Origin: Caballeronia sp. SBC1
Lineage (GTDB): Bacteria; Pseudomonadota; Gammaproteobacteria; Burkholderiales; Burkholderiaceae
Assembly (NCBI RefSeq): GCF_011493005.1
Contig: NZ_CP049160.1
Location: 216,711 to 280,710, forward strand
Length of the DNA stretch: 64,000 nucleotides
Reading direction: 5' to 3'
This document shows positions 1 to 64,000 of this stretch, piece by piece. The notes beneath the pieces are model-generated. The model was not told where the DNA came from. It worked only from the letters and a program-made list of their open reading frames with translations, and ran no database searches. The position numbers and the translations under genes were made by a program. Numbering within the stretch: the first letter of the stretch is position 1; every line of letters starts with the position of its first letter.

Positions 1-43
1 ATGGCCGCGTCGAGGTGGGTATCGCCATGGAACTCGCGGTGGT

Positions 44-298
44 CTACGAAGATCGAAACTGGCTCGGCATACGGCCGGCGCGCAAAAAAACAATCCCGCG
101 CCCCGGATCATCGATCTCATCGATGACGATCTGCGCGCGCTCGATGATTGGCTCCGCCAGTTCAGGATCCAGCGTGTATCGCGGCCAGTGGGAAATGCTG
201 GCGATATCGGCTGCGGACGCGTGCGGATTTAGACGGAGCAGTTCCGCTCGTTCGACCCAGCAGTCGAGGGTTGCGTCCGGAAGGTCTGTCGGGTCCAT
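44..298 (-). CDS. Small phage/plasmid-type protein, DUF2591-like
   Basis: 84 residues with no signal peptide or membrane segment. The pattern LPDATLDCWVERAE near the N-terminus and PIIERAQIVIDEIDD near the C-terminus resembles the DUF2591 (NinX-like) phage/plasmid family, whose function is unknown. The start is supported by a GGAG about seven bases before the ATG. It is divergent from the SRAP gene with only about 60 bases between them. Family call is by pattern memory only. Confidence 0.6.
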   Translation of the reverse strand: MDPTDLPDATLDCWVERAELLRLNPHASAADIASISHWPRYTLDPELAEPIIERAQIVIDEIDDPGRGIVFLRAGRMPSQFRSS

Positions 299-355
299 GA
301 TGTCTCTCCGAAAAACGGCCTAACTCAGCGCTATCATTAAGGCAGGAGGTGGCCC

Positions 356-1030
356 ATGTGCGCAAACTACGATCCATCTAAAGAAATCGATTTCGAGGCA
401 TTCAGCGAATTTCCGCGTCCGACCTTTGATTATCCACCTGAGACGTGGAAAGACTACGCGGCGCCCATCCTGCGCATGGACGGCGGTAAGCGGCTGACAG
501 ATCCTGCCACCTTCGGCATTTTGCCGCGCAAGCACATTCCCAAGGGTGTGAAGCTTTTCGACACGATGAATGCACGCGTTGAGTCGATCGGGGAGAAGCG
601 CAGCTTCAGCGGAGCATGGAAGAATCTCCAGCTCTGCCTGATCCCGTGTCGCAGTTTTTACGAGCCGAACTACGAGACCGGATCGCCGGTGCGCTGGCGG
701 ATTGGCTTGGGCTCTGGCCAGCCACTCGCTCTCGCCGGCCTGTGGCGCGCTTGGAACGATCCAGACGGCCCTTCGTTGTCGTTTTCGATGCTTACCGTCA
801 ATGCCGAGAACCATGCGCTCATGCGGCGCTTTCATAAGCCGGGGGCCGAGAACCGATCGGTGATCATCTTGCGGCCTGAGCAATACCAAGACTGGCTTGG
901 CTGCCGCACAACGGACGAGGCGCGTTCGTTCCTAAACCTGTTTCCCGCTAACGAGATGGCCGCCGCGCCGGCGCCGATTCCACCGCGGCGCTCGAAACCG
1001 AAGTCTGAGGTTAACGAATCGCTCCTGTAG
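356..1030 (+). CDS. SRAP-domain protein (YedK/HMCES-like, SOS response-associated)
   Basis: 224 residues. SRAP proteins use Cys2, exposed after Met removal, to form a covalent adduct with abasic sites in single-stranded DNA. Here the protein begins Met-Cys-Ala-Asn. The family's conserved Asn and Glu are visible in DTMNARVESIGEKRSF, the Cys/Phe-Tyr-Glu block in CRSFYEP, and the late block in HALMRRFHKPGAENRSVIIL. The start is fixed by a strong AGGAGG six bases upstream of the ATG. On mobile elements SRAP genes usually sit in the leading region, where incoming single-stranded DNA needs protection, which fits the position near the mobilisation genes. The tail after about residue 200 is Pro/Arg-rich. 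Confidence 0.85.
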   Translation: MCANYDPSKEIDFEAFSEFPRPTFDYPPETWKDYAAPILRMDGGKRLTDPATFGILPRKHIPKGVKLFDTMNARVESIGEKRSFSGAWKNLQLCLIPCRSFYEPNYETGSPVRWRIGLGSGQPLALAGLWRAWNDPDGPSLSFSMLTVNAENHALMRRFHKPGAENRSVIILRPEQYQDWLGCRTTDEARSFLNLFPANEMAAAPAPIPPRRSKPKSEVNESLL

Positions 1031-1058
1031 AGCTACGGTTGTGCGGCACATCCTTGGT

Positions 1059-1370
1059 TCACCAACGCTTACCGGCATATTGACCGTCCGTCGGCAATTT
1101 GATCATGATGCCACCTTGTGATCCGAGTCGGACGTGCTCGTCCTGTAGGCGAGCTAATAGCGACTTCGCAGCACCAACAATTTTCCCCTGGTTATTTGCT
1201 CCCAGGCCGTAATGAATTTCCAGGGCCTCAGCGTGCGCTCTGTCTATGACGCGCCGGTAGCGCACCACCTCTAGGATTAGCCGACGAAGGGCTGGATCGC
1301 GGCAAATCCGCCATAGATCACGCAGGTCTCCATTGGAGACGGGCTCGAAATCCTCGATTTTGAGCGACAT
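1059..1370 (-). CDS. Hypothetical protein, possibly LexA-controlled
   Basis: 103 residues, predicted soluble and helical, unrecognised. No good Shine-Dalgarno lies before the ATG. Nineteen bases upstream is a perfect CTG-N10-CAG palindrome (1389-1404) matching the LexA box pattern, so damage-inducible transcription is a reasonable inference. The basic helical middle (LILEVVRYRRVIDRAHAEAL) could bind nucleic acid but no fold was recognised. Confidence 0.6.
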   Translation of the reverse strand: MSLKIEDFEPVSNGDLRDLWRICRDPALRRLILEVVRYRRVIDRAHAEALEIHYGLGANNQGKIVGAAKSLLARLQDEHVRLGSQGGIMIKLPTDGQYAGKRW

Positions 1371-1388
1371 GATTCTGCATCACAAAAG

Positions 1389-1404
1389 CTGTATGAATAT
1401 ACAG
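1389..1404 (-). promoter_or_regulatory. LexA-type (SOS) box
   Basis: CTGTATGAATATACAG is a palindrome with CTG and CAG separated by ten bases, the spacing and AT-rich core of proteobacterial LexA operators. It overlaps the place where a promoter for the 1059-1370 gene would lie (a TATACT hexamer is present just upstream on the minus strand). It could instead be the operator of a plasmid regulator. Confidence 0.5.
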
Positions 1405-1730
1405 TATAGGCGATGCTCAGCGTGTCTATCATTGAACTGGCGAAGCGCGAGGCGCAAAGTGTTCTCGGCTTGTTTCGAAGGTCGCGGGTCTAAGGAAAAG
1501 GATGTTGTTGCAGGGATGACTTCAGGATTCGATTTTTTCGCACGATAGCTGCGGTGCGCAATCAATGAAATCAAAGACTTAACTTCGCACGTGTTGGCGC
1601 CTTGGTTCCCGTTTCTTGGGAAGGTCTGATCCTTTCCCAGTAAGGCTTTGCGAGCGGCTGACGTACGTTTTCGTCCGGATACTGAAGACACCCCAAATGG
1701 CTTTGTCAGCGCGGTATCGAGGTGTACGAC
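1405..1730. other. Intergenic stretch without supported gene
   Basis: Between the LexA-like box and the terminator at 1731-1760 the reading frames have poor composition and no ribosome binding sites. Nothing recognised. Confidence 0.5.
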
Positions 1731-1763
1731 AAAAAAAAGCCACCCCGTGCGTGGGGCGGCTTT
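1731..1763 (-). terminator. Rho-independent terminator for the small membrane-protein genes
   Basis: An eight-base stem (GCCGCCCC/GGGGTGGC, one G-U pair) at 1739-1760 followed on the minus strand by eight T residues. A shorter T-run also follows on the + strand, so it may act in both directions. It lies directly downstream of the minus-strand genes at 1809-1952 and 1963-2418. Confidence 0.8.
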
Positions 1764-1808
1764 TTGGTATAGCTTGGCTTAGCAACCCATAGGGGCTGCG
1801 AGGCGGTT

Positions 1809-1952
1809 TTAGTGCCAGAGCTTCAGGGCGTCGCCGACGATCAAGACGATCGTTGCTATGGACCCGACGGCGCCCGCAATGACTGCGGACAGCGACAACA
1901 TGGCTTCCTTGCCATGCGCGCGAGGGAAAAGGCGATGTGCGATGGTAGTCAT
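1809..1952 (-). CDS. Small membrane protein
   Basis: 47 residues from the ATG at 1952, chosen because GAGGAT lies seven bases before it; a longer frame to 1991 has no such site. Residues 14-42 form one long hydrophobic segment (SLSAVIAGAVGSIATIVLIV). Function unknown. It follows the 1963-2418 membrane protein by about ten bases, so the two are probably co-transcribed; a small holin- or toxin-like role cannot be excluded. Confidence 0.6.
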   Translation of the reverse strand: MTTIAHRLFPRAHGKEAMLSLSAVIAGAVGSIATIVLIVGDALKLWH

Positions 1953-1962
1953 AGTCGGATCC

Positions 1963-2418
1963 TCATTGAGCCCAGAAGTGGACGTAACCAAATAATGCGG
2001 CAGAAAACACAGTGAATATTATAGTATAAAACGCGGTCGGATAGTCCTTGGCGAAAGTCCGCCAGGCAAAGCCGTCCAGCGCGTCAGCCGTATCCACCGC
2101 ACCTTTCGTCGCGAAATACCCGCTCGTGTAAACCAGTCCGAGCAACGCAACGAAAACCACTGGCGCCCAGTTGGGCAGTCCGTGCTTTCTGATGCCGTCG
2201 AGCGTATCGGAGACGGCCGCAAAGCACATCAGCAGGCCGACCCATCCAAGCTGCCCGTCCTTGAACAGCATGACGATCCGGCGTCTTCTGAGCGCGTCCA
2301 ACCTCTCGGCGTCGTCCCGAATGTTACGCGCGGACACGATTTCCAGCCACATACCCAAAATGGGTGCGATGACTGGAAGCACGAGGTTGATGAACAACCA
2401 CATTACACCTTCAAGCAT
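1963..2418 (-). CDS. Polytopic membrane protein of unknown function
   Basis: 151 residues from the ATG at 2418, preceded by GGAGA; an upstream in-frame ATG at 2568 would add a poor-quality N-terminus. Four hydrophobic segments are visible at roughly residues 4-22, 48-65, 77-96 and 128-147, with a charged loop (RNIRDDAERLDALRRRR) after the first. Not recognised. Confidence 0.7.
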   Translation of the reverse strand: MLEGVMWLFINLVLPVIAPILGMWLEIVSARNIRDDAERLDALRRRRIVMLFKDGQLGWVGLLMCFAAVSDTLDGIRKHGLPNWAPVVFVALLGLVYTSGYFATKGAVDTADALDGFAWRTFAKDYPTAFYTIIFTVFSAALFGYVHFWAQ

Positions 2419-2574
2419 ATCTGTTTTTCTCCGTAGAAGCGCTCCGGTCGCCAGCCTTTCCGCCATACCAGACAGGTTCGTCCAGCGTGCGTGAGTGCAA
2501 TCATATACATGGCGTTCGGACATGCGCCGCCACAAAAAACTCAACGCGACTTTTCTTTGTCGCGACATTCCTTG

Positions 2575-2623
2575 TGCTTAGTTCATCGCCCGGTAGCACG
2601 GGCTTACACAAGGAGATTTCTCA
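2575..2623 (+). promoter_or_regulatory. Structured 5' leader element, copy 1
   Basis: Reads TGCTTAGTTCATC, then the hairpin GCCCG(2588-2592)/CGGGC(2599-2603), then TTACAC, AAGGAGAT and the ATG at 2624. It is one of five copies in the window in front of different genes, with the stem changing in a compensated way between copies. The Shine-Dalgarno is directly 3' of the hairpin, so it is positioned to control translation or leader stability. Confidence 0.7.
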
Positions 2624-3241
2624 ATGAGCAGCGAAACGAACATTCGGGCGAGCGGGGTAGCGATTGTAATAGCAGGTTCGGTCGACGGAGGGTTGAACTC
2701 AGACGTAGTGCTTTCGTCCCAGGCGCTGCGCGACCGATACCCTAGAAAGGGCAGCATGCCAGCGCAGTTCGTCGAGAAGCTGTACGAGCTGCGTGAAATG
2801 GAAGTAAGGCACTTGGCACTGTTACCCGAGATCTCGCCAGCGCATCTCCATGGTCTGGATTGGGGCGCCCGCGCCCTTGTCGCAGATCTGCTCTTCACGC
2901 GTTGCAACGCCGATGCACAGCGCGCGCTGTCAGATGATTCGCACCATTTCGTGCGCAGCACCGCTGCCCTGGTTGCCAGGAGAGCGGCGGACGCTGCACC
3001 TCATCCATCAAAAGCCACCGCATCACGAGTCGATGCGATCGATCGCCGGGAAGCAATCGCGCAGGAGCTCGCCGCGGCAGGGTGTCGCATGGAATACGAC
3101 CCGGGCGCAATGCCTGGCGAGGGACATTTGCTGATTCGCGTCGCGGATGGTGAGATGGTCGACGAGCCAGATGATCCGATCGCACAACTTGCGAAGGAAT
3201 GGTCCGATCTTACCGATGCAGCCGAGAGTGACGAAACCTAG
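2624..3241 (+). CDS. Hypothetical plasmid protein behind leader copy 1
   Basis: 205 residues, soluble, unrecognised. The start is set by AAGGAGAT ten bases upstream, part of the shared leader. The C-terminus is acidic (EWSDLTDAAESDET). The gene is followed by its own terminator and then by leader copy 2 and the next gene, so it is a self-contained unit. Products of the five leader-bearing genes show no obvious sequence similarity to each other by eye. Confidence 0.75.
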   Translation: MSSETNIRASGVAIVIAGSVDGGLNSDVVLSSQALRDRYPRKGSMPAQFVEKLYELREMEVRHLALLPEISPAHLHGLDWGARALVADLLFTRCNADAQRALSDDSHHFVRSTAALVARRAADAAPHPSKATASRVDAIDRREAIAQELAAAGCRMEYDPGAMPGEGHLLIRVADGEMVDEPDDPIAQLAKEWSDLTDAAESDET

Positions 3242-3256
3242 CGATTGCAAACCACG

Positions 3257-3289
3257 AACCGCGCTTCCTTTCGAAGCGCGGTTTTTTTT
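3257..3289 (+). terminator. Rho-independent terminator
   Basis: Eleven-base perfect stem (AACCGCGCTTC/GAAGCGCGGTT, 3257-3267 and 3273-3283) with a five-base loop and a run of eight Ts, 15 bases after the stop of the 2624 gene. Confidence 0.95.
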
Positions 3290-3306
3290 GTCCTCACATC
3301 TCCTGG

Positions 3307-3352
3307 GCTCAGTTCATTGTCCGCAGCCGCGGACTTACTTTCAGGAGATCGA
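3307..3352 (+). promoter_or_regulatory. Structured 5' leader element, copy 2
   Basis: GCTCAGTTCATT, hairpin GTCCGC(3319-3324)/GCGGAC(3329-3334), TTACTTTC, AGGAGAT, ATG at 3353. Relative to copies 1 and 4 the second stem pair is T-A instead of C-G, with both sides changed together, which supports a folded RNA. It begins less than 20 bases after the T-run of the upstream terminator. Confidence 0.7.
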
Positions 3353-4078
3353 ATGATGGAAAGCGTACAGGTTGAAGTTGCAGACAAAGCAATCGAGATT
3401 CTTCAGCGAACCCGCGATGGCGACACGTTGGAGGCGAGAGACCTCAAACTCGTCGAACAGGCGGTAAACGGTGCGTTGAACGAGGCGGGCAGGGATCTTT
3501 TCGAAAAGCTCCACAGCTCGGTAATTTCGGGAGCGTATGCAACCACGCGTCACTGGTTTCACGACATAGAGCATCTGACTCGTGATCATCAAGGGTACGT
3601 GTTCTGGAAGGGCAGGCAGATCGAGCACTACTCGCACAGCGATCCTGCCGAGAGCAGACGCGACGCGCTCGAGCTTGCGGAGCGCTGTCGTACGCTCGAG
3701 TCAAAAGGGTTTCGCGTCTCAGGAGGCGCACTCAGTCGGATCTGTATGCTGCAAGCGCCGGCCGACACCCCCTGGCTACTCGCCTTGCAGCGATATTACT
3801 GCTTCTTTGAACCTTCGGAAGGGCGATTCCCACTCACGGATGAGATCTACGGAATCTTCTACCGTACCTCAGCAGTCGGCGGTGTGGTAGTTGTTTCCCG
3901 CAATGCAGAAGGGCTCCTGATCCAGCGACGGGACAGCGGGTATCAGGCTTTCCATGAGTTGCAGGACAGTGGACTCACGAGTATGAAGGTCGACCCAGAC
4001 TATGCAGAGATCTGTCGTAGATTGGAGCTGATGGACATCACGCCAGCAGTACTTGATGCTGCAATTTCCGGAGCGTAG
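3353..4078 (+). CDS. Hypothetical plasmid protein behind leader copy 2
   Basis: 241 residues (two adjacent ATGs, 3353 and 3356). Soluble, mixed composition, unrecognised; N-terminus VQVEVADKAIEILQR, aromatic-rich middle (RYYCFFEPSEGRF). The start is fixed by AGGAGAT from the shared leader. Flanked by the leader upstream and a strong terminator downstream, so monocistronic. Confidence 0.75.
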   Translation: MMESVQVEVADKAIEILQRTRDGDTLEARDLKLVEQAVNGALNEAGRDLFEKLHSSVISGAYATTRHWFHDIEHLTRDHQGYVFWKGRQIEHYSHSDPAESRRDALELAERCRTLESKGFRVSGGALSRICMLQAPADTPWLLALQRYYCFFEPSEGRFPLTDEIYGIFYRTSAVGGVVVVSRNAEGLLIQRRDSGYQAFHELQDSGLTSMKVDPDYAEICRRLELMDITPAVLDAAISGA

Positions 4079-4105
4079 GCGACAGCCTTACCACCACAAC
4101 ACAAT

Positions 4106-4138
4106 GCCCGCGATCTCCCCGAGACGCGGGCTTTTTTT
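4106..4138 (+). terminator. Rho-independent terminator
   Basis: Stem GCCCGCG(4106-4112)/CGCGGGC(4125-4131) with inner ATCTC/GAGA and seven Ts, after the stop of the 3353 gene. The stem resembles the terminators at 52872, 54498 and 55064. Confidence 0.95.
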
Positions 4139-4161
4139 CGTCAGTTGCATTCACCTTTCAT

Positions 4162-4322
4162 GGTCAGATGGGCGGGTCAATGGCGGACGGAACGTCCGGC
4201 GCAGCGAACCATTGACGCACCCATCTGACCATTGACGCTCAAGGGCATGTGGCTGGCATAGCTGTTCGATGCCAGCCACCGAGCCCGTCCGGCGGCAAGG
4301 ACTTCCCCGCCTGCGGGCGGGG
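4162..4322. repeat. Cluster of inverted repeats in a non-coding region (candidate oriT or ssDNA origin)
   Basis: Three structures lie within 160 bases. (1) 22-base arms at 4162-4183 and 4209-4230 matching at 20 of 22 positions, enclosing a small CGGAC/GTCCG hairpin. (2) A perfect 11-base stem GTGGCTGGCAT(4249-4259)/ATGCCAGCCAC(4269-4279) with a nine-base loop. (3) CCCCGCC(4305-4311)/GGCGGGG(4316-4322). ACCATTGACGC is also directly repeated at 4208-4218 and 4228-4238. No gene is supported from 4139 to 4485. Proximity to the relaxase block makes oriT or a single-strand initiation site the leading inference, unproven. Confidence 0.6.
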
Positions 4323-4485
4323 TTAGGGGTGGGCAGTCTGGGGTGCGAGTTCCGGTCAGCATCACCTCCGAGCTCACCCTTGTCAACGGCTCCCCGCTTC
4401 GTCACCGTCTGCGAGCACTGGATGCCTACGCAACCATACTGACACATCATTCTGGAGCACGCCGCAGTCCAATAGCACACTGCGA

Positions 4486-4776
4486 CTAACCGTGTTCCGA
4501 CACTTTGCGAGCTCGCGAAATGGCCTCAGGGCGCTGGAGCAGCGTGGCCGCGTCGACGTTCAGCGCGATTGCGATCTTCTCTATGTTGTCGATCGAGACA
4601 TTGATTCGAGCTCGCTCCACCTGACTGATAAATGTGCGGTCGAGGTTTGCAGCGAAACCAAGCTGTTCCTGTGAGACGCCCGTTGCGACGCGACAAGCCC
4701 GTACGTTGTAGGCAAGCAGCTCGCGTAGTGTCTTGGTCGGCTGGGATGGAGAAGGCGGTTTCAGTGTTGGCGACAT
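4486..4776 (-). CDS. XRE-family HTH transcriptional regulator
   Basis: 96 residues. A Cro/cI-type helix-turn-helix spans about residues 17-75: LRELLAYNVRACRVATGVSQ-EQLGFAANLDRTFISQVERARINVSIDNIEKIAIALNV, the usual recognition-helix layout ending in a core of hydrophobic residues. Short Pro/Ser-rich N-terminus and basic C-terminus. Likely a plasmid repressor; the palindrome at 4975-4991 upstream is a possible binding site. Confidence 0.9.
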   Translation of the reverse strand: MSPTLKPPSPSQPTKTLRELLAYNVRACRVATGVSQEQLGFAANLDRTFISQVERARINVSIDNIEKIAIALNVDAATLLQRPEAISRARKVSEHG

Positions 4777-4974
4777 GAACGCAATGCTTTCAATTCGAAG
4801 TATTTACATCCACGGCTTTTACATCACGTATGCGCGATAGGGCGGACCCCAATCAGTATGAAAGACCTTGTCAATCAACTGATGGGATGAATTGGGCCAG
4901 ACCTCTGTCTCTGTGCCGTCTGCGTGGCCGGCACTGAAGCGGTCTTGCAACGGGTCGATCCAGTCGTCTAGTGT

Positions 4975-4991
4975 CTGTATGCGGAATACAG
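4975..4991. promoter_or_regulatory. Palindrome, possible operator
   Basis: CTGTAT-GCGGA-ATACAG, six-base arms with a five-base centre, between the two HTH genes. The CTG-CAG spacing is eleven bases, one too many for a standard LexA box, so control by one of the neighbouring HTH proteins is more likely. Confidence 0.3.
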
Positions 4992-5068
4992 CGGGCCGCC
5001 TCTACTGTTCGGTCATACGACTACCGGGCGGCCGTGGTTTCGCGCGACGGGCAATGGACACGCAGTTA

Positions 5069-5554
5069 TTAGGGCTTCGGGATCGGTTTATTAAATGCGT
5101 TCTCCGGCAGCTCCATGTGTGCGTGCTCGAGCAGAGTCCGCTTCGCGTACAGTTCGTACATCATCACGAAGGCCAATTGAACGCTTTCTGGTGTTTCGTT
5201 CCAGTCATCAGGGCTGGGCACAAGAACGTTTGCAGATGGATCGAGTTCCAGCTTTCTAAGCGCTAAGGCCAGAGATTCCTTTACGCCGTGAGAGACCACG
5301 CAGTCTTGCGCAGTGATGTAATTGCACCAGACCAGGATTGTCAGGACTGGCACTCCAAGGAACTTGGCAAACTTCTCTACATTGCTTTTGTCTCCTCCTC
5401 CTAGCCATCGGTCTCCAGCAAGAATACCTACCACGTGCGAGTAGGACAGTCCAAGAATCTCCGAGAGTCTTCGGGCATCAATGTTATGGCGAGCCATCAT
5501 CGTCTTGACCTGGACGATGAGTTGACGCTGCTTCTCGAGGTAGGGGTGATCCAT
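5069..5554 (-). CDS. HTH (XRE/Cro-like) DNA-binding protein
   Basis: 161 residues. Residues about 9-75 look like a helix-turn-helix domain (QVKTMMARHNIDARRLSEIL, then GLSYSHVVGILAGDRW and VEKFAKFLGVPVLTILVW). The C-terminal half carries a conserved-looking helix (ESVQLAFVMMYELYAKRTLL). Shares no close similarity by eye with the 4486 regulator. Probable backbone regulator; targets unknown. Confidence 0.75.
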   Translation of the reverse strand: MDHPYLEKQRQLIVQVKTMMARHNIDARRLSEILGLSYSHVVGILAGDRWLGGGDKSNVEKFAKFLGVPVLTILVWCNYITAQDCVVSHGVKESLALALRKLELDPSANVLVPSPDDWNETPESVQLAFVMMYELYAKRTLLEHAHMELPENAFNKPIPKP

Positions 5555-5776
5555 GTTTTATGTCCTAGGGACGAAAGTAAAAGTTGAGGTCGATCACTTA
5601 TATACTCAATTTACGAAAATCTCACAATTGCTTTCTAAAATCTGTTGCAGGTTCCGCCTGGTAGGCTCTAGCAGGCCAAACGCCGGAATCTTCGGCAAAT
5701 TTTTCGTGGCCTGGCCAAAATTATTTCTTGCGGAGATTTTAAACTAGGATGGGAGTTCCTCAAATGGGAGCTTTCC

Positions 5777-6823
5777 ATGACCGAAAAGTCCATCACATTA
5801 CTGTCTGTTGCCGCACGGTCGGTACCTGCAAAACACCAGTACTACCGGGGCTTCAAGAACGTTGTCTACCTCACGGGTCACATTCATTCGCTCGAGGGAG
5901 CAACGATCTGGATTCAGCTGACGAATAACCTGAATCTCCTCGTTCCCGTGACGGTGCCACCCGGAATCCGGCTACCGAGACCGTTCAAGGTGCGTGAGGC
6001 GGTAAAGATGATCTGCCAGGTTCAATCTCACACGGAAGAGAGCGGAGAGCCGGGCCTTCGCGTGTACGCCCGTTCGTTTGAACGGCCGAACGTCCTCGAG
6101 CTACCGAACAAAAGCGCGTTTGAGAAGGTCGTTCCAGAACGCGCGCCTGAGGACAAAGACTTCCGCCCCTACGGTAGCGGCTACCGCGCGAGCAATGCGT
6201 GCAATCAGGTGAAGATTGCAGGCATGGTGGTGGGCATCAGCGTTCGAAAGACGGAAGTGGATCCGGGTGGCGAGGTCGTTCAGTCTGGGGCCTGTACGAT
6301 TCTTTTGCGACAGGACACCGAGGAGGAAAACGTGATTCCCGTCAAATACTATGGGAAGCTCGCCGAGACAGTTGCTTCGTACATCAAGCCCGGCGACATG
6401 ATCTACGCCGAGGGCAAATACCGGGTAAAGCCTGTCGAGATCGAAGGTGAACTGGTCGACGGTAAGCCTAAGGTGCGCCGCGTTCCGTTCATTCAGATCA
6501 TGGAACCATCACTGCCGACTGCGATCGACATCGTTTATATCGGGGGTCCCGTAGACAAATACCCATCCTGGATGATCGAGATGCATCAGCGCTTCAAGCG
6601 CGGTGCGAAGCGCGCAGAACGCCCCGCGAAGCAAACTCCCGCGGCGCCGACTTCCACTGCGTCAGAAGCGTCAACGACCACTGGAGTGACGCCAGCAAAA
6701 CGCGAAGTTGACGTAGCGACGCTAGACCTCGAAAGCCATCCTCTGTGGGCGACCCTTTCCGCAGAACACCAGCAAATGTGCCGTGATAATCCAGAAGACC
6801 GGAAGATGATTCTTGGGGAGTAA
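5777..6823 (+). CDS. OB-fold single-stranded DNA-binding-like protein
   Basis: 348 residues. Two OB-fold-like stretches are visible: about residues 26-107 (NVVYLTGHIHSLEGATIWIQ to GLRVYARSFERPNVLELP) and about 140-230 (NQVKIAGMVVGISVRK to GDMIYAEGKYRVKPVEI). The last 60 residues are Ala/Thr-rich linker then HPLWATLSAEHQQMC. The acidic tip typical of chromosomal SSB is absent. GGGAG lies six bases before the ATG. The stop is four bases before topoisomerase III, so the protein probably coats or delivers transferred ssDNA in the same step as the topoisomerase and relaxase. Function is inferred from fold impression and context. Confidence 0.6.
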   Translation: MTEKSITLLSVAARSVPAKHQYYRGFKNVVYLTGHIHSLEGATIWIQLTNNLNLLVPVTVPPGIRLPRPFKVREAVKMICQVQSHTEESGEPGLRVYARSFERPNVLELPNKSAFEKVVPERAPEDKDFRPYGSGYRASNACNQVKIAGMVVGISVRKTEVDPGGEVVQSGACTILLRQDTEEENVIPVKYYGKLAETVASYIKPGDMIYAEGKYRVKPVEIEGELVDGKPKVRRVPFIQIMEPSLPTAIDIVYIGGPVDKYPSWMIEMHQRFKRGAKRAERPAKQTPAAPTSTASEASTTTGVTPAKREVDVATLDLESHPLWATLSAEHQQMCRDNPEDRKMILGE

Positions 6824-6826
6824 GCC

Positions 6827-9436
6827 ATGAAATCCCTGATCATCGCGGAGAAGCCGTCGGTCGCGAAGGACATCGCCAAGGCGCTCAATGTACGGGTTGT
6901 CGGGGACCATTGGGAAAACGACTCCCTGGTGATCTCCAATGCGGTCGGGCACCTTCTGGGGCTGACTGCGCCCCCCGAAATTGCGAGCCAGTTCCCGGTC
7001 ATTCCGGAACGCTTTGCGTTCGAGGTCCGGGATAAGGCGCAGAACCAGTTGAACAAGCTGATTGCGCTGATGAAGCGACCGGATGTCGACACGGTGATCA
7101 ATGCGTGTGACGCTGGTCGCGAAGGAGAGGAGATATTCCGGCTGATTGTGGAATACGCTCGCACATCCAAAACGCTAAAGCGGATGTGGCTTCAGTCAAT
7201 GACGCCTGGAGCCATTCTCCAGGCCAGCAAAAACCTGCGCAGTGACGCGCAGATGCGGCCACTCGCCGACGCTGCCCGAAAGCGCAATGAGAGCGACTGG
7301 ATCGTTGGGATCAATGTCACCCGCAGCTGTTCGCGTATACGCGGCGAGCAAACCACTGCTGGCAGGGTGCAGACGCCGACCCTCATGATCGTCGTGGCGC
7401 GCGAAGAAGCGATCCGCGCTTTTGTGGCACAAGAATACTTCGAGGTTCGGGCGCGTTTCACGCTTGCCGCCGGCGCGTATGAGGCAACGTGGCACTGCCC
7501 TGCGGAATTGGTTAAGCCTGGCGCGCCGGCAGAGAGGTTGTGGGAACGGGGAAAGGCGGACGCGATTCTGTCCCGATGCACCGGACGCAATCCGGATCGA
7601 ATCGAAGAAAACACAACCCCAAGCCGCTCGGCCGCACCGGTGCTCTTCGACTTGACAACGTTGCAACGCGAAGCGAATCAACGTTTTGGCCTCTCTGCGA
7701 ACAACACGCTGAAGATCGCGCAGGCCCTCTATCAGACCCACAAGGTTCTGACCTATCCTCGCACGGATTCGCAGGCGTTACCGGAAGACTATGTGCCGAC
7801 CGTAACCCGGACCGTCGAGGCCCTTGCGACGCAAGGATATGCAGAAGCTGCGCGGCGGGTGCTCGATAACGGGTGGATCAGGCCGACAAAAAAGGTCTTT
7901 GATAACAGCAAGATCTCCGACCACTTTGCCATCGTTCCCACTGGATCCAATCCACAGGGTTTGTCGGCAGACGAGGCGAAAATCTACGATCTGGTTGCAA
8001 GGCGTCTGCTCGCCGTCTTTCATCCAGATGCGGAGTTCGCAGTGACGCTGCGTACGGCGTGGATTGGCGATGACCGATTCGTCGCACGCGGCAAAGTGCT
8101 TGTCGCACAGGGATGGCAAGCCGTGTATGGGGACGGCCCTGCGAAGAAGGCCAAGAAGGGTACTGACGGCGACGCGGAGGCCAAGCTACCAGCACTGGGC
8201 GCAGGTGAGCGAGGCAAGACCGAGTCCATGAAAATCAGCAAGGGAGAAACAAAGGCGCCGCCTCGGTTCAACGAGGCAACGCTACTCTCCGCCATGGAGC
8301 ATGCAGGAAAGGACGTGGCTGACGATGCGCTGCGCGAAGCGATGGCCAAGAAAGGACTGGGCACTCCGGCCACGCGTGCGGCGACGATCGAGAAACTGCT
8401 CGAGGAGCAGTACATGACGAGAGAGCAGCGCAACCTCGTTCCCACAGCAAAGGCCTTCGAGCTGAAGGCGCTGCTCACACGGCTTGATGCAAAAGTGCTG
8501 CTTTCGCCGGAGCTCACGGGAGATTGGGAGGCGCACCTGAAGCGTATCGAGGAGGGGCAGGCGAAGGGGTCGGAATTTCTCGATGGAATCAAACGCCTGA
8601 CGGTCGATATCGTCAACCGTAGTCTACAGGTACCGCCCGCCGCAACGTGTGAAGCATGCGGCAAGCCCATGATGCGGCGCGAGGCAAAGGGAAACAGGGG
8701 CCATTTCTGGGGATGCACAGGCTTCCCCGCGTGTTCGGTAACCCGTCAGGACGTCGATGGCAAACCCGGCGCGCAGCAGGCCGCACCTACTTCGACTTCA
8801 CCAACCGGCGAGACCTTCGCTTGTCCGACTTGCCGCAAGCCCATGATCAGGCGCACAACCCAGAATGGGGCTTTCTGGGGCTGCAGCGGTTACCCCAAGT
8901 GCAAGACGACTCTTCCGGACGCTGACGGGCGGCCGGGCGAGGCACGGACATCCCGTGAGACACCGGGGAAAGTGACCGCGACAGCGAAGGGGGTCACATT
9001 TCCGTGCCCAAAGTGCGGCAAAGCGCTCATGCAACGAAAAGGCGCAAACGGCCCCTTCTGGGGTTGTACGGCCTACCCGACGTGCAAGGCGACGTTGCCC
9101 GACGATAACGGCAAGCCGGGCGTCAGAACGGCCGACGTCGCGGGAAAAGCAACCCGTTCTGAGGTCCAACGGCTGACCTTGCCGCCGGCTCGGCCAAAAC
9201 CTCCGATAGGAGCCGCCGAGACGTCGGCGAAGTCCGCAGCCGTCGCCGTCGCCGTCGCGGAAAAACCCGCATCGTCGACGCCGGCGAAAGTAACCGGTGG
9301 ACCTATCGGATCAACGTGTCCGGGTTGCCAGAAAGGCACGCTCACACTCCGCTCCGCGCGCGCGAGTAATCGCCCATATGCCGGTTGTACTCATTTCCCC
9401 GAGTGCAAGTACTTCTACTGGATGGATAAGCCGTGA
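6827..9436 (+). CDS. topB: DNA topoisomerase III (type IA), TopB/TraE-like
   Basis: 869 residues. Type IA topoisomerase: the TOPRIM domain begins SLIIAEKPSVAKDIAKAL and has its acidic DAGREGE block at about 95-101; the catalytic tyrosine is in TYPRTDSQALP at about 310. After about residue 600 there are four CxxC...C zinc ribbons (near 607, 665, 726 and 831), each with a WGC or AGC core, more than in chromosomal TopB and typical of plasmid enzymes. Plasmid topoisomerase III decatenates and unlinks DNA during replication or transfer. It sits between an OB-fold protein and the relaxase; its stop overlaps the relaxase start in a GTGA. Confidence 0.95.
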   Translation: MKSLIIAEKPSVAKDIAKALNVRVVGDHWENDSLVISNAVGHLLGLTAPPEIASQFPVIPERFAFEVRDKAQNQLNKLIALMKRPDVDTVINACDAGREGEEIFRLIVEYARTSKTLKRMWLQSMTPGAILQASKNLRSDAQMRPLADAARKRNESDWIVGINVTRSCSRIRGEQTTAGRVQTPTLMIVVAREEAIRAFVAQEYFEVRARFTLAAGAYEATWHCPAELVKPGAPAERLWERGKADAILSRCTGRNPDRIEENTTPSRSAAPVLFDLTTLQREANQRFGLSANNTLKIAQALYQTHKVLTYPRTDSQALPEDYVPTVTRTVEALATQGYAEAARRVLDNGWIRPTKKVFDNSKISDHFAIVPTGSNPQGLSADEAKIYDLVARRLLAVFHPDAEFAVTLRTAWIGDDRFVARGKVLVAQGWQAVYGDGPAKKAKKGTDGDAEAKLPALGAGERGKTESMKISKGETKAPPRFNEATLLSAMEHAGKDVADDALREAMAKKGLGTPATRAATIEKLLEEQYMTREQRNLVPTAKAFELKALLTRLDAKVLLSPELTGDWEAHLKRIEEGQAKGSEFLDGIKRLTVDIVNRSLQVPPAATCEACGKPMMRREAKGNRGHFWGCTGFPACSVTRQDVDGKPGAQQAAPTSTSPTGETFACPTCRKPMIRRTTQNGAFWGCSGYPKCKTTLPDADGRPGEARTSRETPGKVTATAKGVTFPCPKCGKALMQRKGANGPFWGCTAYPTCKATLPDDNGKPGVRTADVAGKATRSEVQRLTLPPARPKPPIGAAETSAKSAAVAVAVAEKPASSTPAKVTGGPIGSTCPGCQKGTLTLRSARASNRPYAGCTHFPECKYFYWMDKP

Positions 9437-11700
9437 TATCGCGTCAGCAGCCCATTATCAAGGCTACCGCGTTTGTCTCGATCTTCTGGTGGTGTCTGCT
9501 GACGCTGTGGCACGCCGGCTGGAGCTTGAGAGATATGGTGTTGCACGGCGCGACGATGGGCTGGGAATATTCTCTCGCAGTCATCGTTTCCGTTGCAGCC
9601 GGTATTGCCGCAGGCTCTGCGGTCAGCACGTATTCGATCTGGTTCGACAGGCGCCAGGTGCAAAAAGCGCTGAAGGGAAGGATCGAGCGGGGTGTCAGCA
9701 TTACGATCGGACCCATACCGATTCATCTCGGTGAGTTGCCGCGCGACGACAAGTCGCTTTCAGAGCATGACGTCGCGGCAGTCCGCGAGATTCGCGAAGA
9801 CGGTTCAACCGGCTTCCTGACCCTGTGGCACACGCATTTCGACTCGCGTGCACCGGAGCACAGCAGGCTCATGTACGCGCTGGAGCGGGTGATGGCAAAA
9901 CACCGTGCCCTGCCAGCGACTCATGTTCCAGGAGGCCACGGCGGTCGCAATCTGCTCGTTCATAGCCTGCTGGTTTGCTGGTACATGGTGAAGCTGGCTC
10001 CGTCGCACACCTACAACGGCACGATCAAGCTGCCTGACTTCAAGATCACGTTAAAGCTCAAGGAACCAGCGTATCAGTTCGACGGTGACGACCCGCTTAT
10101 CGCACTGGTGGGACTCGCGCACGATATCGGGAAGATCGAATGCTACGAGTACGATGACAGTGGTGCGCTGACCGGTTGTCGTCGTGACCATGATCTGACG
10201 GGCTCGCGCATACTCGCGCGGATGCCGGAATTCTGGGATCTGCCTGACGATGACCGCGATACGCTATCGCTTGTAGTTGGGCATTACCACCATCCCCAGG
10301 ACATGCCCACTCTCGATGGGTTCGAGGTCCTGTCCGATCGCAATCACGCGATGCTCGAGCTGCTGATCCGAGCGGATGTTCTCTCGTCCAAGCGCGAAGC
10401 GGGCCTGAATGCTGCGGCGGCAAAAGGCGAGCTGGGCGGCGAGAGCCAGTTTGTCGAAACAATTGAAGGCAAGGATCTCTGGAAGGCGGTCGAATCCGTC
10501 CTGACGCGCGTTGGCACGATCAACGGTCGAACGGGCTCCGGAAACATCGGCTTCAAGTATCGCGACCCGGCTAGTGGCGCGAATCTTGTCTACCTCGTCG
10601 AGAAGGATTTCATTGACGCTGTCAGCGCCGAAGCGCGCGTCACCAACACCATTCAAGAACTCAGGAACGACGTATCCGCGGTCTCGAAAAAGGTGTTGAT
10701 GCTTTTCAACGATCGTGGCGTGCTGTACACGGATCGCGAACGCAGTCCCTCGACGGCACTCTATAACGTCCAGTTTTTCGCGGCGAAAAGCTACTGGGCG
10801 GACCGCGAGCGCAAGGTGCCTAAAAGCGGAGAAGAGCGGGGCGCGCCGGCGTTCCGGTTGGGCTCGGTCATTGTCATCCGGGCCGACACCCTTTTCCCTG
10901 CGCTCGGCCAGTTAGCGGATTTCGACAAGGTGCCCGTAATCGGCAAGTCGAGGCTGGGCATGGGCGGCGTTCGCAAGGCGGGAGGCGCCGATCGCACCAC
11001 TATCGCGGATCTTGCGCTCGGTGCCGAACTTCAGCCTGAAGTTACTGACTCGGCACCCGCGGGAAATGCAGGCGAGGAAGTGCCCGGTGGGTTCGACCCG
11101 CTTGGCGCCGCTCTTCAGGCGCAGGAGGTGATTCGGCGTGCGCAAGAGTCAACGGCGCCCTCGGCGCCGGCCGACGGGGAGGCCACTTCGGAAGCGAATA
11201 CTGACAGCGGCGACGGCGGCACGCCTTGGGACGACGAGGAAACACCGTGGGACGAACCGGATAGCGGCGGGTCAAGCCCCGGGGCTGACCCAGCACCGGA
11301 TTCATCTGAGTCGCCATTGGCGCCCGTTGATAACGGAGAAAATGCAACGCAGGATGGCGAGAATTCAGCCCCCCCTTCTGACGATCCAGCGCCGGCGCCG
11401 ACGTCGGGCAAGCAATCCCTGTCGCCACGCACCCTGTCAAAAGCGGTCCGTTCGATGCTGTGGACGGGAATATCGAAAGGGGAGCTCGTCCATCGCGAAC
11501 TTGCCGCCGATGATGATAGCCCGGGTAACAAGGTAATGTGCCGCACGGCCGACGTGAAAGCCTACATGGCCACGCGCTCGAAGCTTTCCTATACCTTTGA
11601 AGATATGGACGCGGCCATCAGGCAAGGTGTAGTAGATGGCGTGCTGGTCGTCGGTGTGTGCTATCAGATCCTGCGCGACGCACCGCGTGGAGGCGCATGA
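9433..11700 (+). CDS. traI: TraI-type relaxase candidate, MobH class with HD-like motifs
   Basis: 755 residues, GTG start overlapping the topB stop. N-terminus has two hydrophobic segments (about residues 10-30 and 37-60), suggesting membrane tethering. The TraI_2/MobH-type domain follows: LLVHSLLVCWYM with His near 176, GLAHDIGKIE near 229, and VVGHYHHP near 284, the pattern of HD-fold relaxases as in SXT/R391 and R27. Residues about 530-660 are a low-complexity Asp/Ala/Pro linker and the C-terminus (LSPRTLSKAVRSMLW onward) is a separate small domain. It would nick oriT and pilot the strand. No helicase motifs; a RecD-like helicase is encoded separately at 59.6 kb. An HD-domain enzyme of another function is the main alternative. 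Confidence 0.7.
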   Translation: MISRQQPIIKATAFVSIFWWCLLTLWHAGWSLRDMVLHGATMGWEYSLAVIVSVAAGIAAGSAVSTYSIWFDRRQVQKALKGRIERGVSITIGPIPIHLGELPRDDKSLSEHDVAAVREIREDGSTGFLTLWHTHFDSRAPEHSRLMYALERVMAKHRALPATHVPGGHGGRNLLVHSLLVCWYMVKLAPSHTYNGTIKLPDFKITLKLKEPAYQFDGDDPLIALVGLAHDIGKIECYEYDDSGALTGCRRDHDLTGSRILARMPEFWDLPDDDRDTLSLVVGHYHHPQDMPTLDGFEVLSDRNHAMLELLIRADVLSSKREAGLNAAAAKGELGGESQFVETIEGKDLWKAVESVLTRVGTINGRTGSGNIGFKYRDPASGANLVYLVEKDFIDAVSAEARVTNTIQELRNDVSAVSKKVLMLFNDRGVLYTDRERSPSTALYNVQFFAAKSYWADRERKVPKSGEERGAPAFRLGSVIVIRADTLFPALGQLADFDKVPVIGKSRLGMGGVRKAGGADRTTIADLALGAELQPEVTDSAPAGNAGEEVPGGFDPLGAALQAQEVIRRAQESTAPSAPADGEATSEANTDSGDGGTPWDDEETPWDEPDSGGSSPGADPAPDSSESPLAPVDNGENATQDGENSAPPSDDPAPAPTSGKQSLSPRTLSKAVRSMLWTGISKGELVHRELAADDDSPGNKVMCRTADVKAYMATRSKLSYTFEDMDAAIRQGVVDGVLVVGVCYQILRDAPRGGA

Positions 11701-11727
11701 CAACAATGAGCGGCGGCGGCGCCGATC

Positions 11728-12966
11728 TTAGCCGCCGCGCGCCTTACCTGAGCTTGTGCCCTGCTTCTCAAGCTGCAGCACAACCCGGTGGATTGAGACC
11801 AGCGTTTCCAGGTCAACCGGTTTGCGATTCTGCTGCCACCAGCGGTACATCGTCGACTCACTAACGGCGTGGCCTTCGGGCATATTCGCAGTGCACAGGA
11901 CCGCAATCTCTCGAGCTGCCTTTTCGGGCGAGGATTTTAGTCGCAGGCGCTTGCGCCAATTCTGAACGATCGTTTGCATGTCATTCGTGATCAGAAAGGC
12001 AGTATCCCGCTTTTTGAGTAACTGGGCGCGAAGGGCCTGCGCACGCGCGAGCAGACCCTGCGCCTGTTCGTGCCGATATACGTTACCAGAGAGCAGCGCG
12101 GACACCACGGTCGTCGACGCCTCGAGGGCCTGTGCGAAACTTCGGTTCGTCATGCCGAGCTCGAGGCGAATCTCCAGCAATTCGCGGGCCGTCGGTTGGA
12201 GCTCCCGAACGGCCGGGTCTGGGGAAGTCTTCGCGTCGGCCATCTCCCGCTCGATTTCAATCGAGTGCGCTTCGTCAATGAAGCGGGGTTTCTCGGTAGT
12301 CAGGTAGGGGGACAGTTGCGTTTTCATGGTGGAATCGCCTGAGGATTTTCGCGAATTATACGGGTCAATTTTATTTCTCGAACCAAGTGGTCGTCCGGCG
12401 CGACGATAACCGGAATCACTGCGAGGAATTGCCTGAGGCCAGCCCAATCGTTTGATTTTTTCGGCCAGCGCGCGCTTTGCGCTTTCCTGATCGAGGCTGA
12501 TCTCGACATGATTGCCCGTCGTGGGTGAGGGGATCGTGGCCTCGTCCGGGATGCGGCTTACTGCATCTGAGTGGTCCTCATCATCACCGTCGTCCAGTAG
12601 TACTTCCCGCTGCGCGTTGCGCAAGGTGCGAGCACAGTTCTCCGCCGTCGCAAACACGAGGGAGTACACGTTTGCGGGCTCGTCGAGGTTGGCGAGCAGC
12701 TTCTCCGTGAGAATGAGCCACATGTTCATCATCAGATCGTCCGCGTCGCAGCTATACGCGAAGGCGTGTCGCATGGTCATCGCTCTTACGCGTGGACATT
12801 GAAGCCATGCCCGGGCCAGCTCCGGCGACTGACCTGTCCACGCCGACCGGGGTAGCCGGACGAGTGCCACGTGCAGTACACCGGGCGGACGCATCGATGT
12901 ACGCTGCGTCAACTGTCCCGTGCCCGAATCCAGGCTGACATGGCCGGAGATTTCGATCTTTTCCAT
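11728..12966 (-). CDS. Multi-domain DNA-binding regulator (sigma-region-2-like, AT-hook-like, HTH)
   Basis: 412 residues. Residues about 45-115 resemble sigma-70 region 2 (RHAFAYSCDADDLMMNMWLI, then ANVYSLVFATAENCARTLRN). Around 185-200 is an AT-hook-like RRAGRPLGSRNK. The C-terminal half has an HTH-like segment (LELGMTNRSFAQALEASTTV) and another (VSESTMYRWWQQNRKPVDLE). Convergent with the relaxase, ending 28 bases from it, and at the distal end of the transfer cluster. The combination suggests a transcriptional regulator of transfer genes; the sigma-like call is by pattern only and DNA-recognition region 4 was not seen. An internal ATG could also produce the C-terminal part alone. Confidence 0.6.
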   Translation of the reverse strand: MEKIEISGHVSLDSGTGQLTQRTSMRPPGVLHVALVRLPRSAWTGQSPELARAWLQCPRVRAMTMRHAFAYSCDADDLMMNMWLILTEKLLANLDEPANVYSLVFATAENCARTLRNAQREVLLDDGDDEDHSDAVSRIPDEATIPSPTTGNHVEISLDQESAKRALAEKIKRLGWPQAIPRSDSGYRRAGRPLGSRNKIDPYNSRKSSGDSTMKTQLSPYLTTEKPRFIDEAHSIEIEREMADAKTSPDPAVRELQPTARELLEIRLELGMTNRSFAQALEASTTVVSALLSGNVYRHEQAQGLLARAQALRAQLLKKRDTAFLITNDMQTIVQNWRKRLRLKSSPEKAAREIAVLCTANMPEGHAVSESTMYRWWQQNRKPVDLETLVSIHRVVLQLEKQGTSSGKARGG

Positions 12967-13003
12967 TTGTGTATTTGCTCCAGGGTTCTAACGGCGAGCC
13001 CGG

Positions 13004-13381
13004 CTATGCCCCGTTCTCGCGTGGAAGTCGTGAGCAGGCGAGCTCCATCCTCTCGAGGGCGTTGTCTCCGGCGCAGGCGTAGTGGATCAGGGCCTCGCGG
13101 GCGACAGCATTGAGGTTCCGGGACGCGTCCCGAACCGCGATGATGCGAGCCAGTTCGTGCTCAAGACAGCTTGAGTGAGGAGGGAGCGAGCGCTCAACGT
13201 GTGACGCGAGGTCCGCGACCGTTTCTGTCGTATCGACGTCGAGTCTGACGTTGCCGGCTGTGTCGACAATGATCCGCGGAACGCCGAACGTCGTGGCCCG
13301 GACATAACGGGCGATCGAGCGCAGGAAGTCGTCGATCGGGTGATCAGGCGATAGACGCGTATCGTGGCCGGTATGTCGCAT
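13004..13381 (-). CDS. Hypothetical protein
   Basis: 125 residues, soluble, unrecognised. Contains a beta-rich section (GVPRIIVDTAGNVRLDVDTT) and a helical C-terminus with two cysteines. Lies between the Sel1 protein and the multi-domain regulator at the 3' end of the transfer operon. Confidence 0.6.
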   Translation of the reverse strand: MRHTGHDTRLSPDHPIDDFLRSIARYVRATTFGVPRIIVDTAGNVRLDVDTTETVADLASHVERSLPPHSSCLEHELARIIAVRDASRNLNAVAREALIHYACAGDNALERMELACSRLPRENGA

Positions 13382-13436
13382 CGTGTATGGCGCGGCAGTG
13401 GGTTATGGGAAAAGCCTTGTCTGCGGGCCGATCCGG

Positions 13437-14420
13437 TCAGGAAGGAATGGTCCCGAGGCCGTACTTTGGTTCAGTATTCATGGGCGCCCGATAGTCGACC
13501 CGTTCCGGCACACGGGCGTGACTTTGTAACCACAGGCGGGCGCTTTGCCGGGCGGTATCCTGCTGGTTCGCGTTGAGCACATTCATCGCAGCCTGGGCAG
13601 CGCGGGCGTACGAAGGGTAGCCCTCGGAAGCAATCAGAAGCCACCGTGCTGCAGTGACAGGGTTTCGATCGAGCAGAGAGTTGGGATCTGAACTCTGGAT
13701 AACGGCCAAGGTGTACATCGCCTCCCGGCTCCACAGATCCGCTGCGGCTGTGAGCTTGAGGTTCGCTTCGACCTGGTTGGCTTGCATCCCAATCCCACGC
13801 AACAGGCAAAGGCCAAACTTGTAAAGTGCATAGGGCTCCTGGCCCGCGGCCGCAGCGCGGTACCAGCGAGCGGCTTCGTCGAGGTCTCGTTGAACGTTCA
13901 GGTATCCATGCTCGTAGACGTTTGCAAGATTCATGGCAGCCGGGACAAACGCGTGCTGGTCATCCCCTGCCGACGCGGTGAACCATTTCACAGCGGTCGC
14001 GGGGTCGGGTGAGATGCCATTGTCCCCGTACAGATAGATGAGGCCCATGTTGTAGGCCGCGAGGGTGTTTCCAGTGATGGCCGTCTTGTCCGCGGCAGTG
14101 CGGCACGCGATACCGTAAGCCTTCATCGCAATCGCGAGATCTTTGCCGACACCAGGCGCCTTGCCAACGTGGTGCAGGAACCCGAACTGGAACGCTGCCC
14201 AGCGATCCCCGTTGTTGCCGCGTTGACGCAACTCTTCGAAAGCGGCGTTGCTGCCGGCAGCAGCTGCACGATAGAGGTTGTACGCGCGCTTCTCACCGTT
14301 GTCGAAGAGGCTAAAGGGTGCGAACTGCGCGCGAGCGCCTGCGGGAATGGCAAGGAGAGTGACAATCGTGAAGAGGGCTGATCTCCGCTTCGTTTGGATC
14401 GCCGTCATTTCAGTCGCCAT
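13437..14420 (-). CDS. Secreted Sel1-repeat (TPR-like) protein
   Basis: 327 residues from the ATG at 14420, chosen because GGAGG precedes it by eight bases and the signal peptide (KRRSALFTIVTLLAIPAGARAQ) follows; the frame extends upstream but through the other gene. At least four Sel1-type repeats are visible, for example AAYNMGLIYLYGDNG, AAMNLANVYEHGYLN and ALYKFGLCLLRGIGM. Sel1 repeats mediate protein-protein contacts, and periplasmic forms occur with secretion systems. The start overlaps the stop of the upstream Gly-rich protein, so it belongs to the transfer operon. Confidence 0.8.
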   Translation of the reverse strand: MATEMTAIQTKRRSALFTIVTLLAIPAGARAQFAPFSLFDNGEKRAYNLYRAAAAGSNAAFEELRQRGNNGDRWAAFQFGFLHHVGKAPGVGKDLAIAMKAYGIACRTAADKTAITGNTLAAYNMGLIYLYGDNGISPDPATAVKWFTASAGDDQHAFVPAAMNLANVYEHGYLNVQRDLDEAARWYRAAAAGQEPYALYKFGLCLLRGIGMQANQVEANLKLTAAADLWSREAMYTLAVIQSSDPNSLLDRNPVTAARWLLIASEGYPSYARAAQAAMNVLNANQQDTARQSARLWLQSHARVPERVDYRAPMNTEPKYGLGTIPS

Positions 14421-14988
14421 CACCACTTCCTCCGTCGCTACCACCTGCACCGTCAGCGCCGTCCGATGCCCCACCACCACCACCTCCGCCGCTGCCATCG
14501 GAGGCGGGCGCGCAGAGCTGGGCCATGCTTGGAAATGACTGTTGAGCGGCCTTAGGGTTGACCGCTCCCCCGTTGGAGTAGGACGTCGCATATGATTGCA
14601 TGGCCTGAATCCAGGCTGCGCATGGTGTAACGGTTGAACCAGCGGGGAGGCCCATGGCTGAGAGCGCATTCGCCGCGCTTAGCGCGCCGCTTTGCATGGC
14701 ACTTGTTTCCTGCTGCGATGTATACGGTGAAGTGAGTGGCGCGTTCGTCATTCCGGTACTGCCAGCGTTCGCACCGCCCAGCGAACTGCCGACAAGACCA
14801 GTAGTACTCGCCGGAGTGCTACCGGCGGAGGAGACCAGTTGACCCGCTCCGTTCGCCTGCGACGTCACAGACGCGGACGCGCCGGCGGCGGCCGAAAACC
14901 CGTCTGATACTTGTGCTACCGCGCTGTCCGGTGTTGCCGCGACTGGCAGGCCGGAAAATAGCGTCACCCAGATTAGCTTTCTTCGCAT
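14410..14988 (-). CDS. Secreted low-complexity Ala/Ser/Gly-rich protein
   Basis: 192 residues with a signal peptide ending near AVAQ. The body is Ala/Ser/Gly/Thr-rich; only residues about 115-160 (VTPCAAWIQAMQSYATSYSN to MAQLCAP) look folded, with two cysteines. The tail is a Gly/Asp/Ser run. Placed 22 bases after TraU and overlapping the Sel1 gene. Probably an accessory, surface or periplasmic component; no family recognised. Confidence 0.7.
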   Translation of the reverse strand: MRRKLIWVTLFSGLPVAATPDSAVAQVSDGFSAAAGASASVTSQANGAGQLVSSAGSTPASTTGLVGSSLGGANAGSTGMTNAPLTSPYTSQQETSAMQSGALSAANALSAMGLPAGSTVTPCAAWIQAMQSYATSYSNGGAVNPKAAQQSFPSMAQLCAPASDGSGGGGGGGASDGADGAGGSDGGSGDGD

Positions 14989-15010
14989 GTGATGTCCTTT
15001 GTTGTCACCG

Positions 15011-16165
15011 TCACTCTTCGCAATGGTCTACCCATCGCCAAACGAGATACGCTTCGTCCTCACCGGTTCCGGGCACCTTTCGACCCAGCCCCCAGAGGTA
15101 TTCAGATGAACCAACACTGTGGGCACACCGGTTTTCAAGGAACGAGACCGGATTGATCGAGCCTGCGTTCAAGGAAGGATCGCTGTCAGTCCCGACCGAA
15201 TTACCCGCCTCGCTGACCGGGAACATCATCGTCATCTTGAATTCGCTCTTGTTCATGACGGGCATAGGAACGGGACTGCAGGCGCCGCTCACCACCGCTT
15301 CACCTACGGTTGTCATGCCGTACTTCGAATTGACGGCGCCGTACCTTGCCATGGCATTCATCGTGTACATGACCTTGGCAGCAACAAGCGACGATCCAGT
15401 AGTGACGTCCTTGTTGCCGAAGTTGCCGGTTAGCGGGTATGTCGCTCCCCAGCACCCCATCCACCAGAACATTGCGTCATCGGCGGCGCCGGCGATACTT
15501 GCGATACCTGATGCCATTTCAGCGGCGCAATCAAGCGGCGCGGCGATCATCGCTGCAGTAGTTTCAAAAGCGGCCGCTTCAGGGAACAGCAGATTCGAAA
15601 GCGCTGAATCGTCCCAGAATGGAAGAAACAGCGATGACATATACGAGTCATCGCTCGTTCCGAGGTCGGCACTGTTCGATCCCACTATGGTCGCGAATAT
15701 GGAGGACAGAGGAAAGTCGTAGAGGTTGAACTGCCGGAAGCCGCCTTCAGCCAATGACCCGGACTCTGCCGTTCCTCCGGTGCCACCCGTGCGTCGACCG
15801 GCGCCTAGTGTGCTCCCGAGATTCAGGCCTCCGAGCATCGGCGAGCATCCGGGCGAGCGTGTGGTCTCAATAACCGAAATAGGTACCCACGTGCCCTCTG
15901 GGTATCCGGGAATCTGGATATCAAACGGTCCATCGCACCAGCAGATTGTCTGGCGGACGGCATCGTAAGGCGCGTCAACATCGTTTGGTGGAATGACGTC
16001 TACGCCCGCTATGATTAGCGGGAACATTGAGTCGTAACAAAAGTTCGTGTAAAGGTCTGAAGGAGACGCAACGTTGCAACCCATGGCGACGCTTTGCGCC
16101 TGAACGCTGGCCGGATGCAGCAAGAATGGGACGACGAACGCGAGAAGCCGGAGAAAGTGCCTCAT
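15011..16165 (-). CDS. traU: TraU, F-type conjugative pilus assembly protein
   Basis: 384 residues with a signal peptide (LLAFVVPFLLHPASVQAQ). TraU-family features: many cysteines in the mature protein, including MGCNVASPSDLYTNFCYDSM, QTICWCDG, DCAAEMASG, CWGATYPLTGNFGN and the terminal ENRCAHSVGSSEYLWGLGRK block. TraU is a periplasmic protein needed for DNA transfer and pilus assembly with TraW and TrbC. AAGGAGG lies ten bases before the start, inside the end of trbC-traW. The many disulfides fit the Dsb-like proteins encoded in the same operon. Confidence 0.9.
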   Translation of the reverse strand: MRHFLRLLAFVVPFLLHPASVQAQSVAMGCNVASPSDLYTNFCYDSMFPLIIAGVDVIPPNDVDAPYDAVRQTICWCDGPFDIQIPGYPEGTWVPISVIETTRSPGCSPMLGGLNLGSTLGAGRRTGGTGGTAESGSLAEGGFRQFNLYDFPLSSIFATIVGSNSADLGTSDDSYMSSLFLPFWDDSALSNLLFPEAAAFETTAAMIAAPLDCAAEMASGIASIAGAADDAMFWWMGCWGATYPLTGNFGNKDVTTGSSLVAAKVMYTMNAMARYGAVNSKYGMTTVGEAVVSGACSPVPMPVMNKSEFKMTMMFPVSEAGNSVGTDSDPSLNAGSINPVSFLENRCAHSVGSSEYLWGLGRKVPGTGEDEAYLVWRWVDHCEE

Positions 16166-16168
16166 GGC

Positions 16169-17341
16169 CTACATGCCTCCTTCGACTCGGGGAGAGAACG
16201 TCTGCACGACAAGCAAGCCGTTTTCAGCCGTCAGCAGACTTGGAGCTGCCTGTAGTTGGAAGCGCTTAACAATAATCTTGTCGAGCATCATGGGCTTGAT
16301 CCCGGTTTGCTGAACAAGCGTGCTCAGGCCCTCCTCGTCAAAGTGCGTGACGAGCAACCGTCCGTGGGGGTAGCGCTGCATCCATATGCGGGCGATCGCG
16401 ATTTGTCGCTCGTCGGCTGGGTCGATAATGACAATCGCACTTCCAGGCAGTCCTGACTTGGCGAGTGGGTTGTAGCGGGTCCCCTTGGCTATGATCAGAT
16501 TGCCTTTCTGGTCTCGGATGTCTTGAGGGAACGTGACGCTCAGGTCAACGGTATACCGTGTGTCACGCTGTGCGAGCGGAAGCGGGGTCCCCAGATCCAT
16601 CTGGCGCTTCATGTTTGCAGCCGTTCGACCTTGCCATGCCTTCCAGTCGTAGTGCTGCATGCGGTTGCGGAACACGTCGGCGAGATCCTGCTCGCTCACG
16701 GGCCACGTCATACCGGTAGCGCGAGATTTAACACCGGCGTCGATATCGCGGGTTGCAGATTCGATGGAGATTGCTCCGTCGACGCGATACCACTTGTGAT
16801 CAATAACTGATTCGTGCATCACGACGGGCACTCGCGTCACGCCCCACCTTGCGAATGCCTGGGGAAGAACTGCAACGACAGGCTGGCCCTCGCGTAGGCG
16901 ATTTTTGAAGTCCGTCACGGCCTTGATGTGTTCATTGGTCTTGCGCCCGTTGTTGCCTTCCAGACCACGCAGAAAGAACACAACGTCACGCCGTCCGCGG
17001 CCTTCGTCCAGCAGGGCTGAGAGTTCACGATCGGGCATTGACATCGAAATGAAGACCGCAGTCTTGGCTTTGAGAACCGCTTCGGTCGCGGGATTTTTCC
17101 CGTTGTCATGCGTCGTCGGACCTCCGAACACGGACTGCGCCTTGAGCGCGCCGGCTCGGATCTGCTGGTTCTGTTCACGGACGATCGCCAGAACGTCGCT
17201 GGTCGCCCCTACGCCGGCGCCAATGTTCGTGCCGGTCACCCCGGACTGCGCATGTGCGAGTTGCGCAATGACTGTGACTCCAGCGAGCAGCGCTGAGATT
17301 TGCCTAATCCAGCAACGCATCTTTAGTGACGATTTGATCAT
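16169..17341 (-). CDS. traW: TrbC-TraW fusion, F-type pilus assembly protein
   Basis: 390 residues from the ATG at 17341 (GGGGA ten bases upstream), giving a signal peptide ending AQLAHAQ. The N-terminal domain (about 80-215) is TrbC-like: TAVFISMSMPDRELSALLDE, FFLRGLEGNN, VPVVMHE. The C-terminal half is TraW-like: YTVDLSVTFPQDIRDQKGNL, YNPLAKSGLPGSAIVIIDP. F encodes these as separate proteins; fused forms are known in related systems. Acts in the periplasm with TraU in pilus assembly. The start overlaps the end of the S26 peptidase gene by about 38 bases. Confidence 0.9.
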   Translation of the reverse strand: MIKSSLKMRCWIRQISALLAGVTVIAQLAHAQSGVTGTNIGAGVGATSDVLAIVREQNQQIRAGALKAQSVFGGPTTHDNGKNPATEAVLKAKTAVFISMSMPDRELSALLDEGRGRRDVVFFLRGLEGNNGRKTNEHIKAVTDFKNRLREGQPVVAVLPQAFARWGVTRVPVVMHESVIDHKWYRVDGAISIESATRDIDAGVKSRATGMTWPVSEQDLADVFRNRMQHYDWKAWQGRTAANMKRQMDLGTPLPLAQRDTRYTVDLSVTFPQDIRDQKGNLIIAKGTRYNPLAKSGLPGSAIVIIDPADERQIAIARIWMQRYPHGRLLVTHFDEEGLSTLVQQTGIKPMMLDKIIVKRFQLQAAPSLLTAENGLLVVQTFSPRVEGGM

Positions 17342-17819
17342 GACGAATCGGTCCCCAGTAACGGGAGTCATATGAACGGTATTCGGATCCGAACACGAAG
17401 TACTGGCCGGCAGGAATGCGGTACCGGGTGTCCCACGTGTTGACGGGCTTGAAGAAGTGCTGCGCACCCCGCGCGAGCGTGCCAAGGATCTGGCCGTTAA
17501 TGCTGATGACCCCATGACCGATCACCACCGTGTCGCCGGGCACACCGGCAACAATCTTGGTCATGAGTGCACCCCGCGGAAACAGGGATGCCTGTTCGTT
17601 TCGGAAGGTGACGAGATCCCCGCGCCGGATCACACCTGTATCGATGCTTCCCCAGTACCATTCCCACGGGAGGCAACCGGTTTCTTCACGGTCGAAAAAT
17701 ATGTAGCCGTGACGGTGCAGCAGATCGGCAGACGGCCGCGCCCCAAAGAGTGCGACTGGAACGAACGCCAGTATTGCCGCAATGAGCATAGCGTTCCGGA
17801 CGGGCAATCTAGTTATCAA
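17304..17819 (-). CDS. S26-family signal peptidase-like protein (TraF/TrhF/TrhP type)
   Basis: 171 residues if it starts at the TTG at 17819, which has GGAAG eight bases upstream and overlaps the trbI stop; the first ATG is at 17789. One N-terminal membrane segment (MLIAAILAFVPVALFG). The S26 lysine box is clear (LMTKIVAGVPGDTVVIG), as is the C-terminal YFVFGSEYRSYDSRYWGPI block. The serine-box position reads ETGCLPWEWYW, with Cys where S26 enzymes usually have the catalytic Ser. In RP4 and R27 such enzymes process and cyclise prepilin, so pilin maturation is the expected role; activity is uncertain because of the Cys. Confidence 0.8.
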   Translation of the reverse strand: MITRLPVRNAMLIAAILAFVPVALFGARPSADLLHRHGYIFFDREETGCLPWEWYWGSIDTGVIRRGDLVTFRNEQASLFPRGALMTKIVAGVPGDTVVIGHGVISINGQILGTLARGAQHFFKPVNTWDTRYRIPAGQYFVFGSEYRSYDSRYWGPIRHDQIVTKDALLD

Positions 17820-18516
17820 GTGCCGGGCTTCCAATGGAGGGACTTGTTGGATTGCTTCCGACGGAGCTCGCGGCGCTATCCGGTGCGGCAGCCGGCGCTG
17901 CGCCGGGGAGCGCGTCGGGCGCAACGATTTTCTGCGCACGCGACCAGTCAAGACCAAGCTCGATGGCTACCTGCGCGCTAACGTCAATTCCCGCAGGCGC
18001 AGCGACAATGGCCTCCCGACGGACCAAGAGGCAGCTATCGGCAAGCGCGCTGATAGTCGCATCCATTTTCTGCAGCTGGCTACGGTAGAAAACCTGTGCC
18101 TCAGCGGCAGATTTTCCGTTGGAGCGGGTCAAGAGGTCTGCCACCATCAGCGATGTAAGGCGACTCATATCAATCGTGCGGTAGCAGGTGGCACTTCCCG
18201 CATTTGGCGTCGAGGACTTGAACCAGGCGAGTGGCGAAATGGACGGCATATGTGCGACCAGCGCGCGGCCTCCAAACAGCAAACCTGTACATACCAGCGC
18301 GACGGTCGCGACCAGCCGGAGCATGCCCCAAAGACCAGCGCGCGACGATGGGGCGGCCGCGGCCGCAGTATCAGCGATGGCGCCCGTACCCGACGCCCGC
18401 GAATCGATGGGACCGTCGTCGGCGCGCTGGGTATCGTTCGACGTCGGCGTGCCGAGGGTAGGTTCGGACCGGGGAGGGTTCTGAGGCACGTCGGGGCTAG
18501 GCGAGCTCTCGCTCAT
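17809..18516 (-). CDS. trbI: TrbI, F-type inner-membrane pilus regulator
   Basis: 235 residues: Pro/Ser/Thr-rich cytoplasmic N-terminus of about 65 residues, one membrane helix (LVATVALVCTGLLFGGRALV), then a periplasmic domain with the TrbI-type stretch (MSRLTSLMVADLLTR to LADSCLLVRREAIVAAPAGI DVSAQV). F TrbI influences pilus outgrowth and retraction. The start overlaps the traC stop (ATGA). Much longer than F TrbI (128 residues) because of both tails. Confidence 0.75.
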   Translation of the reverse strand: MSESSPSPDVPQNPPRSEPTLGTPTSNDTQRADDGPIDSRASGTGAIADTAAAAAPSSRAGLWGMLRLVATVALVCTGLLFGGRALVAHMPSISPLAWFKSSTPNAGSATCYRTIDMSRLTSLMVADLLTRSNGKSAAEAQVFYRSQLQKMDATISALADSCLLVRREAIVAAPAGIDVSAQVAIELGLDWSRAQKIVAPDALPGAAPAAAPDSAASSVGSNPTSPSIGSPALDN

Positions 18517-20960
18517 GCGTTTTCTCCGCGAATGAATTCATGAACAGCTTCGATGACGTCGTCGCCGCGGTCTGCTGCGGCGAGGATCACGTGTTTCTCG
18601 GCGCCTTCCGATGAGAAGAGCACCTGGTTGAATCGCGATTCAACAAGTCTTGCGATTCCCGAGCCGCTCTCGGTCCGGAAGTAGATCTCGGAATATCCAC
18701 CGCGACCCTTGATAGTGTGAACACTGCGTAACAAGTCGGCCTCCGCTTCGCCGATATCCATCCACCCGTTTTTGCGAGCCAGGTTGATGGACTCAGATGC
18801 CTGCTGCATGATGAATTTCGTCGCAGCAGTGCCGGCGATGGTCGGGCCATGCGGACTGTTGTAGAGCTGTGTGAGGTTCTGAAGAATCAACCCAATCGAC
18901 CCGGTTTCTTTGCGAACCTTCGCATACAGTTGGGCGATGAAGCGAGCGAAGGGTTCGTCGGGCATGATGTCGCCGCCTTCCTCAATCACGAGGATTTTTT
19001 GCTGTGCGCTCCCCTTCGTCGCGTACATGTCCTGTTCGCAGCGGATCATCAACAGCTGCTGGATTACCTGTTGCAGGTGAGGTTGCGATCGCAGTTCGAA
19101 GAGCTCGAACGTGACCAGCTGCGCGTCGGCATGTAGCGTGTTCGGGCCAGAGAACCATGCGCCGTACGGACCTTCAGTGGTGAACGGGTAGAGCTTGCGC
19201 GCAAGTTCACGGCTGATTTCGTCATTTGCCTGGTTCATGAGGTACTGGTAGACCTGAGTGACCTCCATGGCGGGCCCGTACGATGCCCACACGCTCTTAA
19301 TGGAGGACATGATCCGGACGGCCTCAGACGAACGGGTGGGCTCGTTCGGATTGGCCATCTTGCAGAGGAGGGCCTGCAGCACGCCGATACTTTCGTCAAT
19401 GTCAGTGACGTTCGTAAAGGGGTTGAGGCTGTCGCGGGTCTTGTCCGTAAATTCGATGTAGTCGCCGTGATGAGCCTTGGTGAACTTTCCGTGTGAACGA
19501 CGGATGTCCAGAATCCGAACGATCGCGCCGAGCGCGAGGTAATCCTGCAACATGCGCTGCACGGCAAACGACTTTCCCGCGCCGGCGTCAGCCGTCAGCA
19601 ACCAGTTGAAGTTCGAGTTACGCCCGTGAAAAAGGTCATAGCCAAACGGGCGGCCGCGGCGAGTGGTCAGAAGCATCGCGTTACCGTAACCTCGCCACTC
19701 GTCGATCACGGGCAGGAACTGCGCCGCATGAACCGAACCCATTGTGAAGAACCGGCGCGTTCGTTCAATGCTGCGGGCGCTAGGGCATAGAGGTAGGGTG
19801 TTGTAGAAATTCGGCCACGTGATGTGTTTTTCGAGGGACATCTGCATGTCCTTCCCAGAAAAATACGACTTGAGTCGCGCCGCCATACGATTGATATCCC
19901 GCGCTGAGCGATTAAAGAGCGCGAGCGTGGTATTGACTTCAACGGCGTTGGCCCCGGAGTCGAGCGCCGATATCAGTGTATCGAAGCCTTTTTTCTTCGC
20001 GGCAAGAAGCGGCACCCACTTGAGTAGGGGGCCGAACGCCTGCTGAGTTATGAGCACTGACTTTGTTCGCACTCCACCGATCTTTTTGCTTTGCTCAGGG
20101 ACGTGGACGGTTGTGGTTAGAACAAATGGCATGCTGATTTGCGTGCCGGTTCCATCGGGCGTTCCGCGCAGCAGGTCCATGAGATACAGGCTGGCTTTTT
20201 TGGGGTATTTCGCCGTCGTCATCAATCCGATATGGACGTGCCCCGCGCTGGTTGGAGAGTCGGCGCGAATCGTCGACTTCAGCTGTTTGATACGCTGGCT
20301 GGGAGTGAAGATTTGATCACGAATGGATTTATCTTCATCGTACGAGCGATTCCACTTTCCATACATGTCGAAGTAGCGACGCAGGACTGCCAGATACTCG
20401 TCGGGACCGATCGGCTCGACGGGAAGCTTCGCTGCCTCGTACATCGCCTGCACGCGGTCACGCAGTTCGCGGAACTCTGCTATCTCAGATGCCTTAGGGA
20501 AGGGTATGCCTCGCGTCGGAATTTTTATTGCCACATAGTGGCGGGCATCGAGCACGCGTGTGGTCAAAGTCGGTGCGAGTCGCTGGTGGGCAGCAGCAGC
20601 GATAAAATTTGCGCGATCATCGCACGCGACTTTCGCTACTCGGTTGCCGTATGGGCTATGTACACGCGCTTCCCGGTACGGGGAAAGCTGGTCGTCCAGA
20701 TCGGGGACAGCCATCTGGATGTCCTGAATGAATGTGCCAGGCGGGTAATGTTCGCCGAGCACGTTCTCAAGCATCTTTTGGATGTTGATGTCCGCACCAG
20801 TAATGAAGTCACCCTGAAGAAGTGCGCCGAGCGCACCGTCTTCGAAGAAGAACATATTGTCGTCGGCAGCAAGACAGGTAAAAGCGTCTCCCGGTCGGTT
20901 GCGATCAAGCATTTCAGCTATACGGTCGGTAGCACCCATCAGAAGTCCAGTTTGAGTCAA
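18513..20960 (-). CDS. traC: TraC, F-type T4SS ATPase (VirB4 family)
   Basis: 815 residues, the usual TraC/VirB4 length. Walker A is TADAGAGKSF at about 460-468; Walker B is KILVIEEGGDI at about 656-666. The C-terminal NGWMDIGEAEADLLRSVHTIKGRGGYSEIYF block is typical of TraC. Cytoplasmic ATPase that energises pilus assembly. Separated from the upstream pilin gene by a terminator and about 145 AT-rich bases, so it probably has its own promoter; it heads the traC-trbI-S26-trbC/W-traU run, which is coupled by overlaps. Confidence 0.95.
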   Translation of the reverse strand: MTQTGLLMGATDRIAEMLDRNRPGDAFTCLAADDNMFFFEDGALGALLQGDFITGADINIQKMLENVLGEHYPPGTFIQDIQMAVPDLDDQLSPYREARVHSPYGNRVAKVACDDRANFIAAAAHQRLAPTLTTRVLDARHYVAIKIPTRGIPFPKASEIAEFRELRDRVQAMYEAAKLPVEPIGPDEYLAVLRRYFDMYGKWNRSYDEDKSIRDQIFTPSQRIKQLKSTIRADSPTSAGHVHIGLMTTAKYPKKASLYLMDLLRGTPDGTGTQISMPFVLTTTVHVPEQSKKIGGVRTKSVLITQQAFGPLLKWVPLLAAKKKGFDTLISALDSGANAVEVNTTLALFNRSARDINRMAARLKSYFSGKDMQMSLEKHITWPNFYNTLPLCPSARSIERTRRFFTMGSVHAAQFLPVIDEWRGYGNAMLLTTRRGRPFGYDLFHGRNSNFNWLLTADAGAGKSFAVQRMLQDYLALGAIVRILDIRRSHGKFTKAHHGDYIEFTDKTRDSLNPFTNVTDIDESIGVLQALLCKMANPNEPTRSSEAVRIMSSIKSVWASYGPAMEVTQVYQYLMNQANDEISRELARKLYPFTTEGPYGAWFSGPNTLHADAQLVTFELFELRSQPHLQQVIQQLLMIRCEQDMYATKGSAQQKILVIEEGGDIMPDEPFARFIAQLYAKVRKETGSIGLILQNLTQLYNSPHGPTIAGTAATKFIMQQASESINLARKNGWMDIGEAEADLLRSVHTIKGRGGYSEIYFRTESGSGIARLVESRFNQVLFSSEGAEKHVILAAADRGDDVIEAVHEFIRGENA

Positions 20961-21038
20961 GGTTGCCGAATGTGTCTGTCGAGATTATCACCAATCGCAA
21001 TAAGATAATTATTTGCACCTAATGGAAACTATCAGGCG

Positions 21039-21061
21039 AAAAAAAACCGCCCGATGGGCGG
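21039..21061 (-). terminator. Terminator between pilin and traC
   Basis: On the minus strand CCGCCC-atc-GGGCGG followed by eight Ts, 44 bases after the pilin stop. It would separate abundant pilin mRNA from the downstream traC transcript or allow only partial read-through. Confidence 0.9.
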
Positions 21062-21104
21062 CTAAGAGACCGGATTGCGGGGAACAATCCGTCACGAGGA
21101 CTAG

Positions 21105-21428
21105 CTAGAAAATGGCCGAGAACATGCCAGTGAGAATGGTCGGGCCGTAGATAGCGGTTAGCGTGATGCCAAGACCCAGCAGCACGCCGCCGAGCGACCC
21201 GCGAGCAACCGCAGAAATCAGTGCGATCGCAATCCCCAGCAGTGCCAGCATTTTGCCGCCCGAACCACTGAGAACACCTGTCAACCACTGGACAACCGTA
21301 TCGAAAGTCGAGTCGCTGCCGGCGAACGCGTGGACTGCCACCAGGCACACCGTGAGAATTACGACAATCTGCAGTACCAGCTTTTTGCGGGATTTCGGAT
21401 CTGCCCAGCGTTCCTTCAGATTGGCCAT
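21105..21428 (-). CDS. traA: Conjugative pilin (TraA/TrhA-like)
   Basis: 107 residues from the ATG at 21428 with GGAG five bases upstream; the frame can be read from 21443 without such a site. Leader of about 36 residues with a basic start (KERWADPKSRKK) and a hydrophobic segment ending AVHAFAG, then a mature part of about 70 residues with two hydrophobic helices separated by a short basic loop (ARG), the F-pilin architecture. Probable substrate of the S26 peptidase. Position between traV and traC; in F, traA precedes traL, so the order differs. Confidence 0.8.
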   Translation of the reverse strand: MANLKERWADPKSRKKLVLQIVVILTVCLVAVHAFAGSDSTFDTVVQWLTGVLSGSGGKMLALLGIAIALISAVARGSLGGVLLGLGITLTAIYGPTILTGMFSAIF

Positions 21429-21515
21429 GTCGGCTCCGTGCAAGGTTCAAAGTGGCTTGAATGATAATTCATAATCGCACTGTGATTTAACGGTATGTTA
21501 TCCGATTTTACCAAA

Positions 21516-22094
21516 TCAGTTACTCGTGTTGGCAGTTGGCAACTGACTTTGTGACTGCGCACGAGCAACAGGGCGCGCAGGGTTAGGCCGGCTTCCACCA
21601 GGACCGGACGTCACGAGTACTGCGCTCGTATTCGGGCTCGGGTCGATTCGGTAGGGCACGAGCGTCTTCGCCTGAGAGGTGTTTGAGTTATTGCCAATTG
21701 ACCAACGGCGCGGCGTCACTTCGACGAAGACGATGCTTGGAAAATGGAGTTGCTGCTGATCGTCCTGCCACGTGTTGATCCACAGTCGCATGATTCTTGC
21801 CGGTTCCATTACGGGCATAGACTGCTGGACGGGTTCTGGCAGGCTGACCTGAATGGCTGACACGGGTTGCGGGTCAAGGAGACTTTGGCGCACATCCCTG
21901 CTTGACCCCTTGGCTTCGGCCGCCTCGACGGCCGCAGGGTTGTTAGACATCGAATACGCTTCGCGCGCGGATACGCACCCTATTCCCTGGCCGCCCGGGC
22001 AGGACGGTGAAGAGGAGCCGATCCCGAACATCGATGCACAGCCGGACAGTGCTGTCGCCGTCAACGCGGCGGCCAAAATTGAATGGAAGCGCAC
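21516..22094 (-). CDS. traV: TraV, outer-membrane lipoprotein of the T4SS core
   Basis: 192 residues with a lipoprotein signal and lipobox LSGC (Cys19). Downstream are CPGGQGIGCVSAREAYSM, the TraV cysteine-containing block. C-terminus is Pro/Gln/Ser-rich. TraV anchors TraK and TraB to the outer membrane. Starts ten bases after the traB stop. Confidence rests on lipobox, Cys motif and position. Confidence 0.85.
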   Translation of the reverse strand: MRFHSILAAALTATALSGCASMFGIGSSSPSCPGGQGIGCVSAREAYSMSNNPAAVEAAEAKGSSRDVRQSLLDPQPVSAIQVSLPEPVQQSMPVMEPARIMRLWINTWQDDQQQLHFPSIVFVEVTPRRWSIGNNSNTSQAKTLVPYRIDPSPNTSAVLVTSGPGGSRPNPARPVARAQSQSQLPTANTSN

Positions 22095-22103
22095 GGCTCG
22101 TCC

Positions 22104-23408
22104 TTAAATGGGAAGGCTTACGCCTTTGGTTAGGATCACATCGACCTGTCGCAGAGGATTGATTTCGACGACTGGGACAATCTCCTTTGCGAGGTCGGTG
22201 TAGTGCTGGGCGGCGTTCGCGAAGGCTTGACCGATCGGAGCAGCTATTTGCTGGCCGTTGTTACTGTTGCTTCCAAGTTGGACATTCACACCACTGCTAT
22301 GGATGTCCGATGCTTCGGTTGCGACATAGGTCGCAACGCCTTCGCCGACCGACCCTATGAGCGCGACGCGAATGGCGTTTGCAATGAAGGCGCCGTCTTT
22401 GGCATCAAGGGTTCCGCGCAGGCCCGGTTTCCCGTCTTCACCGACGACGTAACCGTCAACAGCCACTTCGACAACGCGCCCCCCCTTCAGGACGCAAGAC
22501 ATACGTTCGGCTCGCAGATTTGCCCGGGCAGTAGACAGGTCTCCTGTCCCGGAGACCATGAGGAAGCAATCCTTGACGGACGCGCGTTGCTTGCCGGGGA
22601 GGATGGCGTCTTTGTCGAGCCGGATGAGCATCGGGACCGGATCTCGCTGTGATGCCCGGGTCGTCGGAAAATCTCCACCGTTGATTGCGAGGCCGCTCGT
22701 GATGCTTCCCATCGGCAGGAACATCTGCGGGCCGTCAGTAGCCTTTGTGTTTCCGGATTTCGACACGCTGGCCCCGCTCGCAGGTGGAGAGGCGGCCGGA
22801 GTGTCGGTCGTATCCCCCACGACTTCAATGCCGTCCGGCTGATCGTTGTCCGAGCTGGTCGCGCCATCACCGCTGCCATGTGGCGGACTGATTGGCGAGG
22901 CTGCGGCGGGCCCAGCGCCGGGCAATGGGCTGTTCAGGCGGGGCTGCCCGGAGCCAGGAAACGGCGATGATCCAGGAGGCGAAATTCCGTCGCCGCTTCC
23001 TGGAGTCGGAAGCTGGGAATTCGTTCCAGTAGCGCCCGCGCTCTGGCCGTGCGTCAACGCTCCAGGACCGCCTGAACTGGTGGGATTGTCGCGTTGCTGC
23101 GTCTCGAGCGCGCTGAACCGGTGCTCCGTCTCATTCTGTTGCGACTGGAGGCGATGATCCATGTCCAATAACTGGCGCTGGATTGCCGTAACGGTCGCAT
23201 TAACATCGGTAAGATCCGTATTCCGCTGAGGTGGGGCAACCACGTTCACGCTGAGTTTGTCGCTGGGCGGCTTCGGAGGCGTCGTCTTGACGCTGAATAT
23301 CCACGCGCCCGCACCGAATGCGAGGATCGTGCCGACTACAACAGCGCGCTTCTGGCGGGCAGGCGTCATCAGCGCCCAGTTGCGTTTGAGCTGGTCGAAC
23401 ATGATCAC
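22104..23408 (-). CDS. traB: TraB, T4SS core channel protein (VirB10-like)
   Basis: 434 residues: short cytoplasmic N-terminus (NWALMTPARQKRA), one membrane helix (AVVVGTILAFGAGAWIF), a coiled-coil stretch (MDHRLQSQQNETEHRFSALE), a Pro/Gly/Ser-rich region to about 230, then the VirB10/TrbI fold including RDPVPMLIRLDKDAILPG, VKDCFLMVSGTGDLSTARAN and the channel region near the C-terminus. Spans inner and outer membranes. The start (GTG at 23408 or ATG at 23402) overlaps the traK stop. Confidence 0.95.
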   Translation of the reverse strand: MIMFDQLKRNWALMTPARQKRAVVVGTILAFGAGAWIFSVKTTPPKPPSDKLSVNVVAPPQRNTDLTDVNATVTAIQRQLLDMDHRLQSQQNETEHRFSALETQQRDNPTSSGGPGALTHGQSAGATGTNSQLPTPGSGDGISPPGSSPFPGSGQPRLNSPLPGAGPAAASPISPPHGSGDGATSSDNDQPDGIEVVGDTTDTPAASPPASGASVSKSGNTKATDGPQMFLPMGSITSGLAINGGDFPTTRASQRDPVPMLIRLDKDAILPGKQRASVKDCFLMVSGTGDLSTARANLRAERMSCVLKGGRVVEVAVDGYVVGEDGKPGLRGTLDAKDGAFIANAIRVALIGSVGEGVATYVATEASDIHSSGVNVQLGSNSNNGQQIAAPIGQAFANAAQHYTDLAKEIVPVVEINPLRQVDVILTKGVSLPI

Positions 23409-24574
23409 ATCACCTGTTTGGCGAACATGATGAACACATCCGTGGTTTCGCCTGGGCGCACCGCGAGGTTCGGAAAGATGGTGACCGCAAGCACGTGCTC
23501 GCTGCCAAACGCCTCTTCAGACAGCGTGACGGATTCCGTTCCTGCGTTGGTTAGGTGGTATCGATAAATGTCCGCGTCAGAGCCTGCATACCGGCCAACA
23601 GGGCTCGCCTTGATGGGTCCCGAGATGGCCATCGGCGCATCGAGCGGCGCCTGCGTGTAGCCGTCCGGTATCTGGCCAAGTACCGCCTGTTTCATGGCGG
23701 CCGTGATGCCACCAACATAGCTCGAGTCTTCGCCTGCGGATTGGGCTATGTTGCTTCTCTCGGGAATGGCGCCGTCGAGTACAAGCGTGACGGAACGGCC
23801 GGCGATCTTCGCGGGCAGTAGGTGAAGGGACACAACGGGCGAGTTTGCTACCGCAGCATCCTTTACGAAAACGGTGGTCTCTTCCTTCGGCGAAAAGAAA
23901 ACATCCGTACCCAGGACCCGAGAGCCTGAAGGATCCTCACCCCCAACTTTCTTGGCGATGACCTTCGGGGTCGTGAAGGGCGTTACCACCATGTTTGGCT
24001 GCGTGCATGAGACCTGAAAGTCCTCGGTCACGCCGTGCCGTACGTGCAGTACGGCAGGGTCCACCCCCGGCATCTGATCCACCGTCGGATTTGGCGGAGC
24101 CGGAAAGTGCACACGTGGCGCAACGCGCGGGGTTTGCGGCGGTAGATTGACTGTCGGAACCGTCGGGGCGGCCCGCGCTGGACTCTGCACGACTTCTTCG
24201 CCCGGACCAAGGCCGTAGGTCGGCGCGTCGTCCGTTTGGCCGCTCTTGAGGGAATTCACAAGCCGGGAAATGTCGGCTCGCGTGAGTATGGGCGGCAACG
24301 TCTGATTTGCCGGAGCGACCGCGGCCTGGCGTGGCTGCACCGCAGCCGGAGCGGCGGCGAATTGGGCAGACATGTCAGGTGTTGTCCCGGTCGGGGGATC
24401 CATCTCGATGTGAACGTTCTGCACAACGCCACTGTCCTGCGCGAATACTGTAGCGGGGGCCGCGGCGAGAGCGATAGTGAGCAACGCGATGGCCCGGGCC
24501 ACGGGCAAGCTCCGGAAGCTCGTTATACGCCGACGGCCGACAGGCTGCTTGATAGATGGGGATAGCGTATGCAC
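23405..24574 (-). CDS. traK: TraK, T4SS core secretin-like protein (VirB9-like)
   Basis: 389 residues from a GTG at 24574 with AAGGGA six bases upstream; longer frames read into traE. Signal peptide ARAIALLTIALAAAPATVFAQ, Pro/Ala/Gln-rich linker to about 190, then the TraK domain (VTPFTTPKVIAKKVG, TTVFVKDAAV, SVTLVLDGAIPERSN) ending in LAVTIFPNLAVRPGETTDVFIMF. Forms the outer-membrane ring with TraV and TraB. Confidence 0.9.
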   Translation of the reverse strand: MHTLSPSIKQPVGRRRITSFRSLPVARAIALLTIALAAAPATVFAQDSGVVQNVHIEMDPPTGTTPDMSAQFAAAPAAVQPRQAAVAPANQTLPPILTRADISRLVNSLKSGQTDDAPTYGLGPGEEVVQSPARAAPTVPTVNLPPQTPRVAPRVHFPAPPNPTVDQMPGVDPAVLHVRHGVTEDFQVSCTQPNMVVTPFTTPKVIAKKVGGEDPSGSRVLGTDVFFSPKEETTVFVKDAAVANSPVVSLHLLPAKIAGRSVTLVLDGAIPERSNIAQSAGEDSSYVGGITAAMKQAVLGQIPDGYTQAPLDAPMAISGPIKASPVGRYAGSDADIYRYHLTNAGTESVTLSEEAFGSEHVLAVTIFPNLAVRPGETTDVFIMFAKQVM

Positions 24575-24584
24575 GGTCGATCCC

Positions 24585-25466
24585 TTATAGGCTTCCGGTT
24601 GATGCGTTGGCGGGATCGCGCCCAGTCGGCGTGACGGGTAGCGCAGGTGCAGGCCCCGAGTCGCGACTAGCCGCCGGAAGCCCACCGGCCGGAACCGGCT
24701 GGGAGATACCCGCGTTAGTGCCGGTGCGGTGACTTGGCGCAGCACCTGGGCCGTCGGTCGGATTTACGCGACCCTGCCCGCTTTCAAGAGCGCCCCGGAT
24801 GTCATCGGCCTGAGGTGCGATATTGGGATGCAGACGATCTCTGACTGTAGTGTTCGACGTAGCTGCCGGATGAGTTTTCTGCCATTGCAGAGTGCGGGCG
24901 GGACCCACGTACGAAGTGAAACCCGTGATTTTCGGCAGACCCGCAACCATGTGCATGGTCATCTCGTAGGTAACAGGTAGTTGAGCCACTGGCTGAGCGG
25001 TAGTCTTATACGCAGTCGTGTTGAGCGTTCCTTCGATGAACACCTTGTGGGTGGACGCCTCCCAGGCCGTGTTATGAGGAACGAATACGTTCAAGGCGCC
25101 GCTCGTCGTGTACGCCGGATCATCGGCGATCGCATAGATCTGGTCGCGCACAGCCGGGTAAATCGTCGAATCAACGATGAATGCCAGATGGTCCGCAACG
25201 AAATGTGCGGTTTGCGGCGTCACCGATCCAACGGCACTCGCGACGTACAGGCCCCACGACTCATAGAAGTTGGATGACGCGCTGTCCCAGGCAACGGAGT
25301 ATTCGGCAGTCATGTTGGGCGGCTGTTCCACGAGCCGCTCATGCATAGACGCGATCTTGAATGTGAGCGCCAGGTTGGCCAGAACGAGCCCGCCAATCGA
25401 GGCGGCGAGCCAGTAGTTCGCGTTGCGCGTGCCGTCCCAGGTTTGAAAGAGGCGAGGCATCTTCAT
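24585..25466 (-). CDS. traE: TraE, inner-membrane T4SS protein (VirB8-like)
   Basis: 293 residues: membrane helix near 18-36 (YWLAASIGGLVLANLALTF), then the TraE periplasmic domain (WGLYVASAVGSVTPQTAHFVADHLA, TYEMTMHMVAGLPKITGF). The domain ends near 200; a Pro/Gly/Ala-rich tail of about 90 residues is extra compared with F TraE. Start overlaps the traL stop (ATGA). Confidence 0.9.
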   Translation of the reverse strand: MKMPRLFQTWDGTRNANYWLAASIGGLVLANLALTFKIASMHERLVEQPPNMTAEYSVAWDSASSNFYESWGLYVASAVGSVTPQTAHFVADHLAFIVDSTIYPAVRDQIYAIADDPAYTTSGALNVFVPHNTAWEASTHKVFIEGTLNTTAYKTTAQPVAQLPVTYEMTMHMVAGLPKITGFTSYVGPARTLQWQKTHPAATSNTTVRDRLHPNIAPQADDIRGALESGQGRVNPTDGPGAAPSHRTGTNAGISQPVPAGGLPAASRDSGPAPALPVTPTGRDPANASTGSL

Positions 25467-25741
25467 TGGATGAATTCCCTGGCGAGCCCATTGGTAAAGA
25501 TTCTGTTGAGAGACATGAGGCCGTACCAGTAACCCATGTGGTGAAGCGTGCCCGGCAGCATGTTGCGCTTGTAGCGTATGTAGACGACGCTGAGTGCAAG
25601 TCCGGCCAGAACGGAGGTCGTGAAGCCGTTCATAATTACGCCGAAGCCCATTGCCAGCAGCACGGGCAACAGGTCGTCGGTCTCCCAGAACACGATCTGC
25701 GGTGGGTTATCGATCATCTGAGGGATGTCGCGCTCGATCAC
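25463..25741 (-). CDS. traL: TraL, pilus assembly protein (VirB3-like)
   Basis: 92 residues from a GTG at 25741 with AAGGAG six bases upstream, overlapping the previous stop in a GTGA; F TraL has a similar length. Cytoplasmic N-terminus, one or two hydrophobic segments (LLPVLLAMGFGVIMNGFTTS, VLAGLALSVVYIRYKR), and HHMGYWYGL near the C-terminus, as in TraL. Confidence 0.9.
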   Translation of the reverse strand: MIERDIPQMIDNPPQIVFWETDDLLPVLLAMGFGVIMNGFTTSVLAGLALSVVYIRYKRNMLPGTLHHMGYWYGLMSLNRIFTNGLAREFIQ

Positions 25742-26187
25742 GATGCACTCCTTGAGTTTGATGGACGGCAAAGCGGCGCGACGGATTTCGTCAGCGCCCG
25801 CTTCACCTTGTGCCGCGAACGACTGTGTTTGGTGACTATCGGTGCTGTCTTGAGCACGGGCTCGTCGTCAAGATCGAGCGGCGCGGAAACAACCATGGGT
25901 TCGAGCTGATCGATCTCCCACCCATCCGGCGGAACCGGTTTGACGGGTTGAGCCGTGATAACAGGCTCCTGCGCGGTACCGAGGCTCGCGTAATCTGAAC
26001 CGGTCGAACGCGTTTCAACGCCCAGCCAGCCGCGTTTGGCGACATACGGCTCGGGGGCATGCTCTGGCGCGCACCCTCCGAGCAGCCATGTTGTCGCGAC
26101 CGCCACGAGGAGGTTGCGACTGGCTGACGAAATGGCGCGCTGCATGCGCTTCGTGCGCGCAGTTGCCCGCTTGTAAAAGCCCCTCAA
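25738..26187 (-). CDS. Probable lipoprotein of the transfer operon
   Basis: 149 residues if it starts at the TTG at 26187, which has a perfect AGGAG six bases upstream and overlaps the preceding stop (TTGA); the nearest ATG at 26145 lacks such a site. Basic N-terminus then lipobox LLGGC (Cys39). Mature part is Pro-rich, with a basic tail (HSRSRHKVKRALTK). No family recognised; by position, a possible extra core-complex lipoprotein. Confidence 0.65.
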   Translation of the reverse strand: MRGFYKRATARTKRMQRAISSASRNLLVAVATTWLLGGCAPEHAPEPYVAKRGWLGVETRSTGSDYASLGTAQEPVITAQPVKPVPPDGWEIDQLEPMVVSAPLDLDDEPVLKTAPIVTKHSRSRHKVKRALTKSVAPLCRPSNSRSAS

Positions 26188-26630
26188 GATTTGCTCCTGC
26201 GCAAATGCCGTATTGCCCGCAATGGCTTGATGATTCGCCAGAGTAGCAAAATCTCCATGAGGTAAATAATTATCCTGAGACGAATAAATGCGTTCTTCGC
26301 ATGCGGAAAAACGAGTTGAAGCGTTGCAGGAGTCCACCCGTCCTCGGCAATGGAGGATACGGGCGTGCATGCGCCGAAATGCGGGGGCCAGGCGCTTAGC
26401 GAGAGCGTGGACAGGAACGCAGCGCGGAAGGGGCTACGAACCTGCCAGCTGTCGCACCGTACTGGCGTTGGGCCCGGCGTGAACTCCCAAGGCGCGCTTG
26501 CTGAGTCCGCGGCAGCTGCGTGCGAATCTGCTTGTGGCGTTTGCGGTTGCTCGCGCGATATCGCTTCAACATGCGAGGACAGCGCGCAGGAGGCGATCAG
26601 GGCGCAAGCCATTCGGCAAAATCTGCCCAT
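26184..26630 (-). CDS. Membrane/secreted protein of the transfer operon
   Basis: 148 residues (ATG at 26630, alternative at 26612). N-terminal signal or anchor (RMACALIASCALSSHVEA), Cys-containing middle (VRCDSW, FGACTP) and a hydrophobic C-terminal segment (RIIIYLMEILLLWRII) followed by a basic tail. Overlaps genes on both sides. Unrecognised. Confidence 0.6.
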   Translation of the reverse strand: MGRFCRMACALIASCALSSHVEAISREQPQTPQADSHAAAADSASAPWEFTPGPTPVRCDSWQVRSPFRAAFLSTLSLSAWPPHFGACTPVSSIAEDGWTPATLQLVFPHAKNAFIRLRIIIYLMEILLLWRIIKPLRAIRHLRRSKS

Positions 26631-27139
26631 CCGCCGTATCCTAGTTTGACAGGTTGATCTTCGATAACGAACGCGGGGTAGCCGGGTAGCGACCGCGTGG
26701 CCAAGGTGTTTTCGTGTTGCGCGTGCATCGCGAGCGGAGTGACGGGAACGCTCCAGCTTTGAACGAAGAAACCTTCCATGCTGTTGGCCGCAAACGCGCG
26801 AGCGGCGGCCGCTGCAGAGTCAGGCGTGTCGCCCACGGGGACGAACCGAAGCTCAAACGATGAGAGAGTGCGATCGTGAATGGCCGCATGGGTGCGCAGG
26901 TCAGAAAAGGCATTCAGGCAAATATCGCATCCTGAGTCCAGGATGAACCAGAGGGGAGTCCTGCCCAGGGACGGTTCATCGACGATGTACTTGAGCGCGC
27001 TCGTGTCGAGCTGAAGCTGGACGCTATGGGGAGCGCCGTCGGGTTTCGTCGGAGTCACCGCCGCGTTTGCTGAGGTGGGTGCTGTCATCGGCGCGAGAAG
27101 CGCCGCGATACACCCGACGAGGAAGTCGCGGCGGCTCAT
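26597..27139 (-). CDS. Periplasmic thioredoxin-fold protein (DsbC/TrbB-like)
   Basis: 180 residues. N-terminus SRRDFLVG followed by a hydrophobic segment, a possible twin-arginine signal. Thioredoxin active site CDIC near residue 70 in FILDSGCDICLNAF, and a cis-proline loop LPGYPAFVI. Probably a disulfide isomerase or reductase helping the Cys-rich TraU, TraH and related proteins fold. Start overlaps the stop of the next Dsb-like gene (ATGA). Confidence 0.8.
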   Translation of the reverse strand: MSRRDFLVGCIAALLAPMTAPTSANAAVTPTKPDGAPHSVQLQLDTSALKYIVDEPSLGRTPLWFILDSGCDICLNAFSDLRTHAAIHDRTLSSFELRFVPVGDTPDSAAAAARAFAANSMEGFFVQSWSVPVTPLAMHAQHENTLATRSLPGYPAFVIEDQPVKLGYGGWADFAEWLAP

Positions 27140-27846
27140 GAGTTCATTGCCATGGAGATCAGGCCGTTGAGCAGCTGGACGAGCGTTCCATAGTTCCCGC
27201 CCGTGTAGTTCGCGTTGGTCGTGTAGCGGCCGCCGACGCCAAAATCTGGAGTGGCGCTTACACGATACCGGCGCGCGAGCGCGGCCGCCCGCAGCAGTCG
27301 GTCCCGCGTTTCGGGCGAATGTAACGCGGAAAGAACCACGTCGCGTCGCAGACCCATGCCGTAGAGAATCTGAGGAAAATCCTTGGCGGTGGGCATCGGA
27401 TCGCGTCGTTGTCCGAGGTCATACGCACGTGCCTCGAACTCGGCCATTCGATCGGGGATGAGACTGCGTGCGACGTAATATGCCGCGGTGGCAGACAGGG
27501 CCGTTGGATCATCGATCATCAGCGGGACCGGGACAAAGAGTACCGGCTTTGGAATCGTTCTACCCCATGCCTCGAATGACTCTGCGTATTGGGCACAGAA
27601 CGGGCAGGTGTAAAGAAAGAACATGAACACCCTATTGCGGTCTTCTGCAAAGTCGCCTATTTCCAGATAGGGCTTGATGTTGATTTTGCCATTGTCCTGT
27701 CCCGCGAGGCCCGAACTGGTTGGAAGGCCAGGAACGGTTCCGTCGTCATCAACGGCCTGCGCGTTGACCTGCCGAGCGCCGATGCCAGTCAGGCTGGCGA
27801 GTCCCGTGGAGGCGGCCGAAAGGAGAAAGTGTCGTCGGTTTGCCAT
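27136..27846 (-). CDS. Periplasmic DsbA-like thiol-disulfide protein
   Basis: 236 residues from the ATG at 27846; the frame extends further without a better start. Possible twin-arginine signal (NRRHFLLSAASTGLASL). Active site CPFC near residue 80 (FFLYTCPFCAQYAESF), a helical insertion, and cis-Pro SATPDFGVGGRY, the DsbA layout. Likely oxidises or isomerises disulfides of the F-type pilus proteins. Lies eight bases after the GspE-like ATPase gene. Confidence 0.85.
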   Translation of the reverse strand: MANRRHFLLSAASTGLASLTGIGARQVNAQAVDDDGTVPGLPTSSGLAGQDNGKINIKPYLEIGDFAEDRNRVFMFFLYTCPFCAQYAESFEAWGRTIPKPVLFVPVPLMIDDPTALSATAAYYVARSLIPDRMAEFEARAYDLGQRRDPMPTAKDFPQILYGMGLRRDVVLSALHSPETRDRLLRAAALARRYRVSATPDFGVGGRYTTNANYTGGNYGTLVQLLNGLISMAMNS

Positions 27847-27853
27847 GGAATGC

Positions 27854-29131
27854 TCACTGGGCGAATTTAAGTGCTGTCCTGAAGTCGACAAGCCGCTGCG
27901 AGCTCATGTCGATTCCGGCCTGGAGAAGGGGCGCGTATTGTGGTTGCGCGAACGCCTCTTCGCGCATCGCTTCGCGATCACCACGTTCGATGGCCACACG
28001 TAGCGAATCGGTGCCGACGAGCATCTCCATGATCGGAATCCGCCCTTTGTAGCCATCCCTGCAATGGTCACAGCCGCTTGGGTTCGCCGCATAGAAGGGA
28101 CGATCGAATTCAATTCGGGAGCCACCATGCTTCGTCTTTATCCTCTTGATCTGTTCGTCGGTCGGTACGTGCAGGGTCGAACAGCTCGGGCACAACCTGC
28201 GCGGAAGACGCTGAGCGGTGACGAGACGAATCGCGTCTGCGATTTCATATGCTTTGACGCCCAGGTCGAGGAAGCGGGTGATCGTTGAAAGCGCATTGCG
28301 CGTGTGAAGCGTGGACAGCATCAGGTGCCCCGTGTTTGCAGCGGTCAGCGTCACGCCGGCGGTTTCTCCATCGCGGATTTCGCCTATTAGTCCGGCTTCA
28401 AAATCCTGACGCAACATCGCTCGCAGAATCCTGGCGAAAGTACGGTGAGCGGTGACGGCGATCTGTGTAGCTCCTCTCAGCGTGTATTCGATCGGGTCCT
28501 CGGCGGTCATGATGTGGATGTCCGGCTCGTTTAGATGATCGAGGCAGGCATATAAGGTTGTCGTCTTGCCGGAACCGGTCGGACCGACGTTGAGGATGAG
28601 ACCTTCTTCTTCCTCGAGCGCTTCCATCAGCGCTGCACGAAGCTTGGACGGCATCCAGATGTCTGCAATCTTTCTCGCAGCGTTGGCCTCGTCAAGAATC
28701 CGGCAGACAATCGACTGTCCAAGGTCACTTGGGAGAATGGAGACCCGGATATCCACGCGGCGTCCGTCGACGGCGACAGTGAACTTCCCGTCGAGCGGTG
28801 ACTCAGTGTCGGATACCTCGAGGTTGCAGCGCGAACGGATCTTGACGTTGATTTCCCGCGCTGCGTTGCTATTCAGAAGGAACCGCTCGCGCAGCACGCC
28901 GTCGGTTCGAATGCGCACCTGAAAGCCGTTTTGGTGATGTCGCATGTGGATGTCGGATGCGCCCTCCCGGCAAGCGGTCGGAAACAGATAGTTCAGAAAT
29001 TCGACGAGCTTCCCATCACCGCTCGAGGTGCTGATAAACCGGTCGAGACCGTTATGAAGAAACCCGGTGGACGAGACGAGCAACGACGCGAAGTCAGGTT
29101 GCGTGGCCACGACCAGGTCTGGCGCATTCAC
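27854..29131 (-). CDS. GspE/PilB-family secretion ATPase
   Basis: 425 residues. Walker A GPTGSGKTTTL near 184-194, Asp box MTAEDPIEYTLRG, Walker B/His boxes LIGEIRDGETAGVTLTAANT and GHLMLSTLHTRNA, and a C-terminal four-Cys zinc module (LCPSC near 313, CDHCRDGYKGR near 357). These place it with type II secretion/type IV pilus assembly ATPases. F-type T4SS normally has no VirB11 or GspE-like ATPase, so its presence inside the operon is notable. Start overlaps the preceding stop (ATGA). Confidence 0.9.
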   Translation of the reverse strand: MNAPDLVVATQPDFASLLVSSTGFLHNGLDRFISTSSGDGKLVEFLNYLFPTACREGASDIHMRHHQNGFQVRIRTDGVLRERFLLNSNAAREINVKIRSRCNLEVSDTESPLDGKFTVAVDGRRVDIRVSILPSDLGQSIVCRILDEANAARKIADIWMPSKLRAALMEALEEEEGLILNVGPTGSGKTTTLYACLDHLNEPDIHIMTAEDPIEYTLRGATQIAVTAHRTFARILRAMLRQDFEAGLIGEIRDGETAGVTLTAANTGHLMLSTLHTRNALSTITRFLDLGVKAYEIADAIRLVTAQRLPRRLCPSCSTLHVPTDEQIKRIKTKHGGSRIEFDRPFYAANPSGCDHCRDGYKGRIPIMEMLVGTDSLRVAIERGDREAMREEAFAQPQYAPLLQAGIDMSSQRLVDFRTALKFAQ

Positions 29132-29562
29132 AGCTTGTCTCCGTCGTTTTCACTTCCCGTCGCCGCAGTTGTGGAGGCAGCGGCGGTGTCGCCACCGCGA
29201 TGGTGGCGGTTAGTCGCCCAAGGCTGCGGATCCTGGCCGGCCGTGTCTGCCGCAGTGCTGCCGCGTGGTCGATAGTCCCCAAAGACGGGGTCGACATCGT
29301 TGAAGCGGGGAAGGGGTTGTCCATCGTAAGCCCAAGACCAGATCGATGAGCGGCATGCCTCGATCATAGGCAGAGCGTCGTCACGCACGTCGCGTCCGGT
29401 ATCTTCATCGAGCATCCCGATTACCGCACCGAATAGCCGTACGCTCGCGCCTAGAGGCATGCAGGTTCGGCTGACACGTACAGCAGGGTCTGTAGACACC
29501 ATGACATAGGTGACCCATCCAACCAGCGCGGCGCCGGCCACATAGGAGATGACCGTCTTCAT
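29128..29562 (-). CDS. Single-pass membrane protein of the transfer operon
   Basis: 144 residues: hydrophobic N-terminus (VISYVAGAALVGWVTYVMV), short periplasmic domain with two cysteines (SRTCMPLGASVRLFGAVIG, IEACRSSIWSW), and a disordered Thr/Ala/Asp-rich tail. Overlaps both neighbours by four bases. Unrecognised. Confidence 0.7.
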   Translation of the reverse strand: MKTVISYVAGAALVGWVTYVMVSTDPAVRVSRTCMPLGASVRLFGAVIGMLDEDTGRDVRDDALPMIEACRSSIWSWAYDGQPLPRFNDVDPVFGDYRPRGSTAADTAGQDPQPWATNRHHRGGDTAAASTTAATGSENDGDKL

Positions 29563-30167
29563 TCGGTTCCGTCCTCAGTCGTAAAAACAATGTCGGCGCC
29601 CGGAGCCGCGCCGGCTGGCTGCCGAGGCCCGGAGTTTGGCTGTGAATGTCGTCGTACCGAGCCCAGGCGAGGGGGAGGGGTACCCTGGTACCAGCTCCAG
29701 ACCTTGCGCACGTACTCCTGGCGGGCGTCGGTACAGGCTTCCCCCTTGAGTTGGGTGCAGGCGCTGTTGTATGCACCGACAGCGTTCCAGCTAGCACCCT
29801 GCTGCCGGATGGTTCGCGCCAGAATCCACGCCCCGACATCGATATTCAGGCAGGGATCGTCAAGCAGGCGATCGCGCGTAATGCCAAAACGTGCGAGTGT
29901 CGTCAGCCAGGATGAATTGATCTGCATAAGGCCAATATCAATCGTGCCCGTACGCGAAAAATGGCCGAGATTCCTCGCGTCGGGGCGACCGCTCGATTCC
30001 GTCTCTGCAATGGCCCACAACAGGCGCGGGTCAATGCTGTATTTCGCTCCCGATGCGACAAAACAGGCGCCGACATCGGCGTCAGACTGCGCGAATGCGG
30101 CAGGCGTCCCGGCAAACAGGACGGCTACGAAGACGAGCCAACGTGTCCAGAAAATCGGCAGTCGCAT
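29559..30167 (-). CDS. Lytic transglycosylase (VirB1/TrbN-like)
   Basis: 202 residues with a signal peptide (WLVFVAVLFAGTPAAFAQ). SLT domain: catalytic Glu near 52 in LLWAIAETESSGRPDA, GLMQINSSWL, and AVGAYNSACTQ. C-terminal tail Pro/Gly-rich. Opens peptidoglycan locally for assembly of the T4SS. Confidence 0.92.
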   Translation of the reverse strand: MRLPIFWTRWLVFVAVLFAGTPAAFAQSDADVGACFVASGAKYSIDPRLLWAIAETESSGRPDARNLGHFSRTGTIDIGLMQINSSWLTTLARFGITRDRLLDDPCLNIDVGAWILARTIRQQGASWNAVGAYNSACTQLKGEACTDARQEYVRKVWSWYQGTPPPRLGSVRRHSQPNSGPRQPAGAAPGADIVFTTEDGTE

Positions 30168-30201
30168 GATTTTTCAGAGTGTCAAGAACGTGCGCAAGGC
30201 A

Positions 30202-30522
30202 TTACATCGACCTTCCCGGAAAGACCCGCGAGTGCACTGACGACACAACGTGGCGGACACATTGGCCCGTCGACAGAACGGCCATGTGCGCCGCCTCAAC
30301 GATGAGCAGGGCGAGTCCGACATAGAACAGGGTCACCGTAATTGGGATGAGTGTTTCAGCGCCGGTACTTTGGGCGACATTCGTCGATAAGGCCCGGATC
30401 GTGTCCACAAACACAGCCGCCGCTGAGTCGCCGACAACGTGCCGGAACGGTGGGACAAAGGAAGCATTCGTCAAGAGCGACGCGACCATGAGGCCGAGCG
30501 CGACGCGGAGGATTTTTGACAT
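30202..30522 (-). CDS. Small membrane protein, first gene of the minus-strand transfer operon
   Basis: 106 residues: N-terminal hydrophobic segment (VALGLMVASLLTNASF) and a second one (PITVTLFYVGLALLIVEAA), basic C-terminus. The two-helix shape resembles a pilin-like or assembly protein but no family is recognised. It lies closest to the AT-rich divergent promoter region shared with traF. Confidence 0.65.
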   Translation of the reverse strand: MSKILRVALGLMVASLLTNASFVPPFRHVVGDSAAAVFVDTIRALSTNVAQSTGAETLIPITVTLFYVGLALLIVEAAHMAVLSTGQCVRHVVSSVHSRVFPGRSM

Positions 30523-30662
30523 GTGTAGAACCCGTTGGCATGAAAGAGTCGGCCCCTGAAACGCAACGATCAGGCCGTATCCGGGAAATGCGGATAAAAA
30601 ACAGTCTCACAACAGAGTTACTATAACCGTATTAAGATTGTTGATTTAATGGTCAATCACCA
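30523..30662. promoter_or_regulatory. Divergent promoter region between the transfer operon and traF-traH
   Basis: About 140 bases separate the divergent genes. The right half (about 30605-30655) is distinctly AT-rich, containing TTACTATAACCGTATTAAGA. Exact -35/-10 boxes could not be assigned. Confidence 0.45.
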
Positions 30663-31691
30663 ATGTCGCCAAGTCGAACGCGAAGGATTCTGGTCTGTGT
30701 CGCACTGTCCGTGGCGGGAGGGATCCTCGCGGGCCCAGCCGCGCGGGCAGACGGTTTCTACGAGGGAAAGAGCCAGGGATGGTTTTTTTACGACGACGGC
30801 CGCGCGACGGCGCCGGTCGATGCAGTAGAGGTTGCGCCGGCAAGCCGTGTCGCGGTTGCCCCGGTCCCGGCGGCTCCGGCGCCCGCGTCAGCGCCGTCGA
30901 GTCCGGAACCTTTTTCAGTCCAGTGGCTGAGTCAAAAGATGCAAATACTGAAGCTGAACGCGATGAACCACCCGACCGAGGGGAACCTGCTGGCGTACAT
31001 GTGGGCTCAGCGAATGATGCTCGACATGAGCCAGAACTTCGCCGACGTCGGTTCGAAAGTGGCTGCGGAGGATCCATACCTCAACGAAGAAGTCAGGTTC
31101 CCGACAGCGGCGGCCGCGCGCAGCAACGCACTATGGCACGTCGATCGCGCTCGGGAAGAGATCCTGACCGATCTGTCTGCACACGCAGGCCTGTGGTTCT
31201 TCTTCGATTCGCGGTGCGGGTTCTGTCAGGACGAGTTGCCGACTGTGAAGGCGCTTACTGACAAATACCACTTCCCCGTTAGGTACATCTCCGAAGACGG
31301 GGCGCCTTTGCAGGGGATGCGGCCTGAGGCCATGGTGGTCGACCGTAATCACGGCACGTTCAGGTCGTTCGAACTGAAATTGACGCCGGCGGTGGTGCTC
31401 GTTGTACCGCCTTCGACGGTGATGATCGTGGCGCACGGCGCAATGGCGCAGGATGAACTGCAGCGCAAGATCGTCGAGGCCGCGATCGACGCCCAGCTGG
31501 TTCCGCAGGACCTGATGGATGCCGCGCAACTTGAAAAGCGGGGAATCATCAGTCCGGCGGATCTGGATAGGATGAAGAAAGTGGCTGCAGCCGCCAACAC
31601 CGATGACCCAGCGGAGCTCGTCAAGCTAATGCGGGAAGCGGTTGGCCGCCGTATGCCAGGCGTAGTTCAGGGTACAGGGGGGCACCAGTAA
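30663..31691 (+). CDS. traF: TraF, F-type thioredoxin-like pilus assembly protein
   Basis: 342 residues with a signal peptide ending near AARADG. After a Pro/Ala-rich stretch comes the TraF domain: EGKSQGWFFYDD at the start, NLLAYMWAQRMMLDMSQNFA, and a thioredoxin fold with CGFC near residue 185 (FFDSRCGFCQDELP), and LTPAVVLVVP in place of the cis-Pro loop. Most F TraF proteins lack the CxxC, so an active one is worth noting. Stop overlaps the traH start. Confidence 0.92.
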   Translation: MSPSRTRRILVCVALSVAGGILAGPAARADGFYEGKSQGWFFYDDGRATAPVDAVEVAPASRVAVAPVPAAPAPASAPSSPEPFSVQWLSQKMQILKLNAMNHPTEGNLLAYMWAQRMMLDMSQNFADVGSKVAAEDPYLNEEVRFPTAAAARSNALWHVDRAREEILTDLSAHAGLWFFFDSRCGFCQDELPTVKALTDKYHFPVRYISEDGAPLQGMRPEAMVVDRNHGTFRSFELKLTPAVVLVVPPSTVMIVAHGAMAQDELQRKIVEAAIDAQLVPQDLMDAAQLEKRGIISPADLDRMKKVAAAANTDDPAELVKLMREAVGRRMPGVVQGTGGHQ

Positions 31692-33172
31692 TGAAACTTC
31701 GGCGCACTATTCTCGCAGCTGCAGGGCTTCTTTCTTTCTTTTGCTCCGCTGTCCACGCGGACGTAAATTCGTCGCTGAACTCGATGTGGAACTCGTCAGC
31801 TGGCGGGGCGATCACTGGCCAGAATGGCATGGGTGTATATGGGCCGTCCTATTACATGCGTGCCCCGGTGCAAAACTACCAGCTTGTGCACATCGATCCG
31901 CCGCGGCTCGCGGCTGGCTGTTCAGGCATCGACGCATTTTTTGGCAGCTTTTCAATGTTATCCGGTGCGCAGCTCGAGTCGCTCGTGCGCAGCATTATTC
32001 AGGCAGCACCTGGATACCTCATGCAGTTGGCAATCAAGGCAGTCTGCGACGACTGCTACTCAATTATGGCTGCGATGAAGCACTATGCGGACATGCTAAA
32101 TAACGGGCAGATCAATTCATGTGCGGTAAGCAAGGCCGTTATCGGAAGCGCGATCAGCGCGACCGGCCTTGATAGTGAAGTGGGTGGGTCGTTTGCAAAG
32201 GACGTCGAAAACCAGACTGCCGTGGCGAAGGGCTGGTACACGGATATGTACGCTGGACTGAATGCGGCTTTCTCCGGCGGTCCAAACGTCAATCGCGGTG
32301 CGACGCAAAACGATACGACCGGGTACCGAAACACGTTTTTCAATACGATGTTCGCGACGGGGGCAGCAAACACGATGGACCTTGGTGCGCTCGGCGGGCA
32401 GGAGCCGGGCATGGAACTAATCATGAGCCTGTTCGGAACTGAGGTGCGTCCCGACACCAACAACAGTCCGGTTTCGAAATCGCCAATTGACGACAAGGTA
32501 TTTCCGGCGTCATTGACCTGGGAAGACCTTAAGGAAGGGTTCGATCCAGCCAAGCCCAGGCAGGTCTATCTATGCAACGACTTCCAGGCCAACGATGAGG
32601 GCTGCCAGCAGGTGACGCAGACCAACTTCACCTATCAGGGGATCCGCCGGTATCTGATCGACCAGCTTGCGGGTGTACAGCCGGCAGCACCCGGTGGTAT
32701 GTCCAGTCAGCCGGGCAACATCATTACAACGATTCAGTCCGGGTCCATTATCTACGACTACAACACCGGGACGGCCTTGACTTCGACTCAGCAGCAGTTC
32801 GTCAATGTTTTGGGTGTAAACATGCAGCGGATGATGATGGAGCTTACCGGCCTGAACCAGAACGACGCGATCCAGATCTACAACCAGTTGATGGATGTGA
32901 TGGCGGATCAGGTCACGTCGTCAGTGTCGTTTGCGATCATCAGTTCAGTTCAACAGGCATACAACCCAACGACCCAAGCGTCGCAATCGATAGACAATAC
33001 ATTGAAGCGGATCTCGCCGATGAACGCTGACCAGAAAGCGGCGTTCCTAAAGTTTCAGCGCGATGCGCAGCAAAAGAGTGATTACGAGGCCCGGGCAAAG
33101 CGGACCATGGCGATCATCGAAGAGCTGAAGGAACTGAGAACTGAAAACGGTCTGATCAGCGCTACACATTGA
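31691..33172 (+). CDS. traH: TraH, F-type conjugative pilus assembly protein
   Basis: 493 residues with a signal peptide (ILAAAGLLSFFCSAVHAD). TraH hallmarks: SLNSMWNSSAGG at the mature N-terminus, the RLAAGCSGIDAFFGSFSML block, CDDCYSIM, QINSCAVSKAV, and a C-terminal coiled-coil (FLKFQRDAQQKSDYEARAKR). Outer-membrane-associated protein required for pilus extension. Its last 50 codons are echoed by a degenerate copy at 33957-34108. Confidence 0.95.
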   Translation: MKLRRTILAAAGLLSFFCSAVHADVNSSLNSMWNSSAGGAITGQNGMGVYGPSYYMRAPVQNYQLVHIDPPRLAAGCSGIDAFFGSFSMLSGAQLESLVRSIIQAAPGYLMQLAIKAVCDDCYSIMAAMKHYADMLNNGQINSCAVSKAVIGSAISATGLDSEVGGSFAKDVENQTAVAKGWYTDMYAGLNAAFSGGPNVNRGATQNDTTGYRNTFFNTMFATGAANTMDLGALGGQEPGMELIMSLFGTEVRPDTNNSPVSKSPIDDKVFPASLTWEDLKEGFDPAKPRQVYLCNDFQANDEGCQQVTQTNFTYQGIRRYLIDQLAGVQPAAPGGMSSQPGNIITTIQSGSIIYDYNTGTALTSTQQQFVNVLGVNMQRMMMELTGLNQNDAIQIYNQLMDVMADQVTSSVSFAIISSVQQAYNPTTQASQSIDNTLKRISPMNADQKAAFLKFQRDAQQKSDYEARAKRTMAIIEELKELRTENGLISATH

Positions 33173-33363
33173 TCGGTCAACCGGCGAGCCAGAATGCGCA
33201 GTCTTGGTCGATCTGCGGCACGTATCGTCGCGACAATCGCACAAAGTCAGGCACGCCCCGGGCAGTGTTAAATAGCAGAGGAATCGCGACATGAGAAGGA
33301 AATATGCACGAACGCTCGGGCGGCAAAAATACGAGATGATGGAGTAACCCAACGGCTGGCGAA

Positions 33364-33891
33364 ATGTACTCGATTGCTCTCGAGGCGAGAGTCTACTGGG
33401 CGCACCACAGAGTCAGCGTGGTGGCTGGCAACGAGAAGGGCGCAGAACGGAACCTTGGATGGGCGTTCAAATTGGCAAGGCGTTGCGGCGAGGTCGCCGC
33501 GCGCGAGAATCTGGAGCTGCCGCGATTAGTGGCTGACGTTCCACAACTCGCTTGCGAGTGGGAGGCCGGGTTCAAGGCCGTACGCCTGAAACTCGTGAAG
33601 CTGCGTACGCGCGAAGGTCTCACGGAGTGGATCAGTGCGATGGCCGATGAGGCAAGCAGAGGCTGCGGACAGGTCTACGAACTTTACGTGAAGCGTTTTT
33701 CAGGGATGGTCGACGCGAGGCTTGATGAGGTCGAGTTAGAGTATCAAGCGCTTGCGATCGAAATTGCGAAGTCACACGACTATGCGACGGCCGAGGAACT
33801 GAATGCGGCGTGGGAAGAAATTGAGGCCTCGGGCGGTTGTTCGCTCACGGGTATCGATCCGTGGTGCTGCCCCTGTGGCCGTCACGAATAG
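33364..33891 (+). CDS. Hypothetical helical protein
   Basis: 175 residues, mostly helical, no signal peptide; ends with a Cys-rich CSLTGIDPWCCPCGRHE. Unrecognised. Located between traH and the remnant of the traH 3' end. Confidence 0.6.
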   Translation: MYSIALEARVYWAHHRVSVVAGNEKGAERNLGWAFKLARRCGEVAARENLELPRLVADVPQLACEWEAGFKAVRLKLVKLRTREGLTEWISAMADEASRGCGQVYELYVKRFSGMVDARLDEVELEYQALAIEIAKSHDYATAEELNAAWEEIEASGGCSLTGIDPWCCPCGRHE

Positions 33892-33956
33892 CGCCGGACT
33901 GGTTGGGTCGTCAGTCGCTCCTGCGCTCTCCGCCATCAGCGTCAGAGCGCTCTCCG

Positions 33957-34108
33957 ATGAGCGCGGATCAGAAAATAGCGTTCGTAAAGTTCCAGGGTGT
34001 CGCGCAGGCAAAACTGGTTTCGAAACCCGTGCGCGGCGCACCATGGCTATCATCGACGAGCTGAAGGAACTGCGGTCCGAGAACAGCGTGGTTAGTGCCA
34101 CGCATTGA
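33957..34108 (+). pseudogene. Degenerate duplicate of the traH 3' end
   Basis: These 152 bases align end to end with the last 153 bases of traH (33020-33172), keeping blocks such as GAGCTGAAGGAACTG and the stop. The first part reads SADQKIAFVKFQ in one frame and the end reads TMAIIDELKELRSEN in another, so one base has been lost. Many substitutions suggest an old duplication. A 101-residue frame starting at 33803 runs through it but its N-terminal part has no coding character. Confidence 0.8.
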
Positions 34109-34256
34109 GACGTCGTAGGTCGATTGTCCATGGGCCGCCTCTCGAGAGTGCGAATTTTTTCGTCGGTACGTTTTGGCAATAGACCTACGTGCGTGGGGCT
34201 CATTCAAGCGGCGCGGTTGGATCACGCAGCATATTTTCCGGCGAGACATCACCTGT

Positions 34257-34309
34257 GCTCAGTTCACCGCTCGCCTCAGCAGCGGGCTTACTTAAACAGG
34301 AGATTCACC
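34257..34309 (+). promoter_or_regulatory. Structured 5' leader element, copy 3
   Basis: TGCTCAGTTCACC, hairpin GCTCGC(34269-34274)/GCGGGC(34282-34287) with one T-G pair and loop CTCAGCA, TTACTTAAAC, AGGAGAT, ATG at 34310. The loop and flanks are nearly identical to copy 4 near 54.4 kb although the genes differ. Confidence 0.7.
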
Positions 34310-35344
34310 ATGGAAGTAAAAAGCGAAACACGTCTCTATGAATCGAGCGTCATTGGGAAAATAGATTACTTCCAAGCCCAGCGCATGATTGATGCCGCGG
34401 TCACAAAGGCGCGTGGCTCAGAAGTCGGCGCATATCTCACGGTTGATCATCCCGATGCAGACGTGGGCTTCCAATTCGTGATGGTTGGTCCTGATGGGCG
34501 GACAAACAGATTGCTTGCCTCGAAAACCCATCAGGATCGTCTGGACGCGCACTGGGGCGGATTTGTTGACGCGTACAGAGCCGCGGACGGGATGGACCCG
34601 AAGCTGAAAACGCATCCCGCGGAAGTTGCTAACCTGCGATCGCTGTATGAAGCTGCGCCGCTTGGCATGTGGCAAGTGGTGGACGGCGGCACGGCATACT
34701 ATCCGCTTGCAATCGCGTGTAACGAGCACATTCTATTGAGGTTTCATTCGTGGGACAGAGAGCGCGAGAAAAAGGCCGAGGCTATTGTGGAACTGCACAA
34801 TGCGTTGCCTGTGCTGTTTGCTTCGGCAGAGTCGGGAATCGATTTGGTCGCCGTACGTAAACTTCAATCTTTGCACGAAGGACTGCCAGCCGAACCTTGG
34901 TCGGTTCGGCAACGTGATGGTCGCAGCGCTGTAGCCGTGTTGTCCGGCAAGACACAGGTTATATCCTTCGATTCGTTTGAACCGGCTGCAGAATCGGTGG
35001 CTGACCTGGTCGTCCAGATGCATGCGGTGACGCCGCGCTTACTGTTCGCGGCAAAGGAGGCGGCTTTGATCAATCAAGAAATGCCAGAAACTCTGGGGAA
35101 GACGCGCGAGTACCTGTTTGACGCCAAGCTGGATGCGGCTGTCCGCATTCGCGCAGTGAGCGAATGCGCCGCACGAACAGCCCTTCGTACAAAGCTTGAT
35201 GCCGCAAGCGCAAACGTTGGTGAGATTCTCGGGCAGATCATCGTCTGCGAAGTAAGCATGAACGATGAGCCGCACTTGGCCGAAGTCGATGGCGAGGAAC
35301 ATGTCCCAGCTGGCAAGCTGGAAAGCCCATCGCCGGACATGTAA
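34310..35344 (+). CDS. Hypothetical plasmid protein behind leader copy 3
   Basis: 344 residues from the ATG preceded by AGGAGAT of the leader; the frame continues upstream without a better site. Soluble, no signal peptide. Contains an acidic hydrophobic stretch (AYLTVDHPDADVGFQFVMVG) and a helical C-terminal half. Unrecognised. Flanked by leader and terminator, so a stand-alone unit. Confidence 0.75.
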   Translation: MEVKSETRLYESSVIGKIDYFQAQRMIDAAVTKARGSEVGAYLTVDHPDADVGFQFVMVGPDGRTNRLLASKTHQDRLDAHWGGFVDAYRAADGMDPKLKTHPAEVANLRSLYEAAPLGMWQVVDGGTAYYPLAIACNEHILLRFHSWDREREKKAEAIVELHNALPVLFASAESGIDLVAVRKLQSLHEGLPAEPWSVRQRDGRSAVAVLSGKTQVISFDSFEPAAESVADLVVQMHAVTPRLLFAAKEAALINQEMPETLGKTREYLFDAKLDAAVRIRAVSECAARTALRTKLDAASANVGEILGQIIVCEVSMNDEPHLAEVDGEEHVPAGKLESPSPDM

Positions 35345-35360
35345 TCGAGCCGCAATCCAT

Positions 35361-35395
35361 AGCCCGCCTTCTGATTCCAGAAGGCGGGCTTTTTT
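35361..35395 (+). terminator. Rho-independent terminator
   Basis: Thirteen-base perfect stem (35361-35373/35378-35390) with a four-base loop and six Ts, 16 bases after the stop of the 34310 gene. Confidence 0.95.
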
Positions 35396-35578
35396 ACGCC
35401 TGTAATTTCGTCATTTTCCGAGGACACGAAATAGCACGGGTTGCACACGCGCGTTTTGGGCCCGATGGCCTCAAAATTCCTCGGAATACGCGCAGCACGT
35501 GTGCGCATTCCGGATCGGGGCAAAGATTCAAGCGGTAGCGCTGCTCTGCCGTTAATTCATATGGTGGGAGCTTGCCGC

Positions 35579-35624
35579 TTGACCGGCGTGGCCTAGTGGA
35601 CTAATATGGGCTTAGTCCACTAGG
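35579..35624 (+). promoter_or_regulatory. vapBC promoter with overlapping operator
   Basis: TTGACC (35579-35584), 17-base spacer, TAATAT (35602-35607). The -10 box lies inside a perfect 13-base inverted repeat, CCTAGTGGACTAA (35592-35604) and TTAGTCCACTAGG (35612-35624). This is the expected layout for autorepression by the antitoxin or the antitoxin-toxin complex. Confidence 0.9.
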
Positions 35625-35631
35625 AGCGATT

Positions 35632-35868
35632 ATGCAGACAGTCAATATTCATGAGGCGAAGACCCAGTTTTCGCGGCTGGTCGATGCCGCAGCCAGTGGC
35701 GAGGAAATCGTCATCGCTAAGGCCGGCAAGCCGGCCGCCCGACTGGTGCCGATGGAGCGGGCGAAGGTCACGCGCCGTTTCGGCGGCCTCAAGGGCAAGG
35801 TCCGTATTGCGGACGATTTCGATGCCCCGCTCCCCGATGATGTGATTGCAGCATTCGAGGGTCGTTGA
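35632..35868 (+). CDS. vapB: Type II antitoxin, Phd/YefM-like
   Basis: 78 residues. Phd/YefM N-terminal DNA-binding domain: NIHEAKTQFSRLVDAAASGEEIVIAKAGKPAARLVPME, then a disordered C-terminus (DDFDAPLPDDVIAAFEGR) that would bind the toxin. AGGAG lies five bases before the ATG. Neutralises the PIN-domain toxin encoded next, with which it overlaps. Confidence 0.92.
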   Translation: MQTVNIHEAKTQFSRLVDAAASGEEIVIAKAGKPAARLVPMERAKVTRRFGGLKGKVRIADDFDAPLPDDVIAAFEGR

Positions 35869-36245
35869 TGCGCCTGCTTCTCGATACGCACGTCTATCTC
35901 TGGTCGGTCATGGATGACCGCAAGCTGACCAAAGCGGCGCGCAAGCTGATTCTGGAAGCTGACGAAGTATATATAAGCAGCGCGAGCATCTGGGAGGCTT
36001 CGATCAAGGTCGGTCTCGGCAAACTTGAGGCCGACGTCGATATGCTTGTCTCGGAGATTGAAGCCAGCGGATTCATGGAGCTGCCGGTGCGGGCCGTTCA
36101 CGCTGCATTGGTTCGCAATCTGCCTGACATTCACCGCGACCCGTTTGACCGGCTTCTGGTTGCGCAGGCATTGTCGGAGCCGTTGCGGTTGGTCACGTCG
36201 GATGGTCATCTGTCGAAGTACACCGATCTCGTTATCACTGTGTAG
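35868..36245 (+). CDS. vapC: Type II toxin, VapC-like PIN-domain ribonuclease
   Basis: 125 residues. PIN acidic residues are in place: LLLDTHVYLW (Asp near the N-terminus), SSASIWEASIKVG (Glu), HRDPFDRLLVAQAL (Asp) and LVTSDGHLSKY (Asp). The start overlaps the antitoxin stop (TGATG). Expected to cleave RNA when the antitoxin is lost, stabilising the plasmid. Confidence 0.93.
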   Translation: MRLLLDTHVYLWSVMDDRKLTKAARKLILEADEVYISSASIWEASIKVGLGKLEADVDMLVSEIEASGFMELPVRAVHAALVRNLPDIHRDPFDRLLVAQALSEPLRLVTSDGHLSKYTDLVITV

Positions 36246-36254
36246 GAAAAAATT

Positions 36255-36536
36255 ATGGCGAAACGCCCACTCGAGTCTTTCAGTGTGCAGATTGTAGGCG
36301 GCGCAGTTGAGGTCGAGATCGTAACGGACCGACAGAAGCCATATCGATATTTAATTTGTGCGGATGAAATTCACCGCGACGTGCACGAAATTGCGCGCCA
36401 TCTCGATGCTGGTTTGGGTTTAGCAAAGGCGACGTTCGACAAAGTTGAGATTGTCGAGTACCCAGAAAGGTTTTACGTGACGATAGGGCTTCCGATCAAA
36501 TATCACTCTGACCAGTACACGACCCGCAAACGGTAG
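36255..36536 (+). CDS. Hypothetical protein
   Basis: 93 residues, mixed alpha/beta appearance (VQIVGGAVEVEIVTD, RFYVTIGLP). Starts nine bases after vapC with a GGAAAA site and may be co-transcribed. Unrecognised. Confidence 0.6.
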   Translation: MAKRPLESFSVQIVGGAVEVEIVTDRQKPYRYLICADEIHRDVHEIARHLDAGLGLAKATFDKVEIVEYPERFYVTIGLPIKYHSDQYTTRKR

Positions 36537-36544
36537 GAAAAGCC

Positions 36545-36748
36545 ATGTCCACGATCAGGGTCCCAACCAACAAGAAAGAGGCGGTTCGCAAGGCATACGC
36601 CGCATGGCGTCCTGCACGAGGAAGCACCTCCGTTGCCCAGCTGCCAGAGGGCGCTGAAACGGGAACGAGTGTTGACTTTTCGTGGGTTCCTGAGGAATTT
36701 CTGGCCATCCTTGATGAAGCCGGAGTTCCCTATTCGAAAATAGATTGA
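36545..36748 (+). CDS. Hypothetical small protein
   Basis: 67 residues, basic N-terminus (RVPTNKKEAVRKAYAAWRPA), acidic middle. Eight bases after the previous gene with AGGAAAAGCC before the ATG. Unrecognised. Confidence 0.55.
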   Translation: MSTIRVPTNKKEAVRKAYAAWRPARGSTSVAQLPEGAETGTSVDFSWVPEEFLAILDEAGVPYSKID

Positions 36749-36769
36749 AGATAACAGGAAAGGCAAAGC

Positions 36770-37081
36770 ATGGTTACCTACCCGATCCATATCAAGCGCG
36801 ACCACTACGGTGGTCGCGATACGAAGAAGCGGCAAAAAAACGCTGACCGAAATCGCATTGCCTCTGAGCTCGAGGAATATATCAACCAACGGTTGCTTAA
36901 GCAGGAAGCATCTGTTCAGGTATACGATTTCGCAGACATTGCGCGCGCGACGGGCTATTCAATCGACGTAGTTTCCGGACTGGGCTATTCGATTGATGGT
37001 GGAAGTAACGGGTTTACAGCGTGGAAGCACGGAATGACCTACGACGCTGCCATTGCCGCGAACAGCGCTTCAACCGATTAG
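36770..37081 (+). CDS. Hypothetical protein, possible HTH
   Basis: 103 residues. Basic N-terminus (IKRDHYGGRDTKKRQKNADR), helix (IASELEEYINQRLLKQE), and a segment FADIARATGYSIDVVSGLGY that could be a helix-turn-helix. Preceded by AGGAAAGGC. Part of the same closely spaced run of small genes. Confidence 0.55.
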   Translation: MVTYPIHIKRDHYGGRDTKKRQKNADRNRIASELEEYINQRLLKQEASVQVYDFADIARATGYSIDVVSGLGYSIDGGSNGFTAWKHGMTYDAAIAANSASTD

Positions 37082-37099
37082 ACTGGAAAAGCGTCAGCC

Positions 37100-37531
37100 A
37101 TGATTGATCGTGCTGTCATTGAGAAGATCGCGATCGCTTGCCGCCGAGGCTTGAGCAGCCTATACGGCACCCGCGGTTCGGCGTTCGCTGACTTTCCGCG
37201 AGGAGCATGTGGCCCAGCGTCTGAAATCGTTGGGCGCTTGCTGAAAGAGCAACTGCACTACGATGGGGTGTATGTCTGCGGATGCGAGCATCCGGGGCTA
37301 CCAGCCGATCAGTCGCATGCTTGGTTCGAGGTCGCCGACGTCCTGATTGACATCACCTACGATCAGTTCGATGGAATAGGCCTTTCCGGCTGGACATTCG
37401 CTCGGGATAGCGGATGGCACGGTCAATTCACCAGCATTGAAAGGCGTGACGGCTTCTGCATTCCATCCGGCTGGCCATGCTACCCATACGATGGCTATCA
37501 AGCGGCCTTAGACTCGCTGAGTGTGACCTGA
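37100..37531 (+). CDS. Protein with papain/transglutaminase-like Cys-His-Asp pattern
   Basis: 143 residues. The order of conserved-looking residues is FPRGACGPASEIVGRLLKE (Cys), DQSHAWFEVADVLIDITYDQF (His and Asp/Asn region), the arrangement seen in small transglutaminase/NlpC-like cysteine enzymes. No signal peptide, so an intracellular substrate is likely. Family membership is inferred from the motif order only. Confidence 0.6.
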   Translation: MIDRAVIEKIAIACRRGLSSLYGTRGSAFADFPRGACGPASEIVGRLLKEQLHYDGVYVCGCEHPGLPADQSHAWFEVADVLIDITYDQFDGIGLSGWTFARDSGWHGQFTSIERRDGFCIPSGWPCYPYDGYQAALDSLSVT

Positions 37532-37642
37532 TTGTCTCAGAAGAACGTAAGCACCCCCGGCGCGAGCTAGGAAAAGCGCTCTGCGGTTTTCGCGCGCGCG
37601 AAACAAGGCAACCGCATTGACCACTTCGTCATCGCCCTGACC

Positions 37643-38332
37643 ATGATCATCGAGTTCAGCATCCCGGATGTACTCGCACCCACGAATCCCTTTCTCGGAT
37701 ACTGGGGAGCCCAGCTCGTCGTTGGTCATTTTTCGGACTCCACGAAGGTCATCACGCTCTCCTCGACGTTTGTTCGCTGTGTGTTTTCCGCGCGGGAGGA
37801 CTATCTAGCTGCTGCACAGCACCTTCGTGCCGCCTTCCAAGCGAGCCGCGCGATGCACCTCAGCGAGATCTACCGTAGCATCGCGCGGTTCGAGTCGTGT
37901 ATCACTGGCGTTTACCTAGCAGTGCGTGCATTTGTTCGGTTTCGCCGGTGTGTTGAACTGCCGCCTGAAGCTCGCGCGGTGATTAACTCTTGCAAACCTG
38001 TTTTCGCCACGAAAGCGGTGAAGGACAGGCTCAAGGTCATGCGTGACACAATGCAGCACATTGAGGAGCGACTGGTCACCGGCGAGTTGACCGATGATCT
38101 GCCCTACATGATCCAACCAACGGGCGCGGAAGTCGCACTCAACGATCCGACGCAACCTGGTCAGACTGTCAGAACCATCGACCGACTCCGCATTGCCGAG
38201 CATGAAGTGCGATTCTCCGAACTTGTCGAGTGGCTTGATGAAATGATCGTCTACGTCGAAAAACTTCGGTCACTGATGCCAACACGCTGGACGTCGAGCC
38301 TGGCAGACTTACCAAAAGGGCCTGCATCGTGA
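37643..38332 (+). CDS. Hypothetical protein
   Basis: 229 residues, largely helical. Hydrophobic N-terminal part but no clear signal peptide; middle helix SEIYRSIARFESCITGVYLAV, C-terminal FSELVEWLDEMIVYVEKL. Unrecognised. About 110 bases after the cysteine-enzyme-like gene. Confidence 0.6.
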   Translation: MIIEFSIPDVLAPTNPFLGYWGAQLVVGHFSDSTKVITLSSTFVRCVFSAREDYLAAAQHLRAAFQASRAMHLSEIYRSIARFESCITGVYLAVRAFVRFRRCVELPPEARAVINSCKPVFATKAVKDRLKVMRDTMQHIEERLVTGELTDDLPYMIQPTGAEVALNDPTQPGQTVRTIDRLRIAEHEVRFSELVEWLDEMIVYVEKLRSLMPTRWTSSLADLPKGPAS

Positions 38333-38407
38333 TCTCGACCACTGAGCACGGAAAGGGTAACGGCCGAGCGGGCCGCAATTATCATGTCACAGTAGATTGG
38401 GGTCGAA

Positions 38408-38734
38408 ATGGCAAAGCAAGTGACGGTCGCGAGCGGCACTGTTTTTGGGACACTCAAGGCCGCGAAAGAACACTTTAGCAAGGTGCGGGAAGCTACTCCG
38501 CCAGGCACTCGGCTCTCGGAGCCTGAAAGGTCGGACGTGCTGGATATCTATGGGCGTTACTGCGCGGCGACGGCATGGCCGGCTGAACATGCAGTTGATG
38601 TGACAACGGAATGGGACAACGAGCAACGATCTCACGGCACCTACGCCCAAACCAAGGCGTTTGCGGTGGTCACAGCATCCGGTTCGACAAAAGTTTTTAG
38701 CATGGATAAGGCACTGGCGGAGATAGCCGTTTAG
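38408..38734 (+). CDS. Hypothetical protein, DUF3223-like
   Basis: 108 residues. GTVFGTLKAAKEHFSKVREA followed by GTRLSEPERSDVLDIYGRY resembles the DUF3223 pattern (a fold found in plasmid and phage proteins and in plant RNA polymerase IV/V partners). Function unknown; similarity judged by eye. Confidence 0.5.
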   Translation: MAKQVTVASGTVFGTLKAAKEHFSKVREATPPGTRLSEPERSDVLDIYGRYCAATAWPAEHAVDVTTEWDNEQRSHGTYAQTKAFAVVTASGSTKVFSMDKALAEIAV

Positions 38735-38846
38735 CACGCCCGAGGGATCAGCGGCCTCGACCGCCTGCCTTCGGGTCTCCGCGGAGTGTGGTCGGAAGCG
38801 CTGGTCAGTGCCGGCACACAGGAAAAGAGACTATGGATGAGTTGTC

Positions 38847-39473
38847 ATGGCACTAGCTGAGATTGGCCTGGTCGTGGGCATGGTCAAGGATGTGTCGCTC
38901 GCGGTAGCGGGGGTTATCACAGCGCTCGTCGCTCGAAAGGGGCTGAATAACTGGCTCCGCGAGCTTGGCGGAAGAACCAAATTCGAGGCTGCACTAGCGC
39001 TGATGCGTGCCTCCTATTCACTTCGAGAGGCTCTGTTCAACTGTCGCGCTTCGCTCGTGGTCGCAGCGGAATTCCCGGCAGGATATAAGCAGGGCGGCAT
39101 CAATTCGTCCACGAAGGACGAAGCGAATGCTTGGAACCATGTATTCAAACATCGTTGGTCGCATGTCGCCACGTCTTTAAAAGAGTTCGATACTCGCAGC
39201 CTTGAAGTGGAAGCAATTTGGGGAGCGGATGCGCGCGAAGCGACACAGCAGTTGTCGTGTTGCGTGTCCATCCTCTACGCGGCGATCGAAAGCTATATCG
39301 ACAACTGCGTAAGTGAAGGTGAGAATTTTAAAGTTGACCGTGAGTTCTCGAAAAAGATCAGATCGGAAGTTTTCGGAACTCGCAACTCCGCAGATAACAA
39401 ATTGACGAACGACATACTGACTGCGATCCAAGCGTTGGAAGATTTCGCCAGACCCCATCTGAGGCACGGCTAA
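38847..39473 (+). CDS. Hypothetical protein with N-terminal hydrophobic helix
   Basis: 208 residues: hydrophobic N-terminus (IGLVVGMVKDVSLAVAGVITALVA), then a helical domain with cysteines (QQLSCCVSILYAAIESYIDNC). Unrecognised. Followed 70 bases later by another membrane protein. Confidence 0.6.
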   Translation: MALAEIGLVVGMVKDVSLAVAGVITALVARKGLNNWLRELGGRTKFEAALALMRASYSLREALFNCRASLVVAAEFPAGYKQGGINSSTKDEANAWNHVFKHRWSHVATSLKEFDTRSLEVEAIWGADAREATQQLSCCVSILYAAIESYIDNCVSEGENFKVDREFSKKIRSEVFGTRNSADNKLTNDILTAIQALEDFARPHLRHG

Positions 39474-39542
39474 CTTAGCTGGCTGAAGTCCGATAGACGA
39501 AACGCAAAAGCCGGCCACGCCGGCACAACGGCCAGGAAAAAA

Positions 39543-40361
39543 ATGAAAAATGTAGTCAAAAAAGAGTTTCCCGAGCACTGGCAGAAGCCGAGCAAGGCAC
39601 GCATCATTCTCGGTTCGTTGGTGATGACGGCGATATGGTACGGCGCACTGCGAGGTGCCGTGTGGATCGGCATATATTTTGGATTTTCGGACAGAGATGA
39701 TCAGCTACTCTTCGCGTGTCTGACAATCGCGGCCCTTGTGATCGGCAGCCTGTTGGCATGGATCAACACAACGTTGAACGGACTGGATCTCAAAAACCTT
39801 GACAGTCCCTTGTTCGATGATAAGAAGTTCAAGCTGCGCGTGAAAGCTCTCAAACAAGATATCGATCGCACCGCTATCTTTGCGTTTTGCTTTTCGGTCC
39901 CGGCCATTCTCGCGAAGGTTTTTCCGGAACTACTCGTAAAGCCAAACACCCAAGGGGCTTTGTTGTCGGGACCAGTTTATACGGCGATCGAGTACGCACT
40001 CGCGTTGACCCTCATTCTTGGTGTGATGCTAAGCGCCTATCTCGTCGTATTGAAATTTCGCACCTCAAAGGCCGAATACTTTTACGACCGAAAGGACTAC
40101 CACCAGCGCGGCGTGAAGGCAAAAGAGAACGAGGCGAAACAAGAAAAGGCCGAACAGGAAAAGCAACAAGCGCTGGACGACCGAGCCGAAGCGCCACACA
40201 CAACGGTGCTGGTCGCTTCAGTCGTCGCCATCACGCTAACGGTGTTCAGAATTGGGCTGCTGTTATTTCGGGAGCACCGAGATCTCTCTTGCAAGCGAAC
40301 TCGCGTAGGGCTAAGTGGAAACAACGTCATCCACGCACGGTTCAGCGGAACCAAGGAATAG
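39543..40361 (+). CDS. Polytopic membrane protein of unknown function
   Basis: 272 residues. Four hydrophobic segments are visible (about 18-42, 52-72, 115-130, 150-178), then a long charged coiled-coil (KAKENEAKQEKAEQEKQQAL) and a possible fifth hydrophobic segment (TVLVASVVAITLTVFRIGLL). GGAAAAA precedes the ATG. Unrecognised; the pairing with the 38847 protein hints at a two-gene module. Confidence 0.6.
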   Translation: MKNVVKKEFPEHWQKPSKARIILGSLVMTAIWYGALRGAVWIGIYFGFSDRDDQLLFACLTIAALVIGSLLAWINTTLNGLDLKNLDSPLFDDKKFKLRVKALKQDIDRTAIFAFCFSVPAILAKVFPELLVKPNTQGALLSGPVYTAIEYALALTLILGVMLSAYLVVLKFRTSKAEYFYDRKDYHQRGVKAKENEAKQEKAEQEKQQALDDRAEAPHTTVLVASVVAITLTVFRIGLLLFREHRDLSCKRTRVGLSGNNVIHARFSGTKE

Positions 40362-40476
40362 CATCATCACCAAATCTCACGTCCATCAGCCTACTTCGAC
40401 TCTGGGAAGCTGTCGCTCTCGGCGCTGGTCTTCACGGGCGACGACGAATAGGTCCGCAGCCCGTGAATCCGCCGCG

Positions 40477-41109
40477 CTACTTGGTGCCCAGGGATTCAAG
40501 TCGGGCCACGCACCTCGGACTAGCTGCGCCGCCGCGTTTGTACCACTGCACTGCGCGGGTCAGGTCCGGCAGAACGTCGCCGGGTGCCGCGCCGCTCCAA
40601 CGGTGCTCCCAGTAAAGCCCGAGGGTGTGGGCGGCATCTCGTATGCCGAATTCAAATGCTATCTCGTATCGAGCTTTGGCAAGCTCAAGGTCAACTTCTT
40701 CTCCGCGTCCCAATCGCGCGCTGTCTCCAAGAGCAGCAGCAGCTAGGCCCTTTAATTTGTCCGGAGCGTGTTCGTCCTTCAGCACATCCGTCAACACGCG
40801 ATGACCCAGTGCGTAGTCGGCCTCGCCGCCGGTGCCACTGAGCAGCGATAGCGCGTACGCGACTCGCAAGGCGGGATGTTTGTCGACGCCCACCTGGTCC
40901 AGCATCTTGCGCCCGAGATATGCCGCGCCTGGGAGTGCCGACACCAGCAACGCATTCGCAGTAGACGCGATGGATTCAAAAGGTGCAAATCCAGCCTTAT
41001 AGGCCGACAAGACATGTCGATAAAACTTCTCGATGTCGAGAGCCGGGTCGTGCCGTCTTAGTGCTGCCCATTCGCGGTCTATCTGGTTAAACCAACTCAC
41101 TTCAGCCAT
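40477..41109 (-). CDS. Hypothetical TPR/Sel1-like helical protein
   Basis: 210 residues, alpha-helical throughout. Repeat-like units such as ALGHRVLTDVLKDE and LAKARYEIAFEFGIRDAAHT suggest TPR or Sel1-type solenoid. No signal peptide, unlike the Sel1 protein at 13.4 kb. Confidence 0.6.
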   Translation of the reverse strand: MAEVSWFNQIDREWAALRRHDPALDIEKFYRHVLSAYKAGFAPFESIASTANALLVSALPGAAYLGRKMLDQVGVDKHPALRVAYALSLLSGTGGEADYALGHRVLTDVLKDEHAPDKLKGLAAAALGDSARLGRGEEVDLELAKARYEIAFEFGIRDAAHTLGLYWEHRWSGAAPGDVLPDLTRAVQWYKRGGAASPRCVARLESLGTK

Positions 41110-41377
41110 GGCAGGTCGCTCTTTATTGGAAATCGCCGCCGATCATACGCCTTCTAATTTCGGCCTTGCGTCGCAGCGGCGATGTCGGCTGAACTTGCGT
41201 ATGAGGCACGAATCACTTTCGAGCAAGTGAGCGGTATGTGAGTAGCTGCTCATCGCATCCCTCGGCCTTTGCGAGGCGTACCGAGGTGTGTTTGCTTCAA
41301 ATTGTTCATATCTTCGTACCAACCATCGGCAGGCTAGGGATGACCACGCTTCATGACGGCCAAGACATTTGACACAA

Positions 41378-41599
41378 CTATGCCTGTAAGACCTCCAAGT
41401 ATGCGTGCGCGACATCCTGCAGTATCTCGCTACGCCTTTCCTCATCAGCGTCCAACTCGACAAGCGGGCCAGCAGCACCAGGGCGATAGCCGATAACTGT
41501 TCGCACGCGCTCTCGGTATCGCTTCGCGGAGTTGCTATCCAGCTGCAGGATTCGGTTTTTGGTTAGCTTTACCCGGGTGCCTACCTTTAGTCGGTTCAA
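41378..41599 (-). CDS. Hypothetical small basic protein
   Basis: 73 residues; KVGTRVKLTKNRILQLDSNS suggests a small beta-barrel, followed by RYRERVRTVIGYRPG. Unrecognised. Confidence 0.45.
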   Translation of the reverse strand: MNRLKVGTRVKLTKNRILQLDSNSAKRYRERVRTVIGYRPGAAGPLVELDADEERRSEILQDVAHAYLEVLQA

Positions 41600-41860
41600 T
41601 CGCGCCTCCGTCGGTGGATGACAAATAAGAGGGCTGCAGCGGACAGTAGTTCAAACAACTTGAGTTGGTGGTCGGCGTTCGCCGCGCGAAATCCGGCATG
41701 CTGAGAAAGAGACCTGCTCGTCGTGGGCGCCCGGCGCCTCCGGACGGCTCTCCCAGCAGAGCCGCTTATCCGGTCGCGACGGCTTTCCCGAATTTGAGCG
41801 AAACTCTCCCGCGCGAACCGTGAGATGCATTCTCTGGGGGCTCACAGGCGGGTCATTAAT

Positions 41861-42968
41861 GGGGCGGTTTCAAACCGAAGCGCAACAGGAGGGGCTAGTG
41901 TTTAGAGCCTTGAGGTTGGCTTGCTGAGGCAAGTGTCGCAGCGAAGACCTCGAATGGCGAATGGAACGCGTGAGTGGCGCGCGGGCGGCTGTTCAGACTG
42001 TCGGCGATCGCGTCGAGTTCTTCCTGACTGTAGACCGATAGGTCCGTGCCTTTAGGCAGATACTGGCGCAGCAACCCGTTGGTGTTCTCGCAGGTTCCAC
42101 GTTGCCAGGGGCTATGTGGGTCACAGAAGTAGACATTCACGCCGGTGGCGGCGGCCAGCTCCTTATGCCGCGACATTTCTTTGCCCTGGTCGTAAGTAAA
42201 GCTTTGCCGTAAGGGCGCCACAATCGAATTGAGTTTGGCGGAGAAGCCCGCTAGCGCTGAAGCGGCGGTGGCGTCCTCCATCTTGGCAAGCAGCACCAGG
42301 CGGCTGGTGCGCTCGACCAGAACGCCTACAGAGGATTGGTTGTTCGCACCCTTGATGAAGTCGCCTTCCCAGTGACCTGGCAGCAGTCGGTCTTCAATTT
42401 CGGGCGGGCGCACGTGGATACTGACCATGTCGGGAATCTGTCCGCGCCGGTCGGTGCCCCGCGTGCGTGGCATGCGCGTGCTGTGGCCATGGCGCAGGCA
42501 GGCAATGAGTTGGCGGCGCAGTTCACCGCGCGGCTGAGCATAGATAGCCGTGTAGATGGTTTCGTGCGAGACGTGCTGGGTCGAGTCGGTTGGATACATG
42601 CGCTTCAGTGTGCCCGATATCTGCTGAGGCGACCATTTCCACTCAAGCAGGGTGAGAACGATGCGCCAGCAGACACTTTGCGGGCAAAGCTTGGCCCGAG
42701 GGCGTGACGCACTGCGGCGCGCGCTGCAAAGCGCTGCAGCAGGCACTGATGCATAGCCAACAGGAGAGCTGTTTCGCGTTAACTCGCGGCTGATAGTTCC
42801 CGGCGAGCGCCCAAGTATGCGAGCCATGGCTCGCATACTTGAACCCTGCAGATGCAAGCTTGCAATGATCAGGCGTTCTTCAGGCTGAAGTTGTTGGTAA
42901 GAAATTTTTTCGGGCATTGCGACACCTTATACGAGATAGGTGTTGCACTTCGCTTTTGAGGCCGCCTG
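41861..42968 (-). mobile_element. IS30-family insertion sequence
   Basis: About 1.1 kb bounded by imperfect terminal inverted repeats of 27-28 bases: left from 41861 and right ending near 42968, sharing GGCGG, TCAAA, CGAAG and GCAACA in the same order. Contains one transposase gene. Flanking target duplication could not be identified, so ends may be off by a few bases. Confidence 0.8.
41895..42917 (-). CDS. IS30-family transposase
   Basis: 340 residues. N-terminal IS30 HTH (LQPEERLIIASLHLQGSSMR, MARILGRSPGTISRELTRN). DDE core: GHWEGDFIKGANN (Asp), FTYDQGKEMSRH (Asp), ENTNGLLRQYLPKG (Glu), all intact. Full length for the family, so potentially active. Confidence 0.97.
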   Translation of the reverse strand: MPEKISYQQLQPEERLIIASLHLQGSSMRAMARILGRSPGTISRELTRNSSPVGYASVPAAALCSARRSASRPRAKLCPQSVCWRIVLTLLEWKWSPQQISGTLKRMYPTDSTQHVSHETIYTAIYAQPRGELRRQLIACLRHGHSTRMPRTRGTDRRGQIPDMVSIHVRPPEIEDRLLPGHWEGDFIKGANNQSSVGVLVERTSRLVLLAKMEDATAASALAGFSAKLNSIVAPLRQSFTYDQGKEMSRHKELAAATGVNVYFCDPHSPWQRGTCENTNGLLRQYLPKGTDLSVYSQEELDAIADSLNSRPRATHAFHSPFEVFAATLASASQPQGSKH

Positions 42969-43111
42969 GCAAAATGCGCTGTATGGACGAACAGTGCTTC
43001 TCATTGAATTGCAAAGCACCTAGTTTTCTCGTTAAATCCGACGCGGCGAGGCCAAAATGGACCTCATTTCCGCGAGGGCCGACTTTTCAGCGAATGAAGC
43101 AGGGGTGCAAG

Positions 43112-43381
43112 ATGGACACATTAAGCGTTACCGAAATTGTCCTCGCCACCGATGGGGCCGCGGTCGAGTTTCCGATTTTCGTCGGCGGTCGAGAAGTTCG
43201 TTGTTTGCTAACGCGAGATGCATTGGAACAGTTCTTTTGGCTGCCACCGGATGCCAGCGAAGCTCGTGTGCGCAAGGCATTCGCAGACGGACGCAACCGC
43301 ATCTTTGCGTTGGCAGTGCGCAGAGCAATGCGAGCCAAGACCGACTCTTTGAAACTGACGGCCAGTGACTTCGAGCGATAG
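43112..43381 (+). CDS. DUF1488-like small protein
   Basis: 89 residues from the ATG at 43112 with AGGGG six bases upstream; an upstream in-frame ATG lies at 43094. The pattern AVEFPIFVGGREVRCLLTRDALEQFF resembles DUF1488. Function unknown. Lies just outside the IS30 element. Confidence 0.6.
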   Translation: MDTLSVTEIVLATDGAAVEFPIFVGGREVRCLLTRDALEQFFWLPPDASEARVRKAFADGRNRIFALAVRRAMRAKTDSLKLTASDFER

Positions 43382-43445
43382 TCGTCCTGTAGTCTGTTAC
43401 TGACATGTTGCCGATAATCTTCATGGACGACTACTTCAAGAAACC

Positions 43446-43700
43446 ATGGTCCCGTTAGAACGCGAAGAACCTAATACTGAACGTCGGCGCTCACCGGAAG
43501 CTCAGGCACTTGAACGAGTAGCCGGGGCAGCGCGCGAGGTGCAGGCCGCGTCCGCCGCATTAGAGCGCCGCTATTGCGAGCACGATGCTCAGCAGCCATC
43601 GCTCCTTGAGTTAGCCCGTTTCTCGGCAGCGATGCAGGAGCTCAAAGACGCGCGCGAAGCGTTCGACTTGCTTGTAGCCGGCGACTGCCGTCCTCGATAG
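43446..43700 (+). CDS. Hypothetical small helical protein
   Basis: 84 residues, highly charged and helical (VAGAAREVQAASAALERRYC, LARFSAAMQELKDAREAFDL). No recognised family. Confidence 0.5.
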   Translation: MVPLEREEPNTERRRSPEAQALERVAGAAREVQAASAALERRYCEHDAQQPSLLELARFSAAMQELKDAREAFDLLVAGDCRPR

Positions 43701-43983
43701 CACGGTAGCTGCGCTATGCTCAGGCGCTTTCCGAACCCTGTTATTGGCCCATCTGCCAGGGATGAGACATGCGCCTTGTGCACACGCGTGGTCCATGCAG
43801 CATACCGAAACAAGGACAATTTCGTGCCGAGCCTCGCGGCGGGAGGACGACGATCGTTCTCCACTGGAAATGATCGACCGCTCCATGCGCTCTGCAGCGA
43901 GGCAGAGTTGGCAATCGGCATGCGAAAAATGGGGAGCCAACCGAACGTCCGGCCGATGATGTCAATGGCCGCATTATTTCTAA

Positions 43984-45354
43984 TCAGAGCGACACGATTT
44001 GTTGCAGTAGTTGTAAGGCTTTAATTTCGTCTAGGCGACCAGTGCGTGCTTTACCCGCGAGCGTCTTTATCAGTGCCTCTGCTATCGGTGCAATACCGAG
44101 CAAATCGTCCAAGCTTGTTGCTGAAGTGAGGGAGGGCGGTTCCATGATGACTTGCGTCCCGAAGGCCGGCTCCAACTGCTGACGGGCGGCAGGGAACGAA
44201 ACGTCGTTATGGGCGGGTTTCCGAATTGACGCACCGTCCGTGGACGGGAGTGCTTCAGCTTGTTGCTCAATGACCGCATGCGTCTGGGCGGCAAGATCTG
44301 TTGGACCGCCTGTGGCATCTGCATCAGGGGGTAGGGCGAGTCGAGCACCCGTAGTTTTTGTCTTCGTAACCGTAGGCTTCTTCGCGACCGGTGCTTTTAA
44401 CTCACTCGCGGGCGGCGTCTTTTGCTGAGCGGATGCATGGGAAGAAAACCGATTGGCGAGCAAATCCGACACGGACTCGGGGATGTCCGTTACCGTGCGC
44501 GGAATGTCCAGCCAGCCAGTCGGCAAACCAAGGCGTTCGGTGAACCGGTTTGCTTCGGCATCGTCTAAACGTTTCTGTCCATAATAACGATTGGCCATGT
44601 TGGAAGCGCTAATGTCCATTACTACGCCGAGCCGCACCTTCGATCCTTTGCGGGTCGTCAGCACGTGCAGATTAGCGCGGCGGATTTTTTCCAAAGCTGC
44701 GACGTCGTTCAAAGGCAACGCTTGCTGAGCCCCTGATTTAGAAGACGCTTTGACTTTCGCAGGTGTCGGTTGCGGTGGGGTTGTCGTGGTAGGCTTCACC
44801 GCTGTGGTGTTGCTTTTCGCGATGGCCCTTGGCGAGGCGACAATTGTCTTCTTTGGCATCTCAGGCTCTCTGGGCAAACTATCGGTAAGGGTAGGGCGGT
44901 GATTCACCTGTGTGGCAGGCGCTGACTTCAATACTTGCTCGTACGCAAATTCCGGTTCAGCGTTCGCGTGAATGAAATCAAGCGGTGACTTTAAGCGAGC
45001 AATCGTCTCAGGCGAGAGGACAGGATTGGGCTGATCGAAAAATCCATCCTGTAGCCCAAGCGTGGTTTCGATGTGAAAGGCTGTCTCGGGCGTAAATCTC
45101 TCGCCGTTTAGCAGCTCAGCCACGCGTGTTAAGTTGGAATCGAGGCCCAGCGCGACGTTCTCCTCACCCACGGCATCTACCAACAACTTAAACGAACGAG
45201 TTTTGAAAATGGATGCCGTCTGGGCCGGGTCTCGCGCAGATGGAGCTTTTACGTACGGCTTGTTTGGTCGGTGGGATGTCGTGTTTGAAGGTTGGCGCGA
45301 TTGGCGCTGACCTTTGTCTCGAGGTCCCGAGTATCGCCCGTGTGTTTGACTCAT
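43984..45354 (-). CDS. Plasmid regulator-like protein with a duplicated HTH-type domain
   Basis: 456 residues. Two related segments: about residues 55-105 (LLVDAVGEENVALGLDSNLT, FHIETTLGLQDGFFDQPN) and about 235-290 (GVVMDISASNMANRYYGQKR, ANRFTERLGLPTGWLDIP). Both end in a glycine-rich LG-x-x-G-x-x-D turn typical of phage/plasmid repressor-like HTH folds. They are joined by long Thr/Pro/Lys-rich linkers. The start overlaps the previous gene (ATGA), ending a four-gene coupled operon. Probable DNA-binding protein; target unknown. Confidence 0.65.
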   Translation of the reverse strand: MSQTHGRYSGPRDKGQRQSRQPSNTTSHRPNKPYVKAPSARDPAQTASIFKTRSFKLLVDAVGEENVALGLDSNLTRVAELLNGERFTPETAFHIETTLGLQDGFFDQPNPVLSPETIARLKSPLDFIHANAEPEFAYEQVLKSAPATQVNHRPTLTDSLPREPEMPKKTIVASPRAIAKSNTTAVKPTTTTPPQPTPAKVKASSKSGAQQALPLNDVAALEKIRRANLHVLTTRKGSKVRLGVVMDISASNMANRYYGQKRLDDAEANRFTERLGLPTGWLDIPRTVTDIPESVSDLLANRFSSHASAQQKTPPASELKAPVAKKPTVTKTKTTGARLALPPDADATGGPTDLAAQTHAVIEQQAEALPSTDGASIRKPAHNDVSFPAARQQLEPAFGTQVIMEPPSLTSATSLDDLLGIAPIAEALIKTLAGKARTGRLDEIKALQLLQQIVSL

Positions 45355-45548
45355 AAAGTAGGGCTCCTTCGCGAAATCACTATCAGTGTTGGCATTATAG
45401 GCGAGGGTGCCCTGACATCGGCCTCGCCGTACAGGAAATAAGCCATTCTCGTCATCATGACTCTGAACGCCCTGCTCTCGGCGACCTCCATGTCGGGATC
45501 GAGGGGCAGCATGGAGTTAGTGAATTCGCAGATGCCGAAGTTTGCCAA
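45351..45548 (-). CDS. Hypothetical small protein
   Basis: 65 residues. Kept because its stop overlaps the start of the 43984 gene in an ATGA and its own start lies within the end of the 45517 gene. Contains FRVMMTRMAYFLYGEADV. Unrecognised. Confidence 0.5.
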   Translation of the reverse strand: MANFGICEFTNSMLPLDPDMEVAESRAFRVMMTRMAYFLYGEADVRAPSPIMPTLIVISRRSPTL

Positions 45549-45840
45549 TGCGCGTGGAGTGTTTCAGGATGAAATCGGTGACGTACTCGGGAAGCAGGGC
45601 GGCCGGAAGATTCGCGGGAACCTCTTCGACCGCCCGTGACGGAACACGGGCGATGTAATCGTAGGGCGCGCTCTCCAAGTTGTGCTCGTAGCTGACGCGA
45701 TAGTTCATGATGGGCCAGCTTTTGGGGAAAGTCGTTGTCACGCCGAGTTTTCTTAGCGCACACCCATTTCCCCTGTTTTCGACGGTGTCGCTCCAGCTTA
45801 CGTTTTCGGTGCTTACATGAAGCCGCCAATCACACCTCAC
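45517..45840 (-). CDS. Hypothetical protein
   Basis: 107 residues from a GTG at 45840 that overlaps the upstream stop (GTGA). The C-terminal part (MNYRVSYEHNLESAPYDYIA onward) looks most protein-like, so an internal start at the ATG near 45708 is possible. Unrecognised. Confidence 0.5.
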   Translation of the reverse strand: MRCDWRLHVSTENVSWSDTVENRGNGCALRKLGVTTTFPKSWPIMNYRVSYEHNLESAPYDYIARVPSRAVEEVPANLPAALLPEYVTDFILKHSTRIGKLRHLRIH

Positions 45841-46421
45841 ATCTCGTCACTCGGATCGTGCACTTCAAGCTTAAACTGCCACCCTTCAAATGTCATCAGC
45901 ATGTGCCCGAGCTCGTTCCACTCAACGCGGCGACCGTCTATGACGACACATGGCATACGTGAATCGTCGCTGCCATCCCATTCGATTCTGCCGCGGACGG
46001 TATCGTCGATGATCTGCAATCCGAGATCAGTGTCCCTTATGTGGATGACCGCAAGCGAACGGCGCATCTTTTCAATCAGCATTCCGAGCAAAACGAACTG
46101 ATCCGCTAGCGGATCGCCAATGATTTGGAAGCGATATCCCGAAGGTTCATCGTCGCTTGTCGACTCGAATGACTCCAGCGAAAGTTTGTCGCCGAAAAGG
46201 AGTGTTCGAAAATGGAATTCGTGGGCGACTCCGTTAGCATCGTTCAGGTGCACCGGCTCAAACCTGATCGAACCGAAATTGTCGATACCGGCGTGGTGAG
46301 CCATTTCGCGATTGAAGCAGGCGGTGCACAATAATCGTCCGCTCAGCCCCTCGTTTGTAGTTTTGACAGTTTCGTACGGCGGCACGTTGGTGCCGCAAGC
46401 TGCGCATTGGCTGACGGACAT
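45837..46421 (-). CDS. Zinc-ribbon protein (DUF7713-like)
   Basis: 194 residues. N-terminal CxxC...CxxC (QCAACGTNVPP, RLLCTACFNREM) forms a zinc ribbon, followed by a beta-rich domain (HEFHFRTLLFGDKLSLESFE, FKLEVHDPSDEM). Such proteins occur on plasmids and genomic islands; role unknown. First gene of the coupled operon. Confidence 0.65.
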   Translation of the reverse strand: MSVSQCAACGTNVPPYETVKTTNEGLSGRLLCTACFNREMAHHAGIDNFGSIRFEPVHLNDANGVAHEFHFRTLLFGDKLSLESFESTSDDEPSGYRFQIIGDPLADQFVLLGMLIEKMRRSLAVIHIRDTDLGLQIIDDTVRGRIEWDGSDDSRMPCVVIDGRRVEWNELGHMLMTFEGWQFKLEVHDPSDEM

Positions 46422-46778
46422 GATGGAACTCCAGGGAATTCAGATACGCAGCATCCGTCACAGTGCACTTCACCTCGCCGTGGCCCGCTGCAGCACAAAA
46501 GATCGGCTTCGTCTGGCCCCTGCATATTTTGGAACGTCTGAGATAGCTCTTGGCGACTACGCGACCGGGCAACGCTGACAACATATCAAGCACTCGTGGG
46601 GTCATCCATTAGCCAGCTGACATCCAAATCGTGAAATGCGATAAGTCGCAGTGGCCTCCTCATCAGCCGGTGCGCGACTGACCTCCAAGTCGTCTCTAGT
46701 ATGATGCATCTCGCTTCAGCCGTTCTGCAGTAAGAGATCCGGGTTATGGTGCGTTTGTCTGCGAGACATGTGGCTGAG
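46422..46778. other. Intergenic stretch, probable promoter region
   Basis: About 357 bases upstream of the zinc-ribbon gene. Frames here have no ribosome binding sites or coherent coding character; nothing else recognised. Confidence 0.4.
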
Positions 46779-46976
46779 TTAGCTGTTCATCTGTCGCACA
46801 TATGTCTGCCCCTTTTTCGTGATCAGACACCCGCCGTGCGGAGCCGCCGAAACCAGCTCACTCCTTTCCAGTTCTGTTTGGATGTCCCACTCAAGCATGA
46901 GGGGTTGGGCGCTAGCAGCGCGTTCGTTAAGTTCCAAAAGCGCGGTTTTCGCTTTTGCACTGAGTTTTTCTGGCAT
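46779..46976 (-). CDS. Hypothetical small helical protein
   Basis: 65 residues, helical with charged residues (LSAKAKTALLELNERAASAQ, QTELERSELVSAA). A winged-helix-like end (GGCLITKKGQTYVRQM) is possible. Unrecognised. Confidence 0.5.
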   Translation of the reverse strand: MPEKLSAKAKTALLELNERAASAQPLMLEWDIQTELERSELVSAAPHGGCLITKKGQTYVRQMNS

Positions 46977-47125
46977 GCCCAGCTCCTTAGAGCCCTCAAG
47001 ACGCCAACTATGACGAATGTTCGATCGCTTGTCAGGGACGTCGTGCTCGGGGAAGTGATGGTCCTACCGGATAGCGACACTGCCACGGCGACAACTAGGG
47101 GGAACGAGCGTTGCGGCCGCCTGGC

Positions 47126-47371
47126 TCAAGCCGTGTGTCCACCATCAATCAAGTTGCGCGCCTCGCGGGCGCTGAGGTTCAACGCCCGCTCCGCGGTCAT
47201 TTGTTCCTTATCCTGCGCTTCCGCCGGCCGGGTTTCGTTGAGAAGAAATTGCCCCGTGGATATGTCTTCGATGGCAACAGTAACATCAAAACGCACACGC
47301 TCAGGATCAGCGTCATTTCTCACTGCGTTCATCGAGACGGTAAAGCCTTTGTGCACAAACGAATTTTCCAT
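47126..47371 (-). CDS. Hypothetical small protein
   Basis: 81 residues: beta-strand pattern (FTVSMNAVRN, VRFDVTVAIEDISTGQFLLN) then a helix (ERALNLSAREARNLID). Codon use is coding-like in this frame, unlike the overlapping plus-strand frame. Unrecognised. Confidence 0.55.
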   Translation of the reverse strand: MENSFVHKGFTVSMNAVRNDADPERVRFDVTVAIEDISTGQFLLNETRPAEAQDKEQMTAERALNLSAREARNLIDGGHTA

Positions 47372-47413
47372 CAGCTACCTCCGTTGATTAGGCGACCCTT
47401 AGTATGAGCCAAA

Positions 47414-47692
47414 TCATCTGCCCGTGCCGTCCTGCTGGTATCCACGAGCAGTCGCACATCTTCGCCCAGGAAGCGTGTCCCATACCATGAACCTTGGCGC
47501 CTCCATATCGAGTCTTCGAACGACGGTGTGAATGTTTTTGCCGTCACCGCAGTGCGTTACCAAAATGTGCATCTGCGAAACAAATCTTGCGCGACATGAA
47601 AGCTGATCACCATACTCTGAGCGAAGATATCCTGCTGCATCGCAGATGCGCTCGCTTATTTTGGAATGCGAATGAAAATTGATTCTTGGCAC
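47414..47692 (-). CDS. Hypothetical protein
   Basis: 92 residues, His/Cys-containing (SCRARFVSQMHILVTHCGDG). Weakly supported: no clear ribosome binding site, but codon use is consistent and it sits in line with the neighbouring minus-strand genes. Confidence 0.35.
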   Translation of the reverse strand: MPRINFHSHSKISERICDAAGYLRSEYGDQLSCRARFVSQMHILVTHCGDGKNIHTVVRRLDMEAPRFMVWDTLPGRRCATARGYQQDGTGR

Positions 47693-47900
47693 CTACGGCG
47701 AGGTGTTGCACGACAAAGGGAACGGCCAACGTCAGCGTTTATCGACGTTTGAGTGATGTTTTTCAATGAAAAAGTGGCTGGAACTGTTGCGTCGCTGGCT
47801 TGGCCGTTTCTGTTGCGCGAAATCCGGTCGCGAGCCTTGAGTGACCGTCGCCGGATGCCCGAAATCCGCAACACTTCTTTAGGTGCCACTTGTCCCCGCT

Positions 47901-49486
47901 AAGTTCAAATGTCGGGGCTCCAGCTAATTAGAAATGTCGGGTTTCCTCATCTTTCATGTCTCTCATTTTTAAGGCTTTTGGGGTTGGGGCGGCGCAGCCG
48001 CCCCCCGTTCCCTCATCGCTTTTGCGCTGACTTTCAGAATGGCTTCGTTGATGTCGGCGAGGTCAAGCGCGCGCTGTTTCTTCAGACCGACGAGCGCTTT
48101 CTTCGCCCGAACTTCCTCGCCGCGATGCGTGCGCGAGGGTGAGCCAGACGCACGACGATCGTCTCGTTTGGCCTGTACGCACAGTGCTACCTCCAGCGCC
48201 TGAGCAAGTCGTTTGTTCTCGACTTCCGCGCCTTGTTCGATGCGCGCAATGCGGTCGTACGGCGTGCACGACAGCGCGACCTTATCGGCTTGTATTTCCA
48301 CAGCGCCATCGGGATATTCGACCACTTCGATGTACTCATGGATCAAGGTGCGATTGGCCGGCGAGTCCTCCAGCAGATACATCACGCGATCGTATTGCAC
48401 GGTCAGCGCGTTGGTGACTTTGCGCGGCACGCGATAGGCGAGTATCTGCCGCAGATCTTCATTGGCACGCATCGGCCGGTGCGCGTCGTAGTCGCTCTTC
48501 GGTGGCTTGCCGAAACGCCGGTTGAACTCAGCAATGAAGGAGGGCGCATACGCATTGGCGGCCTCACGCGTGCTGATAGCACGCAGCCGGAGCTCCTTGA
48601 CGAGGCGGTCCTGCAAGGTCAGGTTGGCCCGCTCGACGCGCCCCTTGGCCTGACTGCTGTTCGCACAAAATGCGTCCATGTTGAGCTCATACAGCGCCCG
48701 TCCAAACTGCGTGACGCCTTTGCCCGCCGTCTCCGAACGGTGCTTCACGTAAAAGACGCTGGCCTTGTCGCTGTAAAACGCCACGGGCTTGCCGTGCACA
48801 TCCAGATACTTCGACAGCGCCTCGAAATAGCTGAAAGTCGACTCCGTCTGGGTAAAGTGCAGCGCCATCAGTCGTCCCGTCGCATCATCAATGAACACCA
48901 GCAGCGTGCAGGCGGGCGCCCGGTCCTCGAACCAGCGATGATCGCTGCCGTCGATCTGGATCAGTTCGCCCAGGCACGAACGCCGGTTTCTCGGCTGGTA
49001 GATCTTGGGTGGGCGTTGCTTGCGCGGAATCCACAGGCCCGAGGCCATCATCAACGTCCGTACGGTTTCAACCGCCAGATCGATGCCGTGGCATTCACGC
49101 AGTTTCTCGCAGGCGAGCGTCGGGCCGAAATCCTCGTAACGCTCCCGGATTAGCGCGAGCGCTCGCTGCGCCTTGCCTCCGGGCAATTGATGATTGCCCG
49201 GGCGACCGCGCTTGTCCGACACCAGACCCGCCACGCCGGCTGCGCGGTAGCGCAGCACCAGTCGCTCGACCTGGCGCACGCTCAGGCCAAGCCGTTCCGC
49301 GGCACGACCGGGCTTCAGTCGCGCCTCGGCAACTGCTTCAATGACCTTGAACCGATCCAGCTCACGCATCGTCATGGTGATCGTCCCATTGGTGTTCATC
49401 GCCCACGCTCCACACGTGCTTGCCTGGCCATGAACCTACGCCCAAACACGACATTTCTATTTAGCGGAAACGCGACATCTGAACTT
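47901..49486 (-). mobile_element. Insertion sequence with ISNCY-type transposase
   Basis: About 1.6 kb. Both ends start AAGTTCAxATGTCG and continue with a similar sequence to GAAATGTCG about 40 bases in, so each end carries two ATGTCG copies, probably transposase binding sites. Exact outer limits and target duplication were not determined. Confidence 0.75.
47969..49399 (-). CDS. ISNCY-type transposase (DDE, rve core)
   Basis: 476 residues. N-terminal HTH (AAERLGLSVRQVERLVLRYR), then an integrase core: LGELIQIDGSDHRWFED (Asp), VAFYSDKASVFYV (Asp), NSSQAKGRVERANLTLQDRL (Glu), followed by a C-terminal domain with a basic tail. Intact. Family name is from the general pattern. Confidence 0.92.
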   Translation of the reverse strand: MNTNGTITMTMRELDRFKVIEAVAEARLKPGRAAERLGLSVRQVERLVLRYRAAGVAGLVSDKRGRPGNHQLPGGKAQRALALIRERYEDFGPTLACEKLRECHGIDLAVETVRTLMMASGLWIPRKQRPPKIYQPRNRRSCLGELIQIDGSDHRWFEDRAPACTLLVFIDDATGRLMALHFTQTESTFSYFEALSKYLDVHGKPVAFYSDKASVFYVKHRSETAGKGVTQFGRALYELNMDAFCANSSQAKGRVERANLTLQDRLVKELRLRAISTREAANAYAPSFIAEFNRRFGKPPKSDYDAHRPMRANEDLRQILAYRVPRKVTNALTVQYDRVMYLLEDSPANRTLIHEYIEVVEYPDGAVEIQADKVALSCTPYDRIARIEQGAEVENKRLAQALEVALCVQAKRDDRRASGSPSRTHRGEEVRAKKALVGLKKQRALDLADINEAILKVSAKAMRERGAAAPPQPQKP

Positions 49487-49675
49487 GGGACCTACACCAC
49501 TGATGTTGATAATCTTAATTATGTAAACCTTAGGATACCTAATGAATATCGAGTGTTTCTTTTCGTAGCTCGCTGATTGCCGGCATCGTGCCTTGGTTAG
49601 TCGCCGGCAACCATCGCGGGCGACCCTGCAAGAAACATCGAAATTGCCCTCCGGCTTGCTGTCGATTAGCTGGGT

Positions 49676-50458
49676 TTACACCCCCGGTTGGGCCGGAAGC
49701 ACCTCATAGGTCAGGGAACTCCCATGCAGGTCCAATACTTTGATCGCGACGGGTCCAACGCCAACGGGATCGCCTGCGACCGTGGTGGTGGCATCGAACG
49801 TGTATGGTTGCGTACTGAGAATCGCGCCACCGGGACCGACGACTCGGGATTCAAAATACAGGCTGCCATCGTCTGATGCCTGGAAAACAATGACAGTCTT
49901 TAGCGTTGAACGATAAAACGAAATCGCTGACTCCGAGGGGGCGACACTTGAGATGACATTGAGTTCTAACGCGCCTGAGAACTGGTTTACGTGGAAAAAC
50001 ATGTCGCAAAACTGCCCCGACGTGGTCGTGTAATAGACATTGTGAAGCGAGGGGTGTTCAGGCGATACGCAGTCCAGTCGAAGATACTTGTCACTATCCG
50101 AAGGGAAAATGGCTGACACACACGAATCCCCACGCCATATTAAAGGCTGGCTTTTGCTAACCCCGAGGAAAGACTTGTGGTCCATCTCGGTCCGGATTTC
50201 CCGGTTGATTTGAATCTCGCCGTCATCGGTACTGATAACCGCAACAGCCTGACCAGACGTGATGGTGCGCTTCACACCTACAGGCACGCTGATGTTTGGC
50301 ATTTTCTGCTTCATTCCAGACTCCATTTGAGCCGGTTCACAGTGCTTCATTCCCTGTACGGTAATGGTCTGGGCGTTCGCGGTGAGCGCGAACAGGCTGA
50401 AGAGAAGTCCCGAAACGAAAGCGTGTTTTTCAATCATTTGTCCACCTATCGGCTTCAT
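49676..50458 (-). CDS. Secreted hypothetical protein
   Basis: 260 residues with a signal peptide (FVSGLLFSLFALTANAQ). Mature protein is beta-rich with cysteine pairs (GMKHCEPA, WRGDSCVSAI, LRLDCVSPE, SGQFCDMFF). Not recognised; possibly periplasmic or surface. The first in-frame ATG is at 50458; the signal suggests MIEKHAF may be the true start. Confidence 0.6.
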   Translation of the reverse strand: MKPIGGQMIEKHAFVSGLLFSLFALTANAQTITVQGMKHCEPAQMESGMKQKMPNISVPVGVKRTITSGQAVAVISTDDGEIQINREIRTEMDHKSFLGVSKSQPLIWRGDSCVSAIFPSDSDKYLRLDCVSPEHPSLHNVYYTTTSGQFCDMFFHVNQFSGALELNVISSVAPSESAISFYRSTLKTVIVFQASDDGSLYFESRVVGPGGAILSTQPYTFDATTTVAGDPVGVGPVAIKVLDLHGSSLTYEVLPAQPGV

Positions 50459-50649
50459 TTTAAAGTGTTCAAACAGTTAGACGGCAGTGGCGATTGACTT
50501 GCCCTGCATGGGCACGTCCGGCCGGGGGGGGCTGACCTTCTGGTTGCATTCGCGCAGGCGATCCACGGTCATCGCGACCGGGAACGCTCACCACTGAAAG
50601 CCCGGCCATTCGGCATTAGCTGCATATGGTTCGAAGCTGTCTGGCGGAA

Positions 50650-51726
50650 TCACGCCCTCCCTACCTTTCCCCTTGGAGAGCCTTCCGATGCGGGAACGAT
50701 GTTGACGATTCCTGTTCCGATACCGCCGTCATCGGTTCGGACAATTTGAAGCGCTATCTTCGACAAGAATTTCGAGGGTTCCCCGGTCCACTTGACCAAG
50801 GGAATCCTTTCGTTCCCGCCAGGAATGTAGTCCGCACCTGTCTGCTGCGCCTGCAAGAGATCGTGAACAACGCCAGCAGCGAGATCTGGAACGCTTAGCA
50901 GATCCTCCATAAAACCTTTCTCCTCGAACGACTTGCCAAATCGAAGATTCCTTGGGGCGTGTTGTGCGTACAGTCCGAGGACATGCGTGAACATCTTCTG
51001 TAAATCCGAGAAACTTCGCTTCTTGCCGTCTTCGTTGATCCGGTCGTTGTCACTGTACCAAAGGAGTTCCTGATTGTCGGACGAGAGCAGTGCCCAGAAT
51101 GCAGAGAGCATATGGCAGACGCGAAGCGCCTTCTCGGCCGCATCGCCATCCCAGGTGCCAAGCTGTGTGGTTGATAGCTGCTCGACCAAAACCGCGTGCG
51201 CTTCCCTTTTTGTCGGCCCGAATACCGTGTCAATGCGCTTATCGATCGCGACCGTAATGATCGCGCCGTGAATGAGGTTATCGACGAGGTCGAGATATTC
51301 GGGAAGTGCACGCCCCCTGGGGCCGTGCTTCAGACTCTTGTAGGCGAATTCGCTGTAGGGTGTGAGCAGCTTGTGCTTTTCTCTCAGTGCCTGAACATGC
51401 TTGATGAACGGACCACCTTTATCGGCCGCTAGAAAAAGGAACGAGTAGGTATAGAAGGTCGCCGTCGGATGCTCACCGCCGAAGTCAGTCATCACGCCGA
51501 TCCGCTTGTCGTCGGAGAAATCAGGCAGTTCCTTGATCTGTCGGACGAGGCCAGCCAAAAGCTGAGAGAAGTACGTGTGCTCGGGCGTAACCATCGTCAA
51601 CTCGAACGGCCCGCTCTTGAAGATTTTCTGCGAGCGCGGTCTCGATACAAAGACGGGAGCGGGTACAGTACCAACGATCTGCTGACTCGCCGCGGAGATT
51701 GCCGCTTTTTTGAACGGTGGTTGCAT
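50650..51726 (-). CDS. Hypothetical protein, possible RNase H-like fold (DUF3800-like)
   Basis: 358 residues. KRIGVMTDFGGEHPTATFYT followed by YSFLFLAADKGGPFIKHVQA has the acidic first strand and pattern of DUF3800-type RNase H folds. Later DNLIHGAIITVAIDKRIDTV and LLSVPDLAAGVVHDLLQAQQ continue that impression. DUF3800-like genes are frequent in accessory DNA. Role unknown; fold call tentative. Confidence 0.5.
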   Translation of the reverse strand: MQPPFKKAAISAASQQIVGTVPAPVFVSRPRSQKIFKSGPFELTMVTPEHTYFSQLLAGLVRQIKELPDFSDDKRIGVMTDFGGEHPTATFYTYSFLFLAADKGGPFIKHVQALREKHKLLTPYSEFAYKSLKHGPRGRALPEYLDLVDNLIHGAIITVAIDKRIDTVFGPTKREAHAVLVEQLSTTQLGTWDGDAAEKALRVCHMLSAFWALLSSDNQELLWYSDNDRINEDGKKRSFSDLQKMFTHVLGLYAQHAPRNLRFGKSFEEKGFMEDLLSVPDLAAGVVHDLLQAQQTGADYIPGGNERIPLVKWTGEPSKFLSKIALQIVRTDDGGIGTGIVNIVPASEGSPRGKVGRA

Positions 51727-51911
51727 TGCTTCGTCGCGATATGTCTATTGACAAGAGCCCGGCCAGGTTGATGGTTAGAACCTTCTCAGTGTACACGCGG
51801 ATTTGCCCGGGGCGACCCGGCTCGCGCCTAGCTTCGCAACATCGCAGGGGCCCCGCCGGGATAAAACCTGGTTGGCTATACCTCCGGCCACAACCTCAAC
51901 CTCAAAACTCC

Positions 51912-52772
51912 ATGCCAGAACAACTCACCCTCGCCGAGGGGACCACGACCCACTTCCCGTATCTCGGAGAGAACGAACCGGCCCTGCTGAAAATTCTCCG
52001 GGCTGCCGTTGTCGCGAACCCGGTAATGCTGGACCGGACGCTGCTGAACGGCTCGCACTACGACACCTTCCTCGGAGGGCTCAATGCGGGTACGATGCGC
52101 CTCTATTTGGATGTACCTGTGTGCCGCGTTCTCGCCACGCAACATAAGAACTTCGACAGCGATGCATCCACATGGCGCGCGGCGTTAGGCGCGCTCAAAG
52201 GCGAGAATAATTCTCACGTAAAGTGGGACGACAGACTACTGGCGTACCTCGAATCAGAAATCGGAGAACAGGTGTTTCCGTGCGATGCCGCCTCGAACAC
52301 CCTTCTCACGCTCGACGCGTGGGGAGGAGCGGTCTTCTGTTCAAACGGGGCACACAGGCTCATTGCGGGAATGGCCTGGCTCGCGGCCAAACATGGCGAC
52401 GCCGGCTTGCTCAGAAAAGTACGCGTGACTCACTACCGCCTGAACGAAGGAATGCTCAGGCTCATGGCCGACGCAGCGCGCCGTGGCAAGTCCATTAGCT
52501 TTGCCGGTCCCACGTGGAAGGGCCGCCTCGTCCGCATCCGCGGCAAATTCCTCACGAAATACTGGTTCGTCGATAAGGGGAGCGACCGGCCCCGGTCTAT
52601 TCGTCTCGCTGAGCTCCGTGGGCTCTTCGGAGTCGCAGAGGCCCCAGGCGAAAAGGTCAATGACGGGTTTATCGATTTTTGGCCATTCCCGGCTGAGCTT
52701 GCTTTGGCACTCCCGGATGACGGCTGGTTACAAGAACAACTCAAGGCTGAGCGATATGCGGCTGTCCAATGA
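51912..52772 (+). CDS. Hypothetical protein
   Basis: 286 residues from the ATG at 51912; the upstream part of the frame has no coding character. Contains WGGAVFCSNGAHRLIAGMAW, loosely like the nucleotide-binding HR loops of ParB-like domains, but the rest does not fit. Divergent from the 50650 gene with about 185 bases between them. Confidence 0.55.
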   Translation: MPEQLTLAEGTTTHFPYLGENEPALLKILRAAVVANPVMLDRTLLNGSHYDTFLGGLNAGTMRLYLDVPVCRVLATQHKNFDSDASTWRAALGALKGENNSHVKWDDRLLAYLESEIGEQVFPCDAASNTLLTLDAWGGAVFCSNGAHRLIAGMAWLAAKHGDAGLLRKVRVTHYRLNEGMLRLMADAARRGKSISFAGPTWKGRLVRIRGKFLTKYWFVDKGSDRPRSIRLAELRGLFGVAEAPGEKVNDGFIDFWPFPAELALALPDDGWLQEQLKAERYAAVQ

Positions 52773-52871
52773 AACTCGGTGTATGACCTATGGCTAATGG
52801 CGCTCAGCAGTCTCTGTGCGTTTTTTGGGGTGTGCATCGACGCGAACAAGATTCCACAATTCGAGGACAAG

Positions 52872-52906
52872 AAAAAACCCGCCGATCTCCGGAGAGATAC
52901 GACGGG
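52872..52906 (-). terminator. Rho-independent terminator
   Basis: On the minus strand CCCGTCGTATCTC-tccg-GAGATCGGCGGG then six Ts, downstream of the 52928 gene. Member of the CCCGC...TCTC/GAGA...CGGG terminator family. Confidence 0.9.
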
Positions 52907-52927
52907 TGTGGGTTGCGGGTTACTCGG

Positions 52928-54379
52928 TCACATGCGCGGTGACGAGGCCGATGCGCTGTCACTTGGGCCGGCTTCGGACGCATCGCAGAGACCGGCAGCG
53001 ACGTGCGCGTGCCCCGCGCGTGCCATCAACTGCAGCGCCCGCTCATACAGGCCGGCAGCCTCGGTCCTCGCCTTTAACGCCTCCTGGATCAGCCAATCAC
53101 GCTCGCTGACGCCAGGGGGGATGATGAAGGTGAGGTCCGACTCTTTCGTGTGCAGCACGAGAACACGATTCTGACCGCCGAGTATGCGGTCGATTCGCGG
53201 AGTCTCGTTCGCGCTTTCTGGCAGTTTCGCTTCCGGCAGTCTTAGCTTGAAACGCTCCACGCCCGAGCTCTCCGCCGCAATAAGAGCTTGGACAGCATGA
53301 GTCGCGGTCGGGTCACCGAAATTCGCCAGCATCTGAACATGCGTGGCAACAGCTTCGTCGTCGACAAAAAAAGAGTCTTCCCCACTACGCTGCAACTGGA
53401 GCTCCAGGCTGTTCCCCGACGACTCAAAAAGACCCCAACCTCGCGCATCTGCCGCAGCTGAATCTCCTTTCGTCCACTGATACTTCGGTAGTGTGTTAGC
53501 TTGTTCGGCAACCGCAGCCTCCCACGCTTCTCGAGCGACGCCGACACGAGCAAACTCGTATTCTCGCAGGTTGTGCAATCCGAACTCCTCCAAAGATTCC
53601 CCCGAATTGGCAGGCATGTCGTTGTCGGAATTCCATTGCACTACGCAGCCGTCCTTGTCGAGGCCGATCACTTCATCGCCCTGATATGGCGGCACTTGCT
53701 GATCACCCGCCGCGCACGTGGCCCACTCGGGTAGTCGATCAATCTCAAAGAGATCGAATGCCACCGGAGCTTCGCCTACCTTGTTCTCGACGAACAACAA
53801 CTTTGCGAGGTCATCCTTCTGGTCCGAGTCCGCTTCACACCAACTTTCGTAGCCCCAAACCTGCGCAGCCACCAGCCTCTCATTCGCGACGTCGACAACG
53901 ACACGGCACTTCACTTCCATGCGTCCGTCTTCGTTCCACGACCAGGTGTGATCCAGATCGCCCACAAACCAACGCGGCGTCTGCTCCTTCAAACCTGTCC
54001 GACTGCGTGGTGTCCCTGCGGCCATCCTGACGTCGACGATGCCATTCGAGCCGAAGTCATGCACGAAATCGTTTAGCGCAACTCGGCTGAGCTGGTCGAC
54101 TTCGCCAACGTGCGACAGGTCGTACAGGCCAGTGATCGAGAGATCTTCGGCTAATGCATCTTCGGAAAAACGTCCTAAGATGGCATCGTCGGCAGGCTCA
54201 TTTGCTTGAAAAAACAGGACAGCCCGGGTTCCAGGTATCACCTCGTGCTCAACCATGGCTACCCACAACCGCCGCGGCGACTCCCGATCGACGAGCGCTA
54301 TTGCTGTCCGGGACGCGTCCTGGTTGAGATGATGATGGTCCGCGTTGATGCGGTCGACGATACTCACTTTGCTTTCCAT
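52928..54379 (-). CDS. Hypothetical plasmid protein behind leader copy 4
   Basis: 483 residues, acidic, soluble, no signal peptide. Beta-rich N-terminal region (RRLWVAMVEHEVIPGTRAVL) and helical C-terminus (WLIQEALKARTEAAGLYERA). Unrecognised. The ATG follows AGGAGATTTCAAC from the shared leader; a terminator ends the unit. Confidence 0.7.
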   Translation of the reverse strand: MESKVSIVDRINADHHHLNQDASRTAIALVDRESPRRLWVAMVEHEVIPGTRAVLFFQANEPADDAILGRFSEDALAEDLSITGLYDLSHVGEVDQLSRVALNDFVHDFGSNGIVDVRMAAGTPRSRTGLKEQTPRWFVGDLDHTWSWNEDGRMEVKCRVVVDVANERLVAAQVWGYESWCEADSDQKDDLAKLLFVENKVGEAPVAFDLFEIDRLPEWATCAAGDQQVPPYQGDEVIGLDKDGCVVQWNSDNDMPANSGESLEEFGLHNLREYEFARVGVAREAWEAAVAEQANTLPKYQWTKGDSAAADARGWGLFESSGNSLELQLQRSGEDSFFVDDEAVATHVQMLANFGDPTATHAVQALIAAESSGVERFKLRLPEAKLPESANETPRIDRILGGQNRVLVLHTKESDLTFIIPPGVSERDWLIQEALKARTEAAGLYERALQLMARAGHAHVAAGLCDASEAGPSDSASASSPRM

Positions 54380-54432
54380 GTTGAAATCTCCTGTTTAGTA
54401 AGCCCGCTGCTGAGGCGGGCGATAACTGAGCA
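54380..54432 (-). promoter_or_regulatory. Structured 5' leader element, copy 4
   Basis: On the minus strand TGCTCAGTTATC, hairpin GCCCGC(54415-54420)/GCGGGC(54402-54407) with loop CTCAGCA, TTACTAAAC, AGGAGATTT and the ATG. Nearly identical to copy 3. Confidence 0.7.
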
Positions 54433-54497
54433 CTGGAGATGTCCCACCGGAAAATATCCGGGACGGCCACTGCCGGGCCGAACAACAGGAATAAAGC

Positions 54498-54526
54498 GCC
54501 CACCGTCTCCGAGGAGAACAGCGGGC
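54498..54526 (-). terminator. Terminator-like hairpin
   Basis: Minus strand GCCCGCTGTTCTC/GGAGACGGTGGGC, imperfect stem with G-U pairs and a weak T-rich tail (GCTTTATT), 17 bases after the stop of the 54543 gene. Same family as 52872 and 55064. Confidence 0.65.
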
Positions 54527-54542
54527 GTGGGTTACGGTTTGA

Positions 54543-54893
54543 CTAAGTGTGTGCGGACGGATGTTGGCGCTCAGTCACCTCGCCAACCCGGGCTTCGATG
54601 ACCCGCGAGATGTCGCTCAGATAGTTCGGCCGCAGCTCGCAATAACGGCGCAGCGAACCATCGAGTGGTAATACGGCCTGAAGCTGCGCGTGACTCAGCG
54701 TTTCGTGCGAAATGTTTTGCTCGCGCACGTACATCCAATGAGCGTCATGGGGTTCCAGATAATACCGGTGATCCCATTGGTCGGGCTCATCCAATCGGAG
54801 AATGCGCCGGCCGTGCCATTTCACGCCATTGTCGTTGGTCCAACAAACGACATCGCCGGGCTTAAACGCCGCCTGCACCACTTCCCTTTCCAT
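54543..54893 (-). CDS. Hypothetical protein behind leader copy 5
   Basis: 116 residues. AAFKPGDVVCWTNDNGVKWH and the aromatic-rich YYLEPHDAHWMYVREQNI suggest a small beta-barrel. Unrecognised. Start follows GAGGAG of the leader. Confidence 0.6.
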   Translation of the reverse strand: MEREVVQAAFKPGDVVCWTNDNGVKWHGRRILRLDEPDQWDHRYYLEPHDAHWMYVREQNISHETLSHAQLQAVLPLDGSLRRYCELRPNYLSDISRVIEARVGEVTERQHPSAHT

Positions 54894-54942
54894 GATTCAA
54901 CTCTCCTCGTGTGTAAGCTCGCTGAAAACGAGCGGATGACAA
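54894..54942 (-). promoter_or_regulatory. Structured 5' leader element, copy 5
   Basis: Minus strand TTGTCATCC, hairpin GCTCG(54929-54933)/CGAGC(54917-54921), TTACACACG, AGGAGAG and the ATG. The third stem pair is T-A where copy 1 has C-G, again with both sides changed. More divergent in flanking bases than copies 1-4. Confidence 0.6.
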
Positions 54943-55063
54943 AGTAAAAGAGCTGTCGCGGCGAAAAATAAGCGGCGGTGACCCGCGGAACGACGCATAC
55001 CGGTCGGCCACCGCTTCCCGAACTCTCGCGCCAGTCGTAAGAGATTTCGAAACACGCAGGCGG

Positions 55064-55097
55064 AAAAAAACCCACCGTCTCCAACGAGAACAGCGGG
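55064..55097 (-). terminator. Rho-independent terminator
   Basis: Minus strand CCCGCTGTTCTC-gtt-GGAGACGGTGGG then seven Ts, 30 bases after the stop of the 55127 gene. Almost the same hairpin as at 54498. Confidence 0.9.
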
Positions 55098-55126
55098 CCG
55101 TGAGTTGGGGCACCAAGGTGCGTGTG

Positions 55127-55342
55127 TCACTTGTTTTGATCAGGTACGCGATAACGCACGAGGCAGGACGGTCCTAGTGTGTTGCGTACTTGACGCAGCA
55201 GCGGACCGTTCGGTTCACGCTCGTCGCGACCGGTGTCCCACAGGCGACGGAGTGCGGATTTCCAGTTGCGTCCATGGCTCGTGGCGAACGCCACGAGCGC
55301 TGACTGCTGCTCTTGCGTAAGGGTGACTTTGGCAAATTTCAT
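55127..55342 (-). CDS. Hypothetical small protein
   Basis: 71 residues (KFAKVTLTQEQQSALVAFAT then WKSALRRLWDTGRDEREPNG). Helical, basic, typical of short plasmid proteins. Has the shared terminator type but only a doubtful version of the leader. Unrecognised. Confidence 0.6.
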   Translation of the reverse strand: MKFAKVTLTQEQQSALVAFATSHGRNWKSALRRLWDTGRDEREPNGPLLRQVRNTLGPSCLVRYRVPDQNK

Positions 55343-55445
55343 GGGGTCCTTTGCGTGTGAGGCTTTGGGCGGAATTGGTGAGGTTGGCGAAGCACGAGAT
55401 ATGAGGAGGCAAAAAAAATGCGCGATAGAGAGATGACTCGGCTGT

Positions 55446-55774
55446 CAATTGCCGGGCGGGCTTCTCGAGCGATCCGAAGGTAGAGATGTATTCGCGGATC
55501 CGGATCGTTCGTTCGGCGCGAGCGCGGTCACGAACCACTGGGTGGCCGATTCGAGCCAGTACTCGATTCGGGGACGATTCGGATCGGCATCTTCGATCCC
55601 GGCTACTTCGGCCGTAGACCAGAAGTCGTGACGAGTGACATCGAGGAAGGGGATGTCCGCCTTCCACTGCTAGGCGTTTTTTCAGCCGGAGGTCGTTCCT
55701 GAGACCTAGAGCTCGTGGACGGTATAACCGCCGAAATCGGGGTCGTCGCTGCGCGCTTCTATCTCGTGTATCTG
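55446..55774 (-). pseudogene. Coding-like sequence without start, in frame after the 55775 stop
   Basis: Reading on in the frame of the 55775 gene gives IHEIEARSDDPDFGGYTVHE after one TAG, then further stops (TAG, TGA, TAG), then a 70-codon open stretch (ADIPFLDVTRHDFWSTAEVA, RIEYWLESATQWFVTALAPN) ending at TGA near 55446. G/C-rich third positions suggest real coding ancestry. No ATG, GTG or TTG start is available, so a decayed 3' part or a lost gene is the simplest reading. Confidence 0.45.
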
Positions 55775-56401
55775 CTAGAAAAGACGCGTCCACCATTTTC
55801 TGGAGCGAGCGGCATCGGCGCGGTTCTTGTTGGCCCAATCTTCAGCCTCGAGGTCTGGGTTCCGCAGGGTGACGTAGAGGCTGTCGATCTTTCGAGAGAA
55901 AACATAGTTGTCCGTCATACCGTTGATGACATGCAATATCTTCTCGTGCCCTTCTTCGTTCGCAATATCGAGCTCGTCGGCTATATCAGCGACGAGCTCG
56001 TTGATGTGGATACCAGGCTGTACCCACATATTCCGGGCTGCGAGCATGCCGATATCGCTGCCACCAAACGCCGCGGCGTTGACTACTCGCGGCGGCACTG
56101 GTAAAGCACTGATGAACGGGAACGGCTCGGCAAATACGTCATAACGGCGCCAGAATTCGTAATGAAAACGCAGCAGGACGACGTCGGTTCGGATAGTCGG
56201 CGAAATGGCCATCGCCGCTTCCTGGAAGCTGAAACTACCAGGCGACTCACAGAAGAAGAACTCGACCGCCTGAGCTCGTGATTCGGGTGTCGCAGTTGCG
56301 CCGAAGAGCGCAACTGCGAATCCATAGATCAACTTGAAAGCGTCCCGCTCCGAGCCTTCTTCGAAGTCTTCGGGCGTGATGTAGTCGAGCCGCTCGGCTA
56401 C
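55775..56401 (-). CDS. Transfer-region protein of unknown function (start unresolved)
   Basis: About 200 residues beginning around DYITPEDFEEGSERDAFKLI. The frame is open further upstream to 56713, but there it overlaps a membrane-protein gene in another frame and has A/T-rich third positions, so the real start is probably near 56401, at an unusual codon, or at the TTG at 56332. Contains VLLRFHYEFWRRYDVFAEPF. Located directly after TraD and the 56398 membrane protein. No family recognised. Confidence 0.5.
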   Translation of the reverse strand, partial: VAERLDYITPEDFEEGSERDAFKLIYGFAVALFGATATPESRAQAVEFFFCESPGSFSFQEAAMAISPTIRTDVVLLRFHYEFWRRYDVFAEPFPFISALPVPPRVVNAAAFGGSDIGMLAARNMWVQPGIHINELVADIADELDIANEEGHEKILHVINGMTDNYVFSRKIDSLYVTLRNPDLEAEDWANKNRADAARSRKWWTRLF

Positions 56402-56661
56402 TCGTCTCCGTCCCCTCCTGTTTCCAGGGTCTTGAAGAGTGCCTGGCGGGGCATCAGCAAATTCCGCAGCAAGACGAAGTGATGCCGCGCGATCGACTTG
56501 AGGAACGCCCATATCCAGAGGATCATCCCCCTCAGGATCACCCGGATCGTGGGACTGACGAAACTGATCAAGAAATGCGAAACGACGTGCCGTATCGGCG
56601 GTATCAAAACCATCAAAATCCCAATCACTGCCAGGATCACCCAGACTTTCCCCAAGTGCAT
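56398..56661 (-). CDS. Small membrane protein downstream of TraD
   Basis: 87 residues. N-terminal hydrophobic helix (VWVILAVIGILMVLIPPI) and a second hydrophobic stretch (VILRGMILWIWAFLK). G/C-rich third positions favour this frame over the overlapping one of 55775-56713. The start lies inside the end of traD. Unrecognised. Confidence 0.65.
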   Translation of the reverse strand: MHLGKVWVILAVIGILMVLIPPIRHVVSHFLISFVSPTIRVILRGMILWIWAFLKSIARHHFVLLRNLLMPRQALFKTLETGGDGDE

Positions 56662-56672
56662 CGTATTCCCCT

Positions 56673-58520
56673 TCAGGGTGCGGTGTTGCCATGCCCGTCT
56701 CCGCGGTTGCCATGCGTGGTCGATAGGAACCGGTCGAGTTTGTCCGGATCGATGAAATTGAAGCCCTCGCGTTTGTAGAACCGCGGTTTGTTGATCCTGA
56801 TCGGACCGATCTTTTTCTTCATCTCGGGCGTGAGGCCCACGAACGGGATGCGAAGGTTATAAACGTGCTTGCCTTCATAGAGCATGACTGCCTCGCCCTT
56901 TTCGAGCGCCTTGAGCTTGTTAGGATCGACGCGGTGCACTTCTTCCTCACGCTCGGCATAGCTTTCGCCACTTGAATCGCCGGTGGTTGCTCCCGGCGCC
57001 GCGCGTAGCGCGTCCTGGGATTTCGATGCGCTATCGGTGGACGTCATGGAGCGCCGGACGGCGAGATGTGTACCGATCAGATCAGCAACAGATTCAGCGG
57101 TCGATTGAGATCCGACGCGGAACACGAGTTTGGTCGTCGTGTTTCCGGTAACCATTTCGGCGAAGTCTTCGCTGATCGCCTTGAAGTTCGACTCTGTTTG
57201 CACTGCTGGACAAAGAAAAATGCCCGCACTGCGTGCCTGTTCAAAAATTCGCGCCCAGGACTCGTTAACGTAGCTGCCGGCTTCATCGAAGAAGCACATG
57301 TACGGAATTTTCGGGCGATCGGCCTTGTTTGCCTGAAGCCAGGAGACGGCAGTTCGGAAGTCGCCAAGCACCATCTTCCCGAAATTCGACGCGGCGACAT
57401 CCTTGCCCATGGTGGGCAATGCCACATAGACAATCTTGTTCCCTTTGATCGCGTCGTACAGTCGCACGTCCGGCTTGTAGGTGTTCATCACCTCGCCGAA
57501 CTGGTTGGTCCCGAACGTGAAGAGACGCCCGACCATACCGCCCAGTACGTCCTTCATCTTCTTGACGTCAATCTGACCGCTCAACGGATTGCGGGGGTCA
57601 GCTGGAACACGGTAGTTGTCGAGGAAGAGCCTAAGGTTACGCGCCTCATCGGATCGAGGGTATCGATTGGTAAGCGTCGCCTGAAGCTCTTCGAGGGCCC
57701 GCCCATTATTCAGGAGAACTGCTAGATCATAGAAATTGTACGCGAGACCGGTCTTCTGGCATGCGCTGATCACAGTAACGAGCGCCGTGTTCGCGGACTG
57801 CTTGTAGTAGTCGCTGCCCGCGTTGGACTCTGTGGAGGGAATTAGCGAAAGCAGTCGAGCTGCAACCTCGTCGGCGTCGCCCTCAAGGATCGGGTTGTAT
57901 GTATTCGAGAGCGCCGGGTTGCCCGGGTTAAGGACAAAAAACTCGTGCGCGCGGCCGGCCCACTTGCAGAACTGGTAAAGCGAAAGAATGTTGTCTTCGT
58001 CGAGCTTGCCATCAACGAAGAGCACCCCGCCTCCCCGCTGGATCTGCTGGAACATCATCAGGGAACCGGCGACGGTTTTCCCGACGCCAGATTGTCCGAC
58101 AATCCATATGTGGCGGAATAGGTTGTCGTCGTCGATGATGATCGGCTCGCCAGTATCGGTCGCATAGCCCACCATGAGGCCGCTTGTCCCGTGCACCGGT
58201 GCGGGGGAAGACCTGACGTCAATCGAGCTGTTTAGGTGAAAGTGGCGCTTCCATGGATTCAGGATCCGCCTGGCCAGGTGTGTTGAACCAGCAAGCGCGG
58301 CACCGAAAGGAACGAGTGCCGGTACGGTGCCGGCAAAGAAAGGCGAGGACAGCGTAGCACCCAGCCCGAGCGAAAGCGCGCTGGCTGTGTCTACCGGGCC
58401 TCCGAGCTGCATGTCGAAAGCCTTGCGGTAGATAAGCCGCATGTCAAAGGGCGCGGCCTCATGCGGAGGACGTTCCTTTACCGACCGGGCATTTTTCGCA
58501 GTGACAGGCCTGAAGTGCAT
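56673..58520 (-). CDS. traD: TraD, VirD4-type coupling protein
   Basis: 615 residues. Hydrophobic segments near 40-75 anchor it in the inner membrane; Walker A IVGQSGVGKTVAGSL near 139-152; VLFVDGKLDEDNILSLYQF; Walker B PYMCFFDEAGSY near 410; FLCPAVQTESNF. AAA-like motor that connects the relaxosome to the T4SS. Weak ribosome binding site at the ATG used here. Confidence 0.92.
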   Translation of the reverse strand: MHFRPVTAKNARSVKERPPHEAAPFDMRLIYRKAFDMQLGGPVDTASALSLGLGATLSSPFFAGTVPALVPFGAALAGSTHLARRILNPWKRHFHLNSSIDVRSSPAPVHGTSGLMVGYATDTGEPIIIDDDNLFRHIWIVGQSGVGKTVAGSLMMFQQIQRGGGVLFVDGKLDEDNILSLYQFCKWAGRAHEFFVLNPGNPALSNTYNPILEGDADEVAARLLSLIPSTESNAGSDYYKQSANTALVTVISACQKTGLAYNFYDLAVLLNNGRALEELQATLTNRYPRSDEARNLRLFLDNYRVPADPRNPLSGQIDVKKMKDVLGGMVGRLFTFGTNQFGEVMNTYKPDVRLYDAIKGNKIVYVALPTMGKDVAASNFGKMVLGDFRTAVSWLQANKADRPKIPYMCFFDEAGSYVNESWARIFEQARSAGIFLCPAVQTESNFKAISEDFAEMVTGNTTTKLVFRVGSQSTAESVADLIGTHLAVRRSMTSTDSASKSQDALRAAPGATTGDSSGESYAEREEEVHRVDPNKLKALEKGEAVMLYEGKHVYNLRIPFVGLTPEMKKKIGPIRINKPRFYKREGFNFIDPDKLDRFLSTTHGNRGDGHGNTAP

Positions 58521-58545
58521 ATTTTGCCCGCGTTACACAATAAAA

Positions 58546-58572
58546 AGCCCGTATGACGAAGTCACACGGGCT
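58546..58572 (-). terminator. Rho-independent terminator between the 58578 gene and traD
   Basis: Minus strand AGCCCGTGTGAC-ttc-GTCATACGGGCT with T-run, immediately after the stop of the 58578 gene and 26 bases before traD. Confidence 0.9.
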
Positions 58573-58577
58573 GTGGG

Positions 58578-59390
58578 TTAGAAGTGGGCCGAACGCTTGG
58601 TGCCGCGTTCGAGCTCTTCGATGCGTTGATCTGCTTTCTCGCGAAACTCTGCGATCGCCTTGGGATGCTTCAGGATCGACGAAATCATCTCCGCGGCGCG
58701 GCGGATGTTGTCGGGTTGGTCAACAATCTGAATGCCCTTTACCTTCGTATCGAGAATGGCCCGCTCGTCCGCCGGTATGTCACTGGCATCGGTCGCCTGG
58801 CCATGGTCACCGGCATTTCCCGGGTCCCGCACGCCGTTGGTTTCGGCCGGTCGGGTTTGAGGAAATGCCGTGCGTAGCGCGGACGAAGTTGCGGCAGATA
58901 CGTCAAACCCTATCTTCTGCATGCACGAAGCGAACGCTTTGAGTTCCGTCCGCGCCGGCGCATCGGGATCCGTAGTGCATCCATACGGTGTCGCCATAAC
59001 GAGAATCGAGTGTGAGCGCGCAGTGAGGTTCACAGGATGTTCGTGTCCCTCGCGGCGGTACCAAAAGCGGATCGTGGCCGAGTGCAGAAGCTCCCGGCTG
59101 ACCAAATTTCCCGCTGCAAGAATGGGCGCCCCTTCGCGCAAAGCATGCTCCTCGATGTCATAACCCCAACCGACCCCGATCGGGCCAAATTCCGCGCTTG
59201 CCAGATACGACAAATGCTGCACGGCCGCTGAAATGTTTTCGACCACCGATGACGCTTGAGATAGCGCCTCGGGGGCCATTCGCTTACTTGCGCGGGTCCA
59301 CAGGGAGAGGTTGTCTTCCTGCGCCCCGTTCCCATCGTGCTCCGGGGGCGTACAGGCTGAATTCATCTCCCTTCTCCGTTTCGTCAGCAA
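58578..59390 (-). CDS. Transfer-region protein of unknown function
   Basis: 270 residues, no signal peptide. Contains LASAEFGPIGVGWGYDIEEH and a basic/acidic C-terminal helix (IAEFREKADQRIEELERGTK). Divergent from the RecD-like helicase; same strand as traD but separated from it by a terminator. An oriT-accessory role (MobI-like) is only a positional guess. Confidence 0.6.
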   Translation of the reverse strand: MLTKRRREMNSACTPPEHDGNGAQEDNLSLWTRASKRMAPEALSQASSVVENISAAVQHLSYLASAEFGPIGVGWGYDIEEHALREGAPILAAGNLVSRELLHSATIRFWYRREGHEHPVNLTARSHSILVMATPYGCTTDPDAPARTELKAFASCMQKIGFDVSAATSSALRTAFPQTRPAETNGVRDPGNAGDHGQATDASDIPADERAILDTKVKGIQIVDQPDNIRRAAEMISSILKHPKAIAEFREKADQRIEELERGTKRSAHF

Positions 59391-59553
59391 AAAGTAAGGT
59401 TTCCCGGACGGGCAGACCTAGCGACGGAAATGTAGAAGCAAAAATAAATCGAACTCTCACTAAAAGGTATTATTAACCACAAGAAGGTTTTGAATTTATT
59501 CTCTTGTATGCCCTGTCGCTTTCAGCGCACTTGCCTCGTTCCGATCTTCAGCC

Positions 59554-61872
59554 ATGGACGAAATCGTTGGTCGCCTTGCCTCCGTCACTGCCTACAACGG
59601 CAAGTGGGCACGTGCGAGCGTCCGGTTGGCTGACGGCACGGTTGTAAACTGCGTCGGCGAGGCACTCATAGGCCTTGTGGAAGGCAACGACTACAAACTG
59701 TCAGGGCGACATCGTGCTCATGAGCGGTACGGGGTCCAGCTCGAGGTTCGCGTGGCGCAACTCGAGGTTCCCCAGGATGAGAACGCACTATGTCGCTATC
59801 TGCGGAAAAACTATGCGGGCTGCGGCCAGAAGACAGCGGCAAAGTTTGTCGAATGGGCGAAAGGGACGCCGGGCGGCCTTGACGCGCTGCGTGAGCAATT
59901 GATCTCGAATCCCGCGGCAGTGGACTTTAGTGCTGTTACACGACGCGCGGTGAAGATGTCGGCCAACGACGGACCGGAAGTGCTGATATACCGGAATCTG
60001 TCGCTTAGGCTCGGCGCAAGTGGCGTACGTGACTATCTTTTGCGACGTCTCGCCGCCTGGCTATTCGAGCGGGTCGGAACGCTGGATGATCCAGTGTCGT
60101 CGTCCTGGGGACGCCTTTCGGCCAACCCATACGCCCCGATTCGTTCGCTTGACGGTTACGGTTTTGCTACCGCTGACGGAATTGCCCGATACCTGTCCTT
60201 CCCGGCGAGTCATCCCTACCGGCTCGGCGCACTCGCCACTCACGCCCTCCGTGAGGGCTGTGAGAGTGGTGGTCATACTTTCCTGACGGATCTTGAAATG
60301 GAGGCGCGCATCGCGCGTCATGATCCGTCTGTGAGGGCAAGTGATGCCGTCCGTGCAGCGATCGACAACGGGGAACCCATTGTCGCAAGTGACGAGGCCT
60401 ATTACCCGCTAGGGCTATACAACTGCGAAGTCGCCCTGGCCGGGCATCTTGGGCGCCGTCTCGCAGGGACAGCGACGCCTATCACGACCTTGTCGCCAGA
60501 GCGGCTCGCCCACGAAGTGAGCATGGCCGAGTGGAGTATGGGCGAAACATTCAGGCTCGATGCCAGCCAGGTCGCGGCCGTTATTTGGTTGCTGACGTCG
60601 ACTTGCACAGTGCACACCCTCACGGCGGGTCCGGGGTGTGGAAAGACGGCGTTGATGGAGGTTTGTGTACAGGTGATTTGCGCACTGGGCGCCGGCCAGC
60701 GAATAGTGTTTTGCGCGCCGACCGGAAAAGCTGCAAAGGTGCTTGGCGCCCGGGTAAAACGGCTAGGTATGACATCGGCGACCGTTCACGCGACGCTAGG
60801 CGTAGAGGCGGACGGGTTTCACTACAACGAAGAGAACCCACTGCCGGCGGATATCGTCATTGCCGACGAGTCGTCCATGAATGACCTTGCACTCACCCGG
60901 GCTCTTTTCGATGCGCTGCCGCCGGGTTCGCACATCGTCCTACTCGGTGATCGGGACCAGTTGGCCTCTGTTGGTCCTGGTCAGATACTTTCGGACATGC
61001 TCGAGCTCGAGGCCGACCATCGTACCCTTTCGACTACCCACCGGAATGACGGGGGAATTCTCGATGTCGTGGAGCAGGCCCGTGCAGGTCGATGCGACTG
61101 CGTCGGACGGCCGGATGTCCGGTTTTCGCACGGTTTGCCTTCCGCTGATGCCACGAGTATGGGACGGGTGATCGGCGTTTTCCTGCGCGCCGTCGGACGG
61201 TGTGGCATCGAGAACGTGGGGCTCCTGATGGGTGCGCGACGCGGCGACGCCAAGGTGCCGGGCTGGAACGTGACGTACATGAACGAGGTGCTACGGGAGC
61301 ACATCAATCCTGGCGGCAGGCGTGTACCCGGGACCATCCTGAAACTCGGCGACCGGGTGATGATTAGGCAAAACCTTCGTCTCGAACAGGGCGAAGATGC
61401 AAACGGCAAGCTGCGTTTCGAGCAGGTTGTCAATGGTGACACAGGCCGACTGGTCGAGTGCCAAATGGACTCAACTGGCCGCGCAGTCGCTCATCTGCTG
61501 ATCGAATTGGATGACGGGCGGGAGATCCGGTTTCCCGGGGCGGGGCTGGAGGCGTTGGTGCTTGCCTACGCTTTGACTGTACACGCGGCTCAGGGCTCCG
61601 AGTACCAGGAGGTCATATTCGTCTGTACTGACGGCATGCCCGGGTTCATGCATAGAGGCATTGTCTACACGGCGCTGTCGCGCGCGCGTGAGCGTCTGGC
61701 GGTATTCGCAGATGACGACGTCTTGCGCCGCGTGTGCGCGCGTCCTATCCCTCGAAGAAACTCCAGGCTCGTCCAGCGTGCGTGTCACGCGGGTGCGTCA
61801 GTGCGTCGGGACCGCGTGACCAATAATTCGGAGCGAGCATGTGTCGGTTCGGTATCGAAGTCGCATTTTTAG
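59554..61872 (+). CDS. RecD2-like DNA helicase
   Basis: 772 residues. N-terminal OB/SH3-like and RecD2 N-terminal helical part (YLRKNYAGCGQKTAAKFVEW, YGFATADGIARYL), then superfamily 1B motifs: Walker A TAGPGCGKTALME near 356-368, FCAPTGKAAKVL, Walker B IVIADESSMND, VLLGDRDQLASVGPGQIL, STTHRND, and the C-terminal AYALTVHAAQGSEYQEVIFV and VYTALSRARERL. Probably unwinds DNA during transfer, supplying the activity missing from the relaxase, or acts in plasmid maintenance. The last 40 residues after motif VI look like an unrelated tail. Confidence 0.93.
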   Translation: MDEIVGRLASVTAYNGKWARASVRLADGTVVNCVGEALIGLVEGNDYKLSGRHRAHERYGVQLEVRVAQLEVPQDENALCRYLRKNYAGCGQKTAAKFVEWAKGTPGGLDALREQLISNPAAVDFSAVTRRAVKMSANDGPEVLIYRNLSLRLGASGVRDYLLRRLAAWLFERVGTLDDPVSSSWGRLSANPYAPIRSLDGYGFATADGIARYLSFPASHPYRLGALATHALREGCESGGHTFLTDLEMEARIARHDPSVRASDAVRAAIDNGEPIVASDEAYYPLGLYNCEVALAGHLGRRLAGTATPITTLSPERLAHEVSMAEWSMGETFRLDASQVAAVIWLLTSTCTVHTLTAGPGCGKTALMEVCVQVICALGAGQRIVFCAPTGKAAKVLGARVKRLGMTSATVHATLGVEADGFHYNEENPLPADIVIADESSMNDLALTRALFDALPPGSHIVLLGDRDQLASVGPGQILSDMLELEADHRTLSTTHRNDGGILDVVEQARAGRCDCVGRPDVRFSHGLPSADATSMGRVIGVFLRAVGRCGIENVGLLMGARRGDAKVPGWNVTYMNEVLREHINPGGRRVPGTILKLGDRVMIRQNLRLEQGEDANGKLRFEQVVNGDTGRLVECQMDSTGRAVAHLLIELDDGREIRFPGAGLEALVLAYALTVHAAQGSEYQEVIFVCTDGMPGFMHRGIVYTALSRARERLAVFADDDVLRRVCARPIPRRNSRLVQRACHAGASVRRDRVTNNSERACVGSVSKSHF

Positions 61873-61895
61873 GTTGTTTCTTATCGGGAGTCTGA

Positions 61896-62156
61896 ATGAA
61901 AAACGAGATGCGGCGTTGGCGTCGCTCACGCGCCGGCCAGTGGACGATGGTCGCTGGTATCGCCTACGTGGTGTTCCGCTGGTATCAGGATCTGCGCAGC
62001 GCTTCGACGCAAGCATGGCTGGTTGCACACGGGTCTGATGGAGGTTGGACGGCAGTGTTCTTGATGGGCGTCCTGGTTGGCACCGTGGTAGGGACCTGCG
62101 TTGGTCCGTTGCTGCTCGAGGCCATAGGAGTTCGCAAGATGCAGGCTGGCAGGTGA
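61896..62156 (+). CDS. Small two-pass membrane protein
   Basis: 86 residues: basic N-terminus (RRWRRSRAGQW), hydrophobic TMVAGIAYVVFRW and AVFLMGVLVGTVVGTCVG. Unrecognised. Confidence 0.55.
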   Translation: MKNEMRRWRRSRAGQWTMVAGIAYVVFRWYQDLRSASTQAWLVAHGSDGGWTAVFLMGVLVGTVVGTCVGPLLLEAIGVRKMQAGR

Positions 62157-62294
62157 GTGTCGAGATGCAGTGAATACCGGATATCCGGTATCGGATTTAA
62201 GGTTTGAACCAGTGGCGAGGGTTTAATCGTCAACATTTTTTAATATTGGCCTCCGCCTGACGGAGCCGATCTAAAGCATGGTGGTCACTCTGAC

Positions 62295-62549
62295 ATGAGG
62301 TCCGACATGGAAGCAGCAAGAACGGCCGTAGATAACGTGGGGTTTGACGTGGACGACGTCCGCGTAGCGATCGCCTACTGGATGAAGCGAGAGCCGTGCA
62401 CGGACGGCTTTTCGCTTAGCAGGACAGTGAGTCGACTCGCAGAAGTTTATGGAGAGATGATCGCCAACGGTGCGAATTTCGTCGCGTTGGAGAAGGTGCC
62501 GGAGGAAACCCGCGGCTACCTGCGCCAGGCCGGCGTTACCGAGAAATGA
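62295..62549 (+). CDS. DUF3717-like small protein
   Basis: 84 residues. VDDVRVAIAYWMKREPCTDG then RLAEVYGEMIANGANFVALE fits the DUF3717 layout common in Burkholderia plasmids and genomes. The stop overlaps the next start (ATGA). Confidence 0.6.
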   Translation: MRSDMEAARTAVDNVGFDVDDVRVAIAYWMKREPCTDGFSLSRTVSRLAEVYGEMIANGANFVALEKVPEETRGYLRQAGVTEK

Positions 62550-62761
62550 AGCCTGCGTGGAGCCGCGTTCAGCTCCGCGTGAGCGGTTGGAGCGGACCAG
62601 GTCCAGTCGGCGGCGACGAGGTGCTTACGGGAACGGGGCGTCGCTATCAGATCGTGGAAGTGAAGGCCAAAGCGGTGGTCTGTCTGGTGTTACCGCGCGA
62701 TGCGCCCGTTCAAGGACAGGTGTTCAACTGGGTTTGGGACCGGCGTGGCGCGAAGCGATAA
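62546..62761 (+). CDS. Hypothetical small basic protein
   Basis: 71 residues, beta-rich (RYQIVEVKAKAVVCLVLP). Coupled to the DUF3717-like gene. Unrecognised. Confidence 0.55.
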   Translation: MKPAWSRVQLRVSGWSGPGPVGGDEVLTGTGRRYQIVEVKAKAVVCLVLPRDAPVQGQVFNWVWDRRGAKR

Positions 62762-62786
62762 ATAAGTACAGCAAGGACAGGTAAGC

Positions 62787-62969
62787 ATGGAATTTGAAAA
62801 TTCATACAAGGGCTCGGGCAACGACTCGAACGGCTGCCGTCGCGGCATGGCGTTGTACGACATTCTCGAACGGCAAATGGCCCTCTTCCCGGATCTGTTT
62901 CGTAGCTATGAAAAAGCCGCGATCGCGGCCATTGAGAAGATTCGCACCCGCGGAACGACGTCACAATAG
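62787..62969 (+). CDS. Hypothetical small protein
   Basis: 60 residues, helical C-terminus (LFRSYEKAAIAAIEKIRTRG). AGGTAAGC precedes the ATG. Unrecognised. Confidence 0.5.
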   Translation: MEFENSYKGSGNDSNGCRRGMALYDILERQMALFPDLFRSYEKAAIAAIEKIRTRGTTSQ

Positions 62970-63286
62970 CCGAGGGACACAGAGTGCCAAAGCTTCAGCA
63001 TCGCAGCATCAGGTGGCCGGCCGAGATATTAGAAGGCTCTACAAGCGCCCTACCAGAAAAGAGCTCGCGACACCGCTTTGAGGTGTCGCGAGCTCTTTTG
63101 CGCGTTTGAAGCAGTTGAGACCTCAGTGTGTCCCGTGTGGGTTTCCGATTTGCCGCCGGCGCAGATGAACCGGTTAATAGTAAGCGCGAGCTCGCGGTAG
63201 CCGCGCAACGCCTGCACACAGCCGTCAAAAAAGCTGTTCCATACGTTGAAAACGAAGTTCACTATGGCCTCTCTCTCTCGAGAGTC
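62970..63286. other. Intergenic stretch carrying a bidirectional terminator
   Basis: No gene supported. A long hairpin at 63057-63099 dominates the region. Confidence 0.5.
63057..63099. terminator. Bidirectional rho-independent terminator
   Basis: Fourteen-base perfect stem (63061-63074/63082-63095) flanked by AAAA and TTTT, placed between the + strand small genes and the minus-strand membrane protein. Confidence 0.92.
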
Positions 63287-63589
63287 TCAGGACGATTGTG
63301 CGCCAGCGCCTACGTCAAGCTTCTCCTCGGCGGACTTGCGGCTTTCCAAGAGGACGTGGTTTGCACCTCGAGCGACAAGAATACCGAATACAACGAGGTC
63401 GCAGACCATCAGCAGCCATTCAGCGAGGCTAAATACATAGCCCGTGGCTGGGTCCATTCCGCAGCTTAGGAGCCGTTGGCGTACGGTATCCACGACGGCG
63501 GCGATTAACATCACGCCAAGGAGAACTGCGCCGTTGGTACCGACCTGGCGGAGAAAGGCCGCAGGGCTGTGTTTGATAGTTTTGTTCAT
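63287..63589 (-). CDS. Small membrane protein
   Basis: 100 residues from the ATG at 63589 with GGAAG five bases upstream; the longer frame to 63832 has no coding character. Two hydrophobic segments (GAVLLGVMLIAAVVD, VFSLAEWLLMVCDLVVFGILV). Unrecognised. Confidence 0.65.
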   Translation of the reverse strand: MNKTIKHSPAAFLRQVGTNGAVLLGVMLIAAVVDTVRQRLLSCGMDPATGYVFSLAEWLLMVCDLVVFGILVARGANHVLLESRKSAEEKLDVGAGAQSS

Positions 63590-63712
63590 AGAGTCTTCCG
63601 GACTTTCAAAGGTGGATTCTTGGTATAGAAGATTCCAGGCAGTCGAAATCTCGAAATCTCGAAATGAACAAAATGTTGCTTCGTGCGCCGCCGCAAGTTC
63701 CATTTTCGCAAA

Positions 63713-63748
63713 GAAAAACCCACGAGAAGAAGGCTCTCCTGCGTGGGT
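63713..63748 (-). terminator. Rho-independent terminator
   Basis: Minus strand ACCCACG...CGTGGGT stem (63718-63724/63742-63748) followed by a T-run, downstream of the 63775 gene. Confidence 0.85.
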
Positions 63749-63774
63749 CGTGTGGGTGGCGGTACCGAGACCGC

Positions 63775-63999
63775 TTACGTTCTCTTCACGAACGTGGTGA
63801 CGGCTTCGTGAGGGTAAAACGTTGCTTTCCATGAGTCGCCCTGGCGGCTACTGCGGTCGATCAGTACAAACTGAATATCTCCGTCGAGACAATTGGGATG
63901 GAGATCGTCCAGACCGTCTTCGTCCCGAACCTGCAACTCCAGTTCACCGCCGTACATGATGGCGATGTATGCCTTTCCCGCGGCACGCTCGCCCCTCAC
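63775..63999 (-). CDS. Hypothetical protein, possibly truncated by the window end
   Basis: 74 residues in the window. AYIAIMYGGELELQVRDED and IQFVLIDRSSRQGDSWKATF. It may begin at the GTG at 63999 or upstream beyond the window. Unrecognised. Confidence 0.5.
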   Translation of the reverse strand: MRGERAAGKAYIAIMYGGELELQVRDEDGLDDLHPNCLDGDIQFVLIDRSSRQGDSWKATFYPHEAVTTFVKRT

Positions 64000-64000
64000 T

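Follow-up and report, generated by a model that had tools for sequence, protein, structure and literature searches.

A recurrent RNA leader in front of many unrelated genes on large Burkholderia-related plasmids suggests a plasmid-wide translation switch

The window analysed here, a stretch of 64,000 nucleotides from Caballeronia sp. SBC1 (NZ_CP049160.1, positions 216,711 to 280,710), contains five copies of a short leader, each of which ends directly before a start codon. Copy 1 (2565..2623, plus strand) lies in front of the start codon at 2624 of a gene for a 205-aa protein (2624..3241). Its 5' CCTTGTG (2570-2576) pairs with CACAAGG at the Shine-Dalgarno (SD) sequence (2607-2613), and this outer helix encloses an inner stem, GCCCG (2588-2592) and CGGGC (2599-2603), that is followed by TTAC (2604-2607); a promoter-like T-tract is located upstream (2551..2558). 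Copy 2 (3296..3352, plus strand) precedes the start codon at 3353 of a gene for a 241-aa protein (3353..4078), with the anti-SD ATCTCCTG (3298-3305) pairing with CAGGAGAT (3342-3349), the inner stem GTCCGC (3319-3324) and GCGGAC (3329-3334), and TTAC at 3335-3338. By eye, its T-tract (3282..3289) doubles as the tail of a terminator-like hairpin 3' of the preceding gene. Copy 3 (34246..34309, plus strand; start codon 34310) stands before the gene for a 344-aa protein (34310..35344) and is preceded by TATTTT (34232..34237); here ATCACCTGT (34248-34256) pairs with ACAGGAGAT (34296-34304) with one mismatch around the stem GCTCGC (34269-34274) and GCGGGC (34282-34287), with TTAC at 34288-34291.

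The remaining two copies are on the minus strand. In copy 4 (54380..54442; start codon 54379), which belongs to the gene for a 483-aa protein (52928..54379), ATCTCCAGT (54432-54440) and ACAGGAGAT (54386-54394) pair with one mismatch, the inner stem is formed by 54415-54420 and 54402-54407, TTAC is found at 54398-54401 and TATTTT upstream at 54451-54456. Copy 5 (54894..54956; start codon 54893) precedes the gene for a 116-aa protein (54543..54893); its outer helix of CTCTTTT (54946-54952) and AGGAGAG (54901-54907) includes a G-U pair, and it also has the stem GCTCG (54929-54933) and CGAGC (54917-54921), TTAC (54913-54916) and an upstream TATTTTT (54964-54970). The initial annotation had recognised these five copies, their inner stems and the AGGAG before each start codon correctly, but had overlooked the outer helix formed by the conserved 5' part and the SD. 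It had also given AGTTCA as common to all five, which does not hold for copy 4 (AGTTA) or copy 5 (TTTGTCA), and of the CTTAC it placed right after the hairpin, TTAC adjoins the stem while the C is the last stem base. Two diverged members of the minus strand had escaped notice as well. One (59367..59448, CAT at 59432), with TTTATTTTTG, CATTTCCG and GGAG, precedes a 262-aa gene (58578-59366) and has its orthologue in the leader at position 263887 of the Paraburkholderia fungorum plasmid pBIL. The other is a leader-like stretch (55343..55420, CAT at 55403) with a T-tract and CATATCTCGTGCTTCG but weak anti-SD pairing, located 5' of a 71-aa ORF (55127-55342).

The five proteins encoded behind the copies show no similarity to each other by BLASTP, as had been suggested, and gave no Pfam, PADLOC or NCBIfam match at the limits used; together with the identity of the cassettes, this bears out the earlier view that genes without relationship to each other carry a common signal at their 5' side. 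The 205-aa protein, which is without a family match, has a pBIL relative with 59% identity that also carries the leader, and the leader is likewise present on the relatives of the 241-aa protein on pBIL and in genome G341. The 344-, 483- and 116-aa proteins are without a pBIL relative, and copies 3, 4 and 5 lie at or within a stretch without collinear pBIL genes. The description of the genes as accessory therefore suits these three, but not the plasmids as a whole, on which the backbone they have in common holds the highest density of leaders. The 483-aa protein has a weak PHROG match to a family of unknown function, and its residues 1-30 resemble a 295-aa protein behind the pBIL leader at 315027 (BLASTP, E 7.6e-4). 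Domain scans of ten leader-gene proteins returned one methyltransferase, a sub-threshold sacsin-like ATPase domain, a match of the protein of pBIL 276681-277349 to phrog_17487, a phage family of unknown function, and little else. No relatives of the 241-aa protein were found in phage records or IMG/VR, nor of the ParM protein in IMG/VR.

The 5' end of the leader, CATCTCC, is complementary to the ribosome-binding site AGGAGAT, so that the element is built of an inner and an outer helix, which together would hide the translation start. In an alignment of 33 copies (32 distinct), 90.5% of the cells are paired compared to 25-51% with slid partners, and two-sided changes occur at 13 of 18 base pairs (38 cells), which none of 500 shuffles reached, the alignment being fitted to the model. 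Both helices contain G-U pairs and two-sided changes, and the hairpin loop varies in length. Among 70 scanned leaders, the anti-SD/SD duplex energy is -8.86 kcal/mol compared to -7.45 kcal/mol for partners permuted within plasmids (0 of 10,000 permutations); for contig C5 of this genome taken singly, the test is weak (p 0.03). The earlier claim of selection on RNA structure is thus borne out, also in this larger alignment. The SD is predicted to be unpaired at 0.19 compared to 0.42 in 32 chromosomal AGGAG starts (p = 6e-5), and in 43 non-redundant leaders its accessibility (0.31) is slightly below that of shuffled sequences (0.38), while single-sequence folding energies are unremarkable (z -2.33 to +1.39, 12 leaders). 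A conserved, covarying anti-SD/SD helix places the element among the SD-sequestering cis-regulatory leaders, and translation of the genes behind it would be regulated accordingly.

With 16 copies as its training set, a covariance model recovers 33 copies on contig C5, pBIL and G341. An ATG follows directly in all 33, and a T-tract, which is outside the model, lies just 5' of 31 of the 33 matches compared to 1.7% of random positions. With covariance model R2, the five window copies reach E-values of 1.1e-10 to 3.5e-17, all five being part of its training set. Scans of its two leader-rich stretches gave about 21-24 leaders on contig C5, and leaders are rare in the remaining plasmid parts and on this genome's other contigs. 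R1 matches occur in at least two of 58 genomes of the genus (up to 94 candidates scored per genome), and R2 matches in at least four of 398 genomes of the family and at least two of 399 of the order (14 candidates scored per genome); R2 is blind to the second leader class described below. One match of the order-wide search, in G684, has neither a T-tract nor AGGAG before an ATG and was taken as chance. A strict T-tract scan found no leader in 88 kb of Burkholderia cenocepacia pTY921B and one in 100 kb of a C. malaysiensis plasmid, and a scan for T-tract, CATNTC and GGAGA showed no further genome clearly enriched among 299 (G341, G392 and G029 being outside the draw). The pattern CATCTCC-N-GGAGAT-N-ATG occurs at least once in at least 145 of 398 genomes (among the matches listed, ten times in G392, five times each in G000, G059 and G290, and four times each in G341 and G369) and by itself is a poor means of telling carriers from other genomes.

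A weight matrix trained on these class 1 leaders finds related leaders on Caballeronia p2, on pMOL30 of Cupriavidus metallidurans CH34 and on contigs of two further genomes at 18-26 per 100 kb, with two matches on this genome's other contigs. In this second class (61 uncurated leaders), the anti-SD/SD energy is again lower than for permuted partners (-8.84 compared to -7.64 kcal/mol; 0 of 10,000). The upstream pattern is TWTTTTTTG-N6-CAT in class 1 and T-T-N9-T-G-N5-CAT in class 2, and the conserved unpaired segments are GCYYAG-UUCA and UUAC in the former and GCAAG and UCAAC in the latter. As class 2 shows no TTAC excess (3/61 compared to 6.9 in shuffles) and seldom has a GCAA-closed inner stem (2/61), we regard its kinship with class 1 as a candidate relationship.

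On balance, we favour the explanation that transcripts of these plasmid leader cassettes begin with the anti-SD and are little translated until a hypothetical factor acts. The cassette spans about 55-65 nt and resides mainly on plasmid backbones. Transcription probably starts just 5' of the conserved CAT, from the promoter-like T-tract, and the transcript would begin with CAUCUCC, which would pair with the GGAGAU ribosome-binding site to form an outer helix around the inner hairpin and the conserved unpaired segments. With the start site masked in this way, translation would probably be low by default. A common trans-acting factor could read the unpaired segments and open or lock all copies as one translational regulon. 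Leaders that sequester the SD are known from riboswitches, thermometers and autoregulated genes, and the leader described here resembles them in its upstream anti-SD and in an inner conserved part that could bind a factor. It differs in that one leader is common to many unrelated genes of one replicon, in that it has no known ligand and in a predicted stability that is nearly independent of temperature.

The element could instead act at the level of DNA, with the T-tract, CATNTC and the downstream bases serving as the promoter and operator of a regulator encoded by the plasmid; that CATCTCC is complementary to the SD would then be secondary. Anti-SD/SD pairing is strong in 34 of the 70 scanned T-tract leaders and weaker than -9 kcal/mol in 36, and of the latter, 32 retain C at +5 and 21 TC at +4/+5, CAT itself being a search criterion; the motif must therefore serve something besides pairing. 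The separate upstream signature of class 2 (T at -17 in 53/61, G at -6 in 56/61) and the fact that 50 class 1 sequences show nothing resembling a -35 box also fit such an element. However, it would not account for the stronger pairing of matched than of permuted partners in both classes or for helices that both contain two-sided changes and G-U pairs, and the variable loop length argues against a dimer operator, which would need fixed spacing. We consider this explanation rather unlikely.

Still less probable, as a main explanation, is that the repeats are kept chiefly as identical blocks of terminator, promoter and leader for the exchange of gene modules. In T4-type phages, the promoter early stem-loops (PeSL) are repeated intergenic promoter and terminator blocks tied to module shuffling, according to PMC4503421. 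Near-identical copies share a block of about 75 bp (13 pairs), which begins at the T-tract and stops at the start codon, beyond which the genes are unrelated, and seven of 21 leader genes on C5 have no pBIL relative. Two of these, at 10603 and 10316, are flanked by collinear genes, and pBIL carries different leader genes, at 277405 and 276553, in their place. Considered as a possible PeSL-type cassette, the leader has sharp borders and gene turnover behind it, with a terminator-like stem that directly abuts the T-tract in only 10 of 43 copies (2.6 in shuffles). In contrast to PeSL as described there, the block holds a covarying, SD-masking RNA, whereas pure recombination repeats would show no helix covariation, and phage records contained no relative of the single leader protein compared with them. 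Moreover, diverged leaders stay in place before most orthologues: among the 14 leader genes of C5 that have an orthologue on pBIL, 11 retain a leader that passes the strict scan and the other three one recognised by covariance model or eye, which largely agrees with the expectation that homologues keep the element; from pBIL to C5, 11 of 16 pass, with the leader diverged or absent in the other five. Module exchange and SD masking are compatible with each other.

An RNA thermometer, opening as the temperature rises, would fit the imperfect SD-masking helices and the mismatch in several copies, but is very improbable, as the predicted SD accessibility barely changes between 20 °C (0.17) and 50 °C (0.22) and the helix is thus not predicted to open over the growth range. 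Frpo is a type of single-stranded-DNA promoter used in conjugative entry, and the F-type transfer genes on the plasmid backbones and two pBIL leader genes that resemble establishment functions (an ArdC family protein and a methyltransferase) would suit such a role for the leader. We doubt it just as strongly, since the T-tract is mostly unpaired in single-stranded DNA folds (mean 0.31 paired; above 0.5 in 7/43) and leaders occur on both strands, though unevenly (of 43, 36 are on the minus and 7 on the plus strand in the given contig orientation). The proposed membership in the radC or STAXI families, which share with the leader a plasmid setting and the status of candidate structured RNAs of proteobacteria, can be dismissed at the sensitivity of Rfam: the best of seven weak radC (RF01754) matches in this genome scored 18.8 bits against a gathering threshold of 40 (150 of 527 first-look candidates scored), none was on contig C5, and STAXI (RF01728) matched neither the window nor any of nine stretches with leaders, with E allowed up to 10.

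Searches against Rfam 15 gave no match at gathering score in the window or in the loci with class 2 leaders (L115-L117), and with E allowed up to 10, the nine stretches with leaders gave three sub-threshold matches (E 0.93, 6.2 and 9.9), which fall on terminators and T-tracts or the opposite strand. STAXI is by description a set of repeated pseudoknots, in contrast to the nested hairpins found here, and is placed near DNA-handling genes in PMC2864571, where radC is listed in a table. The Burkholderiales-1 motif, a candidate RNA of the same order, is tabulated there without an Rfam accession. We did not meet the leader family in the open-licence literature searched.

Taken together, the same RNA leader in front of many unrelated genes on large Burkholderia-related plasmids suggests a plasmid-wide translation switch. 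More speculatively, and with low confidence, one might imagine a translational regulon on Burkholderiaceae megaplasmids of several lineages, in which dozens of stand-alone genes with an SD-masking leader are controlled by one plasmid-specified factor via the GCNNAG or UCAAC loop, so that they would be silent in an established host and released together, for example during transfer. Two transcription-start studies of C. metallidurans CH34 are published (PMC7563307, PMC9045368), and as class 2 is present on pMOL30, the key prediction of the start site can be checked without new experiments. The leader would add a candidate RNA family to which nothing in Rfam matched. Large plasmids carry many uncharacterised genes without obvious common control, and a shared leader would unite such genes in one regulon and provide a handle on the timing of their expression.

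The five leader copies that the initial annotation had placed in the window, at 2575, 3307 and 34257 (+) and at 54380 and 54894 (-), are present as described, and a search for the stem-TTAC-SD pattern over all of C5, the 280,710-bp contig whose final 64 kb (216,711-280,710) form the window, returned nine candidates including these five. The inner part of the proposed motif stands, but the annotation had missed an outer anti-SD/SD helix. In the best copies, ATCTCCTGT, immediately 5' of the motif, is complementary to the SD sequence ACAGGAGAT, and single-copy folding places this helix in the minimum-energy structure of 8 of 12 copies. Complementarity and folding thus give a leader ordered as anti-SD, conserved 5' loop GCTCAGTTCATC, inner hairpin, TTAC and SD. 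Compared with dinucleotide-shuffled sequences, the 12 single copies had unremarkable folding energies (z -2.33 to +1.39), so that the case for structure rests on comparison.

Covariance models were built from three copies (R1) and then from 16 (R2), the latter finding 33 copies at E <= 0.05 over 363 kb: 9 on C5, 11 on the P. fungorum plasmid pBIL and 13 in genome G341. In the resulting alignment of 33 rows, 32 of them distinct, 90.5% of the cells are paired, vs 25-51% with slid partners. The covariation first noted in the five stems is also seen here, with two-sided changes at 13 of 18 base pairs and in 38 cells, vs 8.5 in shuffles. As the R2 alignment is fitted to the structure, a separate duplex-energy permutation test was carried out, in which the first 16 nt from CAT, with the three before it included, were paired with the SD region and partners were permuted within each plasmid. 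Over 70 leaders, the true mean was -8.86 vs -7.45 kcal/mol (sd 0.28) for permuted partners, a value reached in 0 of 10,000 permutations (C5, p = 0.03, n=22; G341, p = 0.0004, n=26; pBIL, p = 0.0001, n=22). A duplex of -9 kcal/mol is reached by 34 leaders and 36 are weaker; C at +5 is kept in 31/34 strongly and 32/36 weakly pairing leaders. Anti-SD/SD pairing is common among the leaders without being universal.

Upstream of the R2 model, which excludes it, lies a T-tract: four or more T residues end 4-10 nt 5' of 31 of the 33 matches, all of which are followed by ATG, while the same offset holds a T-tract at 1.7% of random backbone positions and at 0/32 chromosomal SD-bearing starts. A set of 43 non-redundant leaders, picked for carrying the T-tract and CAT, follows the profile TWTTTTTTG-N6-CAT-N-TC, and position -1 is a purine in 34 of them. 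A -35-like signal was not found among 50 leader sequences, and the T-tract directly follows a terminator-like stem in 10/43 leaders (2.6 in shuffles). We infer that the T-tract is a core resembling a -10 element and that transcripts begin at CAT or immediately before it. That the leaders are instead ssDNA promoters seems very improbable to us, even though the strand bias, with 36 of the 43 on the minus strand as contigs are written, slightly raised the odds of that reading.

A strict T-tract scan of C5 gave 15 leaders in 1-48 kb, 7 in 215-280 kb and 3 in the intervening 167 kb; pBIL had 25 in 200-320 kb and 5 in its remaining 317 kb, and the other contigs of the same genome 7 in 400 kb. R2 matches occur in at least 4 of 398 genomes across the family and at least 2 of 399 across the order, one being the genome under study and the second taken as a chance match. 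Leader nucleotide queries against PLSDB returned four P. fungorum plasmids only. Near the end of L132, a stretch of contig C19 of genome G043, the near-palindrome CATCTCCTGTTCGATCTGCTCAGTTCATCAGGAGATG has an ATG downstream on either strand and is leader-like on both; a stretch TTTTTGAGTACCATTTCCCGGTACGT...GGAGA recurs in several genomes of genus g10, including G243, G208 and G282.

The borders of the element are sharp. In 13 pairs of copies before different genes, orthologues included, the leader itself is 76-93% identical, the 16-bp segment holding the T-tract 50-88% and the preceding 84 bp 45-68%. Non-orthologous coding sequences are 49-57% identical over their first 84 bp (random level, 50% with sd 3%). 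C5 and pBIL have collinear stretches in common among the matches listed, and 14 of 21 C5 leader genes have a pBIL orthologue; the other seven, including those behind the window copies at 34257, 54380 and 54894, have none. The orthologues keep the leader: the strict scan accepts it in 11 of 14, and in the remaining three it is recognised by model or eye. In the reverse direction this holds in part, as 11 of 16 pass and five have diverged or lack a leader. At C5 10.2-10.7 kb (stretch L013) and pBIL 276.5-277.5 kb, leader genes lie between collinear genes on both plasmids, and pBIL lacks relatives of the C5 genes behind leaders 10603 and 10316; by sequence comparison, this is an apparent exchange of genes behind leaders. 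Over its first 30 residues only, the 483-aa protein (window 52928-54379, -) weakly matches a 295-aa protein encoded after pBIL leader 315027; it looks as though leader and N-terminus had been joined onto different bodies. Elsewhere in the window, a 755-aa protein (9433-11700, +) has a sub-threshold HD-domain match and is possibly a MobH-type relaxase, as pBIL typing lists no relaxase. A transposase-like protein (41895-42917, -; HTH_38 and integrase core domains) is encoded in a part without collinear pBIL genes.

A 30-residue gene behind a leader (L013:14530-14619, -, on C5; pBIL 282365-282454, -), without an annotated feature in the 10 records listed, has relatives on 11 PLSDB plasmids, namely pMOL30 of C. 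metallidurans CH34, p2 of C. grimmiae, further Cupriavidus and Paraburkholderia plasmids and one Burkholderia plasmid, and similar leaders were seen around those on pMOL30 and p2. Trained on C5, pBIL and G341 only (class 1), a weight matrix covering the first 26 positions (threshold 9, reversed matrix as control, in brackets) gave 23 hits in 90 kb of p2 (0), 8 in 40 kb of pMOL30 (0) and 48 in 270 kb of G059:C152 and parts of G290:C3, contigs of two genomes (2). It also gave 24 in the leader-rich parts of C5 (0) and 2 in the rest (0), 26 in pBIL 200-320 kb (1) and 4 in its rest (6), 8 in 400 kb on the remaining contigs of this genome (3), 1 in 88 kb of pTY921B (0) and 4 in 100 kb of C. malaysiensis (1). 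Outside the scored positions, the 61 unique, uncurated class-2 leaders have T at -17 in 53 and G at -6 in 56, GCAAG in 32 (3.5 in shuffles; 1/43 in class 1) and TCAAC in 17 (2.9; class 1, 13/43 vs 2.8), and their anti-SD/SD pairing exceeds that of permuted partners (0/10,000). TTAC occurs in 3/61 (6.9 in shuffles) vs 17/43 in class 1 (7.4), and a GCAA-closed stem in only 2/61, which counts against one family with class 1.

Searches of open-licence literature did not find a description of this leader. We somewhat favour a plasmid leader cassette in which the mRNA would start at the anti-SD, the leader RNA would fold over its own SD, and translation would be poor until something opens the leader; the lack of TTAC in class 2 slightly lowered our confidence. 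The SD is predicted to be less accessible in the 33 model copies (0.19, near-constant from 20 to 50 C) than at 32 chromosomal AGGAG starts (0.42; p = 6e-5), and the 43-leader set shows a small gap to shuffled leaders (0.31 vs 0.38, p = 0.0097). pMOL30 is reported to encode no sigma factor (PMC7563307). The conserved unpaired bases suggest that the leaders have a common putative reader.
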